Source: Capnocytophaga cynodegmi DSM 19736 (lineage in GTDB: Bacteria > Bacteroidota > Bacteroidia > Flavobacteriales > Flavobacteriaceae). From it: a stretch of DNA of 64,000 nucleotides. This document shows, piece by piece, positions 1 to 64,000 of the stretch. Where the stretch lies: assembly GCF_000379185.1 (NCBI RefSeq), contig NZ_KB900715.1, positions 62,001 through 126,000 on the forward strand. Reading direction: 5' to 3'. The notes beneath the pieces were generated by a model. That model worked only from the letters and a program-made list of their open reading frames with translations. It searched no databases and had not been told where the DNA came from. Every line of letters begins with the position of its first letter. Positions within the stretch are counted from its first letter, which is position 1. The position numbers and the translations under genes were made by a program.

Positions 1-1140
1 TAATCCATCAGAGCTTAACCTTCCTATATCATCATATTTATATGGCACAATCAATCTTTTTCTTTTAAAAATCCCCCACTTTCCGTCTTTTTTTATCGCT
101 GTTAATTTCTTATTTAGCCTTTTTGTATTTTCATCTCCTATAATATGTAACTCCTTTCCTGCACTATCAATCAAATAAGTCACGTTACCTTTCATCACTC
201 TTGCAGTCCCATTATTGAAAGGATAAGCTCTATCATAAATCATCGGGATTACTAATTTACCTTGCTTATTTACGTATCCGTATTTTCCATTCATCTTCAC
301 GTAAGAAAGTCCTTCGCTGAAAGTATCTACAAACTCATAAATGGTTGGAACAATAACCTTCCCAGAAGTGTCAATCGCTCCATCTTCATCTCCACTTTTT
401 ATCACAGCCATTCCATCACTAAACGAATAAGCAAATCTGAATTTCAAAGGAATAACTTCACGCCCCTTTTTATCGATAAAACCTGTTTTACCTTTTGATG
501 TTACTCGTGCAAACCCTTCAGAAAAGTCACTAATTATATCATATCGTAAAGGAACTATCATATTTCCTGACTTATCCATAACACCTACTTCTTCATTTTC
601 AACCCATACCATTCCTTCAGAGAAATCACCTACTCTATTATAAGCAATTGGTATGATTTCTTTTCCTGTTCTATCAATAATTCCCATTTTTTTCTCTATA
701 GATACTTTACCACCTCCATTTTTAAAGCTCTTTGCTGAAGTATATTGAGGAATGATAATCTCTTTTCCTTTAATATTGATATAACCATACTTATTATCAC
801 GTTTAATTAGAGCTAACCCGTCAGTAAAGTCTTCAAATCTATCATAAATAAAAGCAGTTCTCATCTTACCTCTTTTATTTATCAATCCCCATTTGTTATT
901 CTTTCTCACCCAAGCTACTTTTCCTTTAAAAGTTTTGACTTCATCAAACTCAAATGGGATAACTGTTTTCATTCTTTTATTAACATATCCCCATTTTCCG
1001 TTAAGCTTGGCTATTTTTCGATTATTACTTAAATGATACGACACATAATCATATTTATTAAACTGACCATACGACAAGAAAGGAATAAAACATAACAGCA
1101 ACAGTACAATACTGATATATTTTTGAGTTATCTTCTTCAT
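1..1140 (-). CDS. WG-repeat secreted protein, 3' end beyond window
   Basis: The reading frame is open from an ATG at 1140 to the window edge, so about 380 residues are visible and the C-terminus is missing. The N-terminus is a signal peptide: a KK pair, a hydrophobic core (VLLLLCFIPF) and a likely cleavage after SYG. The rest is a chain of about 50-residue units, each with a KWGYVNK, KYGYINI or KTGFIDK core followed by G-K-x-V/I-I-P, the pattern of WG (KWG) beta-repeat proteins. Such proteins are exported in Bacteroidota, but their exact role is unknown; a beta-propeller-like binding surface is the usual inference. The upstream region is a 21-bp periodic array (1175-1510). It stands alone on the minus strand here. 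Confidence 0.88.
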   Translation of the reverse strand, partial: MKKITQKYISIVLLLLCFIPFLSYGQFNKYDYVSYHLSNNRKIAKLNGKWGYVNKRMKTVIPFEFDEVKTFKGKVAWVRKNNKWGLINKRGKMRTAFIYDRFEDFTDGLALIKRDNKYGYINIKGKEIIIPQYTSAKSFKNGGGKVSIEKKMGIIDRTGKEIIPIAYNRVGDFSEGMVWVENEEVGVMDKSGNMIVPLRYDIISDFSEGFARVTSKGKTGFIDKKGREVIPLKFRFAYSFSDGMAVIKSGDEDGAIDTSGKVIVPTIYEFVDTFSEGLSYVKMNGKYGYVNKQGKLVIPMIYDRAYPFNNGTARVMKGNVTYLIDSAGKELHIIGDENTKRLNKKLTAIKKDGKWGIFKRKRLIVPYKYDDIGRLSSDGL

Positions 1141-1174
1141 ACAACAAACACCTTATAAATTAATTTACTTAATT

Positions 1175-1510
1175 ACTATACTTATTTTTAGTTTTCGCAT
1201 ATTATTTTCTTCTGCTCTTATATTATTTTGTAATTTCCTTTCTTATTTTTCTTTAGTACGATACTTTTTTTGTGTTTTCCTTACACTTTTTACTTAACAC
1301 TTATATTATTTTTCGTATTTCTATACTTATTTTTTGTTTTACTATATTTTTTTGTTTAGTTTTTATCTTATTCTCTGAATTTTGCTACATATTTTAATTT
1401 AAACTATACTTTTATATCGAAAAACTTTATTTATTTTAATTGATAGATAGATTTTTTGTCGTTATAAATTGCTTTTTTAGTTTGATAGACCTATTTTTTT
1501 ATTCAAAAAG
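1175..1510. repeat. 21-bp periodic T-tract array upstream of WG-repeat gene
   Basis: The whole gap between the WG-repeat gene and the gltA terminator can be cut into about sixteen 21-bp units. Units 1 to 10 share a core close to CTTATATTATTTTT followed by about eight variable bases. CTTATATTATTTT occurs at 1217 and 1300, and ATACTTATTTTT at 1178 and 1323. T-runs begin near 1185, 1204, 1226, 1246, 1265, 1286, 1309, 1330 and 1347. One step is 20 bp, between the units at 1280 and 1300. The strong T bias makes the weaker units at the gltA end uncertain. No gene is visible in this stretch. Confidence 0.6.
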
Positions 1511-1511
1511 A

Positions 1512-1540
1512 AAAAAGCCCCGAACAAAACGAGGCTTTTT
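1512..1540 (-). terminator. terminator of gltA
   Basis: An inverted repeat, AAAAAGCC...GGCTTTTT, with one G-U pair on the minus-strand RNA, ends in a T-run just past the gltA stop codon. Confidence 0.8.
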
Positions 1541-1555
1541 AATAGGAATTTGTTG

Positions 1556-2839
1556 TTATCTTTTACTGATATCGACAAATTTTCGTTGTGTTTGCCCAAC
1601 ATAAATCTGTCTCGGTCTCCCGATAGGTTCATTACCTTGTCGCATTTCTTTCCATTGAGCAATCCAACCTGGCAAACGTCCAATAGCAAATAGTACCGTG
1701 AACATTTCCACGTGCATTCCTAACGCACGATAAATAATTCCTGAATAGAAATCAACATTCGGGTACAAATTTCTCGATTTGAAGTAATCATCTTCCAAAG
1801 CTACTTTCTCTAAATGCTTAGCGATGTCAAAAATTGGGTCATCAATGCCCAAAGAATGTAAAACTTCGTCCGCAGCTTGCTTGATGATTTTAGCACGTGG
1901 GTCAAAATTCTTGTACACACGATGCCCGAAGCCCATAAGTCGGAATGGGTCGTCTTTATCTTTTGCCTTGTTGATGTATTTTTCCACATCGCCTCCGTCG
2001 GCTTTGATATCCTCTAACATTTCCACAACTGCCTGATTTGCCCCCCCGTGTAACGGACCCCAAAGTGCCGACACTCCTGATGAAATGGTTGCAAAAAGCC
2101 CCGCGTGTGATGAACCCACCAAACGAACCGTTGATGTAGAGCAGTTTTGCTCGTGGTCGCCGTGCAAAATAAGCAATTTGTTTAAAGCACTCACCACTTT
2201 CGGATTCATCACGTATTTTTCCGTAGGAATTGAGAAAGTCATCTGTAAAATATTCTCAATATAGCCTAATTCGTTATTATAGTAATTAAGCGGAAGCCCC
2301 TCACGCTTACGATACACCCAAGAAGACAATACCGGAATTTTCGCAATCACCTTACAAACAGCCTCATACACATCTTTTTCACAAGAAACGTCCACCGATT
2401 TTGGATTGAACGCTGTTAAGGCACTGGTAAGCGAGGCTAAAATCCCCATTGGGTGAGCTGTTTTGGGGAATCCGTCCAAAATGCCTTTCATTTCCTCGTG
2501 AACCAAGGTGTATTTATGAATGGTTTTGATGAACTTGTCATACTCTGCTTTAGTTGGTAACTCTCCGAAAACTAATAAATAAGCCACTTCCAAAAACTCA
2601 GCCTTTTCAGCTAACTCCTCAATATTATAACCTCTGTATCTTAGAATTCCTTTTTCTCCATCCAAGAATGTAATCGAACTCTTACAAGCCCCTGTATTTT
2701 TATACCCTGAATCCAAAGTAATTAAACCTGTTAAAGCTCGTAGTTTATCAATATCTATTCCTTTTTCATTTTCGGTTCCCACAACGATTGGGAACTCATA
2801 TTCTTTTCCTTCAAATGTTAGTTTTACTGTTTCCGACAT
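1556..2839 (-). CDS. gltA: citrate synthase
   Basis: Type I citrate synthase of 427 residues, the first enzyme of the TCA cycle, condensing oxaloacetate and acetyl-CoA in the cytoplasm. The family motifs are all present: HGDHEQN at about 226-232, GPLHGGAN with the catalytic His264, GFGHRVYKN with His306, and the catalytic Asp363 in NVDFYSG. The N-terminal beta domain (residues 1-70) typical of hexameric, NADH-sensitive enzymes is present. The length is normal. It is monocistronic: its own terminator follows and a promoter-like TATATTAG lies upstream with a TTG 19 bp further. Isocitrate dehydrogenase, acting two steps later, is in the same window at 10476 but is not linked in an operon. Confidence 0.97.
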   Translation of the reverse strand: MSETVKLTFEGKEYEFPIVVGTENEKGIDIDKLRALTGLITLDSGYKNTGACKSSITFLDGEKGILRYRGYNIEELAEKAEFLEVAYLLVFGELPTKAEYDKFIKTIHKYTLVHEEMKGILDGFPKTAHPMGILASLTSALTAFNPKSVDVSCEKDVYEAVCKVIAKIPVLSSWVYRKREGLPLNYYNNELGYIENILQMTFSIPTEKYVMNPKVVSALNKLLILHGDHEQNCSTSTVRLVGSSHAGLFATISSGVSALWGPLHGGANQAVVEMLEDIKADGGDVEKYINKAKDKDDPFRLMGFGHRVYKNFDPRAKIIKQAADEVLHSLGIDDPIFDIAKHLEKVALEDDYFKSRNLYPNVDFYSGIIYRALGMHVEMFTVLFAIGRLPGWIAQWKEMRQGNEPIGRPRQIYVGQTQRKFVDISKR

Positions 2840-2875
2840 AGTGTTATAGTTTAATTAGAAATGTTTTAAACGTTG

Positions 2876-2905
2876 CTAATATATAGTTTTTTTTTCAAAA
2901 ACCAA
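2876..2905 (-). promoter_or_regulatory. putative gltA promoter
   Basis: On the minus strand, TATATTAG (2876-2883) is preceded by TTG (2903-2905) at a 19-bp spacing. This resembles the Bacteroidota TTTG-N19-TAnnTTTG promoter, about 40 bp upstream of the gltA start. Confidence 0.5.
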
Positions 2906-2953
2906 CTCTTTTTTAAAGTTTTTTCAAAATTAGAAAATCAAAATCTATTTAAT

Positions 2954-3997
2954 TTATTGATTATCAAAAGAAACAACACTTCTACTTTCAAAACTATCGA
3001 AAGCTTTATCAATAACTCTCATAACATTTACAACTTGTTCAATCGGTGCAGGGTTAGATTTCCCATAAATCATAAACTCGTACAAATCATCATAAAAATT
3101 CATATAATTTCCATTTTGGGCTGTTGTTTCCTCCCGAAAATCAAATGTATGTAAAACACCATTAGGATTAATTATTTCAGGAAGCCATTTCTCTTTTGTA
3201 GGTTCCGCTCCCTTAACCAACTCATATTCCTGACTATCAAATCTTTGTTGCAAAAAACTGCCTTTATCTCCGTGCAAAACATATTCCCATTGTTTTTCTT
3301 TTGCCATTGTAGATGATTTTAATCGCACTCGAAGTTCATTTTCGTAGAACAAAATCAGCTCGAAATAATCATTCGTTTGTGTTTTCTCTCGAAAAAAGCC
3401 TAAATCAGCAAAAACCGATTTTGGTTTGCCAAATAGCTGAAGAGCTTGGTCAATTAAATGAGCTCCCAAATCGTGCAAAGCTCCTGAGCCTTCCGATATT
3501 TCTTTATGTGTTTTCTCACTGATTTGCGTACGAAATCGGTCAAAGCGAATCTCAACTTCTTTTAAATTTCCTAACACTCCACTTGCTGTAATTTCTTTTA
3601 CTTTTAGAAAATCTCCATCGTACCTTCTATTCTGATAAACACTTATGAGACAATTACTAATCTTTACCAACTTATGAAGCTCTTCCGCTTGTAACGCATT
3701 TACAGTCAATGGCTTTTCCACCAAAACATTTTTACCTAACTCTAGTGCCTTTTTCACATAATCAAAATGTGTTTGCACAGGCGTATTAACTACAATTAAG
3801 TCAATTTCTGAATCATTAAGTAACTCATTATAAGAACGATATAATTTAGAATCTGAATATTTTTCTCTTGAATCGCTCTTATATCGTTCTACGATAGCGG
3901 TTAGCCTAAAATTTGGATTGTTCGATACAAAAGGAGCGTGAAACACCCTTCCACTCATTCCAAAAGAAGCCAATCCTACATTGATTATTTTTCTCAT
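2954..3997 (-). CDS. Gfo/Idh/MocA family oxidoreductase
   Basis: NAD(P)-dependent oxidoreductase of 347 residues. Residues 1-120 form a Rossmann domain starting NVGLASFGMSGR (GxxxxG nucleotide-binding loop), with the family EKPLTV motif at 94-99. Residues from about 130 onward form the alpha/beta dimerisation and substrate domain, including an SGALHDLGAHLIDQ helix, where His is a typical catalytic-site residue of these enzymes. The substrate is probably a sugar or cyclitol derivative but cannot be read from sequence. It lies 18 bp after the DUF2797 gene on the same strand and probably shares its transcript. No obvious terminator separates it from gltA. Confidence 0.9.
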   Translation of the reverse strand: MRKIINVGLASFGMSGRVFHAPFVSNNPNFRLTAIVERYKSDSREKYSDSKLYRSYNELLNDSEIDLIVVNTPVQTHFDYVKKALELGKNVLVEKPLTVNALQAEELHKLVKISNCLISVYQNRRYDGDFLKVKEITASGVLGNLKEVEIRFDRFRTQISEKTHKEISEGSGALHDLGAHLIDQALQLFGKPKSVFADLGFFREKTQTNDYFELILFYENELRVRLKSSTMAKEKQWEYVLHGDKGSFLQQRFDSQEYELVKGAEPTKEKWLPEIINPNGVLHTFDFREETTAQNGNYMNFYDDLYEFMIYGKSNPAPIEQVVNVMRVIDKAFDSFESRSVVSFDNQ

Positions 3998-4015
3998 TGA
4001 ATTCTTCTTAAAGTA

Positions 4016-4807
4016 TTAATTAACAATGGTTAGTCTCACAACCAAACCTTCGTTTGAACGAACATTAAAAACTGTATCGTCTTCAAAAATAAGATATTGA
4101 CCTTTAATTCCTGTTAATGTTCCTTCGTATGTAGGTGTATTTAATAAATTTAGTGTTTTTATCTGTTTTGGATATTTTTCTACAGGAAAATGTATGTGTA
4201 TTTCTTCTGTTTGAATAAGATATGGTTCTATTTCCTTTGGAATAAAAGGCAACAAATCTAATTTAACTTTCTTTAAATTAATGTTTTCAATGGAATTTGT
4301 AAGCATTTTTCTCCAATTGGTTTTATCCGAAATATGTTGTTTTAAAGCCACTTCTGTAACTCCTGCCAGATACCGATTTGGTAACTCTGCAATGACCAAA
4401 GCCTCGTGAGCACCTTGGTCTATCCATCGTGTGGGGGTTTGTGATTTTCGAGTTACCCCGACTTTTACACTACTTGAATTTGCCAAATAAACATAATGTG
4501 GTTGCAATTGCATACGTTTTTCGTAATCTAAATCGCGTTCTTCGATATTTAAGTGTGCTTTACTCAATTCTGGATGCATAATCCAATCGGCTGCCTGAGG
4601 GACTTCGAAAAAACATTTTTTACAAAATCCTTGACGGAAAATAGGCTGCTCACTTCCACAATTCAAGCATTGAAAGTGTGAGAAAGACAATTTGATTTTT
4701 CTATTAATCAACTCATTAACAACCAAAAAATCATTCTGAAGTTGTAAGTAATAACGAACTGGATTACCTATCTCAGTAAGCATTTTTTGTAATACACCTT
4801 GAAACAT
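4016..4807 (-). CDS. DUF2797 zinc-finger protein
   Basis: Protein of 263 residues matching the DUF2797 family pattern. A four-Cys zinc finger (Cys47, Cys50, Cys62, Cys65) sits after an N-terminal segment. It is followed by HYVYLANSSSVKVGVTR and RWIDQGA, hallmark blocks of the family that look somewhat like a GIY-YIG core. Function is unknown in this family; nucleic acid binding is a guess from the zinc finger. It is the first gene of a probable two-gene unit with the Gfo/Idh/MocA oxidoreductase and is divergent from the GH3-like gene, from which it is separated by 89 bp. Confidence 0.85.
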   Translation of the reverse strand: MFQGVLQKMLTEIGNPVRYYLQLQNDFLVVNELINRKIKLSFSHFQCLNCGSEQPIFRQGFCKKCFFEVPQAADWIMHPELSKAHLNIEERDLDYEKRMQLQPHYVYLANSSSVKVGVTRKSQTPTRWIDQGAHEALVIAELPNRYLAGVTEVALKQHISDKTNWRKMLTNSIENINLKKVKLDLLPFIPKEIEPYLIQTEEIHIHFPVEKYPKQIKTLNLLNTPTYEGTLTGIKGQYLIFEDDTVFNVRSNEGLVVRLTIVN

Positions 4808-4896
4808 ATTTAATTTTTTTTTTAACTTTACCCGATTTTAATAAAATTTGACCTCTGTGATACAAATGACAGATTTTTTTCAAAAGTAATAAAAAA

Positions 4897-6426
4897 ATGC
4901 CATTAACACTATTCAATTCTATAACTTCGTGGTTTTTAAAACGGCGTATTGACCAAATTGAGCAATTTACGAAGAATCCCCATCAAACTCAAGAACGTGT
5001 TTTGTTGGAATTATTAAATACTGCAAAAGATACCGAAATTGGAAAAAAGTACGGATTTTCAGACATAAAAAACTATACTCAATTCGCAAGAAATACTCCT
5101 TTAGTCACTTATGAAGATTTTGAGCCTTTCATTGAGCGGGCAAGAAAGGGTGAACGCAATATTTTTTGGAATACTCCTATCAAATGGTTTGCAAAAAGTA
5201 GTGGAACCACCAATGCCAAAAGCAAATTCATTCCTGTAAGTGAAGAGGCATTACAGAATTGTCATTACAAATCAGGAAAAGATATGCTTTGCCTATACCT
5301 GAACAACAATGAAAACTCTAATTTATTCAAAGGAAAGAGTTTAAGACTCGGCGGAAGCAAAGAACTTTACGAAGAAAATGGAACATTTTTTGGCGATTTA
5401 TCAGCAATTTTGATAGAAAATTTACCTTTTTGGGCAGAGTTCAGTTGCACTCCAAGCAACAAAGTATCACTAATGAGCGAATGGGAAAGTAAGCTAAACG
5501 CAATTGTAAAAGAAGCTCGAAGTGAGAACGTTACAAGTATGGCAGGAGTTCCCTCGTGGATGTTAGTTTTGTTAAATCGTATCTTGGAAGAAACAAAGAA
5601 GGAAAATTTACTAGAAATCTGGAAAAACTTAGAAGTTTATTTTCACGGAGGAGTGAGTTTTATCCCTTATAGAGACCAATATAAAAAAATCATTCCTTCA
5701 GAAAGTTTTAGATATTACGAAATATACAATGCCTCTGAAGGTTTCTTCGGAATTCAAGACCGGAATAACTCAGACGAACTGCTTTTGATGCTTGATTATG
5801 GAATTTTTTACGAATTTATCCCAATGGAGACTTTTGGAACAAATCAGCAAAAAGTAATTCCTCTATCTGAAGTTGAACTTGAAAAAAATTATGCAATGGT
5901 AATCACAACAAACGCAGGGCTTTGGCGTTATATTATTGGTGATACTATTCGTTTCACTTCTATCTCACCATATCGTATCAAAATTACGGGACGAACAAAG
6001 CACTTTATCAACGTTTTTGGTGAAGAACTCATCATTGAAAACACAGAAAAAGGATTAGAAAAAGCTTGTAAAGCAACTAATAGTGAGATAATTGATTACA
6101 CCGTAGCTCCTATTTTTATGCAAGACAAACTAAAAGGTGGCCACGAATGGATTATTGAATTTAGCAGAAAACCAAGCGATATTGAGAAGTTTACAGAAAT
6201 TTTAGATGAAGAATTAAAAAAACTAAACTCGGATTACGAAGCAAAACGCTACAATAATATGACTTTGAATATGCCAAAAATTCATATCGCTCGAGAAAAC
6301 TTATTTCACGACTGGCTAAAAAATAAAGACAAGCTTGGCGGACAAAACAAAGTTCCAAGATTATCAAATAATCGCCAGTATGTTGAAGAACTACTTCATC
6401 TTCAGTCAATAAGTCAGCAATTATGA
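4897..6426 (+). CDS. GH3-family acyl-adenylating enzyme-like protein
   Basis: Protein of 509 residues with the layout of the GH3 (auxin-responsive) family, a branch of the ANL adenylating enzymes. The ATP-binding SSGTT loop is at 101-105. It is followed by SFIPYRDQY, the YNASEGFFG adenine-binding stretch, and TNAGLWRYIIGDT near the hinge to the C-terminal domain. Plant GH3 enzymes conjugate acyl acids to amino acids; the bacterial substrate is unknown. Its stop overlaps the start of rsgA by ATGA, so the two genes are translationally coupled. This pairing may be positional only. Confidence 0.88.
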   Translation: MPLTLFNSITSWFLKRRIDQIEQFTKNPHQTQERVLLELLNTAKDTEIGKKYGFSDIKNYTQFARNTPLVTYEDFEPFIERARKGERNIFWNTPIKWFAKSSGTTNAKSKFIPVSEEALQNCHYKSGKDMLCLYLNNNENSNLFKGKSLRLGGSKELYEENGTFFGDLSAILIENLPFWAEFSCTPSNKVSLMSEWESKLNAIVKEARSENVTSMAGVPSWMLVLLNRILEETKKENLLEIWKNLEVYFHGGVSFIPYRDQYKKIIPSESFRYYEIYNASEGFFGIQDRNNSDELLLMLDYGIFYEFIPMETFGTNQQKVIPLSEVELEKNYAMVITTNAGLWRYIIGDTIRFTSISPYRIKITGRTKHFINVFGEELIIENTEKGLEKACKATNSEIIDYTVAPIFMQDKLKGGHEWIIEFSRKPSDIEKFTEILDEELKKLNSDYEAKRYNNMTLNMPKIHIARENLFHDWLKNKDKLGGQNKVPRLSNNRQYVEELLHLQSISQQL

Positions 6427-7361
6427 ATGGAATTGTTTACAAATCTACTGGAAGTTGGTACACCGTAAAATCCTCAGAAGGAGTATTCTATCAATGTAGG
6501 ATAAAAGGAAGATTTCGAATTAAAGGCATCAAAAACACCAATCCTGTAGCTGTTGGTGATTATGTCAGTTTTGAACTTGAAGAATCAGGAAATGGTGTAA
6601 TCCAAGAAATTCACGAGCGTAAAAATTACATTATTCGAAAGTCAGTAAATCTTTCAAAGCAAACACATATCATTGCTTCAAACATTGATGTAGCTTTTTT
6701 GGTTATCACACTGAACAATCCTCCAACCTTTACAACATTCATTGATCGTTTTTTAGTTACTGCCGAAGCTTATCGCGTTCCTGTGGTTCTTCTATTCAAT
6801 AAAATTGATTCTTATAACGAAGAAGAATTGCTCGAAATAAAGTATTTAGCTTCGATATATCGTAAAATCGGTTATGAATGTTTAGGAATTTCAGCTATTA
6901 GTGGCAAAAATATTGACAAAGTAATTGATTTAATGAAAAACAAAACTTGTGTCATTTCTGGACATTCCGGCGTTGGAAAAACAACTTTAATAAATGCCAT
7001 AGCCCCAAATCTGAACCTAAAAACCAAAGAAATCTCAGAACAACATCAACAAGGTCAGCACACTACAACTTTTGCAGAAATGTTTGACCTTGATTTTGGA
7101 GCAAAAATAATCGATACTCCAGGTATAAAAGGTTTTGGCATTGTCGAGATTCAAAATGAAGAACTAAGTGATTTCTTTCCTGAATTTTTTTCTCTAAAAT
7201 CAGAATGTAAGTTCAACAATTGCCTTCATATCGACGAACCAGATTGTGCTGTGAAAGAAGCCTTAGAAAAAGATGAAATTGCTTGGTCTCGTTATAGAAG
7301 TTACTTACAAATTCTGAGAGGAGAAGATGAAAATTACCGAATTGGCGAAAAACAAAAATAA
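6423..7361 (+). CDS. rsgA: ribosome small subunit-dependent GTPase A
   Basis: Circularly permuted GTPase of 312 residues that acts late in 30S subunit maturation. An N-terminal OB-fold (about 1-70) precedes the permuted G domain in the order G4 (NKID, 126-129), G1 P-loop (GHSGVGKT, 180-187) and G3 (DTPG, 231-234). The C-terminal zinc site shows Cys262, Cys267, His269 and Cys275. Length is normal for the family. The start overlaps the GH3-like stop codon. No terminator is clear before the following lipoprotein gene, which has its own promoter. Confidence 0.97.
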   Translation: MNGIVYKSTGSWYTVKSSEGVFYQCRIKGRFRIKGIKNTNPVAVGDYVSFELEESGNGVIQEIHERKNYIIRKSVNLSKQTHIIASNIDVAFLVITLNNPPTFTTFIDRFLVTAEAYRVPVVLLFNKIDSYNEEELLEIKYLASIYRKIGYECLGISAISGKNIDKVIDLMKNKTCVISGHSGVGKTTLINAIAPNLNLKTKEISEQHQQGQHTTTFAEMFDLDFGAKIIDTPGIKGFGIVEIQNEELSDFFPEFFSLKSECKFNNCLHIDEPDCAVKEALEKDEIAWSRYRSYLQILRGEDENYRIGEKQK

Positions 7362-7455
7362 AACATAACAACCTGATTTAAAGCAAAATAAAAAACATAA
7401 TTCTAAATAAAGTGTTTTTTATTAAAATATATTTTATCCACCCAAAAAAAAGTTA

Positions 7456-7463
7456 TACATTTG
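7456..7463 (+). promoter_or_regulatory. promoter -7 box of lipoprotein gene
   Basis: TACATTTG matches the Bacteroidota TAnnTTTG box and lies 30 bp before the ATG at 7493. A similar context (ACCCAAAAA..GTTAT.CATTTG) recurs at 21014-21034. Confidence 0.55.
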
Positions 7464-7492
7464 CCCTTTAATAATTTCATACACGCACTACA

Positions 7493-8590
7493 ATGAGACA
7501 GAAAAATTTAACAAAAAAACTAATGATTGCTTTGTTAGGAGTAGTCCTATTTGTGAGTTGTTCGAAAAACGAAAACGAAACTGAACAAGCACAAGAAGCT
7601 TCAAAAATAACAGCACGAAGTGCTGAGCAGCAATCTATTGAGACAACAGTGGCTAACTTTTATGATTGCCTAAAAAAGCTGAAATACAGTGGTTTTTCAG
7701 ACTTTTTCTATGACAACTTCTTTTTACCTTCTACAGCTACTGGAAACAAAACTTGGTATCAGTATTTAGATGGTAAATTCAGAGAGCAATACGTTAAAGG
7801 AAGTTTTGTTTATGAAACTCTTTTAGGGACTTACACTTGGAATAACTCTACAAAAATGTGGGATAAAACAGCTAACAGCACAAACGTTACTCTTCATTTC
7901 CCTGAAAACAACGCTACTTCTTCTAACAATGCAATGTTAGTTCTTGAAAACTACACAAGTTTGAACATTGGAAAGAACAGCTTACCAACAAAAGGTAAAG
8001 CTACGATAACTGTTAACAACAAAAAGATTATTGAAGTTGATATGCGCAAAATTGAGTATGGACTTATTCCTACACTTATAAATAGTGCTGATATCACAAT
8101 TTATGGAGCTCCTTTCACAACAGTTATTAAGTTAGAAAAAAATGGTCTTGCTTACAATCTAACTTCAAATACTTCTGCACCTGATGGATGCACAACAACT
8201 GTAAAAGGAGTTATTAATTTAACAAATAATTCTAATATATCTACTGATAATGTAGATTTGAAAACAATTGCGTTTGAAAACTTCAAAGATTTAGAATTTA
8301 GCGTTAACTTCGAGGATTTAGAACTTAAAGCAAAAGCTGACATCGCAGGACTTAAATCTTTAAACAAAAATGTTTATTCTATTGAAGATATAAATAAGTT
8401 TGTAAATGTTGATGTTATAAGCTCTGGCAAAAAAGTTGCTAATTTAAGATACAACGAAGATAACAATGGAAAATATGATCCAGATGTAGTTTTCCTTGAT
8501 GGAACAACAAACAAAGCTGAGTCTTATTTCTCTTACTTCTCTAAAAAAGTAAAACACGTTTTCAGAGTAATATTTGGTTTAGAAAAATAA
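7493..8590 (+). CDS. hypothetical lipoprotein
   Basis: Protein of 365 residues with a lipoprotein signal peptide: basic N-terminus, hydrophobic stretch and a lipobox ending VSC, with the modified Cys at about residue 23. It is therefore predicted to sit in the outer or inner membrane facing the periplasm or surface. The mature part is Asn, Thr and Lys rich, with an NFYDCLKKLKYSGFSDFFYD segment and later beta-rich repeats. I do not recognise a family beyond a Bacteroidota-type secreted lipoprotein. It has its own promoter box and terminator and stands alone. Confidence 0.82.
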   Translation: MRQKNLTKKLMIALLGVVLFVSCSKNENETEQAQEASKITARSAEQQSIETTVANFYDCLKKLKYSGFSDFFYDNFFLPSTATGNKTWYQYLDGKFREQYVKGSFVYETLLGTYTWNNSTKMWDKTANSTNVTLHFPENNATSSNNAMLVLENYTSLNIGKNSLPTKGKATITVNNKKIIEVDMRKIEYGLIPTLINSADITIYGAPFTTVIKLEKNGLAYNLTSNTSAPDGCTTTVKGVINLTNNSNISTDNVDLKTIAFENFKDLEFSVNFEDLELKAKADIAGLKSLNKNVYSIEDINKFVNVDVISSGKKVANLRYNEDNNGKYDPDVVFLDGTTNKAESYFSYFSKKVKHVFRVIFGLEK

Positions 8591-8612
8591 TATTGTTTTC
8601 CGAAATAAAATA

Positions 8613-8645
8613 AAAAAGCTGACTTTTTAAAGTCAGCTTTTTTAT
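8613..8645. terminator. bidirectional terminator
   Basis: The hairpin AAAAAGCTGACTTT...AAGTCAGCTTTTT lies between the convergent lipoprotein and PPIase genes and has T-runs on both strands. Confidence 0.88.
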
Positions 8646-8669
8646 TTTAAAATTCTATCGTTTTATTTG

Positions 8670-9605
8670 TCAGTCAATAATTTTAACTAGTTCAACATCA
8701 AAAATAAGAAGTGCATTTGGTGGAATTATACCTCCAGCTCCCTGACTACCATAAGCTAAATCGGGCGGAATTACAAAACGAGCCTTGTCTCCTTCACGAA
8801 GTAATAAAATACCTTCGTCCCAACCTTCAATTACACGCCCTACTCCCACGGTAAAAGTTAATGGCTGATTTCTACGATAAGAAGAATCAAAAACCGTTTT
8901 ATCAAGTAGCATTCCCGTATAATGAACCGCAACTTCATCTCCTGCTTTAGGTTTCTTTCCACTTCCTTGATTAGTTATCTTGTAAAACAGCCCACTTTCT
9001 GTTTTCTCAAAACCTGCGGTTTCAGAAGCTAATACTTGTTCTATTTTCTTGCGTTCTTCAGCTATTCGCTTTTCTTTTTCAGCATTAAAGGTCTCAAAAG
9101 CCTTTACTGCGTCCCAGTTTTCTGCTTCTTCACCTACTCGAACAATGTTGATTTCTTCAATTTTATCACCTTGAACAATGCTATCCACAATATTTTGCCC
9201 CTCAACCACTTGACCAAAAACAGTGTGTTTCCCATCTAACCAAGGAGTTGGAACGTGTGTGATAAAAAATTGACTTCCGTTAGTACCTGGACCCGCATTA
9301 GCCATTGACAAAACACCTGGTTTGTCGTGCTTTAGCTCCGAAACAAACTCATCATCAAACTGATAACCAGGATTTCCTGTTCCTGTTCCTAACGGGCAAC
9401 CTCCTTGAATCATAAAATCAGGAATCACCCGATGAAATTTCAACCCATTATAGTAAGGTTCTCCAAGAGATTTGCTTGTATTTTTTTGTTTTCCTTCCGC
9501 CAATGCGACAAAATTCCCCACTGTACCAGGGGTTTTGTCATACGTTAGTCTAACCAAAATTTCTCCTTTGGTTGTCTTAAATTTTGCATAAATTCCGTTC
9601 TGCAT
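8670..9605 (-). CDS. cyclophilin-FKBP fusion peptidyl-prolyl isomerase
   Basis: A 311-residue protein joining two unrelated prolyl isomerase folds. Residues 1-165 are a cyclophilin domain ([21 protein letters not shown] and [10 protein letters not shown]). A charged helical linker follows, and residues from about 215 are an FKBP domain ([41 protein letters not shown] and [15 protein letters not shown]). It should speed cis-trans isomerisation of proline bonds during folding. No signal peptide precedes the chosen start MQNGIYAKF, suggesting a cytoplasmic place. The frame is open 19 codons further upstream, but those codons are hydrophobic and not part of the fold. Confidence 0.92.
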
Positions 9606-9701
9606 TTCTTTTATTTTTAAAAATATCTCCGCAAAAATAGCGAAGATTTGAAAAAGGAACAAATAAATTCTGCTTTACAATAATCTTTTAGCTAAAATGT
9701 T

Positions 9702-9709
9702 TTATATCT
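9702..9709 (+). promoter_or_regulatory. promoter -7 box of O-methyltransferase gene
   Basis: TATCTTTG fits TAnnTTTG. It lies inside the longest possible frame, which is why translation is placed at the next ATG, 9751. Confidence 0.6.
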
Positions 9710-9750
9710 TTGCCTTAAAAATAATTTTATTCTTAAATAAATTACAAAAA

Positions 9751-10392
9751 ATGCACTTTTTACCTCAAAAAATAGAAAATTACGCAACACAACACTCCGA
9801 AGAAGAACCCAAACTTCTGCAAGAACTATCACGTCGCACACATCTGAATGTATTACAACCCAGAATGTTAAGTGGTCATTTTCAAGGGCGTATATTAAGC
9901 TTACTTTCAAAAATGATTCAACCAAAGACCATTTTAGAAATCGGAACATATACAGGATATGCTACCCTTTGCTTAGCAGAAGGTTTACAAAAAGAAGGAA
10001 TTTTACACACAATCGACATAAAAGAAGAATTACAAGATTTGCAAAGAGAATTTTTTGACAAAAGTGGTAAAGGAAACCAAATTATTCAACATTTAGGACA
10101 AGCTATTGATATTATTCCAAAATTAGACACCAATTTTGATTTGGTTTTCATTGATGCTGACAAACAAAATTACGCTAATTATTTCGATTTAGTCATCAAT
10201 AAAATGAATTCTGGTGGAATAATTCTCTCGGACAATGTACTTTGGAGCGGAAAAGTTGTAGAGGAAATCAAATCAAATGATAAACAAACCAAAGCACTAT
10301 TGGCTTACAATCAAAAATTAAAAGAGGATTCGCGTGTGGAAACTGTACTCTTGCCTATTCGCGACGGACTAACCATATCAAGAGTAATTTAA
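9751..10392 (+). CDS. SAM-dependent O-methyltransferase
   Basis: Class I methyltransferase of 213 residues, of the caffeoyl-CoA/catechol O-methyltransferase type. The SAM-binding motif is ILEIGTYTGYATLCLAE. The metal and acceptor site signature FIDADKQNYANYFD follows, and LSDNVLWSGKV completes the core. The natural substrate in Bacteroidota is unknown. The start at MHFLPQK is preferred over the longer frame, because a TATCTTTG promoter box lies within that longer reading. It stands alone, with isocitrate dehydrogenase downstream under its own promoter. Confidence 0.92.
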   Translation: MHFLPQKIENYATQHSEEEPKLLQELSRRTHLNVLQPRMLSGHFQGRILSLLSKMIQPKTILEIGTYTGYATLCLAEGLQKEGILHTIDIKEELQDLQREFFDKSGKGNQIIQHLGQAIDIIPKLDTNFDLVFIDADKQNYANYFDLVINKMNSGGIILSDNVLWSGKVVEEIKSNDKQTKALLAYNQKLKEDSRVETVLLPIRDGLTISRVI

Positions 10393-10440
10393 ACTGGAAC
10401 TTTTATTCCAAAAAGATTACTTTATTAAAATTATTTTCCA

Positions 10441-10448
10441 TACATTTG
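10441..10448 (+). promoter_or_regulatory. promoter -7 box of icd
   Basis: TACATTTG matches the TAnnTTTG consensus 28 bp before the icd start codon. Confidence 0.6.
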
Positions 10449-10463
10449 TTACTTATGAAATAA

Positions 10464-12698
<2,235 letters not shown>

Positions 12699-12734
12699 AC
12701 TTGAAACAAATTTTTTAAAGAGGTTTTTCATAAA

Positions 12735-12766
12735 AAAAGGACTTTCTATCAACAGAAAGTCCTTTT
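12735..12766. terminator. bidirectional terminator
   Basis: AAAAGGACTTTCT and AGAAAGTCCTTTT form a perfect 13-bp stem with a 6-base loop between icd and the convergent PepSY-like gene. Confidence 0.9.
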
Positions 12767-12798
12767 CTCACAATGCATATAAATACTACTACTAACTC

Positions 12799-13107
12799 CT
12801 AATTATCTTTTTTCAACAAATTTCCGTCTTTGTCAAAATAAGCAACAAAATCTTGTGAATTGCTATCTACAGCCTCAATTTTGTACTCTTCTTTTGCATT
12901 TACATACGCTTTTTTGATACTTGCACCTTCATAGGTTTTCTCAAAAGCTTCAACCACAGCTGCAGGGAGCTTATCTTTCACGATTTCAGTATACTCCTCC
13001 TCTTGAACAGCAGCAACCGCCAATTTTTCAATTTCTACATTTTTCTCCTGTGCGAAGGCTGTCATACTCCCTAACGCCAATACGCTTAAAAACAAAGTTT
13101 TTTTCAT
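12799..13107 (-). CDS. secreted PepSY-like protein
   Basis: Small exported protein of 102 residues. A clear signal peptide (KK, hydrophobic core, cleavage after AFAQ) precedes an acidic mature region of about 80 residues. The order LPAAVVEAFEKTYEGASIKKAYVN, EYKIEAVDSNSQDFVAYFDKDGNLL matches the beta-lactamase-inhibitor/PepSY-like domain found in many Bacteroidota periplasmic proteins. Function of the group is unknown; protein binding or inhibition is inferred from fold. It has its own upstream AT-rich region holding two copies of a 21-bp direct repeat. Confidence 0.8.
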   Translation of the reverse strand: MKKTLFLSVLALGSMTAFAQEKNVEIEKLAVAAVQEEEYTEIVKDKLPAAVVEAFEKTYEGASIKKAYVNAKEEYKIEAVDSNSQDFVAYFDKDGNLLKKDN

Positions 13108-13174
13108 AAGTTCTAATTTTTAATTTAAGTAATTGTTTTTTTCTGCTTAGTAAAGATTTTAATTTGTAATTTAG

Positions 13175-13247
13175 TTTTTTCTAATTTTTTGTTTTAACAA
13201 CAATCAATTGACTGCAAATGAGTAATTTTTTTCTAATTTTTTGTTTT
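13175..13247. repeat. two identical 21-bp direct repeats
   Basis: The same T-rich 21-mer, containing CTAATTTTTTG, occurs at 13175-13195 and 13227-13247, 52 bp apart, upstream of the PepSY-like gene. A shorter relative (CTAATTTTA) is at 13251. The period is not regular as in the other arrays. Confidence 0.6.
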
Positions 13248-13276
13248 GTACTAATTTTATTTATACCAATCTTATG

Positions 13277-13471
13277 CTACTTTTTCAAAAGTTTTCCAAC
13301 CTTCTTACAAATCTCTGATAACATTACAAACATACTTCTCTGTTTTACAACTCTTTCAGAAGATTTACCCTCTTCCTGAAAAATCATTTCCATTATACCA
13401 TCATAAATCATAATTGGATTCATATCTGACAGCTTACCTAATCTTGGTGATGTTATGTTTTCTGTTGTCAT
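13277..13471 (-). CDS. small hypothetical protein
   Basis: A 64-residue frame starting MTTENITSPRLGKLSD. The start at 13471 is chosen because the 19 codons upstream look like non-coding sequence. The product is basic at its C-terminus (KKVGKLLKK) and has an amphipathic centre (MIYDGIMEMIFQEE). No family recognised. Upstream lie three TTTACACA elements and two palindromes of that motif. It may be a species-specific small gene; the chance that it is not expressed is real. Confidence 0.45.
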   Translation of the reverse strand: MTTENITSPRLGKLSDMNPIMIYDGIMEMIFQEEGKSSERVVKQRSMFVMLSEICKKVGKLLKK

Positions 13472-13598
13472 AATACGTGAGTTTTTGTTTGCATTATGTA
13501 TATTGAAAAAAGCATACCAAATCGGCATTAGCTCAAAAATAATTTCATAAAAACCTGTTTATCAGAATAAAAAAGAAGATACAAAAATTTAAAACGGC

Positions 13599-13668
13599 TT
13601 TACACACTGAAGAAAAAATGTGTAATTTACACAAAAAGCATATAATTTTTACACACATTAAATGTGTA
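13599..13668. repeat. TTTACACA palindromic elements
   Basis: TTTACACA occurs at 13599, 13626 and 13648. TTACACA...TGTGTAA (13600-13625) and ACACATTAAATGTGT (13653-13667) are inverted repeats. They lie upstream of the 64-residue minus-strand gene and could be operators; spacing is irregular (27 and 22 bp). Confidence 0.45.
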
Positions 13669-13682
13669 TTTTTGAACTTTCA

Positions 13683-13713
13683 GAAAAAAGAAAGGCTATC
13701 ACCCCGACAGCCT
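13683..13713 (-). terminator. second terminator downstream of mutS2
   Basis: On the minus strand AGGCTGTC and GATAGCCT pair around a GGGGT loop and are followed by TTCTTTTTTC. It is 70 bp beyond the first mutS2 terminator. Confidence 0.6.
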
Positions 13714-13880
13714 ATTCTCTAATAATTTAATTAAAATCTAATATAGCATGAAAAAAACTTAGATTGTGGAACTCCCGTCCCATCAAACTAGCGACCACTA
13801 AGGTACTGCAATATCAGAAAACGCACAACAACTTTAACCTTTTATTAACTAAATCTAATTTACAAAACAATGTAAAAATT
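13714..13880 (-). ncRNA. possible structured RNA or long mutS2 3' region
   Basis: This stretch between mutS2 and the second terminator is noticeably GC-richer than its surroundings (13765-13830). On the minus strand GGGAC-GGGA-GTTCC forms a tight hairpin with a GNRA-like loop. It sits inside a longer stem CCTTAGTGG...CCAC..CTAAG that ends in TTTTTTT. It may be only the mutS2 terminator or a short independent RNA. I see no convincing promoter, and I do not recognise a known family. Confidence 0.3.
13751..13803 (-). terminator. probable mutS2 terminator
   Basis: On the minus strand a stem built from CCTTAG and CTAAG, with an inner hairpin, is followed directly by seven T (13751-13757). Confidence 0.55.
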
Positions 13881-13910
13881 TAAAAATCATATAATTAGAA
13901 AATAAGTTTT

Positions 13911-16085
13911 TTAGTTTTTTTTCTCTACCAATTCCAATTCAGAAAGAGCGACTAAAGTGGTAAACATTCCGTAATTAACAACAGCTTTATCTTTTTCAAT
14001 TTTATCAATACTTCCCACGCTTCGGCTGTCTTTAATCCGCACTCTATCATTCACTTTCAAGGCTCGTTGCATTTTTTCTTTGGCAACCTTTTCTTGTTTT
14101 ATTTTTTCTTTTTTCTCTGTTTTCTTCTGAATGCGAATAACCTCCATTTCTTTTTGAACTTCAGATTCGGTTTCTTTTTTCTGCTGCTTTTGTTTAGCCT
14201 TTTCTAGCTTGGAAAGTTGCTTCCGTTTGGCGTTTTCACTCTCTATAATCCTCAGAATATCAGAAACTAAAGCTCGTTTTTTACCATCATAAAAGTAACG
14301 TTCGGCAATCTCATCAACTTTATTTCCTAAGTAAATCATTTTTTGATTTTGGTCGTACAATTCCTGATAATTTACTAATTTAGATTTTATTTTTTCATTC
14401 AATTCCTCCAAACGTTTAGCTTCTTCTCTGGCTTTTATCTCTTCATCTTTCAGATTTTCAGTAGTTTTTTCCATTTTGCTACGTTCTTTCTGCAACTTAG
14501 CTATGGTAGCATCAAAACGCACCTTTCCTTTTTCGATTTTTTTCTTTGCTCGATTTATAAGTCCAAACGGAATTCCATTTTTCTGTGCTACTTCAAAGGT
14601 AAATGAGCTACCCGCCTCACCTACAATGAGTTTGTAAATAGGTTCTAACGTCTTGTCATTGAACAACATATTAGCATTGGTAGCATTTGGAAGCTCATTG
14701 GCAAGAATCTTCAAATTAGCATAATGCGTTGTAATTACTCCAAAAGCCTTTCTATGATAAAATTCCTCAAGAAAAACTTCTGCCAAAGCTCCACCTAATT
14801 CGGGGTCACTTCCCGTTCCAAATTCATCAATCAAAAATAGCGTATTAGCATTACATTTCCTTAAAAAATAATTCATATTTTTAAGTCGATAGCTATATGT
14901 ACTCAAATGATTTTCAATAGATTGATTATCTCCAATATCAGTTAGTATCCGCTCAAACAAACACATCTTTGAACGATGATGAACAGGAATAAGCATTGCA
15001 CTTTGTAGCATTAACTGTAATAACCCTATGGTTTTCAAGGTGATACTTTTCCCTCCTGCATTAGGACCAGAAATAACAATTATGCGTGATTCGTCGGAAA
15101 GTTGAATGTTTTGTGGATAAGTGACACTTCCTTTTTTCAAGTTATTCAAATACAACAAAGGATGATAGGCTTCTTTCAAATCCAAAATACGTTCGTCAGT
15201 GATTTCAGGAAGTAAAGCATTCATACTCAAAGCATATTTTGCCTTTCCATAGATAATATCAATCGCTGTGATATAACTTTGGTAATCCCTAAAAAGTGAT
15301 ACGAATTCACTTAAAAATGTAGTGAGTTGCTTTAAAATTCGTTGTATTTCTTCCTTTTCGTCATAGAGCAAATTGGTAAGTTCGCGTGAATACATCTCAG
15401 TTTGGCGTGGCTCGACGTACACGATACTACCTGTTTTTGAGCTTCCTAAAACAGTTCCCTGAATTTTTCTTCGATACATCGCTTTAACAGCAAGTACACG
15501 ACGATTTTCCACCACCGTTTCGCGAATATCATCTAAATAATCAGAAGCATTGTATTCAGCTAATGCTCGATTGAAACTTTCGTTAATTTTACCTTTTAAC
15601 TGATTGATTTCCTTACGAATATTAGCTAAAACAGGTGATGCTTCATTTTTTATTTCACCAAATTTATCAATGATTTTTTCAACGGCTTCTACAATTTCGG
15701 TAGTGTACTCAATGCTCTCCGAAGTTTGATGCAATATAGGATATAATTCTTTGAACTTTCTGAAAAAAAGAATGTGTGTATTTACCGTTTGCGACAATGT
15801 GTAAAGCTTTCGAATACCTGCAATTTCGAGTGTAGTATTCTCAATTTGAAGAAGTTTAATTTCGTGACTAACTTTTTCACAACTATGAGCAGGAATCACG
15901 TTATTGTTCTGGAAAGACGACAAATATTCATTGGTTTGTTGCAACGCAAAAAGCAATGTTTCTTTATCCTGAAAAGGTTTGATTCGCAAGGCGTATTTCT
16001 TACCTAATTCGGTTTGGCATATTTCGGAAACTTGATGTAATACTGTGCTAAATTCTAAATCTTCAAGTGTTTTTGAATGAATCAT
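13911..16085 (-). CDS. mutS2: MutS2-family DNA-binding ATPase without Smr domain
   Basis: Protein of 724 residues of the MutS2 group, which lacks the mismatch-recognition domains of MutS. The core and lever helices cover about 1-320. The ATPase follows: Walker A SGPNAGGKS at 339-347, then LFLIDEFGTGSDPELGGAL (Walker B and D-loop) and TTHYANLK. A long charged coiled coil spans about 500-660, and a small beta domain (VNDRVRIKDSRSVGSIDKIEKDKAVVNYG) ends the protein. Classical MutS2 adds a C-terminal Smr nuclease domain; it is absent here. The family acts on recombination intermediates or stalled ribosomes. It is divergent from ung. Confidence 0.92.
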   Translation of the reverse strand: MIHSKTLEDLEFSTVLHQVSEICQTELGKKYALRIKPFQDKETLLFALQQTNEYLSSFQNNNVIPAHSCEKVSHEIKLLQIENTTLEIAGIRKLYTLSQTVNTHILFFRKFKELYPILHQTSESIEYTTEIVEAVEKIIDKFGEIKNEASPVLANIRKEINQLKGKINESFNRALAEYNASDYLDDIRETVVENRRVLAVKAMYRRKIQGTVLGSSKTGSIVYVEPRQTEMYSRELTNLLYDEKEEIQRILKQLTTFLSEFVSLFRDYQSYITAIDIIYGKAKYALSMNALLPEITDERILDLKEAYHPLLYLNNLKKGSVTYPQNIQLSDESRIIVISGPNAGGKSITLKTIGLLQLMLQSAMLIPVHHRSKMCLFERILTDIGDNQSIENHLSTYSYRLKNMNYFLRKCNANTLFLIDEFGTGSDPELGGALAEVFLEEFYHRKAFGVITTHYANLKILANELPNATNANMLFNDKTLEPIYKLIVGEAGSSFTFEVAQKNGIPFGLINRAKKKIEKGKVRFDATIAKLQKERSKMEKTTENLKDEEIKAREEAKRLEELNEKIKSKLVNYQELYDQNQKMIYLGNKVDEIAERYFYDGKKRALVSDILRIIESENAKRKQLSKLEKAKQKQQKKETESEVQKEMEVIRIQKKTEKKEKIKQEKVAKEKMQRALKVNDRVRIKDSRSVGSIDKIEKDKAVVNYGMFTTLVALSELELVEKKN

Positions 16086-16131
16086 TTATGTTGTTGTATA
16101 TTGAATTGTTTTATAATTCCAAATTATTTTT

Positions 16132-16139
16132 TACCTTTG
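16132..16139 (+). promoter_or_regulatory. promoter -7 box of ung
   Basis: TACCTTTG matches TAnnTTTG 33 bp before the chosen ung start. It lies inside the longer open frame, which argues against the upstream start. Confidence 0.6.
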
Positions 16140-16171
16140 TAGGTGAATTGATTGGCAAAAGTATTAAAAAA

Positions 16172-16837
16172 ATGGAAGTAAACATTCATTCAAGCTGGAA
16201 ACCTCATTTAGCAAACGAATTTGAGAAAGATTATTTTAAAAACTTAGTCGCTTTTGTAAAAAATGAATATTCAAGGGGAATTTGCTATCCCAAAGGAAGT
16301 CAAATATTTTCAGCTTTTGAACATTGCCCATTTGAAAATGTGAAAGTTGTCATCATAGGACAAGACCCATATCACGGTGCAAATCAAGCTAATGGACTAT
16401 GTTTTTCCGTACAAGATGGAATAGAACATCCTCCTTCTCTTGTAAATATTTTCAAGGAAATTGAACAAGATTTGGGCATTCCTTACCCAGCAAGTGGCAA
16501 CTTAGAAAGATGGGCTTCACAGGGTGTTTTACTCCTAAATGCTACATTAACGGTTCGTGCTAATCAGGCTGGAAGCCATCAAAATCAAGGTTGGGAAACG
16601 TTTACTGACTCAGTTATTCGTGTAGTTTCAGAAAAAAGTAATCAAGTTGTCTTTTTACTTTGGGGCGGATATGCCAAGAAAAAATCAGCATTAATTGACG
16701 CTTCAAAGCATTACATATTAACTTCTGGGCATCCATCACCTTTGAGCGCCAATAGAGGATATTGGTTTGGTAATAAACACTTTAGCAAAACAAACGCATT
16801 TTTGGAATCAATAGGAAAGAAAGGCATTTTGTGGTAA
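16172..16837 (+). CDS. ung: uracil-DNA glycosylase, family 1
   Basis: Enzyme of 221 residues that removes uracil from DNA as the first step of base excision repair. It carries motif A GQDPYH at 63-68 with the catalytic Asp65, the LLLNATLTVR core strand, LLWGGYAKKK, and motif B HPSPLS at 187-192 with the catalytic His187. Length is normal with the start at MEVNIHSSWK. The frame is open further upstream, but that part is hydrophobic, unlike the family, and contains the promoter box. It is divergent from mutS2, so two DNA-repair genes share the intergenic region. Confidence 0.96.
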   Translation: MEVNIHSSWKPHLANEFEKDYFKNLVAFVKNEYSRGICYPKGSQIFSAFEHCPFENVKVVIIGQDPYHGANQANGLCFSVQDGIEHPPSLVNIFKEIEQDLGIPYPASGNLERWASQGVLLLNATLTVRANQAGSHQNQGWETFTDSVIRVVSEKSNQVVFLLWGGYAKKKSALIDASKHYILTSGHPSPLSANRGYWFGNKHFSKTNAFLESIGKKGILW

Positions 16838-16840
16838 TAA

Positions 16841-16866
16841 AAAAGCTGACTTTTAGGTCAGCTTTT
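16841..16866. terminator. bidirectional terminator
   Basis: AAAAGCTGAC and GTCAGCTTTT form a perfect 10-bp stem with a 6-base loop between ung and the convergent coiled-coil gene. Confidence 0.9.
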
Positions 16867-16877
16867 ATTATTTTTTA

Positions 16878-17444
16878 CTACTTAGAATATTTGTTTACTT
16901 TCCCTTGTGCTTTTATCAACTTAAGATTCAAATTATTGATATCTTGTTGCTTTTTAAGAATTTTTCCTTTGTACTTAGCCTCATCATTAGGTGAAAGATT
17001 CCCTTTGGCTTTCTTCACATTGTACTTATTTTCTTCTCGAGCTAACTCATTCTCTTTCTTTTTGATTTGAGTTTGTATTTTCAGAACCTCCTGATTAGCT
17101 TTTGCTAAATTTTGTTTGTTTTTTTGAGCTTCTTTTTCTGCTTTCTGAGCCTCCTTTTTAGCTCTCTCTTCAGCTTTTTTAGCTTTTTGTTCTGCTTTTT
17201 CTGCGTCTTTTTTAGCCTTCTCTTCAGCTTTTCTGGCTTTTTCTTCAGCTTTCAGTGCTTTTTCCTTCTGTTTCTGAGCCTTTTGTTCAGCTTTCAGCAT
17301 TTCTTTTTCAGCTTTCAACTCAGCTTCAGTTTTGGTAACAGGCAATACTGTTATCAGTGTATCCTTTGGAGTTGTATTTTCCTGAGCAAAAGATATTTGC
17401 ACTAAAAACAATCCAATAATAAATGTGTAAAATTTCATTTTCAT
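16878..17444 (-). CDS. secreted Lys/Glu/Ala-rich coiled-coil protein
   Basis: Protein of 188 residues. A signal peptide (basic start, FYTFIIGLFLV core, cleavage near SFAQ) is followed by residues 35-135 made almost only of K, A, E and Q in short repeats such as EKARKAEEKAKK, a near-continuous coiled coil. A second helical part (about 140-188) contains KAKGNLSPNDEAKYKGKI. It is probably periplasmic; a structural or envelope-spanning role is only a guess. Low-complexity sequence of this kind also looks like TolA-type domains, but no other TolA feature is seen. Confidence 0.8.
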   Translation of the reverse strand: MKMKFYTFIIGLFLVQISFAQENTTPKDTLITVLPVTKTEAELKAEKEMLKAEQKAQKQKEKALKAEEKARKAEEKAKKDAEKAEQKAKKAEERAKKEAQKAEKEAQKNKQNLAKANQEVLKIQTQIKKKENELAREENKYNVKKAKGNLSPNDEAKYKGKILKKQQDINNLNLKLIKAQGKVNKYSK

Positions 17445-17691
17445 CTACCTATATTTAAATTATACGGCACAAATATAGAAAATAAAACAAACCGAATTAT
17501 AATATCACAAAACTTTAAGAATTTCATTATCAACAAATCAATAAAAATATGCAATTAATTCTTCTCGAATTACTCATTTACAAAAAGTTAGATTCAACGT
17601 ATCCATAAATAAAACATTTTCACTTTTTTATTTATTTAACAATTTAATTATTTATCTTTTACAATAACTTGTATCCTAAAGAATAATATAC

Positions 17692-17699
17692 TACCTTTG
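17692..17699 (+). promoter_or_regulatory. promoter -7 box of pyrC operon
   Basis: TACCTTTG, with TTG at 17669-17671 about 20 bp upstream, matches the Bacteroidota promoter pattern 27 bp before the pyrC start. Confidence 0.65.
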
Positions 17700-17725
17700 G
17701 CGTAGTTTATCCACTTTTTAAACTT

Positions 17726-19063
17726 ATGAAAACACTCATCAAAAATGCAAATATTGTAAATGAAAATCAGATTTTAAAAGGTGACTTGTTAATCAACGGA
17801 AATCGTATTGAGAAGGTCGCTTCTGAAATTTCTGCCAAAAATAATTATAAAATTATTGACGCTAACGGAAAGTATTTACTACCAGGAGTGATTGACGACC
17901 AAGTCCATTTTCGTGAACCTGGACTAACTCATAAAGCCAATATTGCAACAGAAAGTGCTGCTGCCATAGCAGGAGGCGTAACAACATTCTTCGAGCAACC
18001 CAACACATCTCCACAAACTACAACTATAGAACTTTTAGAAGAAAAATTTGCCATCGCTTCCAAAACGTCTTTTGCTAATTATTCTTTCTTTCTCGGTGGG
18101 ACCAACGATAACTTAGAACAGCTCAAACAATTAGACCGAAATGCTTGCGTGGGCATAAAACTCTTTTTAGGTTCTTCAACAGGAAATATGTTGGTGGATG
18201 ACGAAAAAACCATCGAAACCATTTTCTCAAATATTGACTTGGTTATTGCCGCACATTGTGAGGACGAGCAAACCATTCGCCGAAATACAGAATTATACAC
18301 CCAGCGTTATGGCGAACATATACCAATAGAAAACCATCCACTTATCCGAAGCAGTGAGGCTTGTTTTTTATCCTCATCAAAAGCCATTCGTTTGGCAGAA
18401 AAAACAGGAGCAAGATTACACGTTTTTCACCTTTCTACAGCTCAAGAAACAGAACTTTTCAGAAATGACATTCCTCTGAAAGACAAAAAAATAACCGCAG
18501 AAGTATGTGTTCATCATCTGTGGTTTTCCGATGAAGATTACAAAAGCAAAGGTAACTTCATTAAATGGAATCCTGCTGTAAAAACTTCCAACGACCGAGA
18601 GCAGTTGTGGAAAGCACTGCTTGATGACCGATTGGACGTAATCGCAACAGACCACGCTCCACACACCCTCGACGAGAAGAAAAACACAATTTATTCAAAA
18701 ATCCCGTCAGGAGGACCATTAGTACAACATTCTCTCGTAGCAATGCTTGAAAATGCTCGAAAAGGGAAAATCTCTATTGAGAAAATTGTAGAAAAAATGT
18801 GTCACAATCCAGCTATTTTATTCGAAATCAAAGAACGAGGATTTATTCGTGAGGGTTATTATGCTGATTTAGTTTTGGTTGATTTGAACAATCCTTGGCA
18901 AGTAAGCAAAGAAAACATATTGTACAAGTGCGGCTGGTCTCCTTTTGAAGGCAACACATTTCATTCAAAAATAATTGCTACCTTTGTCGGCGGAAATTTA
19001 GTTTATGAAAACGGAAAAGTAAATCCAATTCCACAGGGAATGCGTGTTACTTTCAATCGATGA
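17726..19063 (+). CDS. pyrC: dihydroorotase
   Basis: Amidohydrolase of 445 residues catalysing ring closure of carbamoyl aspartate in pyrimidine synthesis. Present are VIDDQVHFREPG (metal-binding His61, substrate Arg63), GIKLFLGSSTGN with the Lys145 expected to be carboxylated, His177 in AAHCEDE, His235 in HVFHLS and the catalytic Asp309 in IATDHAPHT. The first His of the usual HxH metal pair is Gln59 here. It is the first gene of a four-gene unit: its stop overlaps the possible start of the DUF4296 gene, and DUF4271 and hemD follow. Confidence 0.95.
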   Translation: MKTLIKNANIVNENQILKGDLLINGNRIEKVASEISAKNNYKIIDANGKYLLPGVIDDQVHFREPGLTHKANIATESAAAIAGGVTTFFEQPNTSPQTTTIELLEEKFAIASKTSFANYSFFLGGTNDNLEQLKQLDRNACVGIKLFLGSSTGNMLVDDEKTIETIFSNIDLVIAAHCEDEQTIRRNTELYTQRYGEHIPIENHPLIRSSEACFLSSSKAIRLAEKTGARLHVFHLSTAQETELFRNDIPLKDKKITAEVCVHHLWFSDEDYKSKGNFIKWNPAVKTSNDREQLWKALLDDRLDVIATDHAPHTLDEKKNTIYSKIPSGGPLVQHSLVAMLENARKGKISIEKIVEKMCHNPAILFEIKERGFIREGYYADLVLVDLNNPWQVSKENILYKCGWSPFEGNTFHSKIIATFVGGNLVYENGKVNPIPQGMRVTFNR

Positions 19064-19485
19064 GTTTTATGAAATCAAAGTTTTTTTATATCATATTTGT
19101 ACTTTTTTTAGTTTCTTGCGGACGAAATATCGTTTCAAAACCAGAAAAATTACTTTCAGAGAAAGAAATGGAGAGCTTAATGTATGATTTAGCTGTTTTT
19201 GACGCCATAAAAAGTGTAGATTATCAATTAATGGACACAATAAGTTTCAATGTTAATGAAATTATTTATAAAAAATACGGAATTGACAGCCTTTCTTTTG
19301 CTGAAAATATGGTTTATTATGCTTCTTTCCCTAAAAAGTATGACAAAATAATCAAAAACGTAGATACATTGCTACAGAAAGAACGCGATAAATTGTCAGA
19401 AAAGCCAAATGAAACGGAAAAACTCCTTTCTGATGAAACAATCCCAACTATTGATTCATTGGAGAACAACGAACCTTTAAAATAG
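19060..19485 (+). CDS. DUF4296 lipoprotein
   Basis: Lipoprotein of 141 residues (138 if translation starts at the second Met, 19069). The lipobox is LVSC after a hydrophobic FFYIIFVLFL stretch. The mature protein begins with a helical region (LLSEKEMESLMYDLAVFDAI) and has the KKYGIDSLSFAENMVYYA block typical of DUF4296. Function unknown. The first ATG overlaps the pyrC stop as ATGA, so coupling is likely. The same gene order, dihydroorotase then DUF4296, is common in Flavobacteriia. Confidence 0.88.
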   Translation: MSFMKSKFFYIIFVLFLVSCGRNIVSKPEKLLSEKEMESLMYDLAVFDAIKSVDYQLMDTISFNVNEIIYKKYGIDSLSFAENMVYYASFPKKYDKIIKNVDTLLQKERDKLSEKPNETEKLLSDETIPTIDSLENNEPLK

Positions 19486-19493
19486 TTAAAACA

Positions 19494-20153
19494 TTGGAAT
19501 CCAAATTACTACAAGAAGCCTTTTTATCTTGGACATTTCCACTTTTTCTTTTCATTTTTGTGATAATAGCCCTTTTGAAAGCTACTTATCCACATCATTT
19601 TTCAGAATACCTGAAACTTCCTTTTAACAATAAATACATCATTATTTACGAAAAAAAAGAACGCAAAGTACAACTCTTCACAGTGGTTTCTTTCTTTTTG
19701 CAGTGGTTTTCGTTGAGTTTATTTTTCTACATTTGGGGACAATTTTTTAAAATAAATCTTTCTCTCAGCACGGGCTTTCTTTTTTTGGATATAGCCTTAG
19801 TTATTCTATGTTTTCTGATTTTAAAATTATTTATTCAAAAAGGGATAAGCTATTTATTTGATTTAAAAGGATTTAGCAAAACTTATATTTTTAGCCGAAT
19901 TGCCTACTCAAGTTATGCTTCCATCTTTATAACTACTTTTTTGTTTTTCTTGATGTTCTCAACTTCTTTGCGTGAAATTTACTTTTATATACTTCTAACT
20001 ATACTACTAATTATCAATATTTTAGGGTGGATTAACATAATTAAAATAAATCAAAAAACAATAAAACCATACATTATTTATTTTATTTTGTATCTTTGCA
20101 CCTTTGAAATAGCACCCTATGTGTTTTTAATCTGTAAAAGTAATATTTTATAG
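19494..20153 (+). CDS. DUF4271 membrane protein
   Basis: Integral membrane protein of 219 residues with about six hydrophobic segments, matching DUF4271. Translation probably begins at a TTG (19494), nine bases after the stop of the DUF4296 gene; the next in-frame ATG would cut off the first membrane segments. The C-terminal segment (YLCTFEIAPYVFLICK) carries the conserved EIAP-like end of the family. Function is unknown; its fixed position before hemD is a recurring Flavobacteriia arrangement. Confidence 0.85.
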   Translation: MESKLLQEAFLSWTFPLFLFIFVIIALLKATYPHHFSEYLKLPFNNKYIIIYEKKERKVQLFTVVSFFLQWFSLSLFFYIWGQFFKINLSLSTGFLFLDIALVILCFLILKLFIQKGISYLFDLKGFSKTYIFSRIAYSSYASIFITTFLFFLMFSTSLREIYFYILLTILLIINILGWINIIKINQKTIKPYIIYFILYLCTFEIAPYVFLICKSNIL

Positions 20154-20222
20154 AAATTAATTTGCTTTATTCATATCTTTTATAGAATATGATTTAGCTT
20201 AGATGAACAATAGAACAAACTT

Positions 20223-20972
20223 ATGAAAGTAAAGACAATTTTAGTTTCACAACCAGAACCTAAGATGGAGACTTCTCCTTATGCTCAAATTATTGAAAAC
20301 CAAAAAGTAAAAATAGATTTTATTCCTTTCATTAAAGTTGAAGGAATGACTGCCAAAGACATTCGGATGCAGAAAATTGACCTAACAAAATTCTCTGCCA
20401 TTATCTTAACCAGCAGAAAATCAGTAGACCATTATTTCAGAATTGCAGAGGAAATGCGTTTTAAAGTTCCTGACACAATGAAATATTTTTGCCAATCCGA
20501 AACGATTGCCTTTTACTTACAAAAGTACATAACTTACAGAAAAAGAAAAATATACGTGGGTAAAAAAGAATTTTCGGACTTGTTACCTATCCTGAAGAAA
20601 TACAAAGATGAAAATTTCCTATTCCCGTGTTCAGATGTGCACAAAGCGGACATCACAAAATCACTGAACGACTTGAAAATCAAATGGGAAAGAGCTATTT
20701 TTTACAAAACTGTTCATTGTGATTTGTCAGGAATAAAAGATTTCAAATATGATATTTTAGCTTTTTTTAGCCCTGCAGGTATTGAATCTTTATTTAAAAA
20801 CTTTCCTGATTTCAGCCAAAAAAAGACGCGAATTGCTGTGTATGGCGACTCTACACTGAAAGCAGCACAAGAAGCTGGACTCGTTATTGATATAAAAGCA
20901 CCTTCGCCTGAAACTCCGTCAATGACAATGGCTTTGGAACAATATATCAGCAAGGTAAACGGAAAAAAATAG
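20223..20972 (+). CDS. hemD: uroporphyrinogen-III synthase
   Basis: Protein of 249 residues resembling uroporphyrinogen-III synthase, the enzyme that closes and inverts the tetrapyrrole ring in haem synthesis. Typical features are the start KTILVSQPEPK, the FSAIILTSRKSVDHYF strand-helix, and the C-terminal half with FDILAFFSPAGIESLF-like sequence (here YDILAFFSPAGIESLF), AVYGDSTLKAAQEAGL and PSMTMALEQYI. The family is poorly conserved, so the call also rests on context after DUF4271. A terminator-like hairpin follows. Confidence 0.9.
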   Translation: MKVKTILVSQPEPKMETSPYAQIIENQKVKIDFIPFIKVEGMTAKDIRMQKIDLTKFSAIILTSRKSVDHYFRIAEEMRFKVPDTMKYFCQSETIAFYLQKYITYRKRKIYVGKKEFSDLLPILKKYKDENFLFPCSDVHKADITKSLNDLKIKWERAIFYKTVHCDLSGIKDFKYDILAFFSPAGIESLFKNFPDFSQKKTRIAVYGDSTLKAAQEAGLVIDIKAPSPETPSMTMALEQYISKVNGKK

Positions 20973-21000
20973 CTTAAAACTTCACATACAATCAATTACT

Positions 21001-21046
21001 CCCAAATACATACACCCAAAAAGTTATGCATTTGGGATTTATTTTT
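21001..21046 (+). terminator. probable hemD terminator
   Basis: CCCAAATACAT (21001-21011) and ATGCATTTGGG (21026-21036) pair with one mismatch and are followed by a T-rich tail. Confidence 0.55.
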
Positions 21047-21457
21047 ATATCTATTTGCCAAAATTATAAGCAGGTTAAACGCTAAACAAAACTAAGTCAA
21101 AAAACATTGGTAATCAGTTAAAAATTTTATACTCTCCTGCCTTTCTTTTTGTTGAATAATTTGGAAGAAAAAATCATTTTGAAACATTTATTTCCGAATA
21201 TATCGATTACAAAACTCATACAATCAATTATTAGCACATCATATTTTTGTTAAATACAATCAAACAAACCTTTATAACATCATTTTACTTTTAATAATGG
21301 TAGAACTATGAGTTTTCGTTCAGAAATAAACTTCAGAATTAGAAAAAATAAAACAAAGTACCACAAACAAAATTAAGAAATTACAAAAACAACATAAATC
21401 TTCAAATTTCTGTTACCACATAATATAAAAAACATTTTTTTATTCAATAACAATTTG

Positions 21458-21465
21458 TAATTTTG
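21458..21465 (+). promoter_or_regulatory. promoter -7 box of TlpA-like gene
   Basis: TAATTTTG fits TAnnTTTG 29 bp before the ATG at 21495; no clear -33 box is seen. Confidence 0.5.
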
Positions 21466-21494
21466 TGGCATTATAATTCACAAAACTTATTGAA

Positions 21495-22892
21495 ATGAAA
21501 AGAAGTATCACTGCACTTTTGGCTATTATTTTGCTTCAGTCGTGTGAAAAAAAAGCACCTGAATATGTAGTTATTTCAGGAAAATTCACAAGTCCGCAAG
21601 AAGAAAAAATTACCGTAAGAAGCCACGACTTTGAAAAAGAAATTAGCATCAATGCCGATGGGTCGTTCTCTGACACACTGCACATTACACACAATGGCTC
21701 ATACAGAATAGGACGCCAATATGTGTATCTGCACAAAGGTAAAAACTTATCGTTCGAAGCAGAAAATGAGACGATGGATCCCATCACATACACTGGCGAT
21801 TTGGCTGTAGAGAACAATTACTTAGCTCAGAAAGAAGCAACAATTCGTGAGGATTTAAAAGCCTTAGGAAAACACATCTATTCGCTTGAAGAGACCGAGT
21901 TTGTAAACAAAGTTAACGAGCTGACAAACAAACAAAAAAAAACACTCAACAAAATCACACCTTCTGTAGCTGATTTTAAAGAAAATGAGCTAAGAAGTAT
22001 TGAATACGGAAAAGACCTTTGGCTTACAAATTACGAATTCTATCACGGATATTTTATCAAAAATAATGACTTTAAAGTTTCGGAAAACTTCCCTAAAGTA
22101 ACAACATCTGACTTTGACAACGCTGCTGACTTTGATTTTTCACCAAGATATGTAGATCTTTCAATGTTAAAATTCAGAGAAAATGTAAACGCAGATTTGA
22201 AAAAGAAAACTGAAGGAATTGCCGAAGGAGAAGCTAACGAAAAAGAAACTAAAAATATCTATGATGACATTGTTATCGAGAATTTTAAGAAAATAAAAAG
22301 TAGAAACATCAAAAACAGCATCGCTTCGTCTCAAATAATGAATGCGGGGCTTCCAAGTGCAAAAGTTCTCAATTTCTTCTATGAGGATTTAACTAATAAC
22401 ATTGCAAATGAGAGCCTGAAAAAAAATATCAACGAACGTTACGAAAAAATCAAAGCCTTGGAAGCTGGTAAGCCATCGCCTTCTTTCAACTTTGAAAACC
22501 ACAAAGGCGGAAACACTTCACTGGAGGATTTGAAAGGAAAAGTAGTGTATGTTGATGTTTGGGCTACGTGGTGCGGTCCTTGCATTGGTGAAATACCTCA
22601 TTTAAAAGAACTCGAAAAGCAATATCACGGAAAAAATGTAGAATTCGTGAGCATCTCGGTTGATGAGAAGAAAAACTACGAAAAATGGAAACAATTTGTT
22701 ACTGACCAAGGTTTGGTAGGTACGCAACTTATTGCAGATAGCGACTGGAAATCTGATTTTGTGAAAAACTATCTTATTACAGGTATCCCACGTTTTATTC
22801 TGATTGATACCGAAGGAAAAATCGTTAGTGCAGATGCTCCAAGACCTTCCGATAAAGAAATCGTTGAGCTTTTCACTCAATTAGGATTGTAA
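21495..22892 (+). CDS. TlpA-like thioredoxin-fold lipoprotein
   Basis: Protein of 465 residues. A short signal peptide with lipobox LLQSC anchors it as a lipoprotein. Residues 25-110 are a beta-rich domain, 110-320 a mostly helical middle, and 325-465 a thioredoxin-like domain of the TlpA/ResA type with redox Cys360 and Cys363 in WCGPC and a cis-Pro loop in TGIPRF. It probably reduces or rearranges disulphides of exported proteins. The paralogue at 36136 has the same architecture. It stands alone with its own promoter and shares a terminator with the convergent DUF6261 gene. Confidence 0.92.
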
Positions 22893-22970
22893 TTCAAGCA
22901 ATACTTTTTGAAAAAAACAAAACTCGACGTTTGTAAAACAAAAAATTGGATAATTTTCTTGTTTACATAA

Positions 22971-23021
22971 AAAATCAAGTTAAGTAACATTCACATAAAG
23001 TGGTTTACTTAGCTTGATTTT
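22971..23021. terminator. bidirectional terminator
   Basis: Seventeen-base arms starting AAAATCAAG and ending CTTGATTTT pair with a single wobble between the convergent TlpA-like and DUF6261 genes. Confidence 0.85.
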
Positions 23022-23061
23022 GTTTTTTAAGTGATTCATTTTAATTGAGGTTGTTGCTTGT

Positions 23062-23790
23062 TTATTCCGAAGTGTCAGGCTTTTGTTTGGAACGACTTAA
23101 AATTAAAGAATCATCAATAAGTTTGTTTAATACCGCAACAAAAGTACTCGCCTCTACCGATGGAATAGCAATGCTTTGCGATTGGGCTCTCAAGGCAATT
23201 TCATCATAAATCAGATTGGTTTCCTTACGAACCTTTTTCGTGCTTCCTGTTTCTTTGGAAGATTGCACAAAAGTTCGGTCACCCATTTGTTTTTCAAAGT
23301 CTTCGTTTAGCGTTTTTAGGTGTTCTAACGTTGCTGTAAGCCCCAGTGTAGCAACATCTTTCGCATTTTTGTCCGATGCAAGGTCGCTTAACAATGCACG
23401 AATAGCAACCGACTCTTCGTTGTACTCCATTGTAGGTACATTTTTGTAATTCTTAGTTGCTTCATACAAACTTTCGGACGCTTCTTTACGTTTAACAATG
23501 TGTGACTTACGCTCATTACGAATACTTGCCAACAAATATCTAACGATATTATCTCGTTCCTTATCCAGCTTCATTAATTCTTTGGTTTGCTGTTCGGAAC
23601 GATTTTCGTACGCCTTTTCAGTTAAAATTTTGATATTTTCCTGAAACTTTTGGAATAACTTTTCACTGATTTGCAGTTTTTCCAGCGTAGTAGTACGAAC
23701 CAACTTTTCCACTTCAATCATAAAGTGCAAATACTGAGCATTATTTAACCTCGTTAAATAAATGTTTTTAATTTTTACCAATTTTTCCAT
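23062..23790 (-). CDS. DUF6261-like protein, paralogue 1
   Basis: Helical, charged protein of 242 residues without signal peptide or membrane segment, so probably cytoplasmic. The opening LVKIKNIYLTRLNNAQYLHFM, a centre with ELMKLDKERDNIVRYLL, and YKNVPTMEYNEESVAIRALLSDL plus LTATLEHLKTLNEDFEKQM match the DUF6261 pattern known from Bacteroidota genomes. Function is unknown. Two further relatives lie at 45865 and 62957. The upstream gap holds a 41-bp-period array, as for the other two. A terminator shared with the convergent TlpA-like gene follows. Confidence 0.82.
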   Translation of the reverse strand: MEKLVKIKNIYLTRLNNAQYLHFMIEVEKLVRTTTLEKLQISEKLFQKFQENIKILTEKAYENRSEQQTKELMKLDKERDNIVRYLLASIRNERKSHIVKRKEASESLYEATKNYKNVPTMEYNEESVAIRALLSDLASDKNAKDVATLGLTATLEHLKTLNEDFEKQMGDRTFVQSSKETGSTKKVRKETNLIYDEIALRAQSQSIAIPSVEASTFVAVLNKLIDDSLILSRSKQKPDTSE

Positions 23791-23941
23791 TTTGATTAAA
23801 TTTACAATTATTTAATTTTTAAACCACAAAAAACAAGCCATTTTGTATGTTATTTTGTTAATTCACAATATTTTAATACTTTCTCTCTTTTTCAAAACAT
23901 AATTTTATGAAATATAAATCAGGAATGTTTTTAATTCTTTT

Positions 23942-24126
23942 TAAAAAAATGTTTTTGAGCTTAGATTGCAGAACGTCTCATCTTAAAAAAAGTTTTTGGA
24001 ATAAGATTATATACAATCTTATCTGAAAAAGTTTTTTTTATGCAAGATTGTATACAATCTTTCTTGAAAATTTTTTATTCATAAAAGATTGCTCATCATC
24101 TTATCTAAAAAAATATTTTTCTAATA
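23942..24126. repeat. 41-bp periodic palindromic array upstream of DUF6261 gene
   Basis: AGATT starts at 23963, 24004, 24045 and 24086, exactly 41 bp apart. Each unit is about 21 bp of AGATT-N7-ATCTTATCT followed by about 20 bp with an A-run then a T-run. The third unit is a perfect 18-bp palindrome centred on GTATAC (24044-24061); units 2 and 4 are near-palindromes, and the centre of each unit varies. A 41-bp period cannot be coding in a constant frame. Confidence 0.85.
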
Positions 24127-24364
24127 CATTTAAAATTAAATCATAATAAAAAAGACATAAATAACCTTACTTTTATAAAAAACAACACCATTCATAAATA
24201 AAATAATGAATATACAAGTATATTAACCTCAAATTTTGTAATCCTGACAGACATAAATACGATTTTACATCAAAAAATATGATACATCTTTGTAAAAATT
24301 TAAAGTAAAGAGAAGAATTTTCATTGTTTATGCTTTTTTCTTATTTTAGCACCAAAATTTTAGT
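24127..24364. other. AT-rich gap, nothing recognised
   Basis: The rest of the gap before the AddA-type gene shows no frame, no clear promoter box and no continuation of the 41-bp motif. Confidence 0.5.
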
Positions 24365-27300
24365 ATGCAATCTTCATCTTCTTATACTATTTATAATGCT
24401 TCTGCAGGTTCTGGGAAGACGTATAGTCTTGCCAAATCCTATTTAAAAATTATCTTATCGAGCAAAAATCCTGAGTTATTCAGAAGTTTACTGGCTATAA
24501 CCTTTACCAACAAGGCTGTTTTTGAGATGAAAAACAGAATTATAGAATATCTCACGTTATTTTCAGATGAAAAGAGCCTTTCCGAGCCTGATGCAATGTT
24601 TGATGAACTTTGTAAGGAGCTAAAACTTGCACCAATGGAGCTAAAAATGCGTTCGGAAGACATTCTCAAACACATTTTGCATAATTACGCTTCTTTTAAT
24701 ATCAGTACCATTGATGGTTTTAATCACCAGCTTATTCGTAGCTTTGCTTTTGATTTGCGACTAAACCAATTTTTTGAAGTTCAGTTAGATGCAAAGACAT
24801 TATTACAACGTGCTGTTGATAACTTATTAAATCTGGCAGGAACTGATGATGAATTAACAAATTTGCTTACAGAATTTTCAAATGATAAGATAAAAGAAGA
24901 TAAAAATTGGGATATCAGCAATGAGCTTTTCCGAGTAGCTAATATGCTAACTAATGAAAATCATTACTGGCAACTCAATACTTTAAAGAAGAAAGATTTA
25001 GAAGATTTTAAAGCCCTGAAAAGAAATTTATTCAAGAAAAAAAATGAATCAATTTCAATAATAAAAGAAACAGCCGTTGCATTTTTAAATCTGTTAGATG
25101 AAAATAATTTGGATAAATCTGCTTTTAAAGGAGGTCATGCATATAATTTTTTTAAAGGTATTGATGAAAATCCTGAAAAAGAACTTAATTGGGGAGCTGC
25201 GTGGCAAGAAAATTTAGCCTCCGAGCCTTTGTATGCAAAAACCAATGCAAAAAACTTAAACACAGATTTAATAGATAGCCTTCAGCCACAAATTTTCTCT
25301 TACTTTTCAACTGTTAAAGAGGCTTTTGGATTGTTTAATTTCTCAAAAAATGCACTTAAGTTTGTTGTGCCTTTGGCATTGCTTAATCGTATCCAAAACG
25401 AAATAGAGCTTATAAAAGATGAAGAGGATATTTTACCAATTTGGGAATTTAATGGTGTTATTTCCAGCGAAATTTCTTCTCAACCAGCTCCGTTTATATA
25501 TGAACGCATCGGGGAACGTTACAGGCATTATTTTATTGATGAGTTTCAGGACACTTCTGTTTTGCAATGGAAAAATCTTATTCCGCTTATTTTAAATGCT
25601 GTACAGAGTGAAAACGTTACCAAACAAAAAGGTAGTTTGTTATTGGTAGGAGATGCTAAGCAATCCATCTATCGATGGCGTGGAGGTAAAGCAGAACAAT
25701 TTATGAGTTTGTACTCCAACGAAGAAAATCCTTTTTTCATCAAAGGGCAAACCATAAATTTGGAAGATAATTACCGAAGCCTTGAAACTATCATCAATTT
25801 CAATAATCATTTCTTTAGTTTTGTGGCAGGTAAGTTTGAATCAGAAAAATACAGAGCGTTGTACTTAAATGCTATGCAGAATTATCCTGAAAGCAAACGA
25901 AATAAGTTTTTACCAGAAGGATATTTAAGCATTCAGTTTGTAAACTTGGATACAACCGATTCAACAGAAGATTTTGAAGAAATCCCTTCAGAAGAAAGTA
26001 GTCTTTTTGATATTTTCACAGAAAGAGAAATCACATACTGTAACGCTATTTTTGAAGCAATCAATCACGCGAATCAATCAGGAGCAGAAGACAAAGATAT
26101 TACCATTTTGGTTCGCACAAACAAAGAAGGAGCTGCTGTTGCTTCTTTCTTGTCTTCAAAAGGAAGAAATGTTATTTCTCCTGATTCGTTATTGCTTAAG
26201 AACATTGCTTCCATACAATTTTTAATCTCGTTGTTACATTTATTGTATAATAAAAATAGTCAGGAGCTTAAAGTTAAGATGCTTTTTGAGTTTGCAGGAC
26301 TTAAAGGTATCGAACAGATACATCAATTCATTACAAAATATATAGAGGAGCCTATCGAAACTTTTTTCGATGACCACAACTTTTCTGTGAGCAAATTTCA
26401 TTCGCATTCTTTGTACGAAGGAATTACTTTGATTATAAATTGTTTTGATTTATCAAGAAAATCGGATGCTTACTTAACGCATTTTCTGGATTTGATATTC
26501 GATTTTAAAAATACACATAAGGGCGGACTTGCAGAGTTCTTAACATTTTGGGAGGAAGAAAAAGAAAAGTTAAGTATTAGTCTCCCAGAAGGATTGAACG
26601 CTATTACTGTAATGACCGTTCATAAAAGTAAAGGTTTATCAGCTCCCGTCATTATTTATGCCTTTGCAGATAGTAAACTCATCGAATCGCGTAACCAAAC
26701 GATTTGGTATCCTGTTTCAAACAAAGATTTTAGCGGATTTGATACTCTTTTGATAGAAACAAACAAATCTCTTATAAATTTTGAACCCCAAACAGAGGAA
26801 ATTATTCGTCAGCATCACGAGCAACATTTGTTAGACCAGATTAATGTGCTTTACGTTGCAATGACACGCCCAGAATCTTTTCTGTATGTAATCACATCTT
26901 TGCCAAAAGCTGCCACGAAGAAGAACATCAAGTCCGACACAAAAACAGAAACCTATGGTTCTCTTTTTAAAAGTTTTATCGAAATGAAAGGGCAATGGAA
27001 TGATGATTTCTTGAGATACGAATTCGGAAATCCTATTTTTCCTATTAAAGAAAAAAAACAAACCTCAACTACAGAAGGATTAATTAATTTTCAAAAAGGT
27101 TGGACAACACCTAATTACAAAATAGCTACGGGAGCTTCTCTGCTATGGGATACTGCCCGAAAAGAATCTATTGAGAAAGGAAACTTAATGCACGAGCTTC
27201 TTGCAAAAGTGGTTTATCATTCTGATTTGAAATCCGTCTTGAAAAATGCTTTGGCAGAAGGTATGCTAACCGATGAGCAGTACAAAATTGTTTTGGAACA

Positions 27301-27592
27301 ACTTTTAAAATTAATCCAAGATAAAAAAATCAGTGAGTTCTTTTCTGAAAATTATACCTATTTCATCGAAAGAGAGTTTATCGATAAATCAGGGAAATTC
27401 TTTCGCCCTGACCGAATTGCATTCAACCCGAAGAGCAAACAAGCTGTAATCATCGATTATAAAACCGGAAAGCCCAACGACAAGCATCATTTACAAATGC
27501 GAAACTATGCTCACATTCTATCCGATTTGGGTTGGGAAGTCATCGGAAAATATTTAATTTATCTGGACGAGGAAAAGATAGTAAAGAGTTAA
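24365..27592 (+). CDS. AddA/RecB-type UvrD helicase-nuclease
   Basis: Superfamily 1 helicase with a C-terminal nuclease, 1075 residues, of the AddA/RecB exonuclease V type that processes double-strand DNA ends for recombination. Motifs in order: Walker A ASAGSGKT (12-19), DEFQDT (392-397), VGDAKQSIYRWRGG, INLEDNYRS, TVHKSKGLSAP and LYVAMTR. The PD-(D/E)XK site follows with RPDRIAF and IIDYKTG (Asp1031, Lys1033). A partner AddB-like nuclease would be expected next to it, but none is adjacent: the array lies upstream and an ABC-F gene downstream. Confidence 0.94.
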   Translation: MQSSSSYTIYNASAGSGKTYSLAKSYLKIILSSKNPELFRSLLAITFTNKAVFEMKNRIIEYLTLFSDEKSLSEPDAMFDELCKELKLAPMELKMRSEDILKHILHNYASFNISTIDGFNHQLIRSFAFDLRLNQFFEVQLDAKTLLQRAVDNLLNLAGTDDELTNLLTEFSNDKIKEDKNWDISNELFRVANMLTNENHYWQLNTLKKKDLEDFKALKRNLFKKKNESISIIKETAVAFLNLLDENNLDKSAFKGGHAYNFFKGIDENPEKELNWGAAWQENLASEPLYAKTNAKNLNTDLIDSLQPQIFSYFSTVKEAFGLFNFSKNALKFVVPLALLNRIQNEIELIKDEEDILPIWEFNGVISSEISSQPAPFIYERIGERYRHYFIDEFQDTSVLQWKNLIPLILNAVQSENVTKQKGSLLLVGDAKQSIYRWRGGKAEQFMSLYSNEENPFFIKGQTINLEDNYRSLETIINFNNHFFSFVAGKFESEKYRALYLNAMQNYPESKRNKFLPEGYLSIQFVNLDTTDSTEDFEEIPSEESSLFDIFTEREITYCNAIFEAINHANQSGAEDKDITILVRTNKEGAAVASFLSSKGRNVISPDSLLLKNIASIQFLISLLHLLYNKNSQELKVKMLFEFAGLKGIEQIHQFITKYIEEPIETFFDDHNFSVSKFHSHSLYEGITLIINCFDLSRKSDAYLTHFLDLIFDFKNTHKGGLAEFLTFWEEEKEKLSISLPEGLNAITVMTVHKSKGLSAPVIIYAFADSKLIESRNQTIWYPVSNKDFSGFDTLLIETNKSLINFEPQTEEIIRQHHEQHLLDQINVLYVAMTRPESFLYVITSLPKAATKKNIKSDTKTETYGSLFKSFIEMKGQWNDDFLRYEFGNPIFPIKEKKQTSTTEGLINFQKGWTTPNYKIATGASLLWDTARKESIEKGNLMHELLAKVVYHSDLKSVLKNALAEGMLTDEQYKIVLEQLLKLIQDKKISEFFSENYTYFIEREFIDKSGKFFRPDRIAFNPKSKQAVIIDYKTGKPNDKHHLQMRNYAHILSDLGWEVIGKYLIYLDEEKIVKS

Positions 27593-27642
27593 AAATGAGA
27601 TATTTTTTTCTCATCACTTTTCTTTTATTTGAGTTTAATACA

Positions 27643-27650
27643 TATCTTTG
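27643..27650 (+). promoter_or_regulatory. promoter -7 box of ABC-F gene
   Basis: TATCTTTG matches TAnnTTTG 34 bp before the ATG at 27684. Confidence 0.6.
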
Positions 27651-27683
27651 CACCCGCTAAATTTTTCATATTAAAATTAATTT

Positions 27684-29570
27684 ATGCTGAACGTACACGA
27701 TTTATCCGTTTCATTTCAGGGGGAATATTTGTTTGAAAATGTTGCTTTTATGCTCAATGCAGGTGACCGCGTAGGGCTTATCGGAAAAAATGGAGCTGGA
27801 AAATCTACAATGTTGAAACTTCTGGCAAAGGAACTCAAACCCGATTCGGGAACTATTGCTACAGACAAGGAGATAAACATCGGTTTTTTAAAACAAGATA
27901 TTGATTTTGAAAACGGAAGAACGATTCTGGAGGAAGCTTACCAAGCTTTTCAGGAAATAAAACATTTGGAAGAGAAAATAGACCAAATCCATAACGAAAT
28001 GGAACTCCGCACAGATTACGAAAGCGAATCTTATCATAACTTGATGGACACACTGAGCGAGATAACACATCGTTATGAAATCATCGGAGGCTATCAATAT
28101 AAAGGAAATACAGAAAAAGTATTGCTCGGACTTGGTTTTCAACGTTCTGATTTTCAAAAACAAACAGATACATTTTCAGGGGGGTGGCGAATGCGAATTG
28201 AACTTGCTAAATTGCTCCTGCAAAACAATGATATTCTATTACTTGACGAGCCTACGAACCATTTGGATATTGAATCCATCATTTGGCTAGAACAATTTTT
28301 GACAACTTATGCTGGAGCGGTAGTTATTGTCTCTCACGACAAAATGTTTTTGGATAACGTAACAAACCGAACTATTGAAATTTCTGTCGGAAAAATTTAC
28401 GATTATCCCAAACCTTATTCCAAATTTTTAGAACTTCGTCAGGAAATTCGTGAGCAACAATTAGCTTCGCAGAAAAATCAGGAAAAGAAAATTCAACAAA
28501 CAGAAAAACTTATTGAAAAGTTCCGAGCAAAGGCCACAAAAGCTTCTATGGCTCAGTCGCTTATGAAAAAGTTGGACAAAATCGAACGCATTGAAGTTGA
28601 TGAGGAAGACAATGCTGTGATGAACGTTCGTTTTCCTGTTTCGGTAACTCCAGGTAAAGTAGTTTTGGAAATCCAAAATGCTTCAAAAAATTACGGCGAA
28701 AAAGAAGTTTTACAAAATATTGATTTACTGATTGAAAGAGGAAGTAAAATTGCTTTTGTAGGGCAAAACGGACAAGGAAAAACTACTTTAGCCAAAATGA
28801 TTGTTGATGAAATTCCGTTTGAAGGAAGCATCAGATTGGGTCACAACGTTCAATTAGGTTACTTTGCTCAAAATCAGGCAGCATATCTGGACGGAGAAGT
28901 GAGTGTAGTCGATACGATGTTTCACGCAGCCAACGATAGTAACCGAATGAATATCAGAGATATTTTAGGTTCTTTCCTTTTCCGAGGCGATGATGTTGAA
29001 AAAAAGGTAAAAGTTCTTTCGGGAGGAGAACGCAATCGTTTGGCTTTAGCGAAAATGCTACTTTCCGACTTTAACGTTCTGGTAATGGACGAGCCTACGA
29101 ACCATTTGGATATCAAATCAAAAAATGTATTAAAGAAAGCATTGCAAAACTTTGAGGGAACGCTCATTATCGTTTCGCACGACCGTGATTTTCTACAAGG
29201 ATTAACCGATAAGGTTTACGAATTCAAAAATAAAAACATCAAAGAATACTTAGGGGATATTGATTTTTATTTGGAACAACGAGCTGTCGAAAATTTCCGA
29301 GAGATTGAACAAAACAAAGAAGTCGTTTCGGAAGCAAAAAACGTAGAAAAAAAAGAAAAACTATCCTTCGAGCAACAAAAACAACAGAAAACAATACAAA
29401 ATAAGATTAATAAAATCGAAAATTTGATTACTGACATTGAAAAAGAAATAGAACAAATGAATTTCCAGATGGGACAAGAAGTTCAAAGTGATGATTTCTA
29501 TAAAAAGTACGATTTAAAGAAAAAAGAACTTGAAAAATTAATGCAAGAATGGGAAGAATTAATGGGATAA
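27684..29570 (+). CDS. ABC-F family ATPase
   Basis: Soluble protein of 628 residues with two ABC ATPase cassettes and no membrane part, the ABC-F arrangement of ribosome-associated factors. Cassette 1 has GKNGAGKST (34-42), FSGGWRMRIELAK and LLDEPTNHLD; cassette 2 has GQNGQGKTT, LSGGERNRLALAK and VMDEPTNHLD. The inter-cassette linker (about 235-320) is helical and charged (P-site tRNA interaction motif region). A C-terminal coiled coil (about 530-628) resembles that of Uup. A role in resolving stalled translation or rRNA/DNA-related processes is inferred from the family. Confidence 0.94.
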   Translation: MLNVHDLSVSFQGEYLFENVAFMLNAGDRVGLIGKNGAGKSTMLKLLAKELKPDSGTIATDKEINIGFLKQDIDFENGRTILEEAYQAFQEIKHLEEKIDQIHNEMELRTDYESESYHNLMDTLSEITHRYEIIGGYQYKGNTEKVLLGLGFQRSDFQKQTDTFSGGWRMRIELAKLLLQNNDILLLDEPTNHLDIESIIWLEQFLTTYAGAVVIVSHDKMFLDNVTNRTIEISVGKIYDYPKPYSKFLELRQEIREQQLASQKNQEKKIQQTEKLIEKFRAKATKASMAQSLMKKLDKIERIEVDEEDNAVMNVRFPVSVTPGKVVLEIQNASKNYGEKEVLQNIDLLIERGSKIAFVGQNGQGKTTLAKMIVDEIPFEGSIRLGHNVQLGYFAQNQAAYLDGEVSVVDTMFHAANDSNRMNIRDILGSFLFRGDDVEKKVKVLSGGERNRLALAKMLLSDFNVLVMDEPTNHLDIKSKNVLKKALQNFEGTLIIVSHDRDFLQGLTDKVYEFKNKNIKEYLGDIDFYLEQRAVENFREIEQNKEVVSEAKNVEKKEKLSFEQQKQQKTIQNKINKIENLITDIEKEIEQMNFQMGQEVQSDDFYKKYDLKKKELEKLMQEWEELMG

Positions 29571-29642
29571 ATAAAAGCTTTTCATCAAAATATGGTGTTC
29601 GATATCTTGAGGAGTAACGCTTTATCTCTTTTTCATCAAAAA

Positions 29643-29673
29643 TTTTGTAAACCATTAAAAAAATGTACCTTCG
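29643..29673 (+). promoter_or_regulatory. putative promoter of SGNH-MBOAT operon
   Basis: TTTTG (29643-29647) and TACCTTCG (29666-29673), about 18 bp apart, resemble the Bacteroidota promoter with one change in the -7 box, 25 bp before the start at 29698. Confidence 0.5.
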
Positions 29674-29697
29674 CAGTTTAAAACGTTAGAAAAAAGA

Positions 29698-31155
29698 ATG
29701 AATCCCAGAAAAATAGCAATATTCTTTATTGGTGTATTATTAGCACTTTTTGCAATTACTTTCATCAGTGGGCAGTACAAAACCTCGCAAGGCTCTGTGA
29801 AAGAAGGAATTGTATTAGGCAACACAATGATTAAATACCCAACATCTAATATTTTACTAAAAGACAACTCTCCCAAAAACTCAAAAGCGACTCAAATCAT
29901 TGAAGAGGTTACAAAAGCCAAAGAAGAGAGAAAAACCACTCCTTCGGTAAAAAAGGATTCAGTTGCAACGTCCTATGAGGAAGAAGATTCAAAGTTAGTA
30001 AGCAATACAGAAGGCAAGATTTACTATCCAGAGAATGCTACGGAGTTTATTTCACAATTAAAAGAAAAACTGCAACAACCTAATTGCCAGATTATTCATT
30101 ACGGAGATTCACAGATAGAAGGCGACCGCATTACGGTATATGTCCGCAATCGTTTTCAAGCTCTTTTTGGGGGTGGCGGACCTGGTTTTATTCCTATTAA
30201 AATTGCATATACTCAAAATAGTGTAAACATTCAGGCAAGCGCTAATTGGCTTCGGTTTGCGTCATTTGACCGATTTAAAAGAAAGAAAGTCCCACATCAA
30301 AAATATGGTCTTTATGCGACTCTTTCTCGTTTCTCGGACTATAATCCTGCTGATACCATTTCTGTTAAAAAAGCCTCTTTCACTATTAAACCTTCCTCAA
30401 CGGCTTATAATCGTTTGCGAAAGTTCACGAAATTTGGATTACATTACGGGAATTGCTCCTACCCTACCAAAATAATCGTTTATCAGAATGGCAAACTTCT
30501 CAAAGAAGATTTCTTAAAGACAGACGGAAAATATCACAACTTCAGATTGGATTTCGATGAAACTCCACAGGAAATCAAAGTGGAATTGGAAGGCGTTACA
30601 AGTCCCGACTTTTACGGCATCACACTCGATGAGGCAAAAGGTGTACGTATGGACAATGTAGCGATGCGAGGCGAAGCGGGAAGGATTTTCACAAGGCTTA
30701 ATCACGAGAATTTCCAACAAATGTCTGCCGAAAGAAAGCCTGACATCTTTATTTTTCAGTTCGGAGGAAATACTATTCCTTACATTGAGCAAGAAAAGCA
30801 AATTACCGATTACGTCCGTTCGCTAATACAGAACATCAAATGGGTAAAACGAAGCAACCCAAAGGCTTCCGTGATTGTTATCGGACCAGGAGATATGTCC
30901 ACTTCCGAAAACGGCAAGATGATTACCTATCCATTCCTTATTAAGCTCAATGAGGAGATGAAAAACCAATGTGTCAATAATAATATTGCCTTTTGGAGCA
31001 TTTACGAAGCAATGGGAGGAGAAAACTCAATGGTGGCTTGGGTAGAAAAAGGTATGGCAGCCTCTGACTATGTGCATTTAAAACCAAAAGGAACGCAAAT
31101 CATTTCGGAATTATTCTTCCAACACTTGCATAACGATATTTTGGCAATTAAATAG
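29698..31155 (+). CDS. SGNH-hydrolase-like protein of acyl-transfer system
   Basis: Protein of 485 residues with one N-terminal membrane anchor (IAIFFIGVLLALFAITFI) and an extracytoplasmic part. The SGNH/GDSL blocks are block I HYGDSQIEGD with the nucleophilic Ser, block III QFGGNTIPY, and block V SDYVHLKPKG with the Asp-His pair. A long beta-rich insert (about 190-330) separates blocks I and III, as in alginate- or peptidoglycan-type O-acetyltransferase partners. It ends 2 bp before the MBOAT gene. Together they should move acyl groups, likely acetyl, onto a periplasmic or surface polysaccharide. Confidence 0.88.
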   Translation: MNPRKIAIFFIGVLLALFAITFISGQYKTSQGSVKEGIVLGNTMIKYPTSNILLKDNSPKNSKATQIIEEVTKAKEERKTTPSVKKDSVATSYEEEDSKLVSNTEGKIYYPENATEFISQLKEKLQQPNCQIIHYGDSQIEGDRITVYVRNRFQALFGGGGPGFIPIKIAYTQNSVNIQASANWLRFASFDRFKRKKVPHQKYGLYATLSRFSDYNPADTISVKKASFTIKPSSTAYNRLRKFTKFGLHYGNCSYPTKIIVYQNGKLLKEDFLKTDGKYHNFRLDFDETPQEIKVELEGVTSPDFYGITLDEAKGVRMDNVAMRGEAGRIFTRLNHENFQQMSAERKPDIFIFQFGGNTIPYIEQEKQITDYVRSLIQNIKWVKRSNPKASVIVIGPGDMSTSENGKMITYPFLIKLNEEMKNQCVNNNIAFWSIYEAMGGENSMVAWVEKGMAASDYVHLKPKGTQIISELFFQHLHNDILAIK

Positions 31156-31157
31156 AT

Positions 31158-32816
31158 ATGGATTTTATTACAAACTTCTTTTCTTTTGATGAAAAAAGTC
31201 CTCTGAACTTTGTCCGAATTGATTTTTGGATATTCTTTGCCATTGTATATACTATCTTTTCCTTTATTTATCGAAGAATACGCCTTAGGAATCTTTTCCT
31301 ACTCTTTGCAAGTATTTATTTTTATTATAAGGCAAGTGGATTATTCGTTTTTCTACTTCTCTTTAGCACCATTACTGATTTCTATTTAGGTAATTTTATT
31401 TACCAACAAACACAGCAACAAAAGCGAAAGATTGCGGTAGTTGTCAGCGTTATTATTAATTTAAGTGTTTTAGCTTATTTTAAATACGCATACTTTTTTA
31501 CAGATACTTACAACGCTCTTTTTAATACAAATCATCAAGTTTTTAATTATCTGGCATATTGGGGAAATGGATTTAACTCGCAGGGATATTTCCGAGCGGA
31601 TACGATTATTCTCCCAGTAGGTATTTCATTTTACACATTCCAAACGATAAGTTACACAGTCGATATTTATAGAAGAAAAACAACTCCGCTTAAATCTATT
31701 CTTGATTTTGGATTTTACGTGAGCTTTTTTCCTCAATTAGTTGCCGGTCCGATAGTTCGTGCAGAGAATTTTGTTCCTCAAATCATCAGTAAAACTCAAG
31801 TCACAACCGATTCCTTTAATAAAGGAACGTTTATGATTCTGAAAGGACTCATAAAGAAGATGATTTTTGCCGATTTCATTGCAATGCACTTCTTAGACCA
31901 AGTGTTCGACAACCCTACAATGTTCTCCGGATTCTCCAACATTATGGCTTTGATTGGTTATTCTCTACAAATTTACGGAGACTTTTCGGGCTATACCGAT
32001 ATTGCTATTGGCTTGGCTTTGCTTATGGGCTTCCAACTGCCAATCAACTTTAATTCTCCTTACAAAGCTATTAACTGCGGTGATTTCTGGAAGCGTTGGC
32101 ACATTTCTCTTTCCACTTGGCTGAAGGATTATCTGTATATTCCTTTGGGAGGGAATAGAAATAGTTCCGTCGGGACGATTATCATCTCATTAATCTTCAT
32201 CATAGGAGTAACCGTTGCCATTAATGAAATTTACTTTACGCTTCTTGTTGGTCTCATACTGGTTGTTGTTTCGGGAATGATGTACATAAGCCGAAGCATT
32301 GAACGCCACGTTGTAACTAACATCAACATAATGCTAACGATGCTTATCGGAGGGCTTTGGCACGGAGCCTCTTGGAAATACGTCATCTGGGGAGGATTAA
32401 ACGGGATAGGAATTCTTGTTTACAAGTATTGGAGAAAGATAAGTCCTTATGAAAAATCCACGCACTGGATTGCTACTGCTTGGAAAATAACCTTTACGTT
32501 TGCTTTCATTACCTTTACAAGAATTTTCTTTCGTGGCAAAGATATGGAATCTATCTCCCAATGGTTCGACCAAGTGAATAACAATATGGGGTGGGATTCC
32601 GCTTGGCAAGTACTGACGCATTATCAAGATGTATTCTTCATTATGCTTATCGGATACATTACCCATTGGCTTCCTCAGAAGTGGAAAGACGCTGTAGAGC
32701 ATATCTTTTCAGAAAGCCACATTGCCGTAAAAGGTGCTATTGCTGTTGTTGTTGTTATCATTTGTTACCAAGCCTATTCAGCTGATTTACATCCTTTCAT
32801 CTACTTCCAATTTTAG
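31158..32816 (+). CDS. MBOAT-family O-acyltransferase
   Basis: Polytopic membrane protein of 552 residues of the AlgI/DltB/PatA group. It has about 11 hydrophobic segments, the GPIVRAENFVPQ loop, WKRWHISLSTWLKDYLYIPLGG and the catalytic His of LIGGLWHGASWKYVIWGG. MBOAT proteins carry acyl groups across the inner membrane for transfer by a periplasmic partner, here the SGNH protein directly upstream. The acceptor polymer is not known, and no polysaccharide cluster is adjacent. A strong terminator follows. Confidence 0.94.
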   Translation: MDFITNFFSFDEKSPLNFVRIDFWIFFAIVYTIFSFIYRRIRLRNLFLLFASIYFYYKASGLFVFLLLFSTITDFYLGNFIYQQTQQQKRKIAVVVSVIINLSVLAYFKYAYFFTDTYNALFNTNHQVFNYLAYWGNGFNSQGYFRADTIILPVGISFYTFQTISYTVDIYRRKTTPLKSILDFGFYVSFFPQLVAGPIVRAENFVPQIISKTQVTTDSFNKGTFMILKGLIKKMIFADFIAMHFLDQVFDNPTMFSGFSNIMALIGYSLQIYGDFSGYTDIAIGLALLMGFQLPINFNSPYKAINCGDFWKRWHISLSTWLKDYLYIPLGGNRNSSVGTIIISLIFIIGVTVAINEIYFTLLVGLILVVVSGMMYISRSIERHVVTNINIMLTMLIGGLWHGASWKYVIWGGLNGIGILVYKYWRKISPYEKSTHWIATAWKITFTFAFITFTRIFFRGKDMESISQWFDQVNNNMGWDSAWQVLTHYQDVFFIMLIGYITHWLPQKWKDAVEHIFSESHIAVKGAIAVVVVIICYQAYSADLHPFIYFQF

Positions 32817-32880
32817 ATTTTTATTCTGAAATACGCATTCATTTACAATTATTATCTTTTAAGATATTACAAAAAACAAA

Positions 32881-32919
32881 AAATCCAAGATTAAACTTTA
32901 TTCATAATCTTGGATTTTT
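32881..32919. terminator. bidirectional terminator
   Basis: AAATCCAAGATT and AATCTTGGATTTTT form a 12-bp stem between the MBOAT gene and the convergent coiled-coil gene. Confidence 0.88.
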
Positions 32920-32942
32920 AATGTTTCTACATTAACTATTTT

Positions 32943-33251
32943 TTATCTCTTATCTTCTATTCCATATTTACGCCACATTGATTGTTCGTAATCAATTTTT
33001 ATACGTTTTCTCATCTTTGAAGAACGTTCTTCCATCTGTTTTTGCTTTTGAGTAGCTTCTTCGGTTTTCTTTTTCAGTTCAGCTTTTAGGCTTTCTTGTT
33101 CACTATTGAGTTTTTCTACTTCATTTCGTAAGTTTTCTAACTCATCAATAGCTTCTTCTGTAATTCCTGCTGGTAGAGCATCTTTTGATTCTCTAAGTCC
33201 ATCGATTAACACTTTAACTTGTGCTATCTTTTCCGCATATGATTTTGGCAT
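32943..33251 (-). CDS. small coiled-coil protein linked to 21-bp array
   Basis: Protein of 102 residues, strongly helical and charged. It opens with MPKSYAEKIAQVKVLIDGLRE, has a central coiled coil (ELENLRNEVEKLNSEQESLKAELKKKTEE) and ends RIKIDYEQSMWRKYGIEDKR. The W-K/R-x-[FY]-G-I-x-D-K-R tail looks like a conserved signature of small Bacteroidota proteins I have seen, but I cannot name a family. No signal peptide, so cytoplasmic. A precise 21-bp array begins 75 bp upstream of the start. Function unknown. Confidence 0.75.
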   Translation of the reverse strand: MPKSYAEKIAQVKVLIDGLRESKDALPAGITEEAIDELENLRNEVEKLNSEQESLKAELKKKTEEATQKQKQMEERSSKMRKRIKIDYEQSMWRKYGIEDKR

Positions 33252-33326
33252 AATAACTAATTTTAATGATTAAACAATTAATTTATATTACTTTTTATAT
33301 TTTCAATATAATTTTATTTAAAAAAT

Positions 33327-33473
33327 ATCTTTCCCAAAGTATTTTTCATCTCTCCCAAGTCATTTTTTATATTTCCCATTCTTTAGGAAAGGTTTCCCAA
33401 GAGAAAATCCATCTTTCCCAAAGCATTTTTTATCTTTCCCAACACTTGGGAGAGCTTTCCCAAAGAATAAATC
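33327..33473. repeat. 21-bp periodic TTTCCCAA array
   Basis: CCC occurs at 33333, 33354, 33375, 33396, 33417, 33438 and 33459, seven units with an unbroken 21-bp period. Most units read ATCTTTCCCAAAG followed by about eight variable bases. Unit 6 is a palindrome (CCCAA..TTGGG, 33438-33450) and unit 3 has TTTCC...GGAAA (33372-33390). It fills the gap between two minus-strand genes, upstream of the coiled-coil gene. Confidence 0.92.
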
Positions 33474-33511
33474 ATCTCACTTTTATTCTATTCAAGATTA
33501 AAAATAAATTT

Positions 33512-34141
33512 TTATATCAATTCTTGATAATATTTTTCTAATTTTTTAATATCTTTGGCTCTTATTTCAGACCTGTTATCATTTTTATCATTATAAGTAA
33601 GCCATTTCATATACAAAGCATTGAATATTTTATATCCTTTCTCTGTTAAATCCTCATTTTTAAAATAGAATTTTAATATTCTATCATTTTTATCAATCCA
33701 GTTTATCTCTAATAATTCCTTCTCATAACAGAACTTAAGAAAGGTAATATGAAAGTTGTAAATTTTCTCAATCACATCAGGATAGTTTTTATAGCTATAA
33801 AAATAAGATGAAATATCTACAACAAATTCATCATTAAAATACATATCATCATACACAGCTAATACAATTTCTTTCAATTTTTGTGTATCTTCAAGGCTTT
33901 CTACCTCAACAAGATTGTAATATCCCCAACCAAACGGATTTACGGGAGTTACATCAGGCATTATTTTTTTAAATCTATTAAATGTAGAAGCATATATCAC
34001 ATAGAATTTCTCTTTGCAAACTACTCCTATACGTTTTCCATTTACTCTGGCAATATATTCCTCAAAGATAGGTTCTAAAGAAAAATTGATTATTTCTTTG
34101 CATTGCTTTTCTAAATATTTAGTAAACTTTTTAGTAGTCAT
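33512..34141 (-). CDS. hypothetical protein with TfoX-N-like part
   Basis: Protein of 209 residues without signal peptide. The N-terminal 115 residues (VNGKRIGVVCKEKFYVIYAS, then PVNPFGWGYYNLVEVESLEDTQKLKEIV) loosely resemble the TfoX N-terminal domain as seen in small Bacteroidota proteins. The C-terminal half (about 120-209) is helical, with a conserved-looking KWLTYNDKNDNRSEIRAKDIKKLEKYY end, and I do not recognise it. Function unknown. It ends just beyond the 21-bp array, and its 5' side carries the fhs terminator. Confidence 0.65.
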   Translation of the reverse strand: MTTKKFTKYLEKQCKEIINFSLEPIFEEYIARVNGKRIGVVCKEKFYVIYASTFNRFKKIMPDVTPVNPFGWGYYNLVEVESLEDTQKLKEIVLAVYDDMYFNDEFVVDISSYFYSYKNYPDVIEKIYNFHITFLKFCYEKELLEINWIDKNDRILKFYFKNEDLTEKGYKIFNALYMKWLTYNDKNDNRSEIRAKDIKKLEKYYQELI

Positions 34142-34214
34142 AGTATTCTGTTTTTTGTTATACCCAAAATGGTTTTTAGATTAGGATTACTCATTGCACA
34201 AATTTATAAAATAG

Positions 34215-34270
34215 AAAAAACATTCGCCAATCAATTAACTTATAATTAACTAATTAACGAATGTCTTTTT
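34215..34270 (-). terminator. fhs terminator
   Basis: On the minus strand AAAAAGACATTCG and CGAATGTTTTTT pair across an AT-rich loop of about 31 bases about 130 bp past the fhs stop. Confidence 0.6.
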
Positions 34271-34402
34271 GATATATCCTATAAAATAGATTACAAGAAT
34301 TAAAGTAGAAGTCAGCCTTTTCAGTACAAGAGGCATATTTCCAGTCCTCTAATCACTAACAACTAAATTCTAATCACTCTTACCTATTTCTTAATACTTC
34401 TT

Positions 34403-36079
34403 TTAAGAAAGCCCAGTGATTACGCCGTTGTCATCAATATCCATTCCTTCGGCTGCGGGAACACTCGGAAGACCTGGCATACGCATTGTATCTCCTAAAA
34501 TAGGAATGACAAAACCTGCTCCTGAAGCAAATTCGAACTCGCGTACAGTAACTTCAAAACCAGTAGGACGAGCTAATTTCTTATCATCATCACTCAACGA
34601 TTTTGGTGTTTTTACCATACAAACAGGCATCTTATCAAAGCCAAGTTTGTTGATGTTTTTCAGTTGAGTACGAGCTTTTGAAGTGTAGTTCACATTACTT
34701 GCTCCGTAAATTTCTTTGGCAATTGTTTCGATTTTCTCTTCAATGGAAATAGCGTGGTCGTACAAAGGTTTGAATTTACTTTCTCCGCTTTCGGCAATCT
34801 CTACCACTGCTTGGGCAAGTTCTTTGGTTCCTTCGCCACCTTGTGCAAATCCTTTAGAAACAATAGCTTTAACGCCTTTTTGCTGACATACTTCCTGAAT
34901 GTACTTGATTTCTTCTTCGCTATCATTCGGGAAATTATTAATCGCTACAACGGCTTTCAAGCCAAACTTCTGCACATTCTCGATGTGTTTTTCCAAGTTT
35001 CCGATACCTTTTTTTACTTTTTCGAGGCTTGGTGTATTGTATTCTTCCTTCAAAGCTCCTCCGTGATGACGCAATGCACGAACTGTAGCAACAATCACCG
35101 CAGCATTGGGAGCAATTCCCGCCGAAACGCATTTGATGTCCAAGAATTTTTCAGCTCCTAAATCGGCTCCGAAACCAGCTTCCGTAACGGTGTACTCACT
35201 GAGCGACATTCCCATCTTCGTTGCCAGAACTGTGTTCGTTCCTTGTGCGATACTGGCGAAAGGTCCTCCGTGTAAAATGGCAGGATTATTCTCCAAAGTT
35301 TGCACCAAATTAGGTTTGATAGCATCTTTTAGAAGCAAAGCCATCGCTCCCACAACGTTCAAATCACGTGCAAAAACAGCAGAACCATCGAATTTCTTTC
35401 CGACGTAAATGTTTCCGATACGGCCTTTCAAATCCGAAAAGTTTTCTGACAAGCAAAGGATTGCCATAATCTCGGAAGCGGGTGTAATATTGAATCCGTC
35501 CTCTCGGGGAATACCGTTAGCACTTCCGCCCAGCCCGATAACAATTTGGCGAAGAGCTCGGTCGTTCATATCCATCACACGTTTCCAAACAACAGTACGA
35601 GGGTCAATTCCGATGGAATGAGTTTTGCTTTGGATATTATTGTCGATAACTGCGGCAAGTAAATTATTGGCTTTTTCGATAGCAGAAAAATCCCCAGTGA
35701 AGTGCAAATTGATGTCCTCCATTGGTACCACTTGCGAGTACCCTCCACCAGCAGCTCCGCCCTTAATTCCAAAAACAGGCCCTAAGCTAGGCTCTCTCAA
35801 AACAGCCACAGCTTGTTTGCCGATTTTGTTAAGACCTTCGGTAAGCCCAATACTGACGGTCGTTTTACCCTCTCCAGCAGGTGTAGGTGTGATAGCAGTA
35901 ACTAAAATCAGTTTGTTTTTCTTGATTTTCTCCTTGTCGATGAGCGTGAGTGGCAATTTGGCTTTGTATTTACCATATTGCTCCAAATCGTCTTCGTTAA
36001 TGTTCAGTTTTTTAGCAATCTCTTTAATGTTTTGCATCTTCGCATTTTGTGCGATTTCTAAATCGGTTGGAAAACTCAT
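34403..36079 (-). CDS. fhs: formate-tetrahydrofolate ligase
   Basis: Enzyme of 558 residues that makes 10-formyl-tetrahydrofolate from formate, THF and ATP in one-carbon metabolism. It has the P-loop ITPTPAGEGKTTVSIGL, VLREPSLGPVFGIKGGAAGGGYSQ-type sequence (its parts LREPSLGPVFGIKGG and AAGGGYSQVVPMEDINLH), HLTGDFSAI-like HFTGDFSAIEKANNLLAA, and TGFEVTVREFEFASGAGF near the end. Length is normal. The first 16 codons and a few bases upstream recur, at about 87 percent identity, at the 5' end of the TlpA-like gene immediately upstream. Confidence 0.97.
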   Translation of the reverse strand: MSFPTDLEIAQNAKMQNIKEIAKKLNINEDDLEQYGKYKAKLPLTLIDKEKIKKNKLILVTAITPTPAGEGKTTVSIGLTEGLNKIGKQAVAVLREPSLGPVFGIKGGAAGGGYSQVVPMEDINLHFTGDFSAIEKANNLLAAVIDNNIQSKTHSIGIDPRTVVWKRVMDMNDRALRQIVIGLGGSANGIPREDGFNITPASEIMAILCLSENFSDLKGRIGNIYVGKKFDGSAVFARDLNVVGAMALLLKDAIKPNLVQTLENNPAILHGGPFASIAQGTNTVLATKMGMSLSEYTVTEAGFGADLGAEKFLDIKCVSAGIAPNAAVIVATVRALRHHGGALKEEYNTPSLEKVKKGIGNLEKHIENVQKFGLKAVVAINNFPNDSEEEIKYIQEVCQQKGVKAIVSKGFAQGGEGTKELAQAVVEIAESGESKFKPLYDHAISIEEKIETIAKEIYGASNVNYTSKARTQLKNINKLGFDKMPVCMVKTPKSLSDDDKKLARPTGFEVTVREFEFASGAGFVIPILGDTMRMPGLPSVPAAEGMDIDDNGVITGLS

Positions 36080-36135
36080 ATGTTTTATGTTTTTGTAAAT
36101 AATTATTAATAAATTGTTTATGACTAAAATTTCTA

Positions 36136-37506
36136 TTATAATGATTCTTCAATCAATTCTTTAATTTTAAGAGCTGATGGTTCAGGTGCACTCGGGGAAA
36201 TTACCTTTCCTTTTTTGTCAATCAATATAAAACGAGGAATTGAATTTATAAAATACGCATCATAGAAATCAGATTTACTTCCTCCCCACAATTGAATTCC
36301 CTTCAATTGATGTTTTTCTAAGGCTTGTTGCCAATGCTCTTTCTTTATGTCTTTTGAAATACTAACAAAAACCACTTCTTTACCTTTAAAGTCAGCCTCC
36401 AATTTCTTTAAGTATGGAATTTCTGAAATACAAGGTCCACACCACGAAGCCCATACGTCAATATAAACCAATTTTCCTCTAAAATCTTCGAGCGATACTT
36501 TTTCTCCTTTTTCATTTTCAAATGAAAACGATGGTGATTTACTTCCTTTTTTGACACTTTTTTCGGTATTTAGAAAAATGTATTCGCATTCTTTACGTAG
36601 CTTCTCACTTGCCGAATTCTTCATTATATAATTATAAATGAGCTCGTTATTAGGATTTCCGTGATCAATAAGGTCTGAAACAGCTTCTTGATAAGCAGCT
36701 TTTATGTTCTGCGAACGAACTTTTTCGGTCTTATCAATAAGTTGTTGAACTTGTTTGGTGTCATTAGGGTTGGTCAGCAAACTTAATAGCTTACTCATAA
36801 CCAATTTTCGGTATGTATTTACTTTTTCAAATTCATCAGCATTGTCGTAATCAATACTTTTTTCTTCTTCAAAGAAATCTGCTGGAACTTTGGTCTCTTT
36901 AAATGATTTTCGATGCATTTGATTAGCTCTGGGGTAGTGCACAAGCATTTGTACAAATGCATATTTACTCCACTTTTCTTCATTTTTACGGATAGGTTCG
37001 AAAGAATGTGATTTCCACTGTTTTTCCCAATTTGCAAACAGTTCTTTAAGTTTGTTTTTAAACACAACAGGTTTTTCTTTATAGATGTTCCCATCGTAGT
37101 GCGTATTAAAGAAATTTTCTTTGTCGATATAGAAATGCGATATAAAAGCATCATTCCCTGATATAATTTCCTTTACATTCTCGGTGGGTTCAGTCAAATC
37201 AAGAACGATATCAGAGTTTTCACGAAGTGCAACGTTAAAGCCTTTTGAAAATTTGACTTCGTACATTTCATATGTTTCGCTTTTAATATGAAGCGTATCA
37301 CGAAATTCAGCATTTTCATTAGGTTTGATAATTTTTCGTACTTTACCTCCATCTTCTACGAGTATCAAATTATAATTTTTACCGGCAGTTTTCCCCGAAA
37401 TGGTAGCAACTTTTGTTTGTGATTGAATATTTTGGACAATAAAGAAAGAGCAAATCAAAAAAGTATAAATTTTGAATCTTTTAAAATTTTTTATCTGCTG
37501 CTGCAT
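36136..37506 (-). CDS. TlpA-like thioredoxin-fold secreted protein
   Basis: Protein of 456 residues from the chosen start MQQQIKNFKRF. The signal peptide has a hydrophobic core (TFLICSFFIVQ) and likely cleavage near NIQSQ. Beta-rich and helical domains cover about 30-320, and a TlpA/ResA-type thioredoxin domain with WCGPC and INSIPRF ends the protein. The frame is open 14 codons further to 37548, but those residues (MSFPIDLEIVRNRK) copy the start of fhs, so they look like a duplicated remnant. Same architecture as the lipoprotein at 21495. It precedes fhs on the same strand by 56 bp. Confidence 0.9.
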   Translation of the reverse strand: MQQQIKNFKRFKIYTFLICSFFIVQNIQSQTKVATISGKTAGKNYNLILVEDGGKVRKIIKPNENAEFRDTLHIKSETYEMYEVKFSKGFNVALRENSDIVLDLTEPTENVKEIISGNDAFISHFYIDKENFFNTHYDGNIYKEKPVVFKNKLKELFANWEKQWKSHSFEPIRKNEEKWSKYAFVQMLVHYPRANQMHRKSFKETKVPADFFEEEKSIDYDNADEFEKVNTYRKLVMSKLLSLLTNPNDTKQVQQLIDKTEKVRSQNIKAAYQEAVSDLIDHGNPNNELIYNYIMKNSASEKLRKECEYIFLNTEKSVKKGSKSPSFSFENEKGEKVSLEDFRGKLVYIDVWASWCGPCISEIPYLKKLEADFKGKEVVFVSISKDIKKEHWQQALEKHQLKGIQLWGGSKSDFYDAYFINSIPRFILIDKKGKVISPSAPEPSALKIKELIEESL

Positions 37507-37554
37507 CTTCCGATTTCGTACGATTTCTAAATCAATTGGAAAACTCATATGTTT
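37507..37554 (-). repeat. duplicated copy of the fhs start region
   Basis: The bases from AAAACATATG through the first codons match those at 36038-36085. From the ATG, 41 of 47 bases are identical and 12 of 16 residues agree with no gap. It is directly fused, in frame, to the TlpA-like gene. Confidence 0.85.
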
Positions 37555-37646
37555 TAAGTGATTTTAAATTAAATAATCTTATAATTTGAGTTCCAAAGGT
37601 ACAGATATTTTTTTTAGGAAACAATCTAAAACACAAAATGTTTTTA

Positions 37647-38603
37647 CTATTTAAACTTTCCTATTTGGTTCAATTCTGACAAAGCTACATTGTATTCCTC
37701 TATGATTTCCTGAAATACTTCCGAAACTGGTTGTATCTTGTTAATCACAGAAGCAATCTGCCCAATTTCAAGTTCTCCCTCAACCAAATCACCTTCGAAC
37801 ATTCCCTTTTTGGTACGTCCTCTACCCAAAAGTGTTTTAAGATTCTCCGGAGAAGCCTCTCCTTTGTAATAAAGTTCTAAAACCTGTTCGTAAAATGGAT
37901 TTTTAAGCAAACGTACAGGAGCTAATTCTTTTAAAGTAAGCATCGTATCTCCTTCATTTGTCTCTAAAACACGTTTTTTGAAATTGATGTGAGAAGAAGC
38001 CTCCTCAGTTGCCACAAAACGACTCCCTATCTGCACACCTTCTGCTCCCAATGCCATTGCTGCAAGTACTCCTCTTCCTGTGGCAATTCCTCCTGCAGCA
38101 ATTAAAGGAATGCTAACATTTTGTTTTACAGAAGGGATTAATGCCATCGTTGTTGTTTCTTCTCTTCCATTATGCCCACCAGCTTCAAATCCTTCTGCTA
38201 CAATAGCATCTACTCCGGCATTTTGTGCTTTTAGGGCGAACTTGGAACTACTTACCACATGAGCAACTTTTATGTTTTCTTTTTGTAAAATAGATGTCCA
38301 GATATTAGGATTTCCTGCTGAAGTAAAAACGATTTTCACTCCTTCCTCAATAATAATTTCCATTAACTTATCAATATCTGGATACATAATGGGAATATTG
38401 ACCCCAAAAGGTTTATCAGTTGCTTTTCTGCATTTCTGAATATGTTCTCGAAGCACTTCAGAATACATTGACCCCGCTCCGAGCAATCCTAATCCTCCAG
38501 CATTACTAACTGCCGAAACTAATCGCCAACCACTTGCCCAGACCATTCCTCCTTGAATGATAGGATACTTTATACCAAAAAGTTCTGTTATTCTTGTTTT
38601 CAT
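37647..38603 (-). CDS. nitronate monooxygenase / FabK-like flavoprotein
   Basis: FMN-dependent TIM-barrel enzyme of 318 residues. Recognised blocks are YPIIQGGMVWAS at the start, AHVVSSSKFALKAQNAGVDAIVAEGFEAGGHNG with the family His, IPLIAAGGIATGRGVLAAMALGAEGVQIGSRF (phosphate-binding) and a C-terminal helical part. The family covers nitronate monooxygenases and the FabK enoyl-ACP reductase; EGFEAGGHNG and the length fit FabK well, so either activity is possible. No fatty-acid genes are adjacent. PurC lies upstream on the same strand with a strong terminator between them. Confidence 0.88.
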   Translation of the reverse strand: MKTRITELFGIKYPIIQGGMVWASGWRLVSAVSNAGGLGLLGAGSMYSEVLREHIQKCRKATDKPFGVNIPIMYPDIDKLMEIIIEEGVKIVFTSAGNPNIWTSILQKENIKVAHVVSSSKFALKAQNAGVDAIVAEGFEAGGHNGREETTTMALIPSVKQNVSIPLIAAGGIATGRGVLAAMALGAEGVQIGSRFVATEEASSHINFKKRVLETNEGDTMLTLKELAPVRLLKNPFYEQVLELYYKGEASPENLKTLLGRGRTKKGMFEGDLVEGELEIGQIASVINKIQPVSEVFQEIIEEYNVALSELNQIGKFK

Positions 38604-38619
38604 AATGATATGTAAAGAG

Positions 38620-38665
38620 AAAAACTCAAAACTAAAAGTTTTGTAACTTCTGGTTTTGAGTTTTT
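38620..38665 (-). terminator. purC terminator
   Basis: AAAAACTCAAAAC and GTTTTGAGTTTTT are perfect 13-bp arms just beyond the purC stop codon. Confidence 0.88.
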
Positions 38666-38677
38666 GTATTTTTAAAA

Positions 38678-39631
38678 TTATTTATCGAGGTAACTTAAAA
38701 CATTCTCGTAAATTCTTTCTTCTATATTTGAGGTATCTGCTTTAATGAATTTTTCTCCCATAATATTCTCATAAAGCTCAATATATCTTTCAGAAACAGA
38801 TTCCACGTAAGCATCGGTCATTTCTGGAACTTTTTGCCCCTCCTTTCCTTGAAATCCATTCGATATAAGCCACTGCCGAACAAACTCCTTAGAAAGTTGC
38901 TTTTGAGGCTCTCCTTTCTCTTGGCGTTCTTCATAGCCTTCTTTATAAAAATAACGAGACGAATCAGGAGTATGGATTTCATCAATCAGAACTATTTTCC
39001 CATCTTTTGTCTTCCCAAATTCATATTTAGTATCCACTAAAATAAGTCCTCGTTTGGATGCAATTTCTGTTCCACGTGCAAAAAGAGCATACGTATATTT
39101 TTCCAAAAGAGCATAGTCCTCAGCAGTTACTATTCCTTTATTTATGATTTCTTCTTTGGATATATCCTCATCGTGCAAACCATTATCAGCTTTGGTTGCA
39201 GGAGTTATAATGGGATGCTGGGGAAATATATCATTCTCTCTCAGCCCTTCAGGAAGTGGCACACCACATAAAACTCTTTTCCCTGCTTTATATTCACGTG
39301 CCGAATGACCAGCCAAATAACCACGTATTACCATTTCAACTTTAAAAGGTTCACACAAATGCCCTATCGCTACATTGGGGTCGGGAGTTGCGGTTAACCA
39401 GTTTGGAACAATATCTTCCGTTTGTCGCATAAATTTAGTAGCTATCTGATTTAAAATCTGACCCTTATACGGAATTCCTTTAGGCATTACTACATCAAAA
39501 GCCGACAATCGGTCAGTAGCAATCATCACCAATAAATCGTTATCCAAATGATAAACATCTCTTACTTTCCCTTTATAAACAGATTTCTGTTTTGGAAACT
39601 TAAAGTTCGTGGTTGTAATTGTATTAGCCAT
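38678..39631 (-). CDS. purC: phosphoribosylaminoimidazole-succinocarboxamide synthase
   Basis: SAICAR synthase of 317 residues, seventh step of de novo purine synthesis, ATP-dependent ligation of aspartate to CAIR. Motifs include [28 protein letters not shown] at the N-terminus (nucleotide site), [28 protein letters not shown]-like [31 protein letters not shown] and a C-terminal helical tail. The family form with an insert of about 300 or more residues is usual in Bacteroidota. It is monocistronic, with terminators on both sides. Confidence 0.97.
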
Positions 39632-39723
39632 ATTTATCTGATATTCATTTTTTTTATTTTAAAACTTAAAGTTTGATGTTTTTAACAGAGACAGAACAAT
39701 ATAATTTCACGATTCATTTTTAT

Positions 39724-39750
39724 AAAAAAAAACAACCCTAAAGTGGTTGT
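39724..39750 (-). terminator. terminator of thioredoxin-like gene
   Basis: On the minus strand ACAACC and GGTTGT form a 6-bp stem with a 7-base loop followed by a long T-run. Confidence 0.8.
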
Positions 39751-39790
39751 CAAATTTCTATAAAATGATTTGCAAACATCATTATAATTT

Positions 39791-40087
39791 TTAGATATAC
39801 TTACTCAATTCCAAAGAAATCACATCGCTATCGTGAAAACCCTCACCTCTCCAAACAAGCTCACGATTATTGTAAATAACAAGAGTAGGCAATCCATTGA
39901 TTTTCAAAGCCTTAGTAAGTTCTTTATTTTTATCAACGTCTATTTTAACAACCTTCACACGATTTCCCATCATTGAAAGTATTTCCCTCAAAACAGCGTT
40001 CATATGCATTGAAGCCTCGTGCCAATCCGCAAAAAAGCAGATAAGTACAGGGACTTTTACATCAATTACATTGCCAAATTTTTCCAT
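39791..40087 (-). CDS. thioredoxin-fold protein lacking CXXC
   Basis: Protein of 98 residues with a full thioredoxin fold: VPVLICFFADW strand, VKVVKIDVDKNKELTKALKINGLPTLVIY with the cis-Pro loop, and a C-terminal GEGFHDSDVISLEL helix. The active-site WCGPC of true thioredoxins is replaced by WHEAS, so both redox cysteines are gone and classical disulphide reduction is unlikely. A binding or chaperone role is possible. It stands alone with its own terminator and is divergent from the DUF1835 gene. Confidence 0.85.
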   Translation of the reverse strand: MEKFGNVIDVKVPVLICFFADWHEASMHMNAVLREILSMMGNRVKVVKIDVDKNKELTKALKINGLPTLVIYNNRELVWRGEGFHDSDVISLELSKYI

Positions 40088-40392
40088 AAAATTCTTCTCT
40101 CAGTTAAAACAGGACAAATATACAAATTCTGAGAAACATACATTATTTTTTAATAAAATTTTATATTTTTCCGCCCCAAAGCTTTTCTTTTGTAAAAAAA
40201 ATCTAAAACTTAAAATATCCAAACAATTCTTAAATTTAACCATCTGAAAACAAAAAACAATAATCTGAAAATAAAACAATTAAACAACCAAAACAGACAT
40301 AGAAAAAGAAAATGTAATTGTGTTAAAAACACGTTTTTTGAACAACATAATTATTTTTTTTGTAGGTTTGCCTTTGCGTATAAAACTAAAAT
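40088..40392. other. 305-bp divergent intergenic region
   Basis: AT-rich region between the thioredoxin-like and DUF1835 genes. ATCTGAAAA occurs at 40242 and 40263 (21 bp apart) and ATCTAAAAC at 40201 (41 bp before), a weak hint of the same periodicity as in the clear arrays. A promoter box for the plus-strand gene is at 40363. No gene seen. Confidence 0.45.
40363..40370 (+). promoter_or_regulatory. promoter -7 box of DUF1835 operon
   Basis: TAGGTTTG fits TAnnTTTG, with TTTTTTG at 40334-40340 about 22 bp upstream and the start codon about 23 to 32 bp downstream. Confidence 0.6.
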
Positions 40393-41301
40393 ATGATTAT
40401 TATGCGAAAAGTACTACACGTTATAGGGAACAAAAATGCTTCTGAAACGCTAAAAAAAATAGATACTACTTCAGAAGTAATTACTTGGAATGAAATGCTT
40501 TGCGAGGGAAAAACCTCAATAGATGTTGGAAGTGAAAATTTTTGGAAAAATCGTTATAATTTCTTCAAAAATGAGTACAATACTGGGAAATCTTCTTTTA
40601 TTGAAAGTGTACTGAAAGAATACAGAAATTTATGCAATCAAAAGACACAAGATGAGGCCGTTTTATGGTTTGGCGAGGATTTACAAAGTCAGATAAATAT
40701 GATTGCAGTAATAAGTTGGCTAAAAAAATATCGAGAGAACATACAAATTTCGTGGATAAGCCAAATCACAAACAATCCAACGCAGAAAGAACTGAGAACA
40801 AGTTACCAATACCGAATTCTCTTCAATCAAGATGATGTTGAATATGCCGACTACATATGGCAGCTTTATTGCAGTGAATCCCCAATTCAACTGGAAAACC
40901 ACATCAGAAATACAAACACGAACCTTACTGCCCTTGCCCCAATTCTCCAAATTCACCTAAAGAGATTCCCCTCAGTTAGAAATGGGTTGAACCTTGTTGA
41001 AAATGATATTCTCACCCAAGCCTCTTCTTTCAAAGGAAACAAAGATGCGTTCGTTAATCACTTAATGAAAACGGAACCTTCTTTAGGTTATTCTACCTTG
41101 CAATACGAAGCAATCATCGAAAAACTAAAACCTTTATTCGCCTCTCTAAATCCGTTGAAGATAAACTTACAAGGAAACGACGTCTTAAAAAATGATATGA
41201 ATATGTATCCACTTTTAAGAAACGAAAATGAATATTTGGGCGGAGCTTTAAAATATGACTTTTTGTACTACGAAACTTCAGGCAAACTTCTAAAATTATA
41301 G
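40393..41301 (+). CDS. DUF1835-domain protein
   Basis: Protein of 302 residues (299 if starting at the second Met, 40402). It opens with RKVLHVIGNKNASETLKKI, followed by EVITWNEMLCEGKT and AVLWFGEDLQSQINMIAVISWL, the characteristic order of DUF1835 (small acidic N-domain with a helical C-domain). Function is unknown in the family. It is the first gene of a same-strand run reaching mtnN; the next gene starts 20 to 29 bp after its stop. Confidence 0.85.
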   Translation: MIIMRKVLHVIGNKNASETLKKIDTTSEVITWNEMLCEGKTSIDVGSENFWKNRYNFFKNEYNTGKSSFIESVLKEYRNLCNQKTQDEAVLWFGEDLQSQINMIAVISWLKKYRENIQISWISQITNNPTQKELRTSYQYRILFNQDDVEYADYIWQLYCSESPIQLENHIRNTNTNLTALAPILQIHLKRFPSVRNGLNLVENDILTQASSFKGNKDAFVNHLMKTEPSLGYSTLQYEAIIEKLKPLFASLNPLKINLQGNDVLKNDMNMYPLLRNENEYLGGALKYDFLYYETSGKLLKL

Positions 41302-41330
41302 ATATCATCAACACTAATATTTTGAAAGAT

Positions 41331-42206
41331 ATGATTCAAGAATCTGAGCTAATCCTAAACCCAGACGGCAGTATTTATCATTTAAATCTCAAGCCCGAAC
41401 AAGTGGCGACCACGATTATATTAGTAGGTGACCAGAACCGAGTGGCACGTATCAGTTCTCATTTCGAGACGATAGAACACCAAGTTCAGAAACGCGAATT
41501 CTGTACGCATACGGGTACTTACAAAGGCAAACGCCTCAGTGTTATTTCAACTGGAATTGGTCCTGATAATATTGACATTGTTATCAATGAATTAGATGCT
41601 CTTTTCAATATCGATTTGAAAACAAGACAACCGAAAAAGCATCTCACAAGCCTGAATTTCATTCGTTTTGGAACTTCTGGCTCCCTACAAACTGATATTC
41701 CTGTGGATAGTTTCGTGCTATCATCGTTTGGGTTGGGTATGGACAATATGATGCATTCCTACCTTGACCTTAATAAGATAAGCGAAAAAGAACTTGAAGA
41801 TGCCTTCATCAAACACACACAATGGAATACCAACAAAGGGCGACCTTACATCGTAAGTTGTGGACAGAAACTCAAAGAGAAATTACTCTCCCAAGAAGTA
41901 TTTGAAGGAATTACAGGTACAGCTCCAGGTTTCTATGGTCCGCAGGGGCGAGTTCTCCGGTTGGCTGTTCAGGATACAAACTTGAATGACAAATTACACA
42001 ACTTTAGCCACAATGATTTGCGAGTAACGAACTTGGAAATGGAAACATCTGCCATCTACGGATTATCAAAACTCTTGGGGCATCAAGCAGTTTCCCTCAA
42101 TGTAATCATTGCGAACCGAGCCAATGGTACGTTCACTAAGGACACAAAACAAGCGGTGGAAAAACTAATTGTTTTTGGGTTGAACCAAATTGCAAAGAAC
42201 GTATAA
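41331..42206 (+). CDS. nucleoside phosphorylase, uridine phosphorylase-like
   Basis: Enzyme of 291 residues from the chosen Met (MIQESELILN); three more codons are open upstream. It has the PNP/UDP family layout: TIILVGDQNRV, FCTHTGTYKGKRLSVISTGIGPDNIDIVINEL (phosphate and ribose site), FIRFGTSGSLQ and VTNLEMETSAIYGLS with the ribose-contacting Glu-Met-Glu. It should cleave a nucleoside with phosphate in salvage; the base is not certain. It lies within a same-strand cluster with DUF1835 and mtnN, another nucleoside-cleaving enzyme. Confidence 0.9.
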   Translation: MIQESELILNPDGSIYHLNLKPEQVATTIILVGDQNRVARISSHFETIEHQVQKREFCTHTGTYKGKRLSVISTGIGPDNIDIVINELDALFNIDLKTRQPKKHLTSLNFIRFGTSGSLQTDIPVDSFVLSSFGLGMDNMMHSYLDLNKISEKELEDAFIKHTQWNTNKGRPYIVSCGQKLKEKLLSQEVFEGITGTAPGFYGPQGRVLRLAVQDTNLNDKLHNFSHNDLRVTNLEMETSAIYGLSKLLGHQAVSLNVIIANRANGTFTKDTKQAVEKLIVFGLNQIAKNV

Positions 42207-42209
42207 ACT

Positions 42210-42581
42210 ATGTCGGCTATTCCTCTAACGGGTCAGGAGTTACATAACTTAGCTATGAATATCGTGGGCGAAGCTCTGCGGAACGAATTGCATTGGGAAT
42301 TTCTGCTGGTTAATAGCCAGTTGAAGAAAGACCCACAATTTGTTTGTGTCGACAAGAACAAACAGAAGCATTTCATCATTGTAAGAGCTGTCCCTTACGG
42401 AGACGACCCCGATGAGTACGACCCTGCTTTGATGCAAATCGTAAAGAAACACGCCGACACACATAGTGCCAAAACCTATTTTGCTGGGGTGGGGCTGGTT
42501 AATATTGAGAATGAGCAATATCCTATCTACAAGAACAAACCCTACCGAGTAAATTTCAAAGGACTTTTGGAAATCCTCTAA
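42210..42581 (+). CDS. conserved small protein often linked to NQR/ApbE
   Basis: Protein of 123 residues with no signal or membrane segment. LTGQELHNLAMNIVGEAL, WEFLLVNSQLKKDPQFVCVDKN and DPDEYDPALMQIVKKHADTHSAKTYFAGVGLVN match a small Bacteroidota family that is often labelled NqrF-related in databases, although it lacks the ferredoxin and FAD domains of NqrF. Its true role is unknown. It sits four bases after the phosphorylase and just before apbE, whose product flavinylates NQR subunits, which fits the association. Confidence 0.8.
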   Translation: MSAIPLTGQELHNLAMNIVGEALRNELHWEFLLVNSQLKKDPQFVCVDKNKQKHFIIVRAVPYGDDPDEYDPALMQIVKKHADTHSAKTYFAGVGLVNIENEQYPIYKNKPYRVNFKGLLEIL

Positions 42582-42612
42582 CCCTTTTATAAATTACGCC
42601 ATCTATCTTCAG

Positions 42613-43614
42613 ATGAAAAAAATATTATTTTATGCTATGCTTATAGCAGTTGCTTCCTGCGTTTCTCCTACCGAGAAAATACAAACCATCAGAGGAGAAG
42701 CTCAGGGAAGTACCTACGGAATTAAATACATCTCAAACAGCGACAAAAACTTACAACAATCGGTTGATTCTATTCTGGAGGTAATCGATTTATCAATGTC
42801 CACCTATCGTCCTGAATCCATCATCTCAAAAATCAATCGAGGAGAACGTGTACAGATTGACAATCACTTCGAAAATGTTTTTAAAGCATCTCAAACCATT
42901 TGGAAACAAAGTGATGGAATGTTTGACCCTACCGTTGGGATTTTGGTGAACGCTTGGGGATTTGGAGCCAACAAAAACCAAAACAATCTCACACAAATAC
43001 AGATTGATAGTTTGAAAAACTTCGTTGGGTTTAACAAAGTTCAGCTTACCGATGAGAAGTTTATCGAAAAAGAGAACCCAGCTATTTTCTTTGATTTCAA
43101 CGCCATTGCTCAAGGCTACACAGTTGATGTAATTGCTGACTTCCTCAAATCAAAAGGCATTACAAACTTTGTTGTAGAAGTGGGAGGCGAAATATATTTG
43201 AGTGGAAAAAACACTATTGACGACAAGAAATGGACTATCGGGATAGAAGACCCAACCTTGCCTTCGGACAAACGAGAATTAATAACTACCGTTCAGTTCG
43301 AGAATCAGGGATTGGCAACTTCAGGAAACTATCGCAAAATTAGAACCGATAGCCTTACAGGTGAGAAGTTCGTCCACTCCATCAACCCAAAAACAGGATT
43401 AGCCAAACAGAGCAATTTACTAAGTGCCACCGTAATTACCGATTCAGCGATGTATGCCGACGGATATGCTACGATGTTTATGGTTTTAGGGACAGAAGCA
43501 AGTAAAGCGTTTTTGGAAAATCACCCTGAATTAAACGTATTACTCATCTACAATAACGAAAACAACGAAGTACTGACCTTTGCAACAAAAGGATTTCAAG
43601 ATTTACAAAATTAA
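42613..43614 (+). CDS. apbE: FAD:protein FMN transferase lipoprotein
   Basis: ApbE-type flavin transferase of 333 residues. A lipoprotein signal with lipobox VASC (Cys16) places it in the periplasm. Blocks are RGEAQGSTYGIKY, STYRPESIISKINRG, FDPTVGILVNAWGFG and FDFNAIAQGYTVDVIADFL, followed by FVVEVGGEIYLSG, ATSGNYRK and ADGYATMFMVLG near the end. It uses FAD to attach FMN covalently to Thr of exported flavoproteins such as NqrB/C or RnfG. The NQR genes themselves are not in the window. Confidence 0.94.
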   Translation: MKKILFYAMLIAVASCVSPTEKIQTIRGEAQGSTYGIKYISNSDKNLQQSVDSILEVIDLSMSTYRPESIISKINRGERVQIDNHFENVFKASQTIWKQSDGMFDPTVGILVNAWGFGANKNQNNLTQIQIDSLKNFVGFNKVQLTDEKFIEKENPAIFFDFNAIAQGYTVDVIADFLKSKGITNFVVEVGGEIYLSGKNTIDDKKWTIGIEDPTLPSDKRELITTVQFENQGLATSGNYRKIRTDSLTGEKFVHSINPKTGLAKQSNLLSATVITDSAMYADGYATMFMVLGTEASKAFLENHPELNVLLIYNNENNEVLTFATKGFQDLQN

Positions 43615-43637
43615 TTCACATTTTTTCAGTTAATACT

Positions 43638-44330
43638 ATGAAAATAGGCATTATAGGGGCTATGGAGCTTGAAATAAATACGTTAAAAAAAGAATTAACG
43701 AACATAAAAACAACCCAAATTAGCTCCTTTTCATTTTATGAGGGATTGATAAATAATGTTTCTGTTGTCGTTTTGCTATCAGGGATAGGAAAAGTAAGTG
43801 CTGCTGTGGCTACTACGTTGCTTATTGAGCATTTTCAACCTGATGTTATCATCAACACAGGAACAGCGGGTGGATTAGGAACTTCATCTGTACACGATAT
43901 TATTTTAGCCACCGAAGTACGTCATCACGATGTGGACGTTACAGCTTTTGGGTACGAAGTTGGGCAACAAGCTCAGATGCCTCCTGCCTATTTGCCCGAT
44001 ACTAAATGGTTTTCCATAGCAAAAGAAGTTGCAGGAAAGCATAGCAATCAGTTACATTGCGGATTGGTTGTCAGTGGCGATGCTTTCATTTCTGACCCTG
44101 CTCGATTGAAACAGATTGAGGCTTTCTTTCCTCAAGCATTAGCCGTTGAAATGGAAGCAGCGGCAATTGCACAAACTTGTCATCTTCTCAAAACGCCATT
44201 TATTATGCTTCGTGCTATTTCGGACAAGGCTGGAGAAGGAAACGCCATTTCCTATGAAAAATTTGTGGTAGAAGCAGGGAAATTATCCGCAGAAATTAAT
44301 ATTGATATTATCAAAAATATAGCAACCTAA
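43638..44330 (+). CDS. mtnN: 5'-methylthioadenosine/S-adenosylhomocysteine nucleosidase
   Basis: Enzyme of 230 residues splitting methylthioadenosine and S-adenosylhomocysteine to adenine and thio-ribose products, part of the activated methyl cycle. Motifs: KIGIIGAMELEINTLKK, VVVLLSGIGKVSAAVATTLLIE, INTGTAGGLG, ALAVEMEAAAIAQTC with the ribose-binding Met-Glu, and MLRAISDKAGEGN containing the catalytic Asp. Length is normal. It closes the run of same-strand genes from 40393 and is followed by a strong terminator. Confidence 0.95.
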   Translation: MKIGIIGAMELEINTLKKELTNIKTTQISSFSFYEGLINNVSVVVLLSGIGKVSAAVATTLLIEHFQPDVIINTGTAGGLGTSSVHDIILATEVRHHDVDVTAFGYEVGQQAQMPPAYLPDTKWFSIAKEVAGKHSNQLHCGLVVSGDAFISDPARLKQIEAFFPQALAVEMEAAAIAQTCHLLKTPFIMLRAISDKAGEGNAISYEKFVVEAGKLSAEINIDIIKNIAT

Positions 44331-44415
44331 TTTTTTCAAAATTATATATCATTAAAAATTATCAGTTCAAGAAGAAAATTTTTAAAATTCTATCATCGTG
44401 AATCATACAAAATAA

Positions 44416-44447
44416 AACCTGTTCCTTGATTAAGAAACAGGTTTTTT
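44416..44447. terminator. terminator after mtnN
   Basis: AAACCTGTT and AAACAGGTTTTTT pair between mtnN and the convergent aspartyl protease gene. Confidence 0.82.
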
Positions 44448-44501
44448 GTTTTCGTTTTCTATTTTTTAGAAATAGATATAAGATATTTATTTGCTACATT
44501 A

Positions 44502-45680
44502 CTACTTGAAAAAATCTTCTCTTGTAAATGTGAAAGGCAAAACTTGATTATCTCTTAGAACTTCTACTGTTATAGTATCCAATTTATAATTGTCTAAGAA
44601 TAGATTGCATAACTCTTCTTGCGACATTTTATCTATTTTTTGCCCATTTATACTTACGATAACTTCTCCCAAATGGAGAGGATGATTTTCTGTTTTTAAA
44701 ATAGATGAAACAATGAATTTATTATCTGAATAACCAGGTGAGAAAGAAAATTTTTTCTTTGTATTGGGTCTATCAAGTTCTTTGAAATATATTTTTTTAT
44801 GTTTCCAGTCTAAAATATAATCAAAATGCTCCAAATAATCATTGCCAATAAGATTAGTAGAACCTGTAGAAACTAATTCACTATTGAAAGAATGGTCAGC
44901 TATTTCAAGTTGTTCAGGTTTAAAATAGTATATAGATTTATTCTTTTTATCTTTTCCATAAATACCTACAGAATTATGCCCCTCGAAAGTAATAATAGGT
45001 GACTTAATACTATCTTTTACTTCATCAACAAATTTTTTAGTTATATCTATATATGAATTAGCTCCTGTATCAAATACAAAACCCATTTTTTTACCATAAA
45101 AGTTTGAAATTAGTATAGGTCTGTATTGTTTATCTTCAATAAAGCTCCATTCTTTATCAAATCCTGTTTTATCCAAAAGAGAAAAATCCTTTGTAAATTC
45201 AATAACCTTTTCTTGATTATTAACCTTAACAAACAAATCTTTGATATGGTTAGACCCAATAACTCCATCAATCTTTGTACATTTAAATTCAAAAGAATCA
45301 AAATTAATTACAGCACAACCTACATTTTTCATCAAAATACTACCCATTTTTAACTGTGGGAGTATAGTTATCGTTTCTTCTTTTTTGTTTTCTTGTGAAT
45401 CATATATGTTAGAAACACTTTTTGATTTTAGTTGAAGTTCTTTATATAAATCGAAGCTAATACAGGTTATAGCTCCAGTATCAAATAAAAAATTATACTC
45501 TTTTCCATTTATTTCTACTTTCACAAAAGATAATTTTGTCTTAATATCAATTGGAACTTTCGTTATATTTTCAGTAATGATTACTTCTCCTTTTTTTAAT
45601 ATCTTTACAGGAGATTTACAACTAAAATTTATACATAAAATAGCTAATAAAAAAATATAAAATATACTTTTACTTCTCAT
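44502..45680 (-). CDS. two-domain aspartyl protease with PDZ, lipoprotein
   Basis: Protein of 392 residues. The signal peptide ends in a lipobox-like CINFSC. Two retropepsin-like domains follow, each with its own DTGA: FLFDTGAITCIS near residue 70 and FVFDTGANSYIDI near 205, so one chain may form the two-Asp active site. The C-terminal 85 residues form a PDZ-like domain (LHLGEVIVSINGQKIDKMSQEELCNLF). It is probably an envelope protease or a binding relative. Single gene; its upstream region borders the long inverted repeat after the DUF6261 gene. Confidence 0.87.
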   Translation of the reverse strand: MRSKSIFYIFLLAILCINFSCKSPVKILKKGEVIITENITKVPIDIKTKLSFVKVEINGKEYNFLFDTGAITCISFDLYKELQLKSKSVSNIYDSQENKKEETITILPQLKMGSILMKNVGCAVINFDSFEFKCTKIDGVIGSNHIKDLFVKVNNQEKVIEFTKDFSLLDKTGFDKEWSFIEDKQYRPILISNFYGKKMGFVFDTGANSYIDITKKFVDEVKDSIKSPIITFEGHNSVGIYGKDKKNKSIYYFKPEQLEIADHSFNSELVSTGSTNLIGNDYLEHFDYILDWKHKKIYFKELDRPNTKKKFSFSPGYSDNKFIVSSILKTENHPLHLGEVIVSINGQKIDKMSQEELCNLFLDNYKLDTITVEVLRDNQVLPFTFTREDFFK

Positions 45681-45740
45681 ACTTAATTCTTTACATTATT
45701 GTTTAGTTTTTATATAATTGTAAATATAATAAAAAAGAAA

Positions 45741-45815
45741 TAAAGACTTTAGTAAGTAATGTGATAATACTTAAATGATTATTATGCACACAAAAATCAC
45801 TTACTAAAGTCTTTA
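45741..45815 (-). terminator. 17-bp perfect inverted repeat after DUF6261 gene
   Basis: TAAAGACTTTAGTAAGT (45741-45757) and its exact reverse complement (45799-45815) are separated by a 41-base loop, 50 bp past the DUF6261 stop. The loop can itself fold (ATAAT...ATTAT). It probably ends the DUF6261 transcript, but the stem is unusually long for a terminator. Confidence 0.6.
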
Positions 45816-45864
45816 AACAAAAGATAAAGTCCAAATCTACAATTAATAATTTAATTAGAATATT

Positions 45865-46623
45865 TTATTCGGTTTTGTTTTTATCTTTTTTTGAAGTCAT
45901 TTTAGCTGCGTTGCGTCTGGCGATAATCATATCATCAAAGTATTTACGACCATTATTAACAACACCAAGTAATTTTACAAAAAATTCATCATCACGCACA
46001 CGAGCTAAAATATAGATATAATCCGACAAATCTTTATAAATAGTGGTAATTTCTTTTCTAAGTTCCTTTACATTATAAGTAGGTTTTTTCAATGATTGAG
46101 AAGAACGATTAGCAAATAGTTCATTAAAATGACGATTAGCTTCTGACAGATTTGTAATAAATTTAGCTAAAGATAGTTCTTTAACCTGATTTTTATATTC
46201 TTCATTTTGTAGTCTCTCTGTGAGATTTGCAAAACGATATGTCACTTGCTCATATCCTTCATTTTCTACGCCCTTGTATTCTGCAAGGAGCAAATTTATA
46301 CTTGTGTATGCATCTTTTTCCTTTTGATTACTTGAATACTTATATGCATTTAATGCCGACTTAAATGATTTTAAAGAAAACTTACGTTCTTTATGAGCCT
46401 GTAATATTTTAGTAGAGTCAGCATTACCACGAACTTGGTCTATTGCTTCATTAAAGATAGGTTTTTTAGTTTTAATTTCTTCAAACAATCTTTTAAAATC
46501 AGCATCTGTTTCTATATCCAATCCTGATTTTTCAAAATCTTCAAAAAAACGAACTAACAATTGTGCAAACTCTGCATTTTTTAAACTGGGAAGATGAATG
46601 GTTGTTAATTTTAAATTTTTCAT
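45865..46623 (-). CDS. DUF6261-like protein, paralogue 2
   Basis: Helical cytoplasmic protein of 252 residues. The start KNLKLTTIHLPSLKNAEFAQLLVRFFEDF is the family opening, shared in form with the paralogue at 23062. A Lys-rich centre (HKERKFSLKSFKSALNAYKYS), YKGVENEGYEQVTYRFANLTERLQNE and a C-terminal helix pair with a KKDKNKTE tail follow. No catalytic motif seen; function unknown. A 41-bp-spaced palindrome array lies upstream and a long inverted repeat downstream. Confidence 0.8.
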   Translation of the reverse strand: MKNLKLTTIHLPSLKNAEFAQLLVRFFEDFEKSGLDIETDADFKRLFEEIKTKKPIFNEAIDQVRGNADSTKILQAHKERKFSLKSFKSALNAYKYSSNQKEKDAYTSINLLLAEYKGVENEGYEQVTYRFANLTERLQNEEYKNQVKELSLAKFITNLSEANRHFNELFANRSSQSLKKPTYNVKELRKEITTIYKDLSDYIYILARVRDDEFFVKLLGVVNNGRKYFDDMIIARRNAAKMTSKKDKNKTE

Positions 46624-46918
46624 AATAAGTTATTTTTTTATAGTTATACTTAATCGATTTATATTTTACAATTTTTCAAAATAAGATATTATCAATATTT
46701 TCATTATACATATAAAATAGTTTGTTTTATCAATCATCAATTTTATTTTATATAAAATACAAAACAGGAAAATAAAAACTATTTTAAAACAAACACATCT
46801 CACTTTGAAAAATTATACACAAAAATTTATTTTAAAAATCTTCTTTTGTAATTAGCTAAACAACAACAAAATTAACAAAAACAAAGAAGAGTAAAAAATT
46901 AAAAAACTACAATTTATA
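46624..46918. other. AT-rich gap between DUF6261 start and array
   Basis: About 295 bp of very AT-rich sequence between the DUF6261 start codon and the palindrome array. No frame, no promoter box that I trust, and no clear repeat. Confidence 0.5.
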
Positions 46919-47082
46919 TTTTCTCGATATGAGATTTCATTTACACAACTCATTTTTCATTCACTCAATTTGAGAAAATTATTTTATAGTTTTAATCTCA
47001 CTATCACATTAAAAAGTAATCATCTTAATTTTCAGAATACTTTTTCTATAGTATAGAAAATATACTTCTAAATACATTATTC
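46919..47082. repeat. 41-bp spaced palindrome array upstream of DUF6261 gene
   Basis: Palindromes are centred at 46928 (TCTC...GAGA), 46969 (CTCAATTTGAG) and 47051 (TTTTCTATA-G-TATAGAAAA), i.e. 41 and 82 bp apart. The unit that would be centred at 47010 is not palindromic. Units share a TTnnCT...AGAAAAT frame, while the arms change together (CTC/GAG versus CTA/TAG) so that symmetry is kept. The array lies between the pruA terminator and the DUF6261 gene. Confidence 0.65.
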
Positions 47083-47091
47083 TTTTATAAA

Positions 47092-47132
47092 AATAAATCT
47101 TTGTCAAAATAGTTTTCTGACAAAGATTTATT
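47092..47132 (-). terminator. pruA terminator
   Basis: AATAAATCTTTGTC and GACAAAGATTTATT are perfect 14-bp arms just after the pruA stop codon. Confidence 0.85.
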
Positions 47133-47144
47133 ATTCGAGATTTC

Positions 47145-48770
47145 TTAACCTAAAAACGGATAACGATAATCTACAGGCGGAACAAAGGTTTCTTTAATCA
47201 ATCGAGGAGAAACCCAACGCAATAAGTTTTGAGCTGAACCTGCTTTATCATTAGTTCCTGATGCTCTGGCTCCACCGAAAGGTTGTTGCCCTACCACAGC
47301 TCCAGTCGGCTTGTCATTGATATAGAAATTACCAGCTGCATCTTCCAATACCTTGATTGCTTGGTTAAGAGCGTATCTATCTTGTGAGAAAACAGCCCCT
47401 GTAAGTGCATACTCAGAAGTTTCATCTACTAATTTGAGTGTTTCTTCCCATTTATTATCGTCATATACATATACTGTAACCACCGGACCAAAAAGCTCCG
47501 TTTCCATTGTTGTATATTTCGGATTTGTAGTTACAATAACGGTAGGTTCAATAAAGTATCCTTTCGATTTATCGTAGTTACCCCCAACAAATACTTCAGC
47601 GTCCTTGTCTTTTTTCGCTTGGTCTATATACTTAACTAATTTATCGAACGAACTTTCGTGAATCACGGCAGTAATAAAGTTTTCCATATCCTCTGGTGAC
47701 CCCATTTTGAAAGATTGTACATCTTCTTTAACAAAATTCAAAATTTCATCAGCTTTCGATTTGGGAAGATATACCCGCGATGCTGCTGAACATTTTTGCC
47801 CTTGAAACTCGAATGCCCCACGTGTGATTGCCGTTGCCACTTGTTTAGAAATTGCCGACGGATGTGCAACGATGAAATCTTTACCTCCAGTTTCGCCTAC
47901 TATTTTCGGATAGGTCTTATAATTATGTATGTTATTACCTATTTTTTTCCAGATATCTTGGAACACACCTGTTGACCCTGTAAAATGAATTCCAGCGAAA
48001 TAGGGACTTGCCAACAATGTTTCGGTTATCATTGCAGCGTCGCCGTTAATAAAGTTGATTACCCCGTCAGGAAGTCCAGCCTCTTTAAAAATTTCCATAA
48101 TTACGTTGGCCGAAAATACTTGGGCGTTACTTGGCTTCCAAATTACTACGTTCCCCATCAGAGCGGCACTGGCTGGTAGATTTCCTGAGATGGCTGTAAA
48201 GTTGAAAGGTGTAACTGCATATACAAATCCTTCCAACGGACGATATTCCACTCTATTCCAAATTCCTTCTGATGATATTGGTTGGTCGTTGTAGATATTT
48301 GCCATAAATTCTACGTTGAACCGAAGAAAGTCGATAAGTTCACAAGCCGAGTCAATTTCCGCCTGATGAATTGTTTTGGATTGTGCAATCATTGTAGCGG
48401 CATTGATTTTTGCTCGATAAGGTCCCGCAATGAGTTCGGCTGCTTTTAAAAATATGGACGCTCTCTCTTGCCAAGGAAGTGCTGCCCATTTCTTACGAGC
48501 CTCCAAAGCAGTTGCAATTGCTTTCTCTACGTGTTGTTTTTCCGCAAGATGATATGTGCCTACCACGTGCTGATGGTCGTGCGGAGCAATCATATTTTTA
48601 GTTTTCCCCGTTCTGATTTGGTCTGCCCCGATATACAAAGGAACATCTACGGAATTGTTCCAGAGTTCTTTATATGCTTTCAGAACTGCCTCTCTTTCAG
48701 GTGTTCCTTTGGCATATGATTTTACAGGCTCGTTCACAGCCTTTGGCACTTTAAAAAATCCTTTTCCCAT
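47145..48770 (-). CDS. pruA: L-glutamate gamma-semialdehyde dehydrogenase
   Basis: Aldehyde dehydrogenase of 541 residues oxidising pyrroline-5-carboxylate/glutamate semialdehyde to glutamate in proline breakdown. It is the single-function form typical of Bacteroidota, without a proline dehydrogenase domain. Motifs: FTAISGNLPASAALMGN, WKPSNAQVFSA, FTGSTGVFQDIW (NAD site), GETGGKDFIVAHPSA with the general base Glu, and FEFQGQKCSAASRV with the catalytic Cys327. The C-terminal GAVVGQQPFGGARASGTNDKAG block is intact. Length is normal. No proline dehydrogenase gene is adjacent. Confidence 0.96.
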   Translation of the reverse strand: MGKGFFKVPKAVNEPVKSYAKGTPEREAVLKAYKELWNNSVDVPLYIGADQIRTGKTKNMIAPHDHQHVVGTYHLAEKQHVEKAIATALEARKKWAALPWQERASIFLKAAELIAGPYRAKINAATMIAQSKTIHQAEIDSACELIDFLRFNVEFMANIYNDQPISSEGIWNRVEYRPLEGFVYAVTPFNFTAISGNLPASAALMGNVVIWKPSNAQVFSANVIMEIFKEAGLPDGVINFINGDAAMITETLLASPYFAGIHFTGSTGVFQDIWKKIGNNIHNYKTYPKIVGETGGKDFIVAHPSAISKQVATAITRGAFEFQGQKCSAASRVYLPKSKADEILNFVKEDVQSFKMGSPEDMENFITAVIHESSFDKLVKYIDQAKKDKDAEVFVGGNYDKSKGYFIEPTVIVTTNPKYTTMETELFGPVVTVYVYDDNKWEETLKLVDETSEYALTGAVFSQDRYALNQAIKVLEDAAGNFYINDKPTGAVVGQQPFGGARASGTNDKAGSAQNLLRWVSPRLIKETFVPPVDYRYPFLG

Positions 48771-49010
48771 TGTTATTACTATTTTAAATTGATGAAATTA
48801 CGTAAAAGTAATCAAATCTTTTCTTTCACGTTTTTATTTGTTTCGGCTAAGTTAAGAAAAAAACACAAACCGCAAAAAAAAGAAACATTGTTTTTGAAAT
48901 TATCTGTTTTTTAAGCATATAAAAAAGAAAATAATTTGCGAAAAATCGTTTAAGAAAATCCCAAAATGCGTCTTAATCTTCTGTATTTTCCAGACAAAAA
49001 CTAATTTCTC

Positions 49011-49044
49011 TTTGTTTCATTCTGAAAAATAAATAGTAATTTTG
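49011..49044 (+). promoter_or_regulatory. promoter of mfd
   Basis: TTTG (49011-49014) and TAATTTTG (49037-49044), about 22 bp apart, resemble the Bacteroidota promoter, 13 bp before the GTG start of mfd. Confidence 0.55.
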
Positions 49045-49057
49045 CAGAAAAATTTTT

Positions 49058-52000
49058 GTGAAAACGAATCCTATTCTTCAAAAGACCTCTGAAAACACAT
49101 CATATACCGAATTGCTTTCAAAAATAAACGAAGGCGAACGTTGTTTAACTATCAACCATTTATCAGGAGCTTCATTATCATTTGTCATTGCCAATCTTTT
49201 CCGAAACACGAAGCGAAATTTGTTTGTGATGCTTTCGGACAAAGAAGAAGCAGCGTATTTTCTGAATGATTTGGAAAGCCTACTAGGCGATGAGCAGGTA
49301 ATATTTTTCCCTGATAGCTACCGCCGTCCGTATCAGATTGAAGACACGGATAACGCCAATGTTCTGCTTCGTGCCGAAGTGTTAAACCGATTGGGTTCAC
49401 ATCAAACGCCTTTGATTGTGGTGAGTTATCCTGAGGCTCTTTTTGAAAAGGTAATTACTCGCAAACAACTCGAGAAGAACACTTTAAAAATTAAAAAAGG
49501 AGACTCTTTATCTTTGGACTTCCTCAATGAAATGCTTTTCACCTACAACTTCAACCGAACAGATTTCGTCACTGAACCTGGGGAATTTTCAGTTCGTGGT
49601 GGTATTGTCGATGTTTTTTCTTTCTCGAACAACGAACCTTATCGCATTGAGTTTTTCGGCAATGAAATCGAAAGTATCCGAACTTTTGATGTTGAAACAC
49701 AGCTTTCTACACAACAATTATCAAAAATCACGATTATTCCAAACATCGAAAATAAGGAAAATGAAGAAGTAAGGCAGTCCATTTTGGAATACATTTCGGA
49801 AAAAACGCTTTTTATCGCCAAAGATATTGACAGTTTTCCTCAAAAAATCGATAAATTATTCAATAAATCCGTTGAAATTTACGAAAAACTATCGAACGAA
49901 GTTAAACATATTGCTCCTGAAGTGCTTTTCTGTCAAAGTAATGAACTTTTGGAACGTATCGGCTCTTTTCAATCCATTTTTACGGGAGCAAACTCATTAT
50001 TTTCTTCAGAAAAAATCGTTTTTAGAACTAATCCACAACCTGCATTCAATAAGCAATTTGAACTATTAATCAGCTATTTAAACGAAAAACACGAAGAAGG
50101 TTTTACCAATTACATTATTTGTTCCACCGAGCAACAAGCAAAGCGTTTTGATGATATTTTCAAAGAAATGGAACAAAAAGTGCATTATCAAACCGCCATT
50201 TTATCGCTACACAGCGGATTTGTGGATTCGGACAATAAAATCAACGTCTTTACCGACCATCAAATTTTTGAACGTTATCATAAGTTTCACCTAAAAAATG
50301 GATATGCTAAAAAACAAGCCATTACGCTTAAAGAACTTACTCAACTCACTGTTGGTGATTATGTTACGCATATCGACCACGGCATCGGAAAGTTTGCAGG
50401 ATTACAAAAAATTGAAGTAGAAGGCAAAATGCAGGAAGCCATCAAACTTATCTATGGCGACCGCGATGTACTTTTTGTCAGCATTCATTCCTTGCATAAA
50501 ATTACGAAATACAACGGCAAAGACGGCAAACCTCCGAAGATTTACAAACTGGGTTCGGGAGCGTGGAAAGCCCTGAAACAGAAGACAAAAGCTCGGGTTA
50601 AAGAAATCGCCTTCAACCTTATTCAATTGTATGCCAAGCGAAAAGAATCTAGCGGTTTCGCTTTTGCTCACGACAGTTATCTGCAAAACGAATTGGAAGC
50701 CTCATTTCTTTACGAAGATACGCCCGACCAAAGCAAAGCTACTGCCGAAGTTAAAGCCGATATGGAAAGTCCCAAACCAATGGATAGGCTCGTTTGTGGC
50801 GATGTTGGCTTTGGAAAAACGGAAGTTGCTATTCGGGCAGCCTTTAAAGCGGTTGATAACGGAAAACAAGTAGCCGTTTTGGTGCCTACAACCATTTTGG
50901 CATTTCAACATTATCAGACATTTAGTAACAGAATGAAAGATTTTCCAGTGAGGATTGATTACTTAAATCGATTCCGAACGGCAAAAGAGAAAAAAAACAT
51001 TCTGGAAGAACTCGCCAAAGGTTCGCTAGACATCATCATCGGGACACATCAAATTGTAAATGAAAGTGTTAAGTACAAAGATTTAGGGCTTCTAATCGTT
51101 GATGAGGAGCAAAAATTCGGTGTGGGTGTGAAAGACAAACTCAAAACACTAAAAGAAAACCTTGATGTACTGACACTTACGGCAACTCCAATTCCAAGAA
51201 CATTACAATTCAGCTTGATGGCAGCAAGGGATTTGTCAGTAATCAATACACCTCCACCAAATCGATATCCTATTGATAGTCAAGTTATCCATTTCAATGA
51301 AGAAATTATCCGTGATGCCGTTGCTTACGAAATTCAGCGAGGCGGACAAGTATTTTTCATCAATAATCGAGTGGAAAATATCCGTGAAGTGGCAGGAATG
51401 CTACAACGACTCGTTCCCGATGCCAAAATAGCCGTAGGTCACGGGCAAATGGACGGCAAAAAACTCGAGGAAACGATGCTTGCCTTTATGGACGGAGCTT
51501 ATGACGTTTTGGTAGCAACGACCATCATCGAGAGTGGTTTAGATGTACCTAATGCCAACACGATTTTCATCAATAACGCTCATAATTTTGGCTTGTCTGA
51601 CCTACATCAAATGCGTGGACGTGTGGGGAGAAGCAACAAAAAAGCCTTCTGTTATTTCATCACACCTCCGTTTGTAGCGATGAGCGATGATGCTCGTAAA
51701 CGAATACAAGCCATTGCTCAGTTTTCGGACTTAGGAAGCGGATTCAATATTGCGATGAAGGATTTGGAAATACGAGGAGCGGGTGATTTACTTGGTGGAG
51801 AGCAAAGCGGTTTCATTAACGAAATCGGGTTTGAAACCTATCAGAAGATTTTGCAAGAAGCCATCGTGGAGCTGAAAGAAAACGAGTTTTCGGAATTGTA
51901 TCAAACGAAGGAAGAAGACAAATCATATCTGAATGACACACAAATTGATAGTGATTTTGAGCTTTTATTTCCGGATACTTACGTAAACCGAGTTGCGGAA

Positions 52001-52393
52001 CGATTAAATCTTTACAATGAGCTAAGTAACATCAGTTCGGAAGCCGATTTACTAACCTACGAAAAGAATCTGATTGACCGCTTTGGTCAGTTGCCTCCTC
52101 AGGCTGTCGATTTGCTCAATAGCGTACGTCTGAAATGGTTTGCGACCAAAATGGGAATCGAAAAATTAGTAATGAAAAACGGAAAAATGACAGGATATTT
52201 CATTTCCGACCAAGAAAGTCCGTTTTATCAAAGTTCTCGTTTTCAAAAAGTATTGCAATTTGTGCAACGCCACCCCGACCGATGCAGAATGCAAGAAAAA
52301 GAAACCCGCAACGGACTACGGTTGTTGCTTATCTTTGAAGGCATAACCTCAATAGATAAAGCTTTAAATATTATGCGATTACTTGAAAAATAA
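49058..52393 (+). CDS. mfd: transcription-repair coupling factor
   Basis: ATP-driven translocase of 1111 residues that removes stalled RNA polymerase and recruits UvrA. UvrB-like domains occupy about 1-330 (YRRPYQIEDTDNANVLLRAEVL, then EPGEFSVRGGIVDVFSFSN). The polymerase-interacting CarD-like domain lies around 430-500 (VGDYVTHIDHGIGKFAGLQKI). The RecG-like motor follows with Walker A GDVGFGKTE near 581-589, DEEQKFGV, TLTATPIPRTL, SGLDVPNANTI and HQMRGRVGRS. The C-terminal TRCF domain (about 960-1111) is present. Translation begins at a GTG: no ATG is in place before the conserved region, and the promoter lies just upstream. Confidence 0.96.
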   Translation: MKTNPILQKTSENTSYTELLSKINEGERCLTINHLSGASLSFVIANLFRNTKRNLFVMLSDKEEAAYFLNDLESLLGDEQVIFFPDSYRRPYQIEDTDNANVLLRAEVLNRLGSHQTPLIVVSYPEALFEKVITRKQLEKNTLKIKKGDSLSLDFLNEMLFTYNFNRTDFVTEPGEFSVRGGIVDVFSFSNNEPYRIEFFGNEIESIRTFDVETQLSTQQLSKITIIPNIENKENEEVRQSILEYISEKTLFIAKDIDSFPQKIDKLFNKSVEIYEKLSNEVKHIAPEVLFCQSNELLERIGSFQSIFTGANSLFSSEKIVFRTNPQPAFNKQFELLISYLNEKHEEGFTNYIICSTEQQAKRFDDIFKEMEQKVHYQTAILSLHSGFVDSDNKINVFTDHQIFERYHKFHLKNGYAKKQAITLKELTQLTVGDYVTHIDHGIGKFAGLQKIEVEGKMQEAIKLIYGDRDVLFVSIHSLHKITKYNGKDGKPPKIYKLGSGAWKALKQKTKARVKEIAFNLIQLYAKRKESSGFAFAHDSYLQNELEASFLYEDTPDQSKATAEVKADMESPKPMDRLVCGDVGFGKTEVAIRAAFKAVDNGKQVAVLVPTTILAFQHYQTFSNRMKDFPVRIDYLNRFRTAKEKKNILEELAKGSLDIIIGTHQIVNESVKYKDLGLLIVDEEQKFGVGVKDKLKTLKENLDVLTLTATPIPRTLQFSLMAARDLSVINTPPPNRYPIDSQVIHFNEEIIRDAVAYEIQRGGQVFFINNRVENIREVAGMLQRLVPDAKIAVGHGQMDGKKLEETMLAFMDGAYDVLVATTIIESGLDVPNANTIFINNAHNFGLSDLHQMRGRVGRSNKKAFCYFITPPFVAMSDDARKRIQAIAQFSDLGSGFNIAMKDLEIRGAGDLLGGEQSGFINEIGFETYQKILQEAIVELKENEFSELYQTKEEDKSYLNDTQIDSDFELLFPDTYVNRVAERLNLYNELSNISSEADLLTYEKNLIDRFGQLPPQAVDLLNSVRLKWFATKMGIEKLVMKNGKMTGYFISDQESPFYQSSRFQKVLQFVQRHPDRCRMQEKETRNGLRLLLIFEGITSIDKALNIMRLLEK

Positions 52394-52447
52394 AATTCAT
52401 AAATAAATGATAAACTCAACTACGAAAGTAATTAGTTGATTAAAAAA

Positions 52448-52478
52448 TTGTTTTTTACATATTTCTGTTTTAACTTTG
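52448..52478 (+). promoter_or_regulatory. promoter of coiled-coil/zapA unit
   Basis: TTG (52448-52450), a 20-bp spacer and TAACTTTG (52471-52478) match the Bacteroidota promoter 28 bp before the start at 52507. Confidence 0.65.
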
Positions 52479-52506
52479 CAAACCAGAGAATATTAAAGAA
52501 TTTGCA

Positions 52507-52797
52507 ATGAATAACATAAGTAATTTGGTGGAGTTACTTGAGGAAAAAGCGACTTCTTTGAAAGAAAAAGTAGATGAATTAAAATCTGAAAATCAAAAAC
52601 TTAACCAAACAATAGAAATTCTTACCAAAGAAAAAGAAAATTTAGAAAGGGAAGTTTTAGTTTGGAAAGAAAAAAATGAAGCCGCAAAAATTGCAAATAG
52701 TATTCTTGGCAGTAATGAAGATAAAGCAAAAGCGAAATTAAAAATAAACTCTTTAATTCGCGAGATTGATACTTGTATCGCTCAGCTTTCAAAATAG
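52507..52797 (+). CDS. small coiled-coil protein upstream of zapA
   Basis: Protein of 96 residues made almost wholly of heptads (LVELLEEKATSLKEKVDELKSENQKLNQ), with a short C-terminal part LKINSLIREIDTCIAQL. No signal peptide. The position directly before zapA, with 8 bp between stop and start, is recurrent in Flavobacteriia and suggests a cell-division accessory comparable in form to ZapB, although sequence similarity cannot be judged here. Confidence 0.82.
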   Translation: MNNISNLVELLEEKATSLKEKVDELKSENQKLNQTIEILTKEKENLEREVLVWKEKNEAAKIANSILGSNEDKAKAKLKINSLIREIDTCIAQLSK

Positions 52798-52805
52798 TTT
52801 CAATA

Positions 52806-53093
52806 ATGAATGACACCTTGAAAATAAAGCTTTCTATAGCTGACAGAGTTTATCCGTTGGTTATTGAGCCTCAGCAAGAAGAAGGATTCAGAAAAGCTGC
52901 AAAGGAGATTAATGAGATGATTCATAATTTTGAACGAAACTACGAATTGAAAGATAAAAGAGACGCTTTGGCAATGTGTACCATTGTTTTAGCAACAAAA
53001 ATTGAGCAAACTAAGATTGATGAAAATAACCAAGATTTAACAATCAAAGAAAAATTGGAAAATATTAGTAGAATAATGGATTCCATTATTTAA
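52806..53093 (+). CDS. zapA: cell division protein ZapA
   Basis: Protein of 95 residues from the chosen start MNDTLKIKLSIADRVYPLVI. It has the ZapA domain: short beta hairpin, then EEGFRKAAKEINEMIHNFERNYELKDKRDALAMCTIVLATKIEQ helices, which form the tetramer that bundles FtsZ at midcell. The longer frame starting at 52773 overlaps the upstream gene by 25 bp and adds residues not found in the family. It is followed by 6S RNA, an order also known in Proteobacteria. Confidence 0.92.
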   Translation: MNDTLKIKLSIADRVYPLVIEPQQEEGFRKAAKEINEMIHNFERNYELKDKRDALAMCTIVLATKIEQTKIDENNQDLTIKEKLENISRIMDSII

Positions 53094-53121
53094 ATAAAAT
53101 AAGTTCTTTAGAATAGCAAAG

Positions 53122-53290
53122 TTACTGCCTACATTGATTGCACTTTTTAGTAAACTCAACATTTACAACCTAATAAAGGGTAAGTGGAGTTGTTAAAGCG
53201 AGCCGTCCTAGAACGGATACTTGACCAACTCAGTAGCCCTAAACCTGTTTTTAGGAGTTTACAAAACTCTTATCAATGTAGGCTTTTTTT
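53122..53290 (+). ncRNA. ssrS: 6S RNA
   Basis: The terminal stem is perfect: GCCTACATTGAT (53127-53138) pairs with ATCAATGTAGGC (53272-53283), followed by TTTTTTT. Inside, GTAAACTC pairs with GAGTTTAC, flanking a large central region, the open-duplex shape of 6S RNA, which mimics an open promoter and binds RNA polymerase holoenzyme. The length of about 160 bases and the position between zapA and rny support this; Flavobacteriia have a diverged 6S form. Boundaries are approximate. Confidence 0.85.
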
Positions 53291-53312
53291 ATATATAATT
53301 TTTTATTAACAA

Positions 53313-54884
53313 ATGACAACGACACTTATATTAGGAATTGTTATTGCAGCCATCTTTGGATTAGTCATCGGGTTTGCAATTGCAAAAGTATTAGAAAAGA
53401 AAAATGCTTCAAAAATTATTTCAAATGCTCAAACAGAAGCCTCTACACTACTGAAAGACGCTAAAAATGAAGCTGAAAACATCAAAAAAGATAAAATTTT
53501 ACAAGCAAAAGAGAAATTCTTAGAACTGAAATCTGAACACGAAAAAGTAATTGCGAGTAAAGACAAGAAAATGGCAGAAGCCGAAAAACGCATTCGTGAT
53601 AAAGAATCACAGGTTTCTAACGAATTAGCTCAAAACAAACGTCTTAAAGAAGAGTTAGACAATAAAAACAAAGATGTTGAACAACGCTTACAAAACATTG
53701 ACAAAAAACAAGAAGAAATTGAGCGTTTACACAAAAACCAAGTAAAACAGTTAGAACTTATCTCTGGACTTTCAGCAGAGGAAGCAAAAACACAACTTAC
53801 AGATTCACTAAAAAGTGAAGCTCAAGCCGATGCAATGGCTTACATTCAAAGTACCATAGAAGAGGCCAAATTAACCGCTCGACAAGAAGCTAAAAAAATA
53901 ATTATCAACACCATACAAAGAATAGGAACAGAAGAAGCAATTGACAATTGTGTTTCTGTTTTCAACTTAGAATCAGATGATATAAAAGGACGTATCATTG
54001 GACGTGAAGGTCGAAACATTCGTGCTTTGGAGGCGGCAACTGGTGTTGAAATTATTGTAGATGACACTCCTGAAGCTATTATTTTATCTTGTTTTGATGC
54101 TGTCCGCAGAGAAATCGCACGACTTTCACTACATAAATTGGTTACGGACGGACGTATCCACCCTGCTCGTATTGAAGAGGTTGTTGAGAAAACAACTAAA
54201 CAAATTGAAGATGAAATAGTGGAAATTGGTAAACGTACTGTGATTGACTTAGGGATACACGGACTACACCCAGAACTTGTTAAATGTGTTGGACGTATGA
54301 AATATCGCTCCTCATACGGGCAAAATCTGCTTCAACACTCACGTGAGGTGGCAAGGTTATGTGGACTGATGGCTGCTGAATTAGGATTGAACGTAAAACT
54401 TGCAAAACGCGCTGGATTATTGCACGATATTGGGAAAGTTCCACAGGTTGAAACTGAGGTACCTCACGCTATATTAGGTATGGAATGGGCTGAAAAATAT
54501 GGAGAAAAACCTGAAGTTTGTAATGCTATTGGAGCTCACCACGACGAAATTGAAATGACTTCACTACTTTCACCTATCGTTCAAGTTTGTGATGCTATTA
54601 GTGGAGCAAGACCGGGAGCTCGTCGCCAAGTATTAGATTCATATATTCAACGTTTGAAAGATTTGGAAGACGCTGCTTTTTCTTTCCAAGGAGTTAAAAA
54701 AGCATATGCTATTCAAGCCGGACGTGAATTACGTGTAATTGTTGAAAGTGAAAAAGTTAGCGACGATAAAGCTGCTGAATTGTCATTCAATCTTTCACAA
54801 AAAATCCAAACAGATATGACTTACCCAGGACAGGTAAAAATCACTGTTATTAGAGAAACAAGAGCCGTAAATATTGCTAAATAA
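53313..54884 (+). CDS. rny: ribonuclease Y
   Basis: Membrane-anchored endoribonuclease of 523 residues that starts mRNA decay. It has one N-terminal membrane helix ([20 protein letters not shown]), a long coiled coil (about 30-190), a KH RNA-binding domain with [19 protein letters not shown] (about 225-245) and an HD hydrolase domain with [13 protein letters not shown] and LLHDIGK (metal-binding His-Asp near 370). The C-terminal domain is intact. Length is normal. It follows the 6S RNA gene and ends at a convergent terminator. Confidence 0.96.
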
Positions 54885-54911
54885 GTTTTGTTTTCATAGT
54901 TATTAAAGCGG

Positions 54912-54947
54912 AAACAGCCTGTTTTTTTATAAGAAATGGGCTGTTTT
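54912..54947. terminator. bidirectional terminator
   Basis: AAACAGCC and GGGCTGTTTT pair between rny and the convergent flavoprotein gene. Confidence 0.8.
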
Positions 54948-54956
54948 ACTTTCAAA

Positions 54957-56186
54957 TCAACTGATAGCCTCAGATATCAAATAAGCCCCAGTCCACGCAT
55001 TTTGAAAGTTAAATCCGCCTGTGATAGCATCAACATCAATCACTTCTCCTGCCAAATACAAATCTTTCAACAACTTACTTTCAAATGTTTTAAAATTTAT
55101 TTCAGAGAGTAAAACACCTCCTGCTGTTACAAACTCTTCTTTAAAAACAGATTTTCCGTCAATCATAAACCGTGAACAGGTCAGTGTTTCCGCTAAAAAA
55201 CGAAGTTGTACCTTACTTAAATCTGACCAAAGCTCATTGGGAGAAACCCCTGATTTCTGTAACAAATTACCCCATAATCGTTTAGGAAGTTGAAATAATG
55301 GTGTATTCTGCAACATTTTTCGAGCTTGTTTTTCTTTAGTTTCTTGTAAAATAAGTAAAGTTTCCTCCTGATTAAGAGTTTCTTCACCTTGAACGAGCCA
55401 ATTTACCTCCAAAATACACTGATAATTTTGTTCTGCCAATATTCTTGCTCCCCAAGCAGACAATTTCAAAATAGCAGGACCACTAAATCCCCAATGAGTG
55501 ATAAGAACAGGAGATATATTTTTAATTTTCAAACTTTTATTTTCCCTATCTCGTAGTAAGACCTCTGCATTAACTGCAATTCCTGCTAATTTTTTTATGA
55601 AACTATCCGACGTATTAAATGTAAATAGAGAAGGTACAGGCTCCACAATCGTATGCCCCAAAGAAGTTAGAATTTTCCAAATTTTTGGATTACTGCCCGT
55701 TGTTACAACCAATTTTCGAGCCAAAAACTTTTGTTTTGTTGTCCTTATTTCCCAGAATTTTTCATTATAATGAAAATCGGTCACATTTTGTTCAGTAAAT
55801 AGTTCTACTTTATGTAATTTAGCTTGTTCAAGAAAACATTTTATAATCGTTTCAGATGTATTGGAAGCAGGGAATACCCGTCCGTCATCTTCAGTTTTCA
55901 ACGTAACTCCCCTACTTTCAAACCATTCCATAACATCGCCACACATAAAACGATGAAAAGGACTTAAAAGTTCTTTTTCTCCTCGTGGATAATTTTTCAC
56001 TAAATTCTGAGGAATGAACTCGGCGTGTGTTACATTACAACGTCCTCCACCTGAAATTCGCACCTTAGTGAGTACATCTTTGCCTTTCTCCAAAATGGCA
56101 ATTTTCAAAGAAGGATTCTTCTCCGCAGAATTAATTGCCGTAAAAAAACCTGCCGCACCGCCTCCTATAACTAATATATCGTACAT
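54957..56186 (-). CDS. HI0933-type NAD(P)/FAD-dependent oxidoreductase
   Basis: Flavoprotein of 409 residues from the chosen start MYDILVIGGG. The Rossmann FAD loop GGGAAGFFTAINSA is followed by EKGKDVLTKVRISGGGRCNVTHAEF, the hallmark of the HI0933/BaiN family. LITHWGFSGPAILKLSAWG and GEVIDVDAITGGFNFQNAWTGA complete the pattern. Physiological substrate unknown for most members. The frame is open for 18 codons upstream, but those precede the conserved beta strand and are not needed. The 2Fe-2S ferredoxin gene lies upstream on the same strand. Confidence 0.92.
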   Translation of the reverse strand: MYDILVIGGGAAGFFTAINSAEKNPSLKIAILEKGKDVLTKVRISGGGRCNVTHAEFIPQNLVKNYPRGEKELLSPFHRFMCGDVMEWFESRGVTLKTEDDGRVFPASNTSETIIKCFLEQAKLHKVELFTEQNVTDFHYNEKFWEIRTTKQKFLARKLVVTTGSNPKIWKILTSLGHTIVEPVPSLFTFNTSDSFIKKLAGIAVNAEVLLRDRENKSLKIKNISPVLITHWGFSGPAILKLSAWGARILAEQNYQCILEVNWLVQGEETLNQEETLLILQETKEKQARKMLQNTPLFQLPKRLWGNLLQKSGVSPNELWSDLSKVQLRFLAETLTCSRFMIDGKSVFKEEFVTAGGVLLSEINFKTFESKLLKDLYLAGEVIDVDAITGGFNFQNAWTGAYLISEAIS

Positions 56187-56264
56187 ATTTCTATCAAAAA
56201 TTACATCAACAAACAAGGGCGAACCAAAATTCGCCCCCATTTAAACTATGAAAAATTTAATCTA

Positions 56265-56594
56265 CTATGGATAAGGTGCTAAAATCACCTCCAACCCATC
56301 TATTTCCTCTGTGATGAGAATCTGGCAACCCAATCTGCTATTTTCTTGCACGTGGTATGCTTCAAATAACATTGCCTCTTCTTCATCAGATTTTTCTGGC
56401 AACAACACATCGTTTTGCACATAACATTGACACGACGCACACATTGCCATACCTCCACAAACACCTATTTCTCCATCTTGAGCAATTTCATAAGCCCTCA
56501 TTACCTCCATCAAATTCATACTCATATCCGTAGGAGCTTTCAATTCGTGCGACACGCCATCTCGGTCTGTTATTTTAAGTGTTATATCACTCAT
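56265..56594 (-). CDS. adrenodoxin-type [2Fe-2S] ferredoxin
   Basis: Ferredoxin of 109 residues. The cluster ligands follow the C-x5-C-x2-C...C pattern of the vertebrate/Isc Fdx group: Cys46, Cys52, Cys55 and Cys90; Cys57 is an extra. RDGVSHELKAPTDMSMNLMEVMRAYEI precedes the cluster loop. It shuttles electrons for iron-sulphur assembly or redox enzymes. A ferredoxin-NADP reductase is coded 1.1 kb upstream on the same strand, separated by one unrelated gene, so the two may form a redox pair. Confidence 0.94.
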   Translation of the reverse strand: MSDITLKITDRDGVSHELKAPTDMSMNLMEVMRAYEIAQDGEIGVCGGMAMCASCQCYVQNDVLLPEKSDEEEAMLFEAYHVQENSRLGCQILITEEIDGLEVILAPYP

Positions 56595-56597
56595 TTT

Positions 56598-57710
56598 TTA
56601 ATAATATTCTATTTTTCGGACTCTGATTTTGGTAGGAATTCCATTCTCATAAAGGACAGCTTCTTTCCAATTTCCTTTTCTGTCGAAAGAATACCTGTAC
56701 TTATGATCAAATTCTGAAGTTCTGTGCAATTTGAGTAACCCATTTTCATCAAACACTTTTTTAGAAATCACATCAGTTCTTGTTTTTATGGTTTCTACTT
56801 TTCCTGACGGCTTATAAACGATATTCATTTCCAAATAAAAATCGGTATTATCTTTCGCCGTGCAAATGGTTTGTTTCAACCTCCCCTTTTCATCATACTG
56901 ATAAGAACAATTTGTTTCCTCATTTTCTTCATTTAAGAACTTCGCCCTAATCAATTTATTTTTCTTATCGTATTCATTTTCAGTTCTTAAAAAAACCTTC
57001 TGTTCTGGAAAAGATTTTTCTGAAAGAGTAACCTTTCCTGCTTTGTTGTATTGATAGGTTTCTTTTTTGACATACTCCATAGATGTCCGCTCCGAAAAAT
57101 CTTTTTGATTTTCAATAACCTGTATTTGCTCTTCAAAGGATAAAGGCATCTCCATTTTTTTGCTTTTTTCAATGCAATTCCCTAACTTATCATAGGCAAA
57201 AACAACTGATTTAAGCAACTGATTTCCATCGTGTTCATCAATTTTCACCAAACGTTTATTATCATCGTAGACATACTTTTTGTTAACTACAAAACTTCCG
57301 TCGGAGACTTTAATGTTCGTTTGACTTTTAATCAATTTTCCTCCCAAATCATACACAAAATTGGCTTCTTTGAAAGGATTGCCCTCTGCATAATAGGTAA
57401 CTAGATTGGTGTTTTTTCCTGTTCTGTCAAATTCACAAGAAATATTTGTTTTTGTGTACTTTGACTCGTTTTTCTCTATATTCCAATCTTCTACAAAAGG
57501 ATAAATATTATACCTTTTCCCATCAATTGTTCTCTTTCCTTTTGGATTTGCTTCCAAAAAGTAGGAAAAATCTTCAATTTTCTTAACTTTCCCTTTTAGG
57601 GATAATCTCTTAGGGCTTATTGTATCTGTTTGAGCTTGTAGTGTACTTATGCTTATTGTTAATAATAGGGCAAATAAGTAGCATTTGTTTATTTTTCTCA
57701 TCATCATCAA
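56598..57710 (-). CDS. secreted YD-like repeat protein
   Basis: Protein of 370 residues with a signal peptide (hydrophobic YLFALLLTISIST, cleavage near LQAQ). The mature part holds repeated units of the form YDxxGKLxKxxT, e.g. FVYDLGGKLIKSQTN, YVYDDNKRLVKIDEH, YQYNKAGKVTLSE and YQYDEKGRLKQT, resembling RHS/YD repeats in a short, periplasmic or surface form. No toxin-like C-terminus is seen. Function unknown. It stands three bases before the ferredoxin gene on the same strand and may be cotranscribed with it. Confidence 0.83.
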   Translation of the reverse strand: MMMMRKINKCYLFALLLTISISTLQAQTDTISPKRLSLKGKVKKIEDFSYFLEANPKGKRTIDGKRYNIYPFVEDWNIEKNESKYTKTNISCEFDRTGKNTNLVTYYAEGNPFKEANFVYDLGGKLIKSQTNIKVSDGSFVVNKKYVYDDNKRLVKIDEHDGNQLLKSVVFAYDKLGNCIEKSKKMEMPLSFEEQIQVIENQKDFSERTSMEYVKKETYQYNKAGKVTLSEKSFPEQKVFLRTENEYDKKNKLIRAKFLNEENEETNCSYQYDEKGRLKQTICTAKDNTDFYLEMNIVYKPSGKVETIKTRTDVISKKVFDENGLLKLHRTSEFDHKYRYSFDRKGNWKEAVLYENGIPTKIRVRKIEYY

Positions 57711-57744
57711 TCTTTCGTTAGTACTATATGCTTTTCAATTTTTT

Positions 57745-58797
57745 TTACTCTATCGATTTTACGACGGCTTTTTCGGCTTCTTTTCGACTTCCATCGAAGC
57801 CATCAACACCCGCCACAGTTGTATATTTAAGAACGTATTTTTTCCCTGGATTCAATCGATTATAAATGCTTTGACACATCAATGTAGCTTCGTGAAATCC
57901 GCAAAGGATTAATTTCAGCTTACCTGGATATGTATTAATATCCCCAATAGCATAAATTCCTTCTATATTTGTTTGGTAATCAAGGGCATTATTTACTTTA
58001 ATAGCATTCTTTTCGATTTCTAATCCCCAGTTAGCAATAGGCCCCAACTTAGGAGTAAGCCCAAACAATGGAATAAAATAATCGGTTTCTATTTCTTGCT
58101 GAACTCCTTCTTTCTCCAAAACAAGTGATTCCACCTTTCCGTTGCCTTTAATTTCGACCACTTCGCAAGGAGTCATCAAATTGATTTTACCTGCATCTTT
58201 AAGTACTTTCACTTTTTCAACGGAATCCAATGCTCCACGAAACTCATTTCGGCGATGAACCAAAGTCACTGATTTTGCAATATTTGCCAGATAAATACTC
58301 CAATCTAAAGCAGAATCTCCTCCTCCTGCAATTACCACACGCTTCCCTGCATACTGCTCTGGATTTCTTACAAAATATTCTAATCCTTTTTCTTCATACT
58401 CTGCAAGGTTACTCAATTCTGGTTTACGTGGTTCAAAAGTACCCAAACCTCCTGCAATAGCTACAGCTTTTCCTTTAATCTTTGTTCCTTTATTAGTAGT
58501 TACTACAAAAGTTCCATCCTCATTCTTGTCAATGGTTTCAGCAGTTTCAGAAAGCGTGAATTCAGGCTGAAATTGCTTGATTTGCTCCATCAAATTATCA
58601 ATAAGTTCACCCGCTCCCACACTCGGATAACCAGGAATATCGAAAATTGGCTTTTTAGGATATAACTCTGCTAACTGCCCTCCTGGTTGTGGCAATGTGT
58701 CTATTAAATGGCACTTTAACTTCAGTAATCCTGCTTCAAATACCGCAAAAAGCCCTGTAGGCCCTGCTCCTACGATAATTATATCTGTTTCTTTCAT
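57745..58797 (-). CDS. ferredoxin-NADP reductase, thioredoxin-reductase-like
   Basis: Flavoenzyme of 350 residues of the YumC/TrxB-like ferredoxin-NADP reductase type. The FAD loop is IIVGAGPTGLFAVFEAGLL, followed by DTLPQPGGQLAELYP. The NADPH-binding core is GKRVVIAGGGDSALDWSIYLA, and the C-terminal FAD contact is IYAIGDINTYPGKLKLILCGFHEATL. The CxxC pair of true thioredoxin reductases is missing, which fits the ferredoxin reductase. The nearby ferredoxin at 56265 is the likely partner. It is the first gene of this minus-strand run. Confidence 0.93.
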   Translation of the reverse strand: MKETDIIIVGAGPTGLFAVFEAGLLKLKCHLIDTLPQPGGQLAELYPKKPIFDIPGYPSVGAGELIDNLMEQIKQFQPEFTLSETAETIDKNEDGTFVVTTNKGTKIKGKAVAIAGGLGTFEPRKPELSNLAEYEEKGLEYFVRNPEQYAGKRVVIAGGGDSALDWSIYLANIAKSVTLVHRRNEFRGALDSVEKVKVLKDAGKINLMTPCEVVEIKGNGKVESLVLEKEGVQQEIETDYFIPLFGLTPKLGPIANWGLEIEKNAIKVNNALDYQTNIEGIYAIGDINTYPGKLKLILCGFHEATLMCQSIYNRLNPGKKYVLKYTTVAGVDGFDGSRKEAEKAVVKSIE

Positions 58798-58937
58798 TTT
58801 TTATACAAAAAATCTCTGTATTATGCTAAGCAACTTTATTTCAATAATTTATATTCAAAAATATTTTTCAGCTTTCAGAAAAACTCAATTTTTTCTTTCA
58901 GTCATTTTATAAACATAACAGAATTAAGAATTTAGGA

Positions 58938-59200
58938 AGAAAAGACAAACTTCTGAAAAACTTGTCTTAAAAAATAACCACAGTTGCGTGGCAAATATGA
59001 AGTATTATTCTTTTATCTTGGCTTTGGGAAAGTCCAAAAAATACTGCCTATCCCCATCTCACAACATCACTTCCCAAAAAATTATTTTCTGCATTTTATC
59101 TGCGAATATACTCTTTTTCAATATCTGTATAATTTTAAGATTGATAAGAGTAGTTCTTTACTTGAGTCAAATTTAACTCCTCAGATAACGATAAACCTCC
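58938..59200 (-). ncRNA. probable structured small RNA
   Basis: Transcript on the minus strand inferred from a near-consensus promoter just upstream (59202-59232) and a terminator-like hairpin AAGACAA...TTGTCTT (58942-58968). Between them are several self-complementary segments: GAGT...ACTC (59164-59179), TACTCTT/AAGAGTA (59109-59115 with 59146-59152), TTTGGGAAAGT with ACTTCCCAAA (59023-59033 with 59069-59078) and CCAC..GTGG (58978-58991). No good reading frame on this strand. The region is GC-richer than the flanks. I do not recognise a known RNA family. It lies in the 518-bp gap between cvpA and the reductase gene. Confidence 0.5.
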
Positions 59201-59201
59201 G

Positions 59202-59232
59202 CAAATATACATATTCATTTCAGTATTTTCAA
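59202..59232 (-). promoter_or_regulatory. promoter of the probable small RNA
   Basis: On the minus strand TTG (59230-59232), a 20-bp spacer and TATATTTG (59202-59209) match the Bacteroidota promoter. Confidence 0.6.
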
Positions 59233-59315
59233 GCTACATTACTAAATATAATCAACAAAAAAACATTTTTAACATTTAATTAGCTTTTATTTTCAGAAAT
59301 AAACAAAACTTCCAC

Positions 59316-59792
59316 TTAAAAAATATTTTTGTAGAACAACTCCCCTACACTTTTTATAGGTTCGTAAAGCACAGAATTCTGCAATGTTTTTTCAGGTATC
59401 CATTTCGTTATCTGCCACGTTTTTTCAAGCATCAAAAACAATGAACCAGCGATAATAGTCACCTTTAAAACACCAAAAATTCCACCAGCTAATCTATTCA
59501 AAAACCCTAAAGAAACTGACTCCACAACCTTCGTAAGTAACTTCGCCAACAACATCACAATCAACATAATAAGCACCAATATAAAAGCGAATGAAACAGC
59601 TTCTGTTGTGGACTTATCCAACGACAAATGCTGATTCAAAATCCCAGCGACATAGAACGAAAAATGAATCGCTCCGTAAATTCCTAATACAATAGCAAGT
59701 AGCGAAGCCAACTCAATAATAACTCCTCTCCAAAGACCTCGAATTAAGCCAAAACCTAAAAAAATCAATAATATAATATCTACTGTATTCAT
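59316..59792 (-). CDS. CvpA family membrane protein
   Basis: Membrane protein of 158 residues with four hydrophobic segments, matching the CvpA family: NTVDIILLIFLGFGLIRGLWRGVI at the N-terminus, VLGIYGAIHFSF, ILVLIMLIVMLLAKLLTKVVES, and LNRLAGGIFGVLKVTIIAGSLF. Family members are linked to envelope stress tolerance and colicin export in other phyla; the role here is unknown. It lies downstream of deoC on the same strand, separated by a hairpin. Confidence 0.9.
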   Translation of the reverse strand: MNTVDIILLIFLGFGLIRGLWRGVIIELASLLAIVLGIYGAIHFSFYVAGILNQHLSLDKSTTEAVSFAFILVLIMLIVMLLAKLLTKVVESVSLGFLNRLAGGIFGVLKVTIIAGSLFLMLEKTWQITKWIPEKTLQNSVLYEPIKSVGELFYKNIF

Positions 59793-59813
59793 AACGTTTT
59801 ATTGTAAAAACGA

Positions 59814-59863
59814 AAATATGATAATTTAGAAATTATAGAATAACTCCTTAAATTATCATATTT
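59814..59863 (-). terminator. deoC terminator
   Basis: AAATATGATAATTTA and its exact reverse complement (59849-59863) form 15-bp arms with a 20-base loop just after the deoC stop. Confidence 0.65.
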
Positions 59864-59877
59864 CTAACAATATCAAT

Positions 59878-60537
59878 TTAATATCCTGTTCCTGTACCTC
59901 CCGTGACAATGGCAATTCCGTTGGAAGTTCCGATGCGTTCTACTCCCAAATCAATGTATTGTTTTGCTGTTTGAAAATCTCGAACCCCTCCTGAAGCTTT
60001 AATCTTAGCCTTTCCGTTTACGGCTTCTTTCATAAGCTGAACGTCCGAAAGAGTTGCTCCTCCTGTTCCAAATCCTGTAGAAGTTTTCACAAAATCAGCA
60101 CCTGCCTCTACAGATAGTTTACAAGCTAATTTCTTTTCTTCATCGGTAAGATAGCAAGTTTCTAAAATCACTTTCAGCACATTATTTCCACAAGCTTTCT
60201 TAATTTGAACAATTTCTTCGCGAACTTTATCAACCTCTCCCGATTTTAAAAGTCCCACATTAATTACCATATCTATTTCATTTGCCCCATCTGCAAGAGC
60301 TTGTTCTGTTTCAAAAACTTTGGATTTCAAACTCATAGCTCCCAAAGGAAAACCAACAACACTACATACGTTAACATCTGTACCTTTTAAAAAATCTTTA
60401 GCATACGGCACAAATGCACTATTCACGCAAACAGAGAAAAAATCATACGTAACAGCTTCTTTACAAAGTGTTTCAATTTCTGAAATAGTTGCATTAGCTT
60501 TCAGAAGTGTGTGGTCAATAAATTTATTTAGTTTCAT
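59878..60537 (-). CDS. deoC: deoxyribose-phosphate aldolase
   Basis: TIM-barrel aldolase of 219 residues splitting deoxyribose 5-phosphate to glyceraldehyde 3-phosphate and acetaldehyde in nucleoside breakdown. [11 protein letters not shown] opens the family domain; [17 protein letters not shown] holds the catalytic Asp, [13 protein letters not shown] the Schiff-base Lys, and KASGGVRDF the second Lys region. It is slightly short with a GGTGTGY tail. Single gene with its own terminator. Confidence 0.95.
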
Positions 60538-60640
60538 ATTTGTTGTATATTTTTTAAAAAATTAAACTTCGCAAAGTTACGATTTATTACTTTTTTGAAC
60601 AATATAAACAAAGAAAAAAGCTATTTTTTAGTAACACAAA

Positions 60641-60678
60641 ACGAGAGCTTCCGTATTAATTAACACGAAAGCTCTCGT
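60641..60678 (-). terminator. terminator of S46 peptidase gene
   Basis: ACGAGAGCTT and AAGCTCTCGT form a perfect 10-bp stem, extended by CGT/ACG, after the peptidase stop. Confidence 0.85.
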
Positions 60679-60695
60679 AATTTTATACAAACATT

Positions 60696-62891
60696 TTATT
60701 TACGTCTTTTCTTTGACTTTTTAGAAGAAGTACTTTTCTTCGGATGTACCAATTTCATCTCGTCAACGAGGTGTTTTGCTCCTGCATATTTATCGATGAT
60801 GAATAGAACATAACGAATATCCACCATAATATTACGACAAATTTCAGGGTCGTAATGAATGTCGCTCATTGTACCTTCCCAAACGCGGTCGAAATTAAGC
60901 CCGATGAGATTTCCGTGTGCATCAACAGCAGGACTTCCCGAATTTCCGCCTGTGGTATGATTGGTAGCGATGAAGCAAACAGGCATTTTTCCGTTCTTGT
61001 CGGCGTAAGCTCCAAAATCTTTCTTCTCATACAAGTCACGTAATTTCTGCGGAACATCAAATTCGTAATCGTTCGGAACGTATTTTTCCATCACACCTTC
61101 CAAATAGGTCACAGGGCTATAATATACCGCATCGGCAGGGGCATATCCTTTTACTTTTCCGTAAGTAACACGCAATGTACTATTTGCATCAGGGAAAATT
61201 CTATCCTCAGGCTTTGAAAACTCCAAAATAGCTTTCATATACGTACGTTGCAAAGCCTCAATATCCGCATTCAAACGCCCATAAGTTGGGGCAACCTCTT
61301 TCGCAAAACTATTTATCAGCTCGGAAACGAACTGCATTCCCACATCATTTTTTACCAATTCCTCAAAGGTTTCAGGCGAAGCAGTAAGCAATTTTTCTAC
61401 TCCTGCTTCGGTGGCTAACAATGACTTTTCGTAAAGGCTTTCCGCCAATGTTTTTGCATCAAAATTTTGTAACTTTTCGGTTAGGAATTGCTTCGGCATA
61501 TGCTGTGCATAAAAAACTACCGCTTTTTCAAAAACATCTTTATCTACCGACTTTTCATAATCCTTAAACACACCTTTGAAAGTAGATTGTAAATTCTTTT
61601 TTCTATCTTCAAACGATTGTACACCACGATTTTGCAAAACGTTTTGCAATTGCCAAATGCGATACCCATTGGTAAGAAAATCAATATTTCTCAATGCAAA
61701 TTCACTAAATAAATCATTAGCTAAGGCATACGGCTCAATTTCTTGATATTTTTTAGCAAAATCGGAAAGTAAATGCCCATACGCTGCCGATTTTCCAGCC
61801 TTTTCAACATTATTTTGGAAGATGCTTTCTTGCTTTTTCTTTAAAGCTACCGCCCCTGATTTTTTCAAACCTTGACTCTCTCCAATCCATTTTTTCCAAT
61901 AGTTTGCTACTCGTGCGTATTTAGAAGCATATTTAATCTTAATGGCTTGGTCTTTACGCATATACCCGTCTTGTACTTTCAACACCACATCACGAATTCC
62001 GATTTTTGCTGGGTTCAATACATCAACAATTTGCTGAACAGCAACTGCTGGAAGGTATTCTTGCGTACGTCCTGGGTAACCGAAAACCATCGTGAAGTCA
62101 TCTTCGGAGATGCCGTCCAACGAAATTGGAAAATAATGCTTAGGCGTGTAAGGTACGTTGTCTTTGGAATACTCGGCAGGACGATTATTCTTATCGGCAT
62201 AGATGCGGAAAAGAGCAAAGTCTCCCGTATGTCGTGGCCACACCCAATTGTCTGTATCTGAGCCAAATTTTCCGATAGAAGACGGCGGAGCTCCTACCAA
62301 ACGCACATCTTTAAAGTTTTCTACCACGAACAAAATATATTGATTTCCGTTATAGAAAGCTCGTACGCGATTTTCCTGCCACGCCTCTTTGGGTGATGTT
62401 TTCACCAATTCAGCGATGTTTTTTTCGATGATTTTGGCTTTTTCGCTTTCAACAGAAAGATTTTCTGTACCTTTGACAATAGTAGCCGTAACATCTTCAA
62501 TACGAACGATAAACGTAACGCTCACGCCAGGGTTAGGCAATTCTTCGGCAAGAGTTTTCGCCCAGAAGCCATTTGCCAAATAATCGTTTTCAACCGTGGA
62601 GTGCGACTGAATTTCGCCATATCCGCAGTGATGATTGGTAAGTAACAACCCCTTTGGAGAAATTACCTCGGAAGTACAACCGCCATCAAAGTGCGGCACC
62701 GCATCTTTAAGTGAAGAATGGTTCACGCTGTAAATATCTGCTGCTGACATCTTCATTCCCAGCGATTTCATTTCTTTTTCGTTCATTCCCTCCAAAAGCG
62801 AAGGAATCCACATTCCGCCCTGTTGTGCATAGAGCGAAACTGAGCAAAATAGTAATAAAAGTTTTACATATTTCATCATTTGTATCGTCAT
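60696..62891 (-). CDS. S46 family dipeptidyl peptidase, DPP11-like
   Basis: Serine peptidase of 731 residues from the chosen start MTIQMMKYVK; further ATGs at 62879 and 62876 would also give a signal peptide (YVKLLLLFCSVSLYAQ). The trypsin-like parts are TSEVISPKGLLLTNHHCGYG with the catalytic His, DTDNWVWPRHTGDF with an Asp, and TTGGNSGSPAV with the catalytic Ser. S46 enzymes remove dipeptides in the periplasm of Bacteroidota that live on peptides. GLNFDRVWEG after the Ser carries Arg where DPP7 has Gly; this Arg marks Asp/Glu specificity in DPP11. The frame is open 20 codons upstream but looks unlikely. Confidence 0.93.
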   Translation of the reverse strand: MTIQMMKYVKLLLLFCSVSLYAQQGGMWIPSLLEGMNEKEMKSLGMKMSAADIYSVNHSSLKDAVPHFDGGCTSEVISPKGLLLTNHHCGYGEIQSHSTVENDYLANGFWAKTLAEELPNPGVSVTFIVRIEDVTATIVKGTENLSVESEKAKIIEKNIAELVKTSPKEAWQENRVRAFYNGNQYILFVVENFKDVRLVGAPPSSIGKFGSDTDNWVWPRHTGDFALFRIYADKNNRPAEYSKDNVPYTPKHYFPISLDGISEDDFTMVFGYPGRTQEYLPAVAVQQIVDVLNPAKIGIRDVVLKVQDGYMRKDQAIKIKYASKYARVANYWKKWIGESQGLKKSGAVALKKKQESIFQNNVEKAGKSAAYGHLLSDFAKKYQEIEPYALANDLFSEFALRNIDFLTNGYRIWQLQNVLQNRGVQSFEDRKKNLQSTFKGVFKDYEKSVDKDVFEKAVVFYAQHMPKQFLTEKLQNFDAKTLAESLYEKSLLATEAGVEKLLTASPETFEELVKNDVGMQFVSELINSFAKEVAPTYGRLNADIEALQRTYMKAILEFSKPEDRIFPDANSTLRVTYGKVKGYAPADAVYYSPVTYLEGVMEKYVPNDYEFDVPQKLRDLYEKKDFGAYADKNGKMPVCFIATNHTTGGNSGSPAVDAHGNLIGLNFDRVWEGTMSDIHYDPEICRNIMVDIRYVLFIIDKYAGAKHLVDEMKLVHPKKSTSSKKSKKRRK

Positions 62892-62956
62892 TGATTTATT
62901 TTTTATGTTTTTCAGTATGAATAGGTTAGTTATACCTACAATTAAGTACAAAAAAG

Positions 62957-63649
62957 CTACTTTTTCCCTCGGCGATTGATGGTTGTATTGGCATCATCAA
63001 TTACTTGTGAAACCACTTTCGAGAAGTTAGTGTAAGTACTTTCTTCCTGTAAAGCAGCCAGATAACTAATCAATTTTGTATTGATAAGCCCCAATAAAGG
63101 TTTTTTCAGAGCTGTTGCCGACTCGTCGAATTCTTGTTCGGAAACGGACTTTTCATACGCCATTCGCTCGGTATGAAAAGCCGTCTGACGGGTGCGAAGC
63201 TCTTCTATTGTATCGGATACTCCCAAAAGTTTTCCGATAGCTTCTTGCAACTCGGTGGCGGAAAAATCTCGTAAAAGCGATTCGATATGTGCCGATTCGC
63301 TCGAGTAGTTTTCACGTGTGATTTTCGTTCCGTAACGGTCAAAAACAGCATATAGTTTTTCGGCACTTTCACGGATTTCAGGCGAACGCATCGAGCGATA
63401 GCCCAGCAATATGTTGCTTAAATTCATAATCGTTTCGTCACGCAGATTGTCCGCTTCTTCCAACTTGGAAACGGCAACTTCTTTTTTGATAGCCACCGAA
63501 AGTGCCGTAGCCTGTGTGTCAATTTTCTCAAACAGATTTTTCAAAAAAGCATCTGTTTGTAATTCATTTTCTTGGTGAAAAAGCCCTACCAAACGATGAG
63601 CTATATCAGCCAATTCGGAAACACGTACTATTGTTAATAATCGTTTCAT
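62957..63649 (-). CDS. DUF6261-like protein, paralogue 3
   Basis: Helical cytoplasmic protein of 230 residues that starts KRLLTIVRVSELADIAHRLVGLFHQ, the family's opening. The middle has KKEVAVSKLEEADNLRDETIMNLSNILLGY, and SAEKLYAVFDRYGTKITRENYSSESAHIESLLRDF corresponds to the matching part of the 23062 paralogue. A basic tail NRRGKK ends it. Function unknown. The upstream gap is a 41-bp array; the S46 peptidase follows closely on the same strand, so they may share a transcript. Confidence 0.8.
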   Translation of the reverse strand: MKRLLTIVRVSELADIAHRLVGLFHQENELQTDAFLKNLFEKIDTQATALSVAIKKEVAVSKLEEADNLRDETIMNLSNILLGYRSMRSPEIRESAEKLYAVFDRYGTKITRENYSSESAHIESLLRDFSATELQEAIGKLLGVSDTIEELRTRQTAFHTERMAYEKSVSEQEFDESATALKKPLLGLINTKLISYLAALQEESTYTNFSKVVSQVIDDANTTINRRGKK

Positions 63650-63680
63650 TGTATATAAATTTTGATTAATTCAGTGTATG

Positions 63681-63885
63681 ATTTTTTAGTCATTAGTAGC
63701 TTCATCTTGCGGAAGCCTCCGACTAAAAAGTGATTTATATCTTCTTTCGGAAGAAATTTTTAACTAAATGATTGCACTTTTCTGCAATCCTTAGATAATC
63801 ATCACTAAATAGTTATCCATCTAAACAACGCAAACAGAGGTTTAACTATTTAGTCACGGCATTGTTTTGCGTAATTGATGCCTTA
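63681..63885. repeat. 41-bp periodic ACTAAAT array upstream of DUF6261 gene
   Basis: ACTAAA starts at 63722, 63763 and 63804 and the related ACTATT at 63845, all exactly 41 bp apart. A further unit from 63681 shares TTTAGTCA with the 63845 unit. Palindromes occur within it: ATTGCA...TGCAAT (63771-63788), TTCTT...AAGAA (63742-63755) and ACTAAATAGTTA with its exact inverse (63804-63815, 63843-63854). The last unit ends at the stop codon of the next gene. Confidence 0.8.
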
Positions 63886-64000
63886 TTCTGTTTTGTTTTT
63901 AGAAACGTCCATAACGGGAACTAATCCTTCGGAAGGCATATAAATAATCTGCGGAAGATTGCCTTTGTCTGCCAATTTTTCGAGCGTTCGGATAAACAAA
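63883..64000 (-). CDS. C-terminus of an unidentified protein, 5' part beyond window
   Basis: Only the last 39 codons are visible. The frame read toward the stop at 63883 gives a helical LFIRTLEKLADKGNLPQ, then IIYMPSEGLVPVMDV and SKNKTE. The amphipathic helix followed by a proline-rich tail is protein-like and the frame has no stop. Too little remains to assign a family. It is immediately upstream of the array on the same strand as the DUF6261 gene. Confidence 0.55.
   Translation of the reverse strand, partial: LFIRTLEKLADKGNLPQIIYMPSEGLVPVMDVSKNKTE

Follow-up and report, generated by a model that had tools for sequence, protein, structure and literature searches.

Private, helically phased tandem arrays upstream of DUF6261 and two further gene families in Capnocytophaga suggest paired protein and DNA addresses

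The window analysed here, a 64-kb stretch of Capnocytophaga DNA taken as a whole, carries three genes, all on the minus strand, whose products match DUF6261: 62957..63649 (230 aa; Pfam PF19775, E 1.2e-21), 23062..23790 (242 aa; E 2e-40) and 45865..46623 (252 aa; E 1.2e-37), with bit scores that run, in ascending order, 77.7, 129.6 and 138.7 against a cut-off of 27 and bear out their initial annotation as DUF6261-like. A further minus-strand gene, 32943..33251, encodes a 102-aa coiled-coil protein that occurs in 12 of 20 genomes of the genus and represents a second array-linked paralogue family. It is a half-length relative of a third family, PQLLE (NCBIfam NF052641), with a half-length profile match at E 1.2e-6 whose 28.4 bits fall short of the 80 required; PQLLE was not found within the window. 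Five intergenic regions had been proposed to hold tandem units with fixed periods of 21 or 41 bp, and four of them proved real when each gap was compared with 1000 dinucleotide-preserving shuffles, taking the maximum over lags 12-89 (0/1000 shuffles in each case). All lie in minus-strand orientation. Two 41-bp arrays (lag 41), at 23942..24126 and 63681..63885, stand upstream of the DUF6261 genes 23062-23790 and 62957-63649, respectively; as had been claimed of the 21-bp arrays, one at 33327..33478 (lag 63, then 21, 84 and 42; core in gene sense, TTGGGAAAGAT) precedes the 102-aa gene, and one of ~20.7 bp at 1175..1510 (best lags 62 and 83) precedes a WG-repeat gene that extends past the window start. 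The fifth, at 46919..47082 on the same strand, finds no support (p 0.51 and 0.69 over lags with two window sizes, 0.107 at lag 41 alone) and is at most a decayed array. Because it fails while all three DUF6261 calls are correct, the statement that every DUF6261 gene of the window has a 41-bp array upstream holds for only two of the three. Tandem Repeats Finder called 1302-1363, 23976-24112 and 33327-33478 in these window gaps, and nothing at the 46919 or 63681 arrays. The unit of 23942-24126 is strongly palindromic (palindrome score 0.85, 0/200 shuffles). The array at 1175-1510 is flanked by the same two neighbours in genomes G002 and G019, adjoins no gene of the DUF6261, 102-aa or PQLLE family, and may belong to another owner.

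Does the association hold beyond the window? Among 79 DUF6261 upstream regions from the same genome (16 matches), the genus and outside the genus, 60 carry an array at p<=0.01 with a period of 41-43 bp or double that, versus 3/80 downstream regions, so that the enrichment expected in other genomes was found; the remaining 19/79 lack a significant array. Shuffled AT-rich gaps do not reproduce this periodicity. The 27 strong arrays have periods of 42 bp (14), 41 bp (10) or 43 bp (3), and the period is maintained across genera. Signals at lags 82-85 in three control gaps (L014, L018 and L023) trace to dispersed repeats (CTTCGACT..CAGCCTGAC, CCCCCTTAAAAGGGGG) and fall outside the array class. The paralogues that lack a significant array look as though arrays decay, which would suit neutral minisatellites, that is, functionless tandem duplications in AT-rich promoter DNA. 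That account is hardly credible, given that 18 of the 22 strong tandem clusters in a scan of 1.26 Mb of the same genome have periods near 21, 41-42, 62-63, 82 or 84 bp, i.e. multiples of ~21 bp, that arrays are rare downstream of the family genes, and that motifs are similar between proteins 50-75% identical when array units are compared alone.

The other two families show the same linkage. Arrays at p<=0.01 occur at 17/28 upstream versus 4/28 downstream regions of 102-aa genes (11/28 upstream regions lack one), and at all 31 usable upstream loci of PQLLE genes (20/20 in the genus, 11/11 outside) versus 2/20 downstream in the genus, although the array loci of the three families are not independent, because many are orthologues. 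PQLLE was found by positional scan, and its genes outside the window include L197 (235.3 bits) and L181 (202.1 bits; NF052641 cut-off 80). Match counts of the three families co-vary over 20 genomes (rho 0.84-0.92), from 29+7+7 matches in G004 to none in 5/20 genus genomes (G001, G012, G017, G018 and, but for one remnant, G008); the match counts take in some fragments. Genome G000 holds 16 DUF6261, 8 whole PQLLE and 5 102-aa genes, ~22/29 of them with a significant array. The array class is therefore real and larger than the five loci from which it was first described. GGAAA, seen in 8/15 PQLLE arrays, is not claimed as a common core motif, since orthologues make the number too high and the control does not preserve dinucleotides.

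The initial annotation had stressed that geometry is shared while the motif is private to each locus, and comparison of the DUF6261 arrays agrees with it. Mean unit similarity stays at null level (7.3-7.7; null 7.3) below 50% protein identity and rises above it beyond that, to 12.2 at 50-65%, 15.1 at 65-75%, 19.3 at 75-85% and 21.7 at >85% (3 pairs). The overall rank correlation of protein identity with unit similarity is only 0.17, paralogue pairs within the genome of the window average 8.4, slightly above the null, and some closely related proteins differ in their units (L122/L124 score 7 at 77% identity, L059/L075 score 8 at 79%). Motifs that differ among paralogues and track the protein, and a period constant across genera, speak against arrays that are mobile or gene-converted MITE-like repeats, with the genes as passengers or helpers and the distant arrays described below as inserted copies. 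What could nevertheless be said for mobility is the patchy distribution of DUF6261 (0 to 29 matches per genus genome), the joint absence from G019 of gene 62957-63649 and its array 63681-63885, and a terminal stretch, GACCGGTAAA, common by eye to three arrays of one motif. We regard this scenario as unlikely. The arrays may still be a product of recombination or of a mobile element; a product of replication or recombination had been offered as the alternative at the outset. Carriage of DUF6261 by plasmids or phages was rejected: only 3 of 72,556 plasmid records matched the DUF6261 query from the window, all predicted non-mobilizable, and no phage record did. All DUF6261 matches of G007 lie on one 2.69-Mb contig.

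The motif of some arrays recurs elsewhere in the genome, in a distant array that no family gene accompanies, as found for 4/6 PQLLE and 1/3 102-aa arrays (best E 5.5e-16), with no match to 190 column-permuted control queries. A search of ~1.4 Mb with 10 DUF6261 arrays returned no distant copy, and a whole-genome search with the L023 motif returned nothing beyond its own array. Across the whole of G007, allowing one mismatch, the palindrome of a 102-aa array occurs four times in its own array and four times in one other (reversed-pattern control, 1 match). The distant arrays stand apart from family genes, and one occupies a convergent gap. Might they be relics of lost family genes, with no target in trans? 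In the genome sampled, 14 of the 18 clusters with helical periods do lack a family gene as flanking ORF, as relics would. A six-frame profile search (E 0.01) for relics, however, found no DUF6261, PQLLE or 102-aa coding trace within 2.5 kb of 12 orphan arrays, and two distant arrays are more uniform (115/120 and 111/120) than their cis array (94/120), which makes this explanation decidedly unlikely. One of the 14 clusters, C24:106821, precedes a 102-aa gene by ~0.5 kb. The motif-protein covariation and the distant same-motif arrays lend indirect support to the earlier interpretation of a common binding principle with cognate specificity, in which the binding itself is inferred.

The position and symmetry of the units bear on whether they would act as DNA or as RNA. 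A promoter-like box, TAnnTTTG, occurs in 30/79 of the last-200-bp stretches (10.7 expected) and sits between array and ATG in 14 of the 16 box-bearing stretches with a strong array. Dyad symmetry reaches p<=0.05 in 9/27 strong DUF6261 arrays, and many arrays have no palindromic unit. It could be argued that the arrays are transcribed into repeated 5'-leader hairpins, bound by the helical protein or controlling translation: imperfect inverted repeats of this kind are present in many units, the 21-bp array of a viral-contig locus (L128) runs to ~20 bases from the ATG and covers the likely ribosome-binding site, and a few units, both in the 63681 array and in L161, have arms that by eye vary from unit to unit yet still pair. 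Over 54 DUF6261 arrays, however, compensatory change is not in excess (4.5% of changed cells versus 3.9% on other axes), and it is on this result that the hairpin reading was set aside; in addition, the promoter-like boxes mostly separate array from ATG, hairpins require no 21/42-bp spacing, and distant arrays lie away from family genes, one of them in a convergent gap. We hold an RNA role to be very improbable.

The proteins themselves are predicted to be helical. The AlphaFold2 model of the 62957-63649 product is all-helical (pLDDT 92.9), and that of the 102-aa protein, built from two sequences, reaches pLDDT 89.3. The DUF6261 family is internally duplicated (N half versus C half, hhalign 80.6%, E 1.3e-5), and the 102-aa protein resembles the N half of PQLLE (83.9%, E 8e-6); homology between DUF6261 and PQLLE finds no support, the hhalign comparison being not significant. 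Against Pfam, the array-linked proteins gave nothing over cut-off except DUF6261, and no DNA-binding domain; no helix-turn-helix family appeared in profile scans against Pfam and NCBIfam. Foldseek with DUF6261 against the PDB returned nothing at E 0.001 or better, with weak matches to assorted helical proteins, and PDB sequence searches with the array-linked proteins gave no match better than E 0.02. Median pI is 9.0, i.e. basic, for the 102-aa family, 7.8 for DUF6261 and 6.7 for PQLLE, the latter two not strongly basic.

Taken together, it seems probable to us that every one of these helical proteins binds the phased array that belongs to it and controls its own gene, and that the few distant arrays serve as targets or anchors. 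Every family gene would then encode an all-helical protein that recognises its private array. The unit spacing, which corresponds to two turns (21 bp) in the 102-aa and PQLLE families and mostly to four (41-43 bp) in DUF6261, would place the sites on one face of the helix, and the proteins could therefore pack side by side and might bind cooperatively. As the array stops shortly upstream of the start codon, usually ahead of the promoter-like box, its occupancy would repress (or activate) the gene. Distant same-motif arrays of some PQLLE and 102-aa proteins may serve as additional targets, or as anchors that the protein links by bridging, and many paralogues with differing motifs could act in parallel within one genome. 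A bolder version, possible although we find it doubtful, is that ~30 protein-array pairs constitute independent DNA addresses in one chromosome, each protein coating its home array and, for PQLLE and 102-aa proteins, far arrays as well, so as to bridge or mark selected sites, for instance gaps within the cell-wall gene cluster, instead of acting as ordinary single-operator repressors.

These data suggest that chromosomes of Capnocytophaga and some other Bacteroidota hold many parallel, undescribed protein-to-DNA address pairs. In the open-access literature, searched for DUF6261, PQLLE and Capnocytophaga intergenic tandem repeats, no account of a protein-array link was seen: the one paper on DUF6261 concerns Streptococcus, PQLLE returned none, and those on Capnocytophaga repeats do not, by title, deal with such a link. 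If the proteins do bind their arrays, they would represent many orthogonal DNA-binding specificities on an unrecognised helical fold, and DUF6261 and PQLLE would gain a function. With a target sequence beside each gene, the recognition code might be learned by comparing proteins with arrays, and orthogonal binders would be ready-made for engineering. Why, then, would one genome of the genus have so many family members, and a quarter of those sampled none?

StbA operators and plasmid iterons are likewise helix-phased repeats upstream of the binder's own gene, but they serve plasmid stability or replication, with one specificity per replicon. FOXP3 multimerises on microsatellite repeats and bridges DNA; it is a eukaryotic forkhead protein, and the excerpted account does not mention a cognate array at its own gene (PMC10719092). 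The small protein BldC forms head-to-tail multimers on DNA direct repeats, but is MerR-like and has a regulon, and its description, as excerpted, contains no private arrays per paralogue (PMC5859096). Within the Bacteroidota, the BrickBuilt MITE of Porphyromonas gingivalis comprises intergenic tandem units of about two turns together with promoter elements; its single shared 23-nt unit, found in 19 places with a leader and a tail, is not motif-private, and the excerpted text shows no tie to the present families (PMC4596501). Here, in contrast, there is no shared 23-nt unit, and units of 21 or 41-43 bp differ between paralogues. A further likeness is to KfrA of plasmids RA3 and IncP, in the excerpted account an alpha-helical oligomer that represses its own promoter by binding the repetitive operator there and aids plasmid maintenance (PMC7783346), much as a repetitive, operator-like array lies directly upstream of the gene in all three families. 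KfrA, however, is encoded on plasmids and carries a helix-turn-helix at its N terminus (PMC7783346). In the families described here the paralogues are numerous and chromosomal, their motifs are private, the profile scans recognise no HTH family, and DUF6261, by the search of plasmid records, is not carried on conjugative plasmids.

Five tandem arrays, starting at 1175, 23942, 33327, 46919 and 63681, had been claimed for the window in the initial annotation. When the autocorrelation of these five gaps was compared over lags 12-89 with 1000 dinucleotide-preserving shuffles per gap, the claim held for four of them (0/1000 shuffles reached each) and failed for the one at 46919, which was not significant. 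A 54/21-bp repeat at 17121-17316 is not of the array class: it falls within the coding region of a coiled-coil-like gene (16878-17444), where it reflects repetition in the protein. The window belongs to contig C13 of a 2.66-Mb genome. Several gaps of this genome (L018:1244-1923, L023:3643-4434, L022:4967-5843) also contain dispersed repeats, namely CTTCGACTTCGCTCAGCCTGAC-like and CCCCCTTAAAAGGGGG-like stretches.

The proposed enrichment of arrays upstream of DUF6261 genes (Pfam PF19775) was borne out well beyond the window. Among 85 screened loci, 82 had a family ORF; it reached 200 aa in 80 of them, with sufficient sequence upstream in 79. The top lag fell at 41-43 or 82-86 in 68/79 upstream regions (60 at p<=0.01), compared with 16/80 downstream regions (3 at p<=0.01). 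The genes mostly carry an array immediately upstream, and this array differs between genes. Arrays at p<=0.01 preceded 12/16 genes in the own genome, 18/25 in the rest of the genus and 30/38 outside it, the loci beyond the own genome being the best-matching subset of the search matches. In a set of 14 named loci (Capnocytophaga, Maribellus, Draconibacterium, other Bacteroidetes, Prolixibacteraceae, Ignavibacteriae and Melioribacteraceae), several of which probably belong to organisms already tallied and are not independent, 13 had a top lag of 41, 42, 82 or 83 that was matched by 0/200 shuffles, and the remaining one had lag 41 at p 0.06. A profile search found 16 family matches in the own genome and 0 to 29 per genus genome, with at least one in 14/20 (own included); outside the genus the family is scarce (6/296 genomes in a phylum draw, 23/296 in an order draw, 22 of them above the cut-off, and 5/294 in a class draw). 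The window gene at 62957..63649, whose product shares 99% identity with a protein of Capnocytophaga canis, occurs together with its array in the own genome and two others of the genus (G002 and G005); between the same two neighbours, a further genome (G019) has neither gene nor array.

Two other families share this arrangement. The family of the 102-aa coiled-coil protein (window 32943..33251) has matches in 12/20 genus genomes, at most 10 per genome and a few within longer frames; 28 of its 30 loci had 300 bp upstream, and lags at 21 bp or multiples of it reached p<=0.01 upstream of 17/28 and downstream of 4/28. The third family emerged from a scan based on position alone, covering the window and 20 own-genome stretches of 20 kb that include three 102-aa genes at already known places: of the 100 gaps there that measured 150 bp or more, 8 had a helical-period array at p<=0.01, and two of the 8 arrays lie upstream of PQLLE genes (NCBIfam NF052641, E 5.8e-70 and 8.2e-60). 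PQLLE has matches in 14/20 genus genomes; ten of the 30 loci retrieved dropped out, 6 for being too short and 4 for lack of a usable ORF, and the other 20, with enough sequence upstream, had arrays at p<=0.01 upstream in 20/20 and downstream in 2/20. Outside the genus, arrays occurred at 11/11 usable loci (17 in total). Four of the 6/296 order genomes with PQLLE above the cut-off are also DUF6261-positive (hypergeometric p 3e-4, assuming that both 296-genome draws are the same genomes), and the match counts of the three families co-vary across the 20 genus genomes (Spearman 0.84, 0.92 and 0.86, uncorrected for kinship and with a few fragments among the counts).

Individual loci add variety. 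At two PQLLE genes (L223 and L216) a 21-bp array stands on both sides, upstream and downstream. A 224-aa protein of G005 (L248:1995-2666), with no match to the PQLLE profile, has an upstream 21/63-bp array (lag 63, 0/200 shuffles) and perhaps represents a fourth array-linked family; the region of that array has a match in the window array at 1175 (E 6e-12), though A-richness is common to both. On an IMG/VR viral contig (L128:4810-5297), a 102-aa relative (29% identity) is preceded by a 21-bp array of its own that reaches the likely ribosome-binding site; we take the neighbouring genes to be terminase-like and integrase-like.

What sets the period? The own-genome sequence examined, 1.262 Mb, comprised the window and 60 stretches picked by position, the last 40 of them around known family loci; 22 clusters in it had at least 75/120 matching bases, and helical multiples (20-22, 41-43, 62-64 and 82-86, i.e. 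14/78 scanned lags) were the best lag in 18/22: 21 (7), 41 (1), 42 (4), 62 (1), 63 (3), 82 (1) and 84 (1). One of these 18, at C24:106821, overlaps an ORF called as coding; lags 14, 54, 77 and 81 account for one cluster each, those of 54 and 81 in coding sequence. By family, the period is 21 bp for the one-unit 102-aa protein, 41-43 bp for DUF6261 and mostly 21 bp for the two-unit PQLLE, so protein length is not a simple determinant of it. In hhalign comparisons PQLLE consists of a ~105-aa unit duplicated in tandem (96.8%, E 3e-10, between its two halves), and the 102-aa family matches one such half, with 83.9% (E 8e-6) for the N-terminal and 51.5% for the C-terminal one; DUF6261 is also internally duplicated (80.6%, E 1.3e-5), and the relation between DUF6261 and PQLLE did not reach significance. 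The window DUF6261 protein is predicted to be all-helical (pLDDT 92.9) and the 102-aa protein to form two helices, one short and one of 64 residues (pLDDT 89.3, from two sequences only); structure and sequence searches gave no convincing PDB match for the family proteins.

For 54 arrays, the median distance from array end to ATG is 100 bp. TAnnTTTG is the consensus of the Bacteroidota-type promoter box; it occurs in 30/79 last-200-bp stretches vs 10.7 expected, and lies between array and ATG in 14/16 box-bearing stretches with a strong array. Pairwise comparison of consensus units from 54 DUF6261 arrays gave similarities of 7.3-7.7 below 50% protein identity, close to the null of 7.3, and of 12.2, 15.1, 19.3 and 21.7 in rising bins above it; own-genome pairs averaged 8.4. 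Because the bins hold related pairs and a few close protein pairs have dissimilar units, this relation is a trend and not a series of independent tests. Dyad symmetry is frequent, not universal (9/27 strong arrays at p<=0.05).

Some motifs recur far from their genes. In G007, one 102-aa gene has the array palindrome TGTAGGA-N5-TCCTACA, for which a whole-genome search allowing one mismatch gave four matches in that gene's own array and four in a single other one (reversed-pattern control, 1 match); this second site (L176, C1:2060353 onward) is a convergent gap in which no family gene was seen, with two consecutive 21-bp arrays of unlike motifs. In the own genome, 19/28 gene-linked arrays could be profiled (9 were too weak) and were searched over ~1.4 Mb: 4/6 PQLLE and 1/3 102-aa arrays matched at six places away from family genes (best E for each place 5.5e-16, 4.3e-14, 9.9e-15, 6.4e-12, 4.6e-9 and 2.5e-7). 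Such matches numbered 0/10 for the DUF6261 arrays, and 0/190 column-permuted control queries gave any match. A whole-genome search with the DUF6261 motif of L023 found nothing beyond its own array. Two of the six places are common to two PQLLE arrays of similar motif, one of which is in addition a weak match to the cis array of the other. By eye, the cis array of a PQLLE gene on contig C9 and two distant arrays of this gene share a terminal stretch, which may point to a defined array end. Distant sites include a convergent gap and a site between what are presumably efflux-pump-like genes; two PQLLE-type ones (L282 and L283, at C36:63891-64226 and C36:82174-82417) lie in a presumed cell-wall/division cluster, with ftsI-like, mraY-like and murD-like genes nearby. 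Arrays L279 (C36:14093) and L186 (C1:246211) have no matched owner; the genes downstream we take to be polA-like and topoisomerase-IV-subunit-A-like, respectively.

We infer from these observations, for binding and for every later step, that the family proteins are putative DNA binders on private, helix-phased arrays. Each protein would control its own gene through its private array, and some PQLLE and 102-aa members would use distant arrays as additional sites. The closest described behaviour is that of KfrA, a plasmid-encoded repressor, on its repetitive operator (PMC7783346); on present evidence these families do not belong to the KfrA type.
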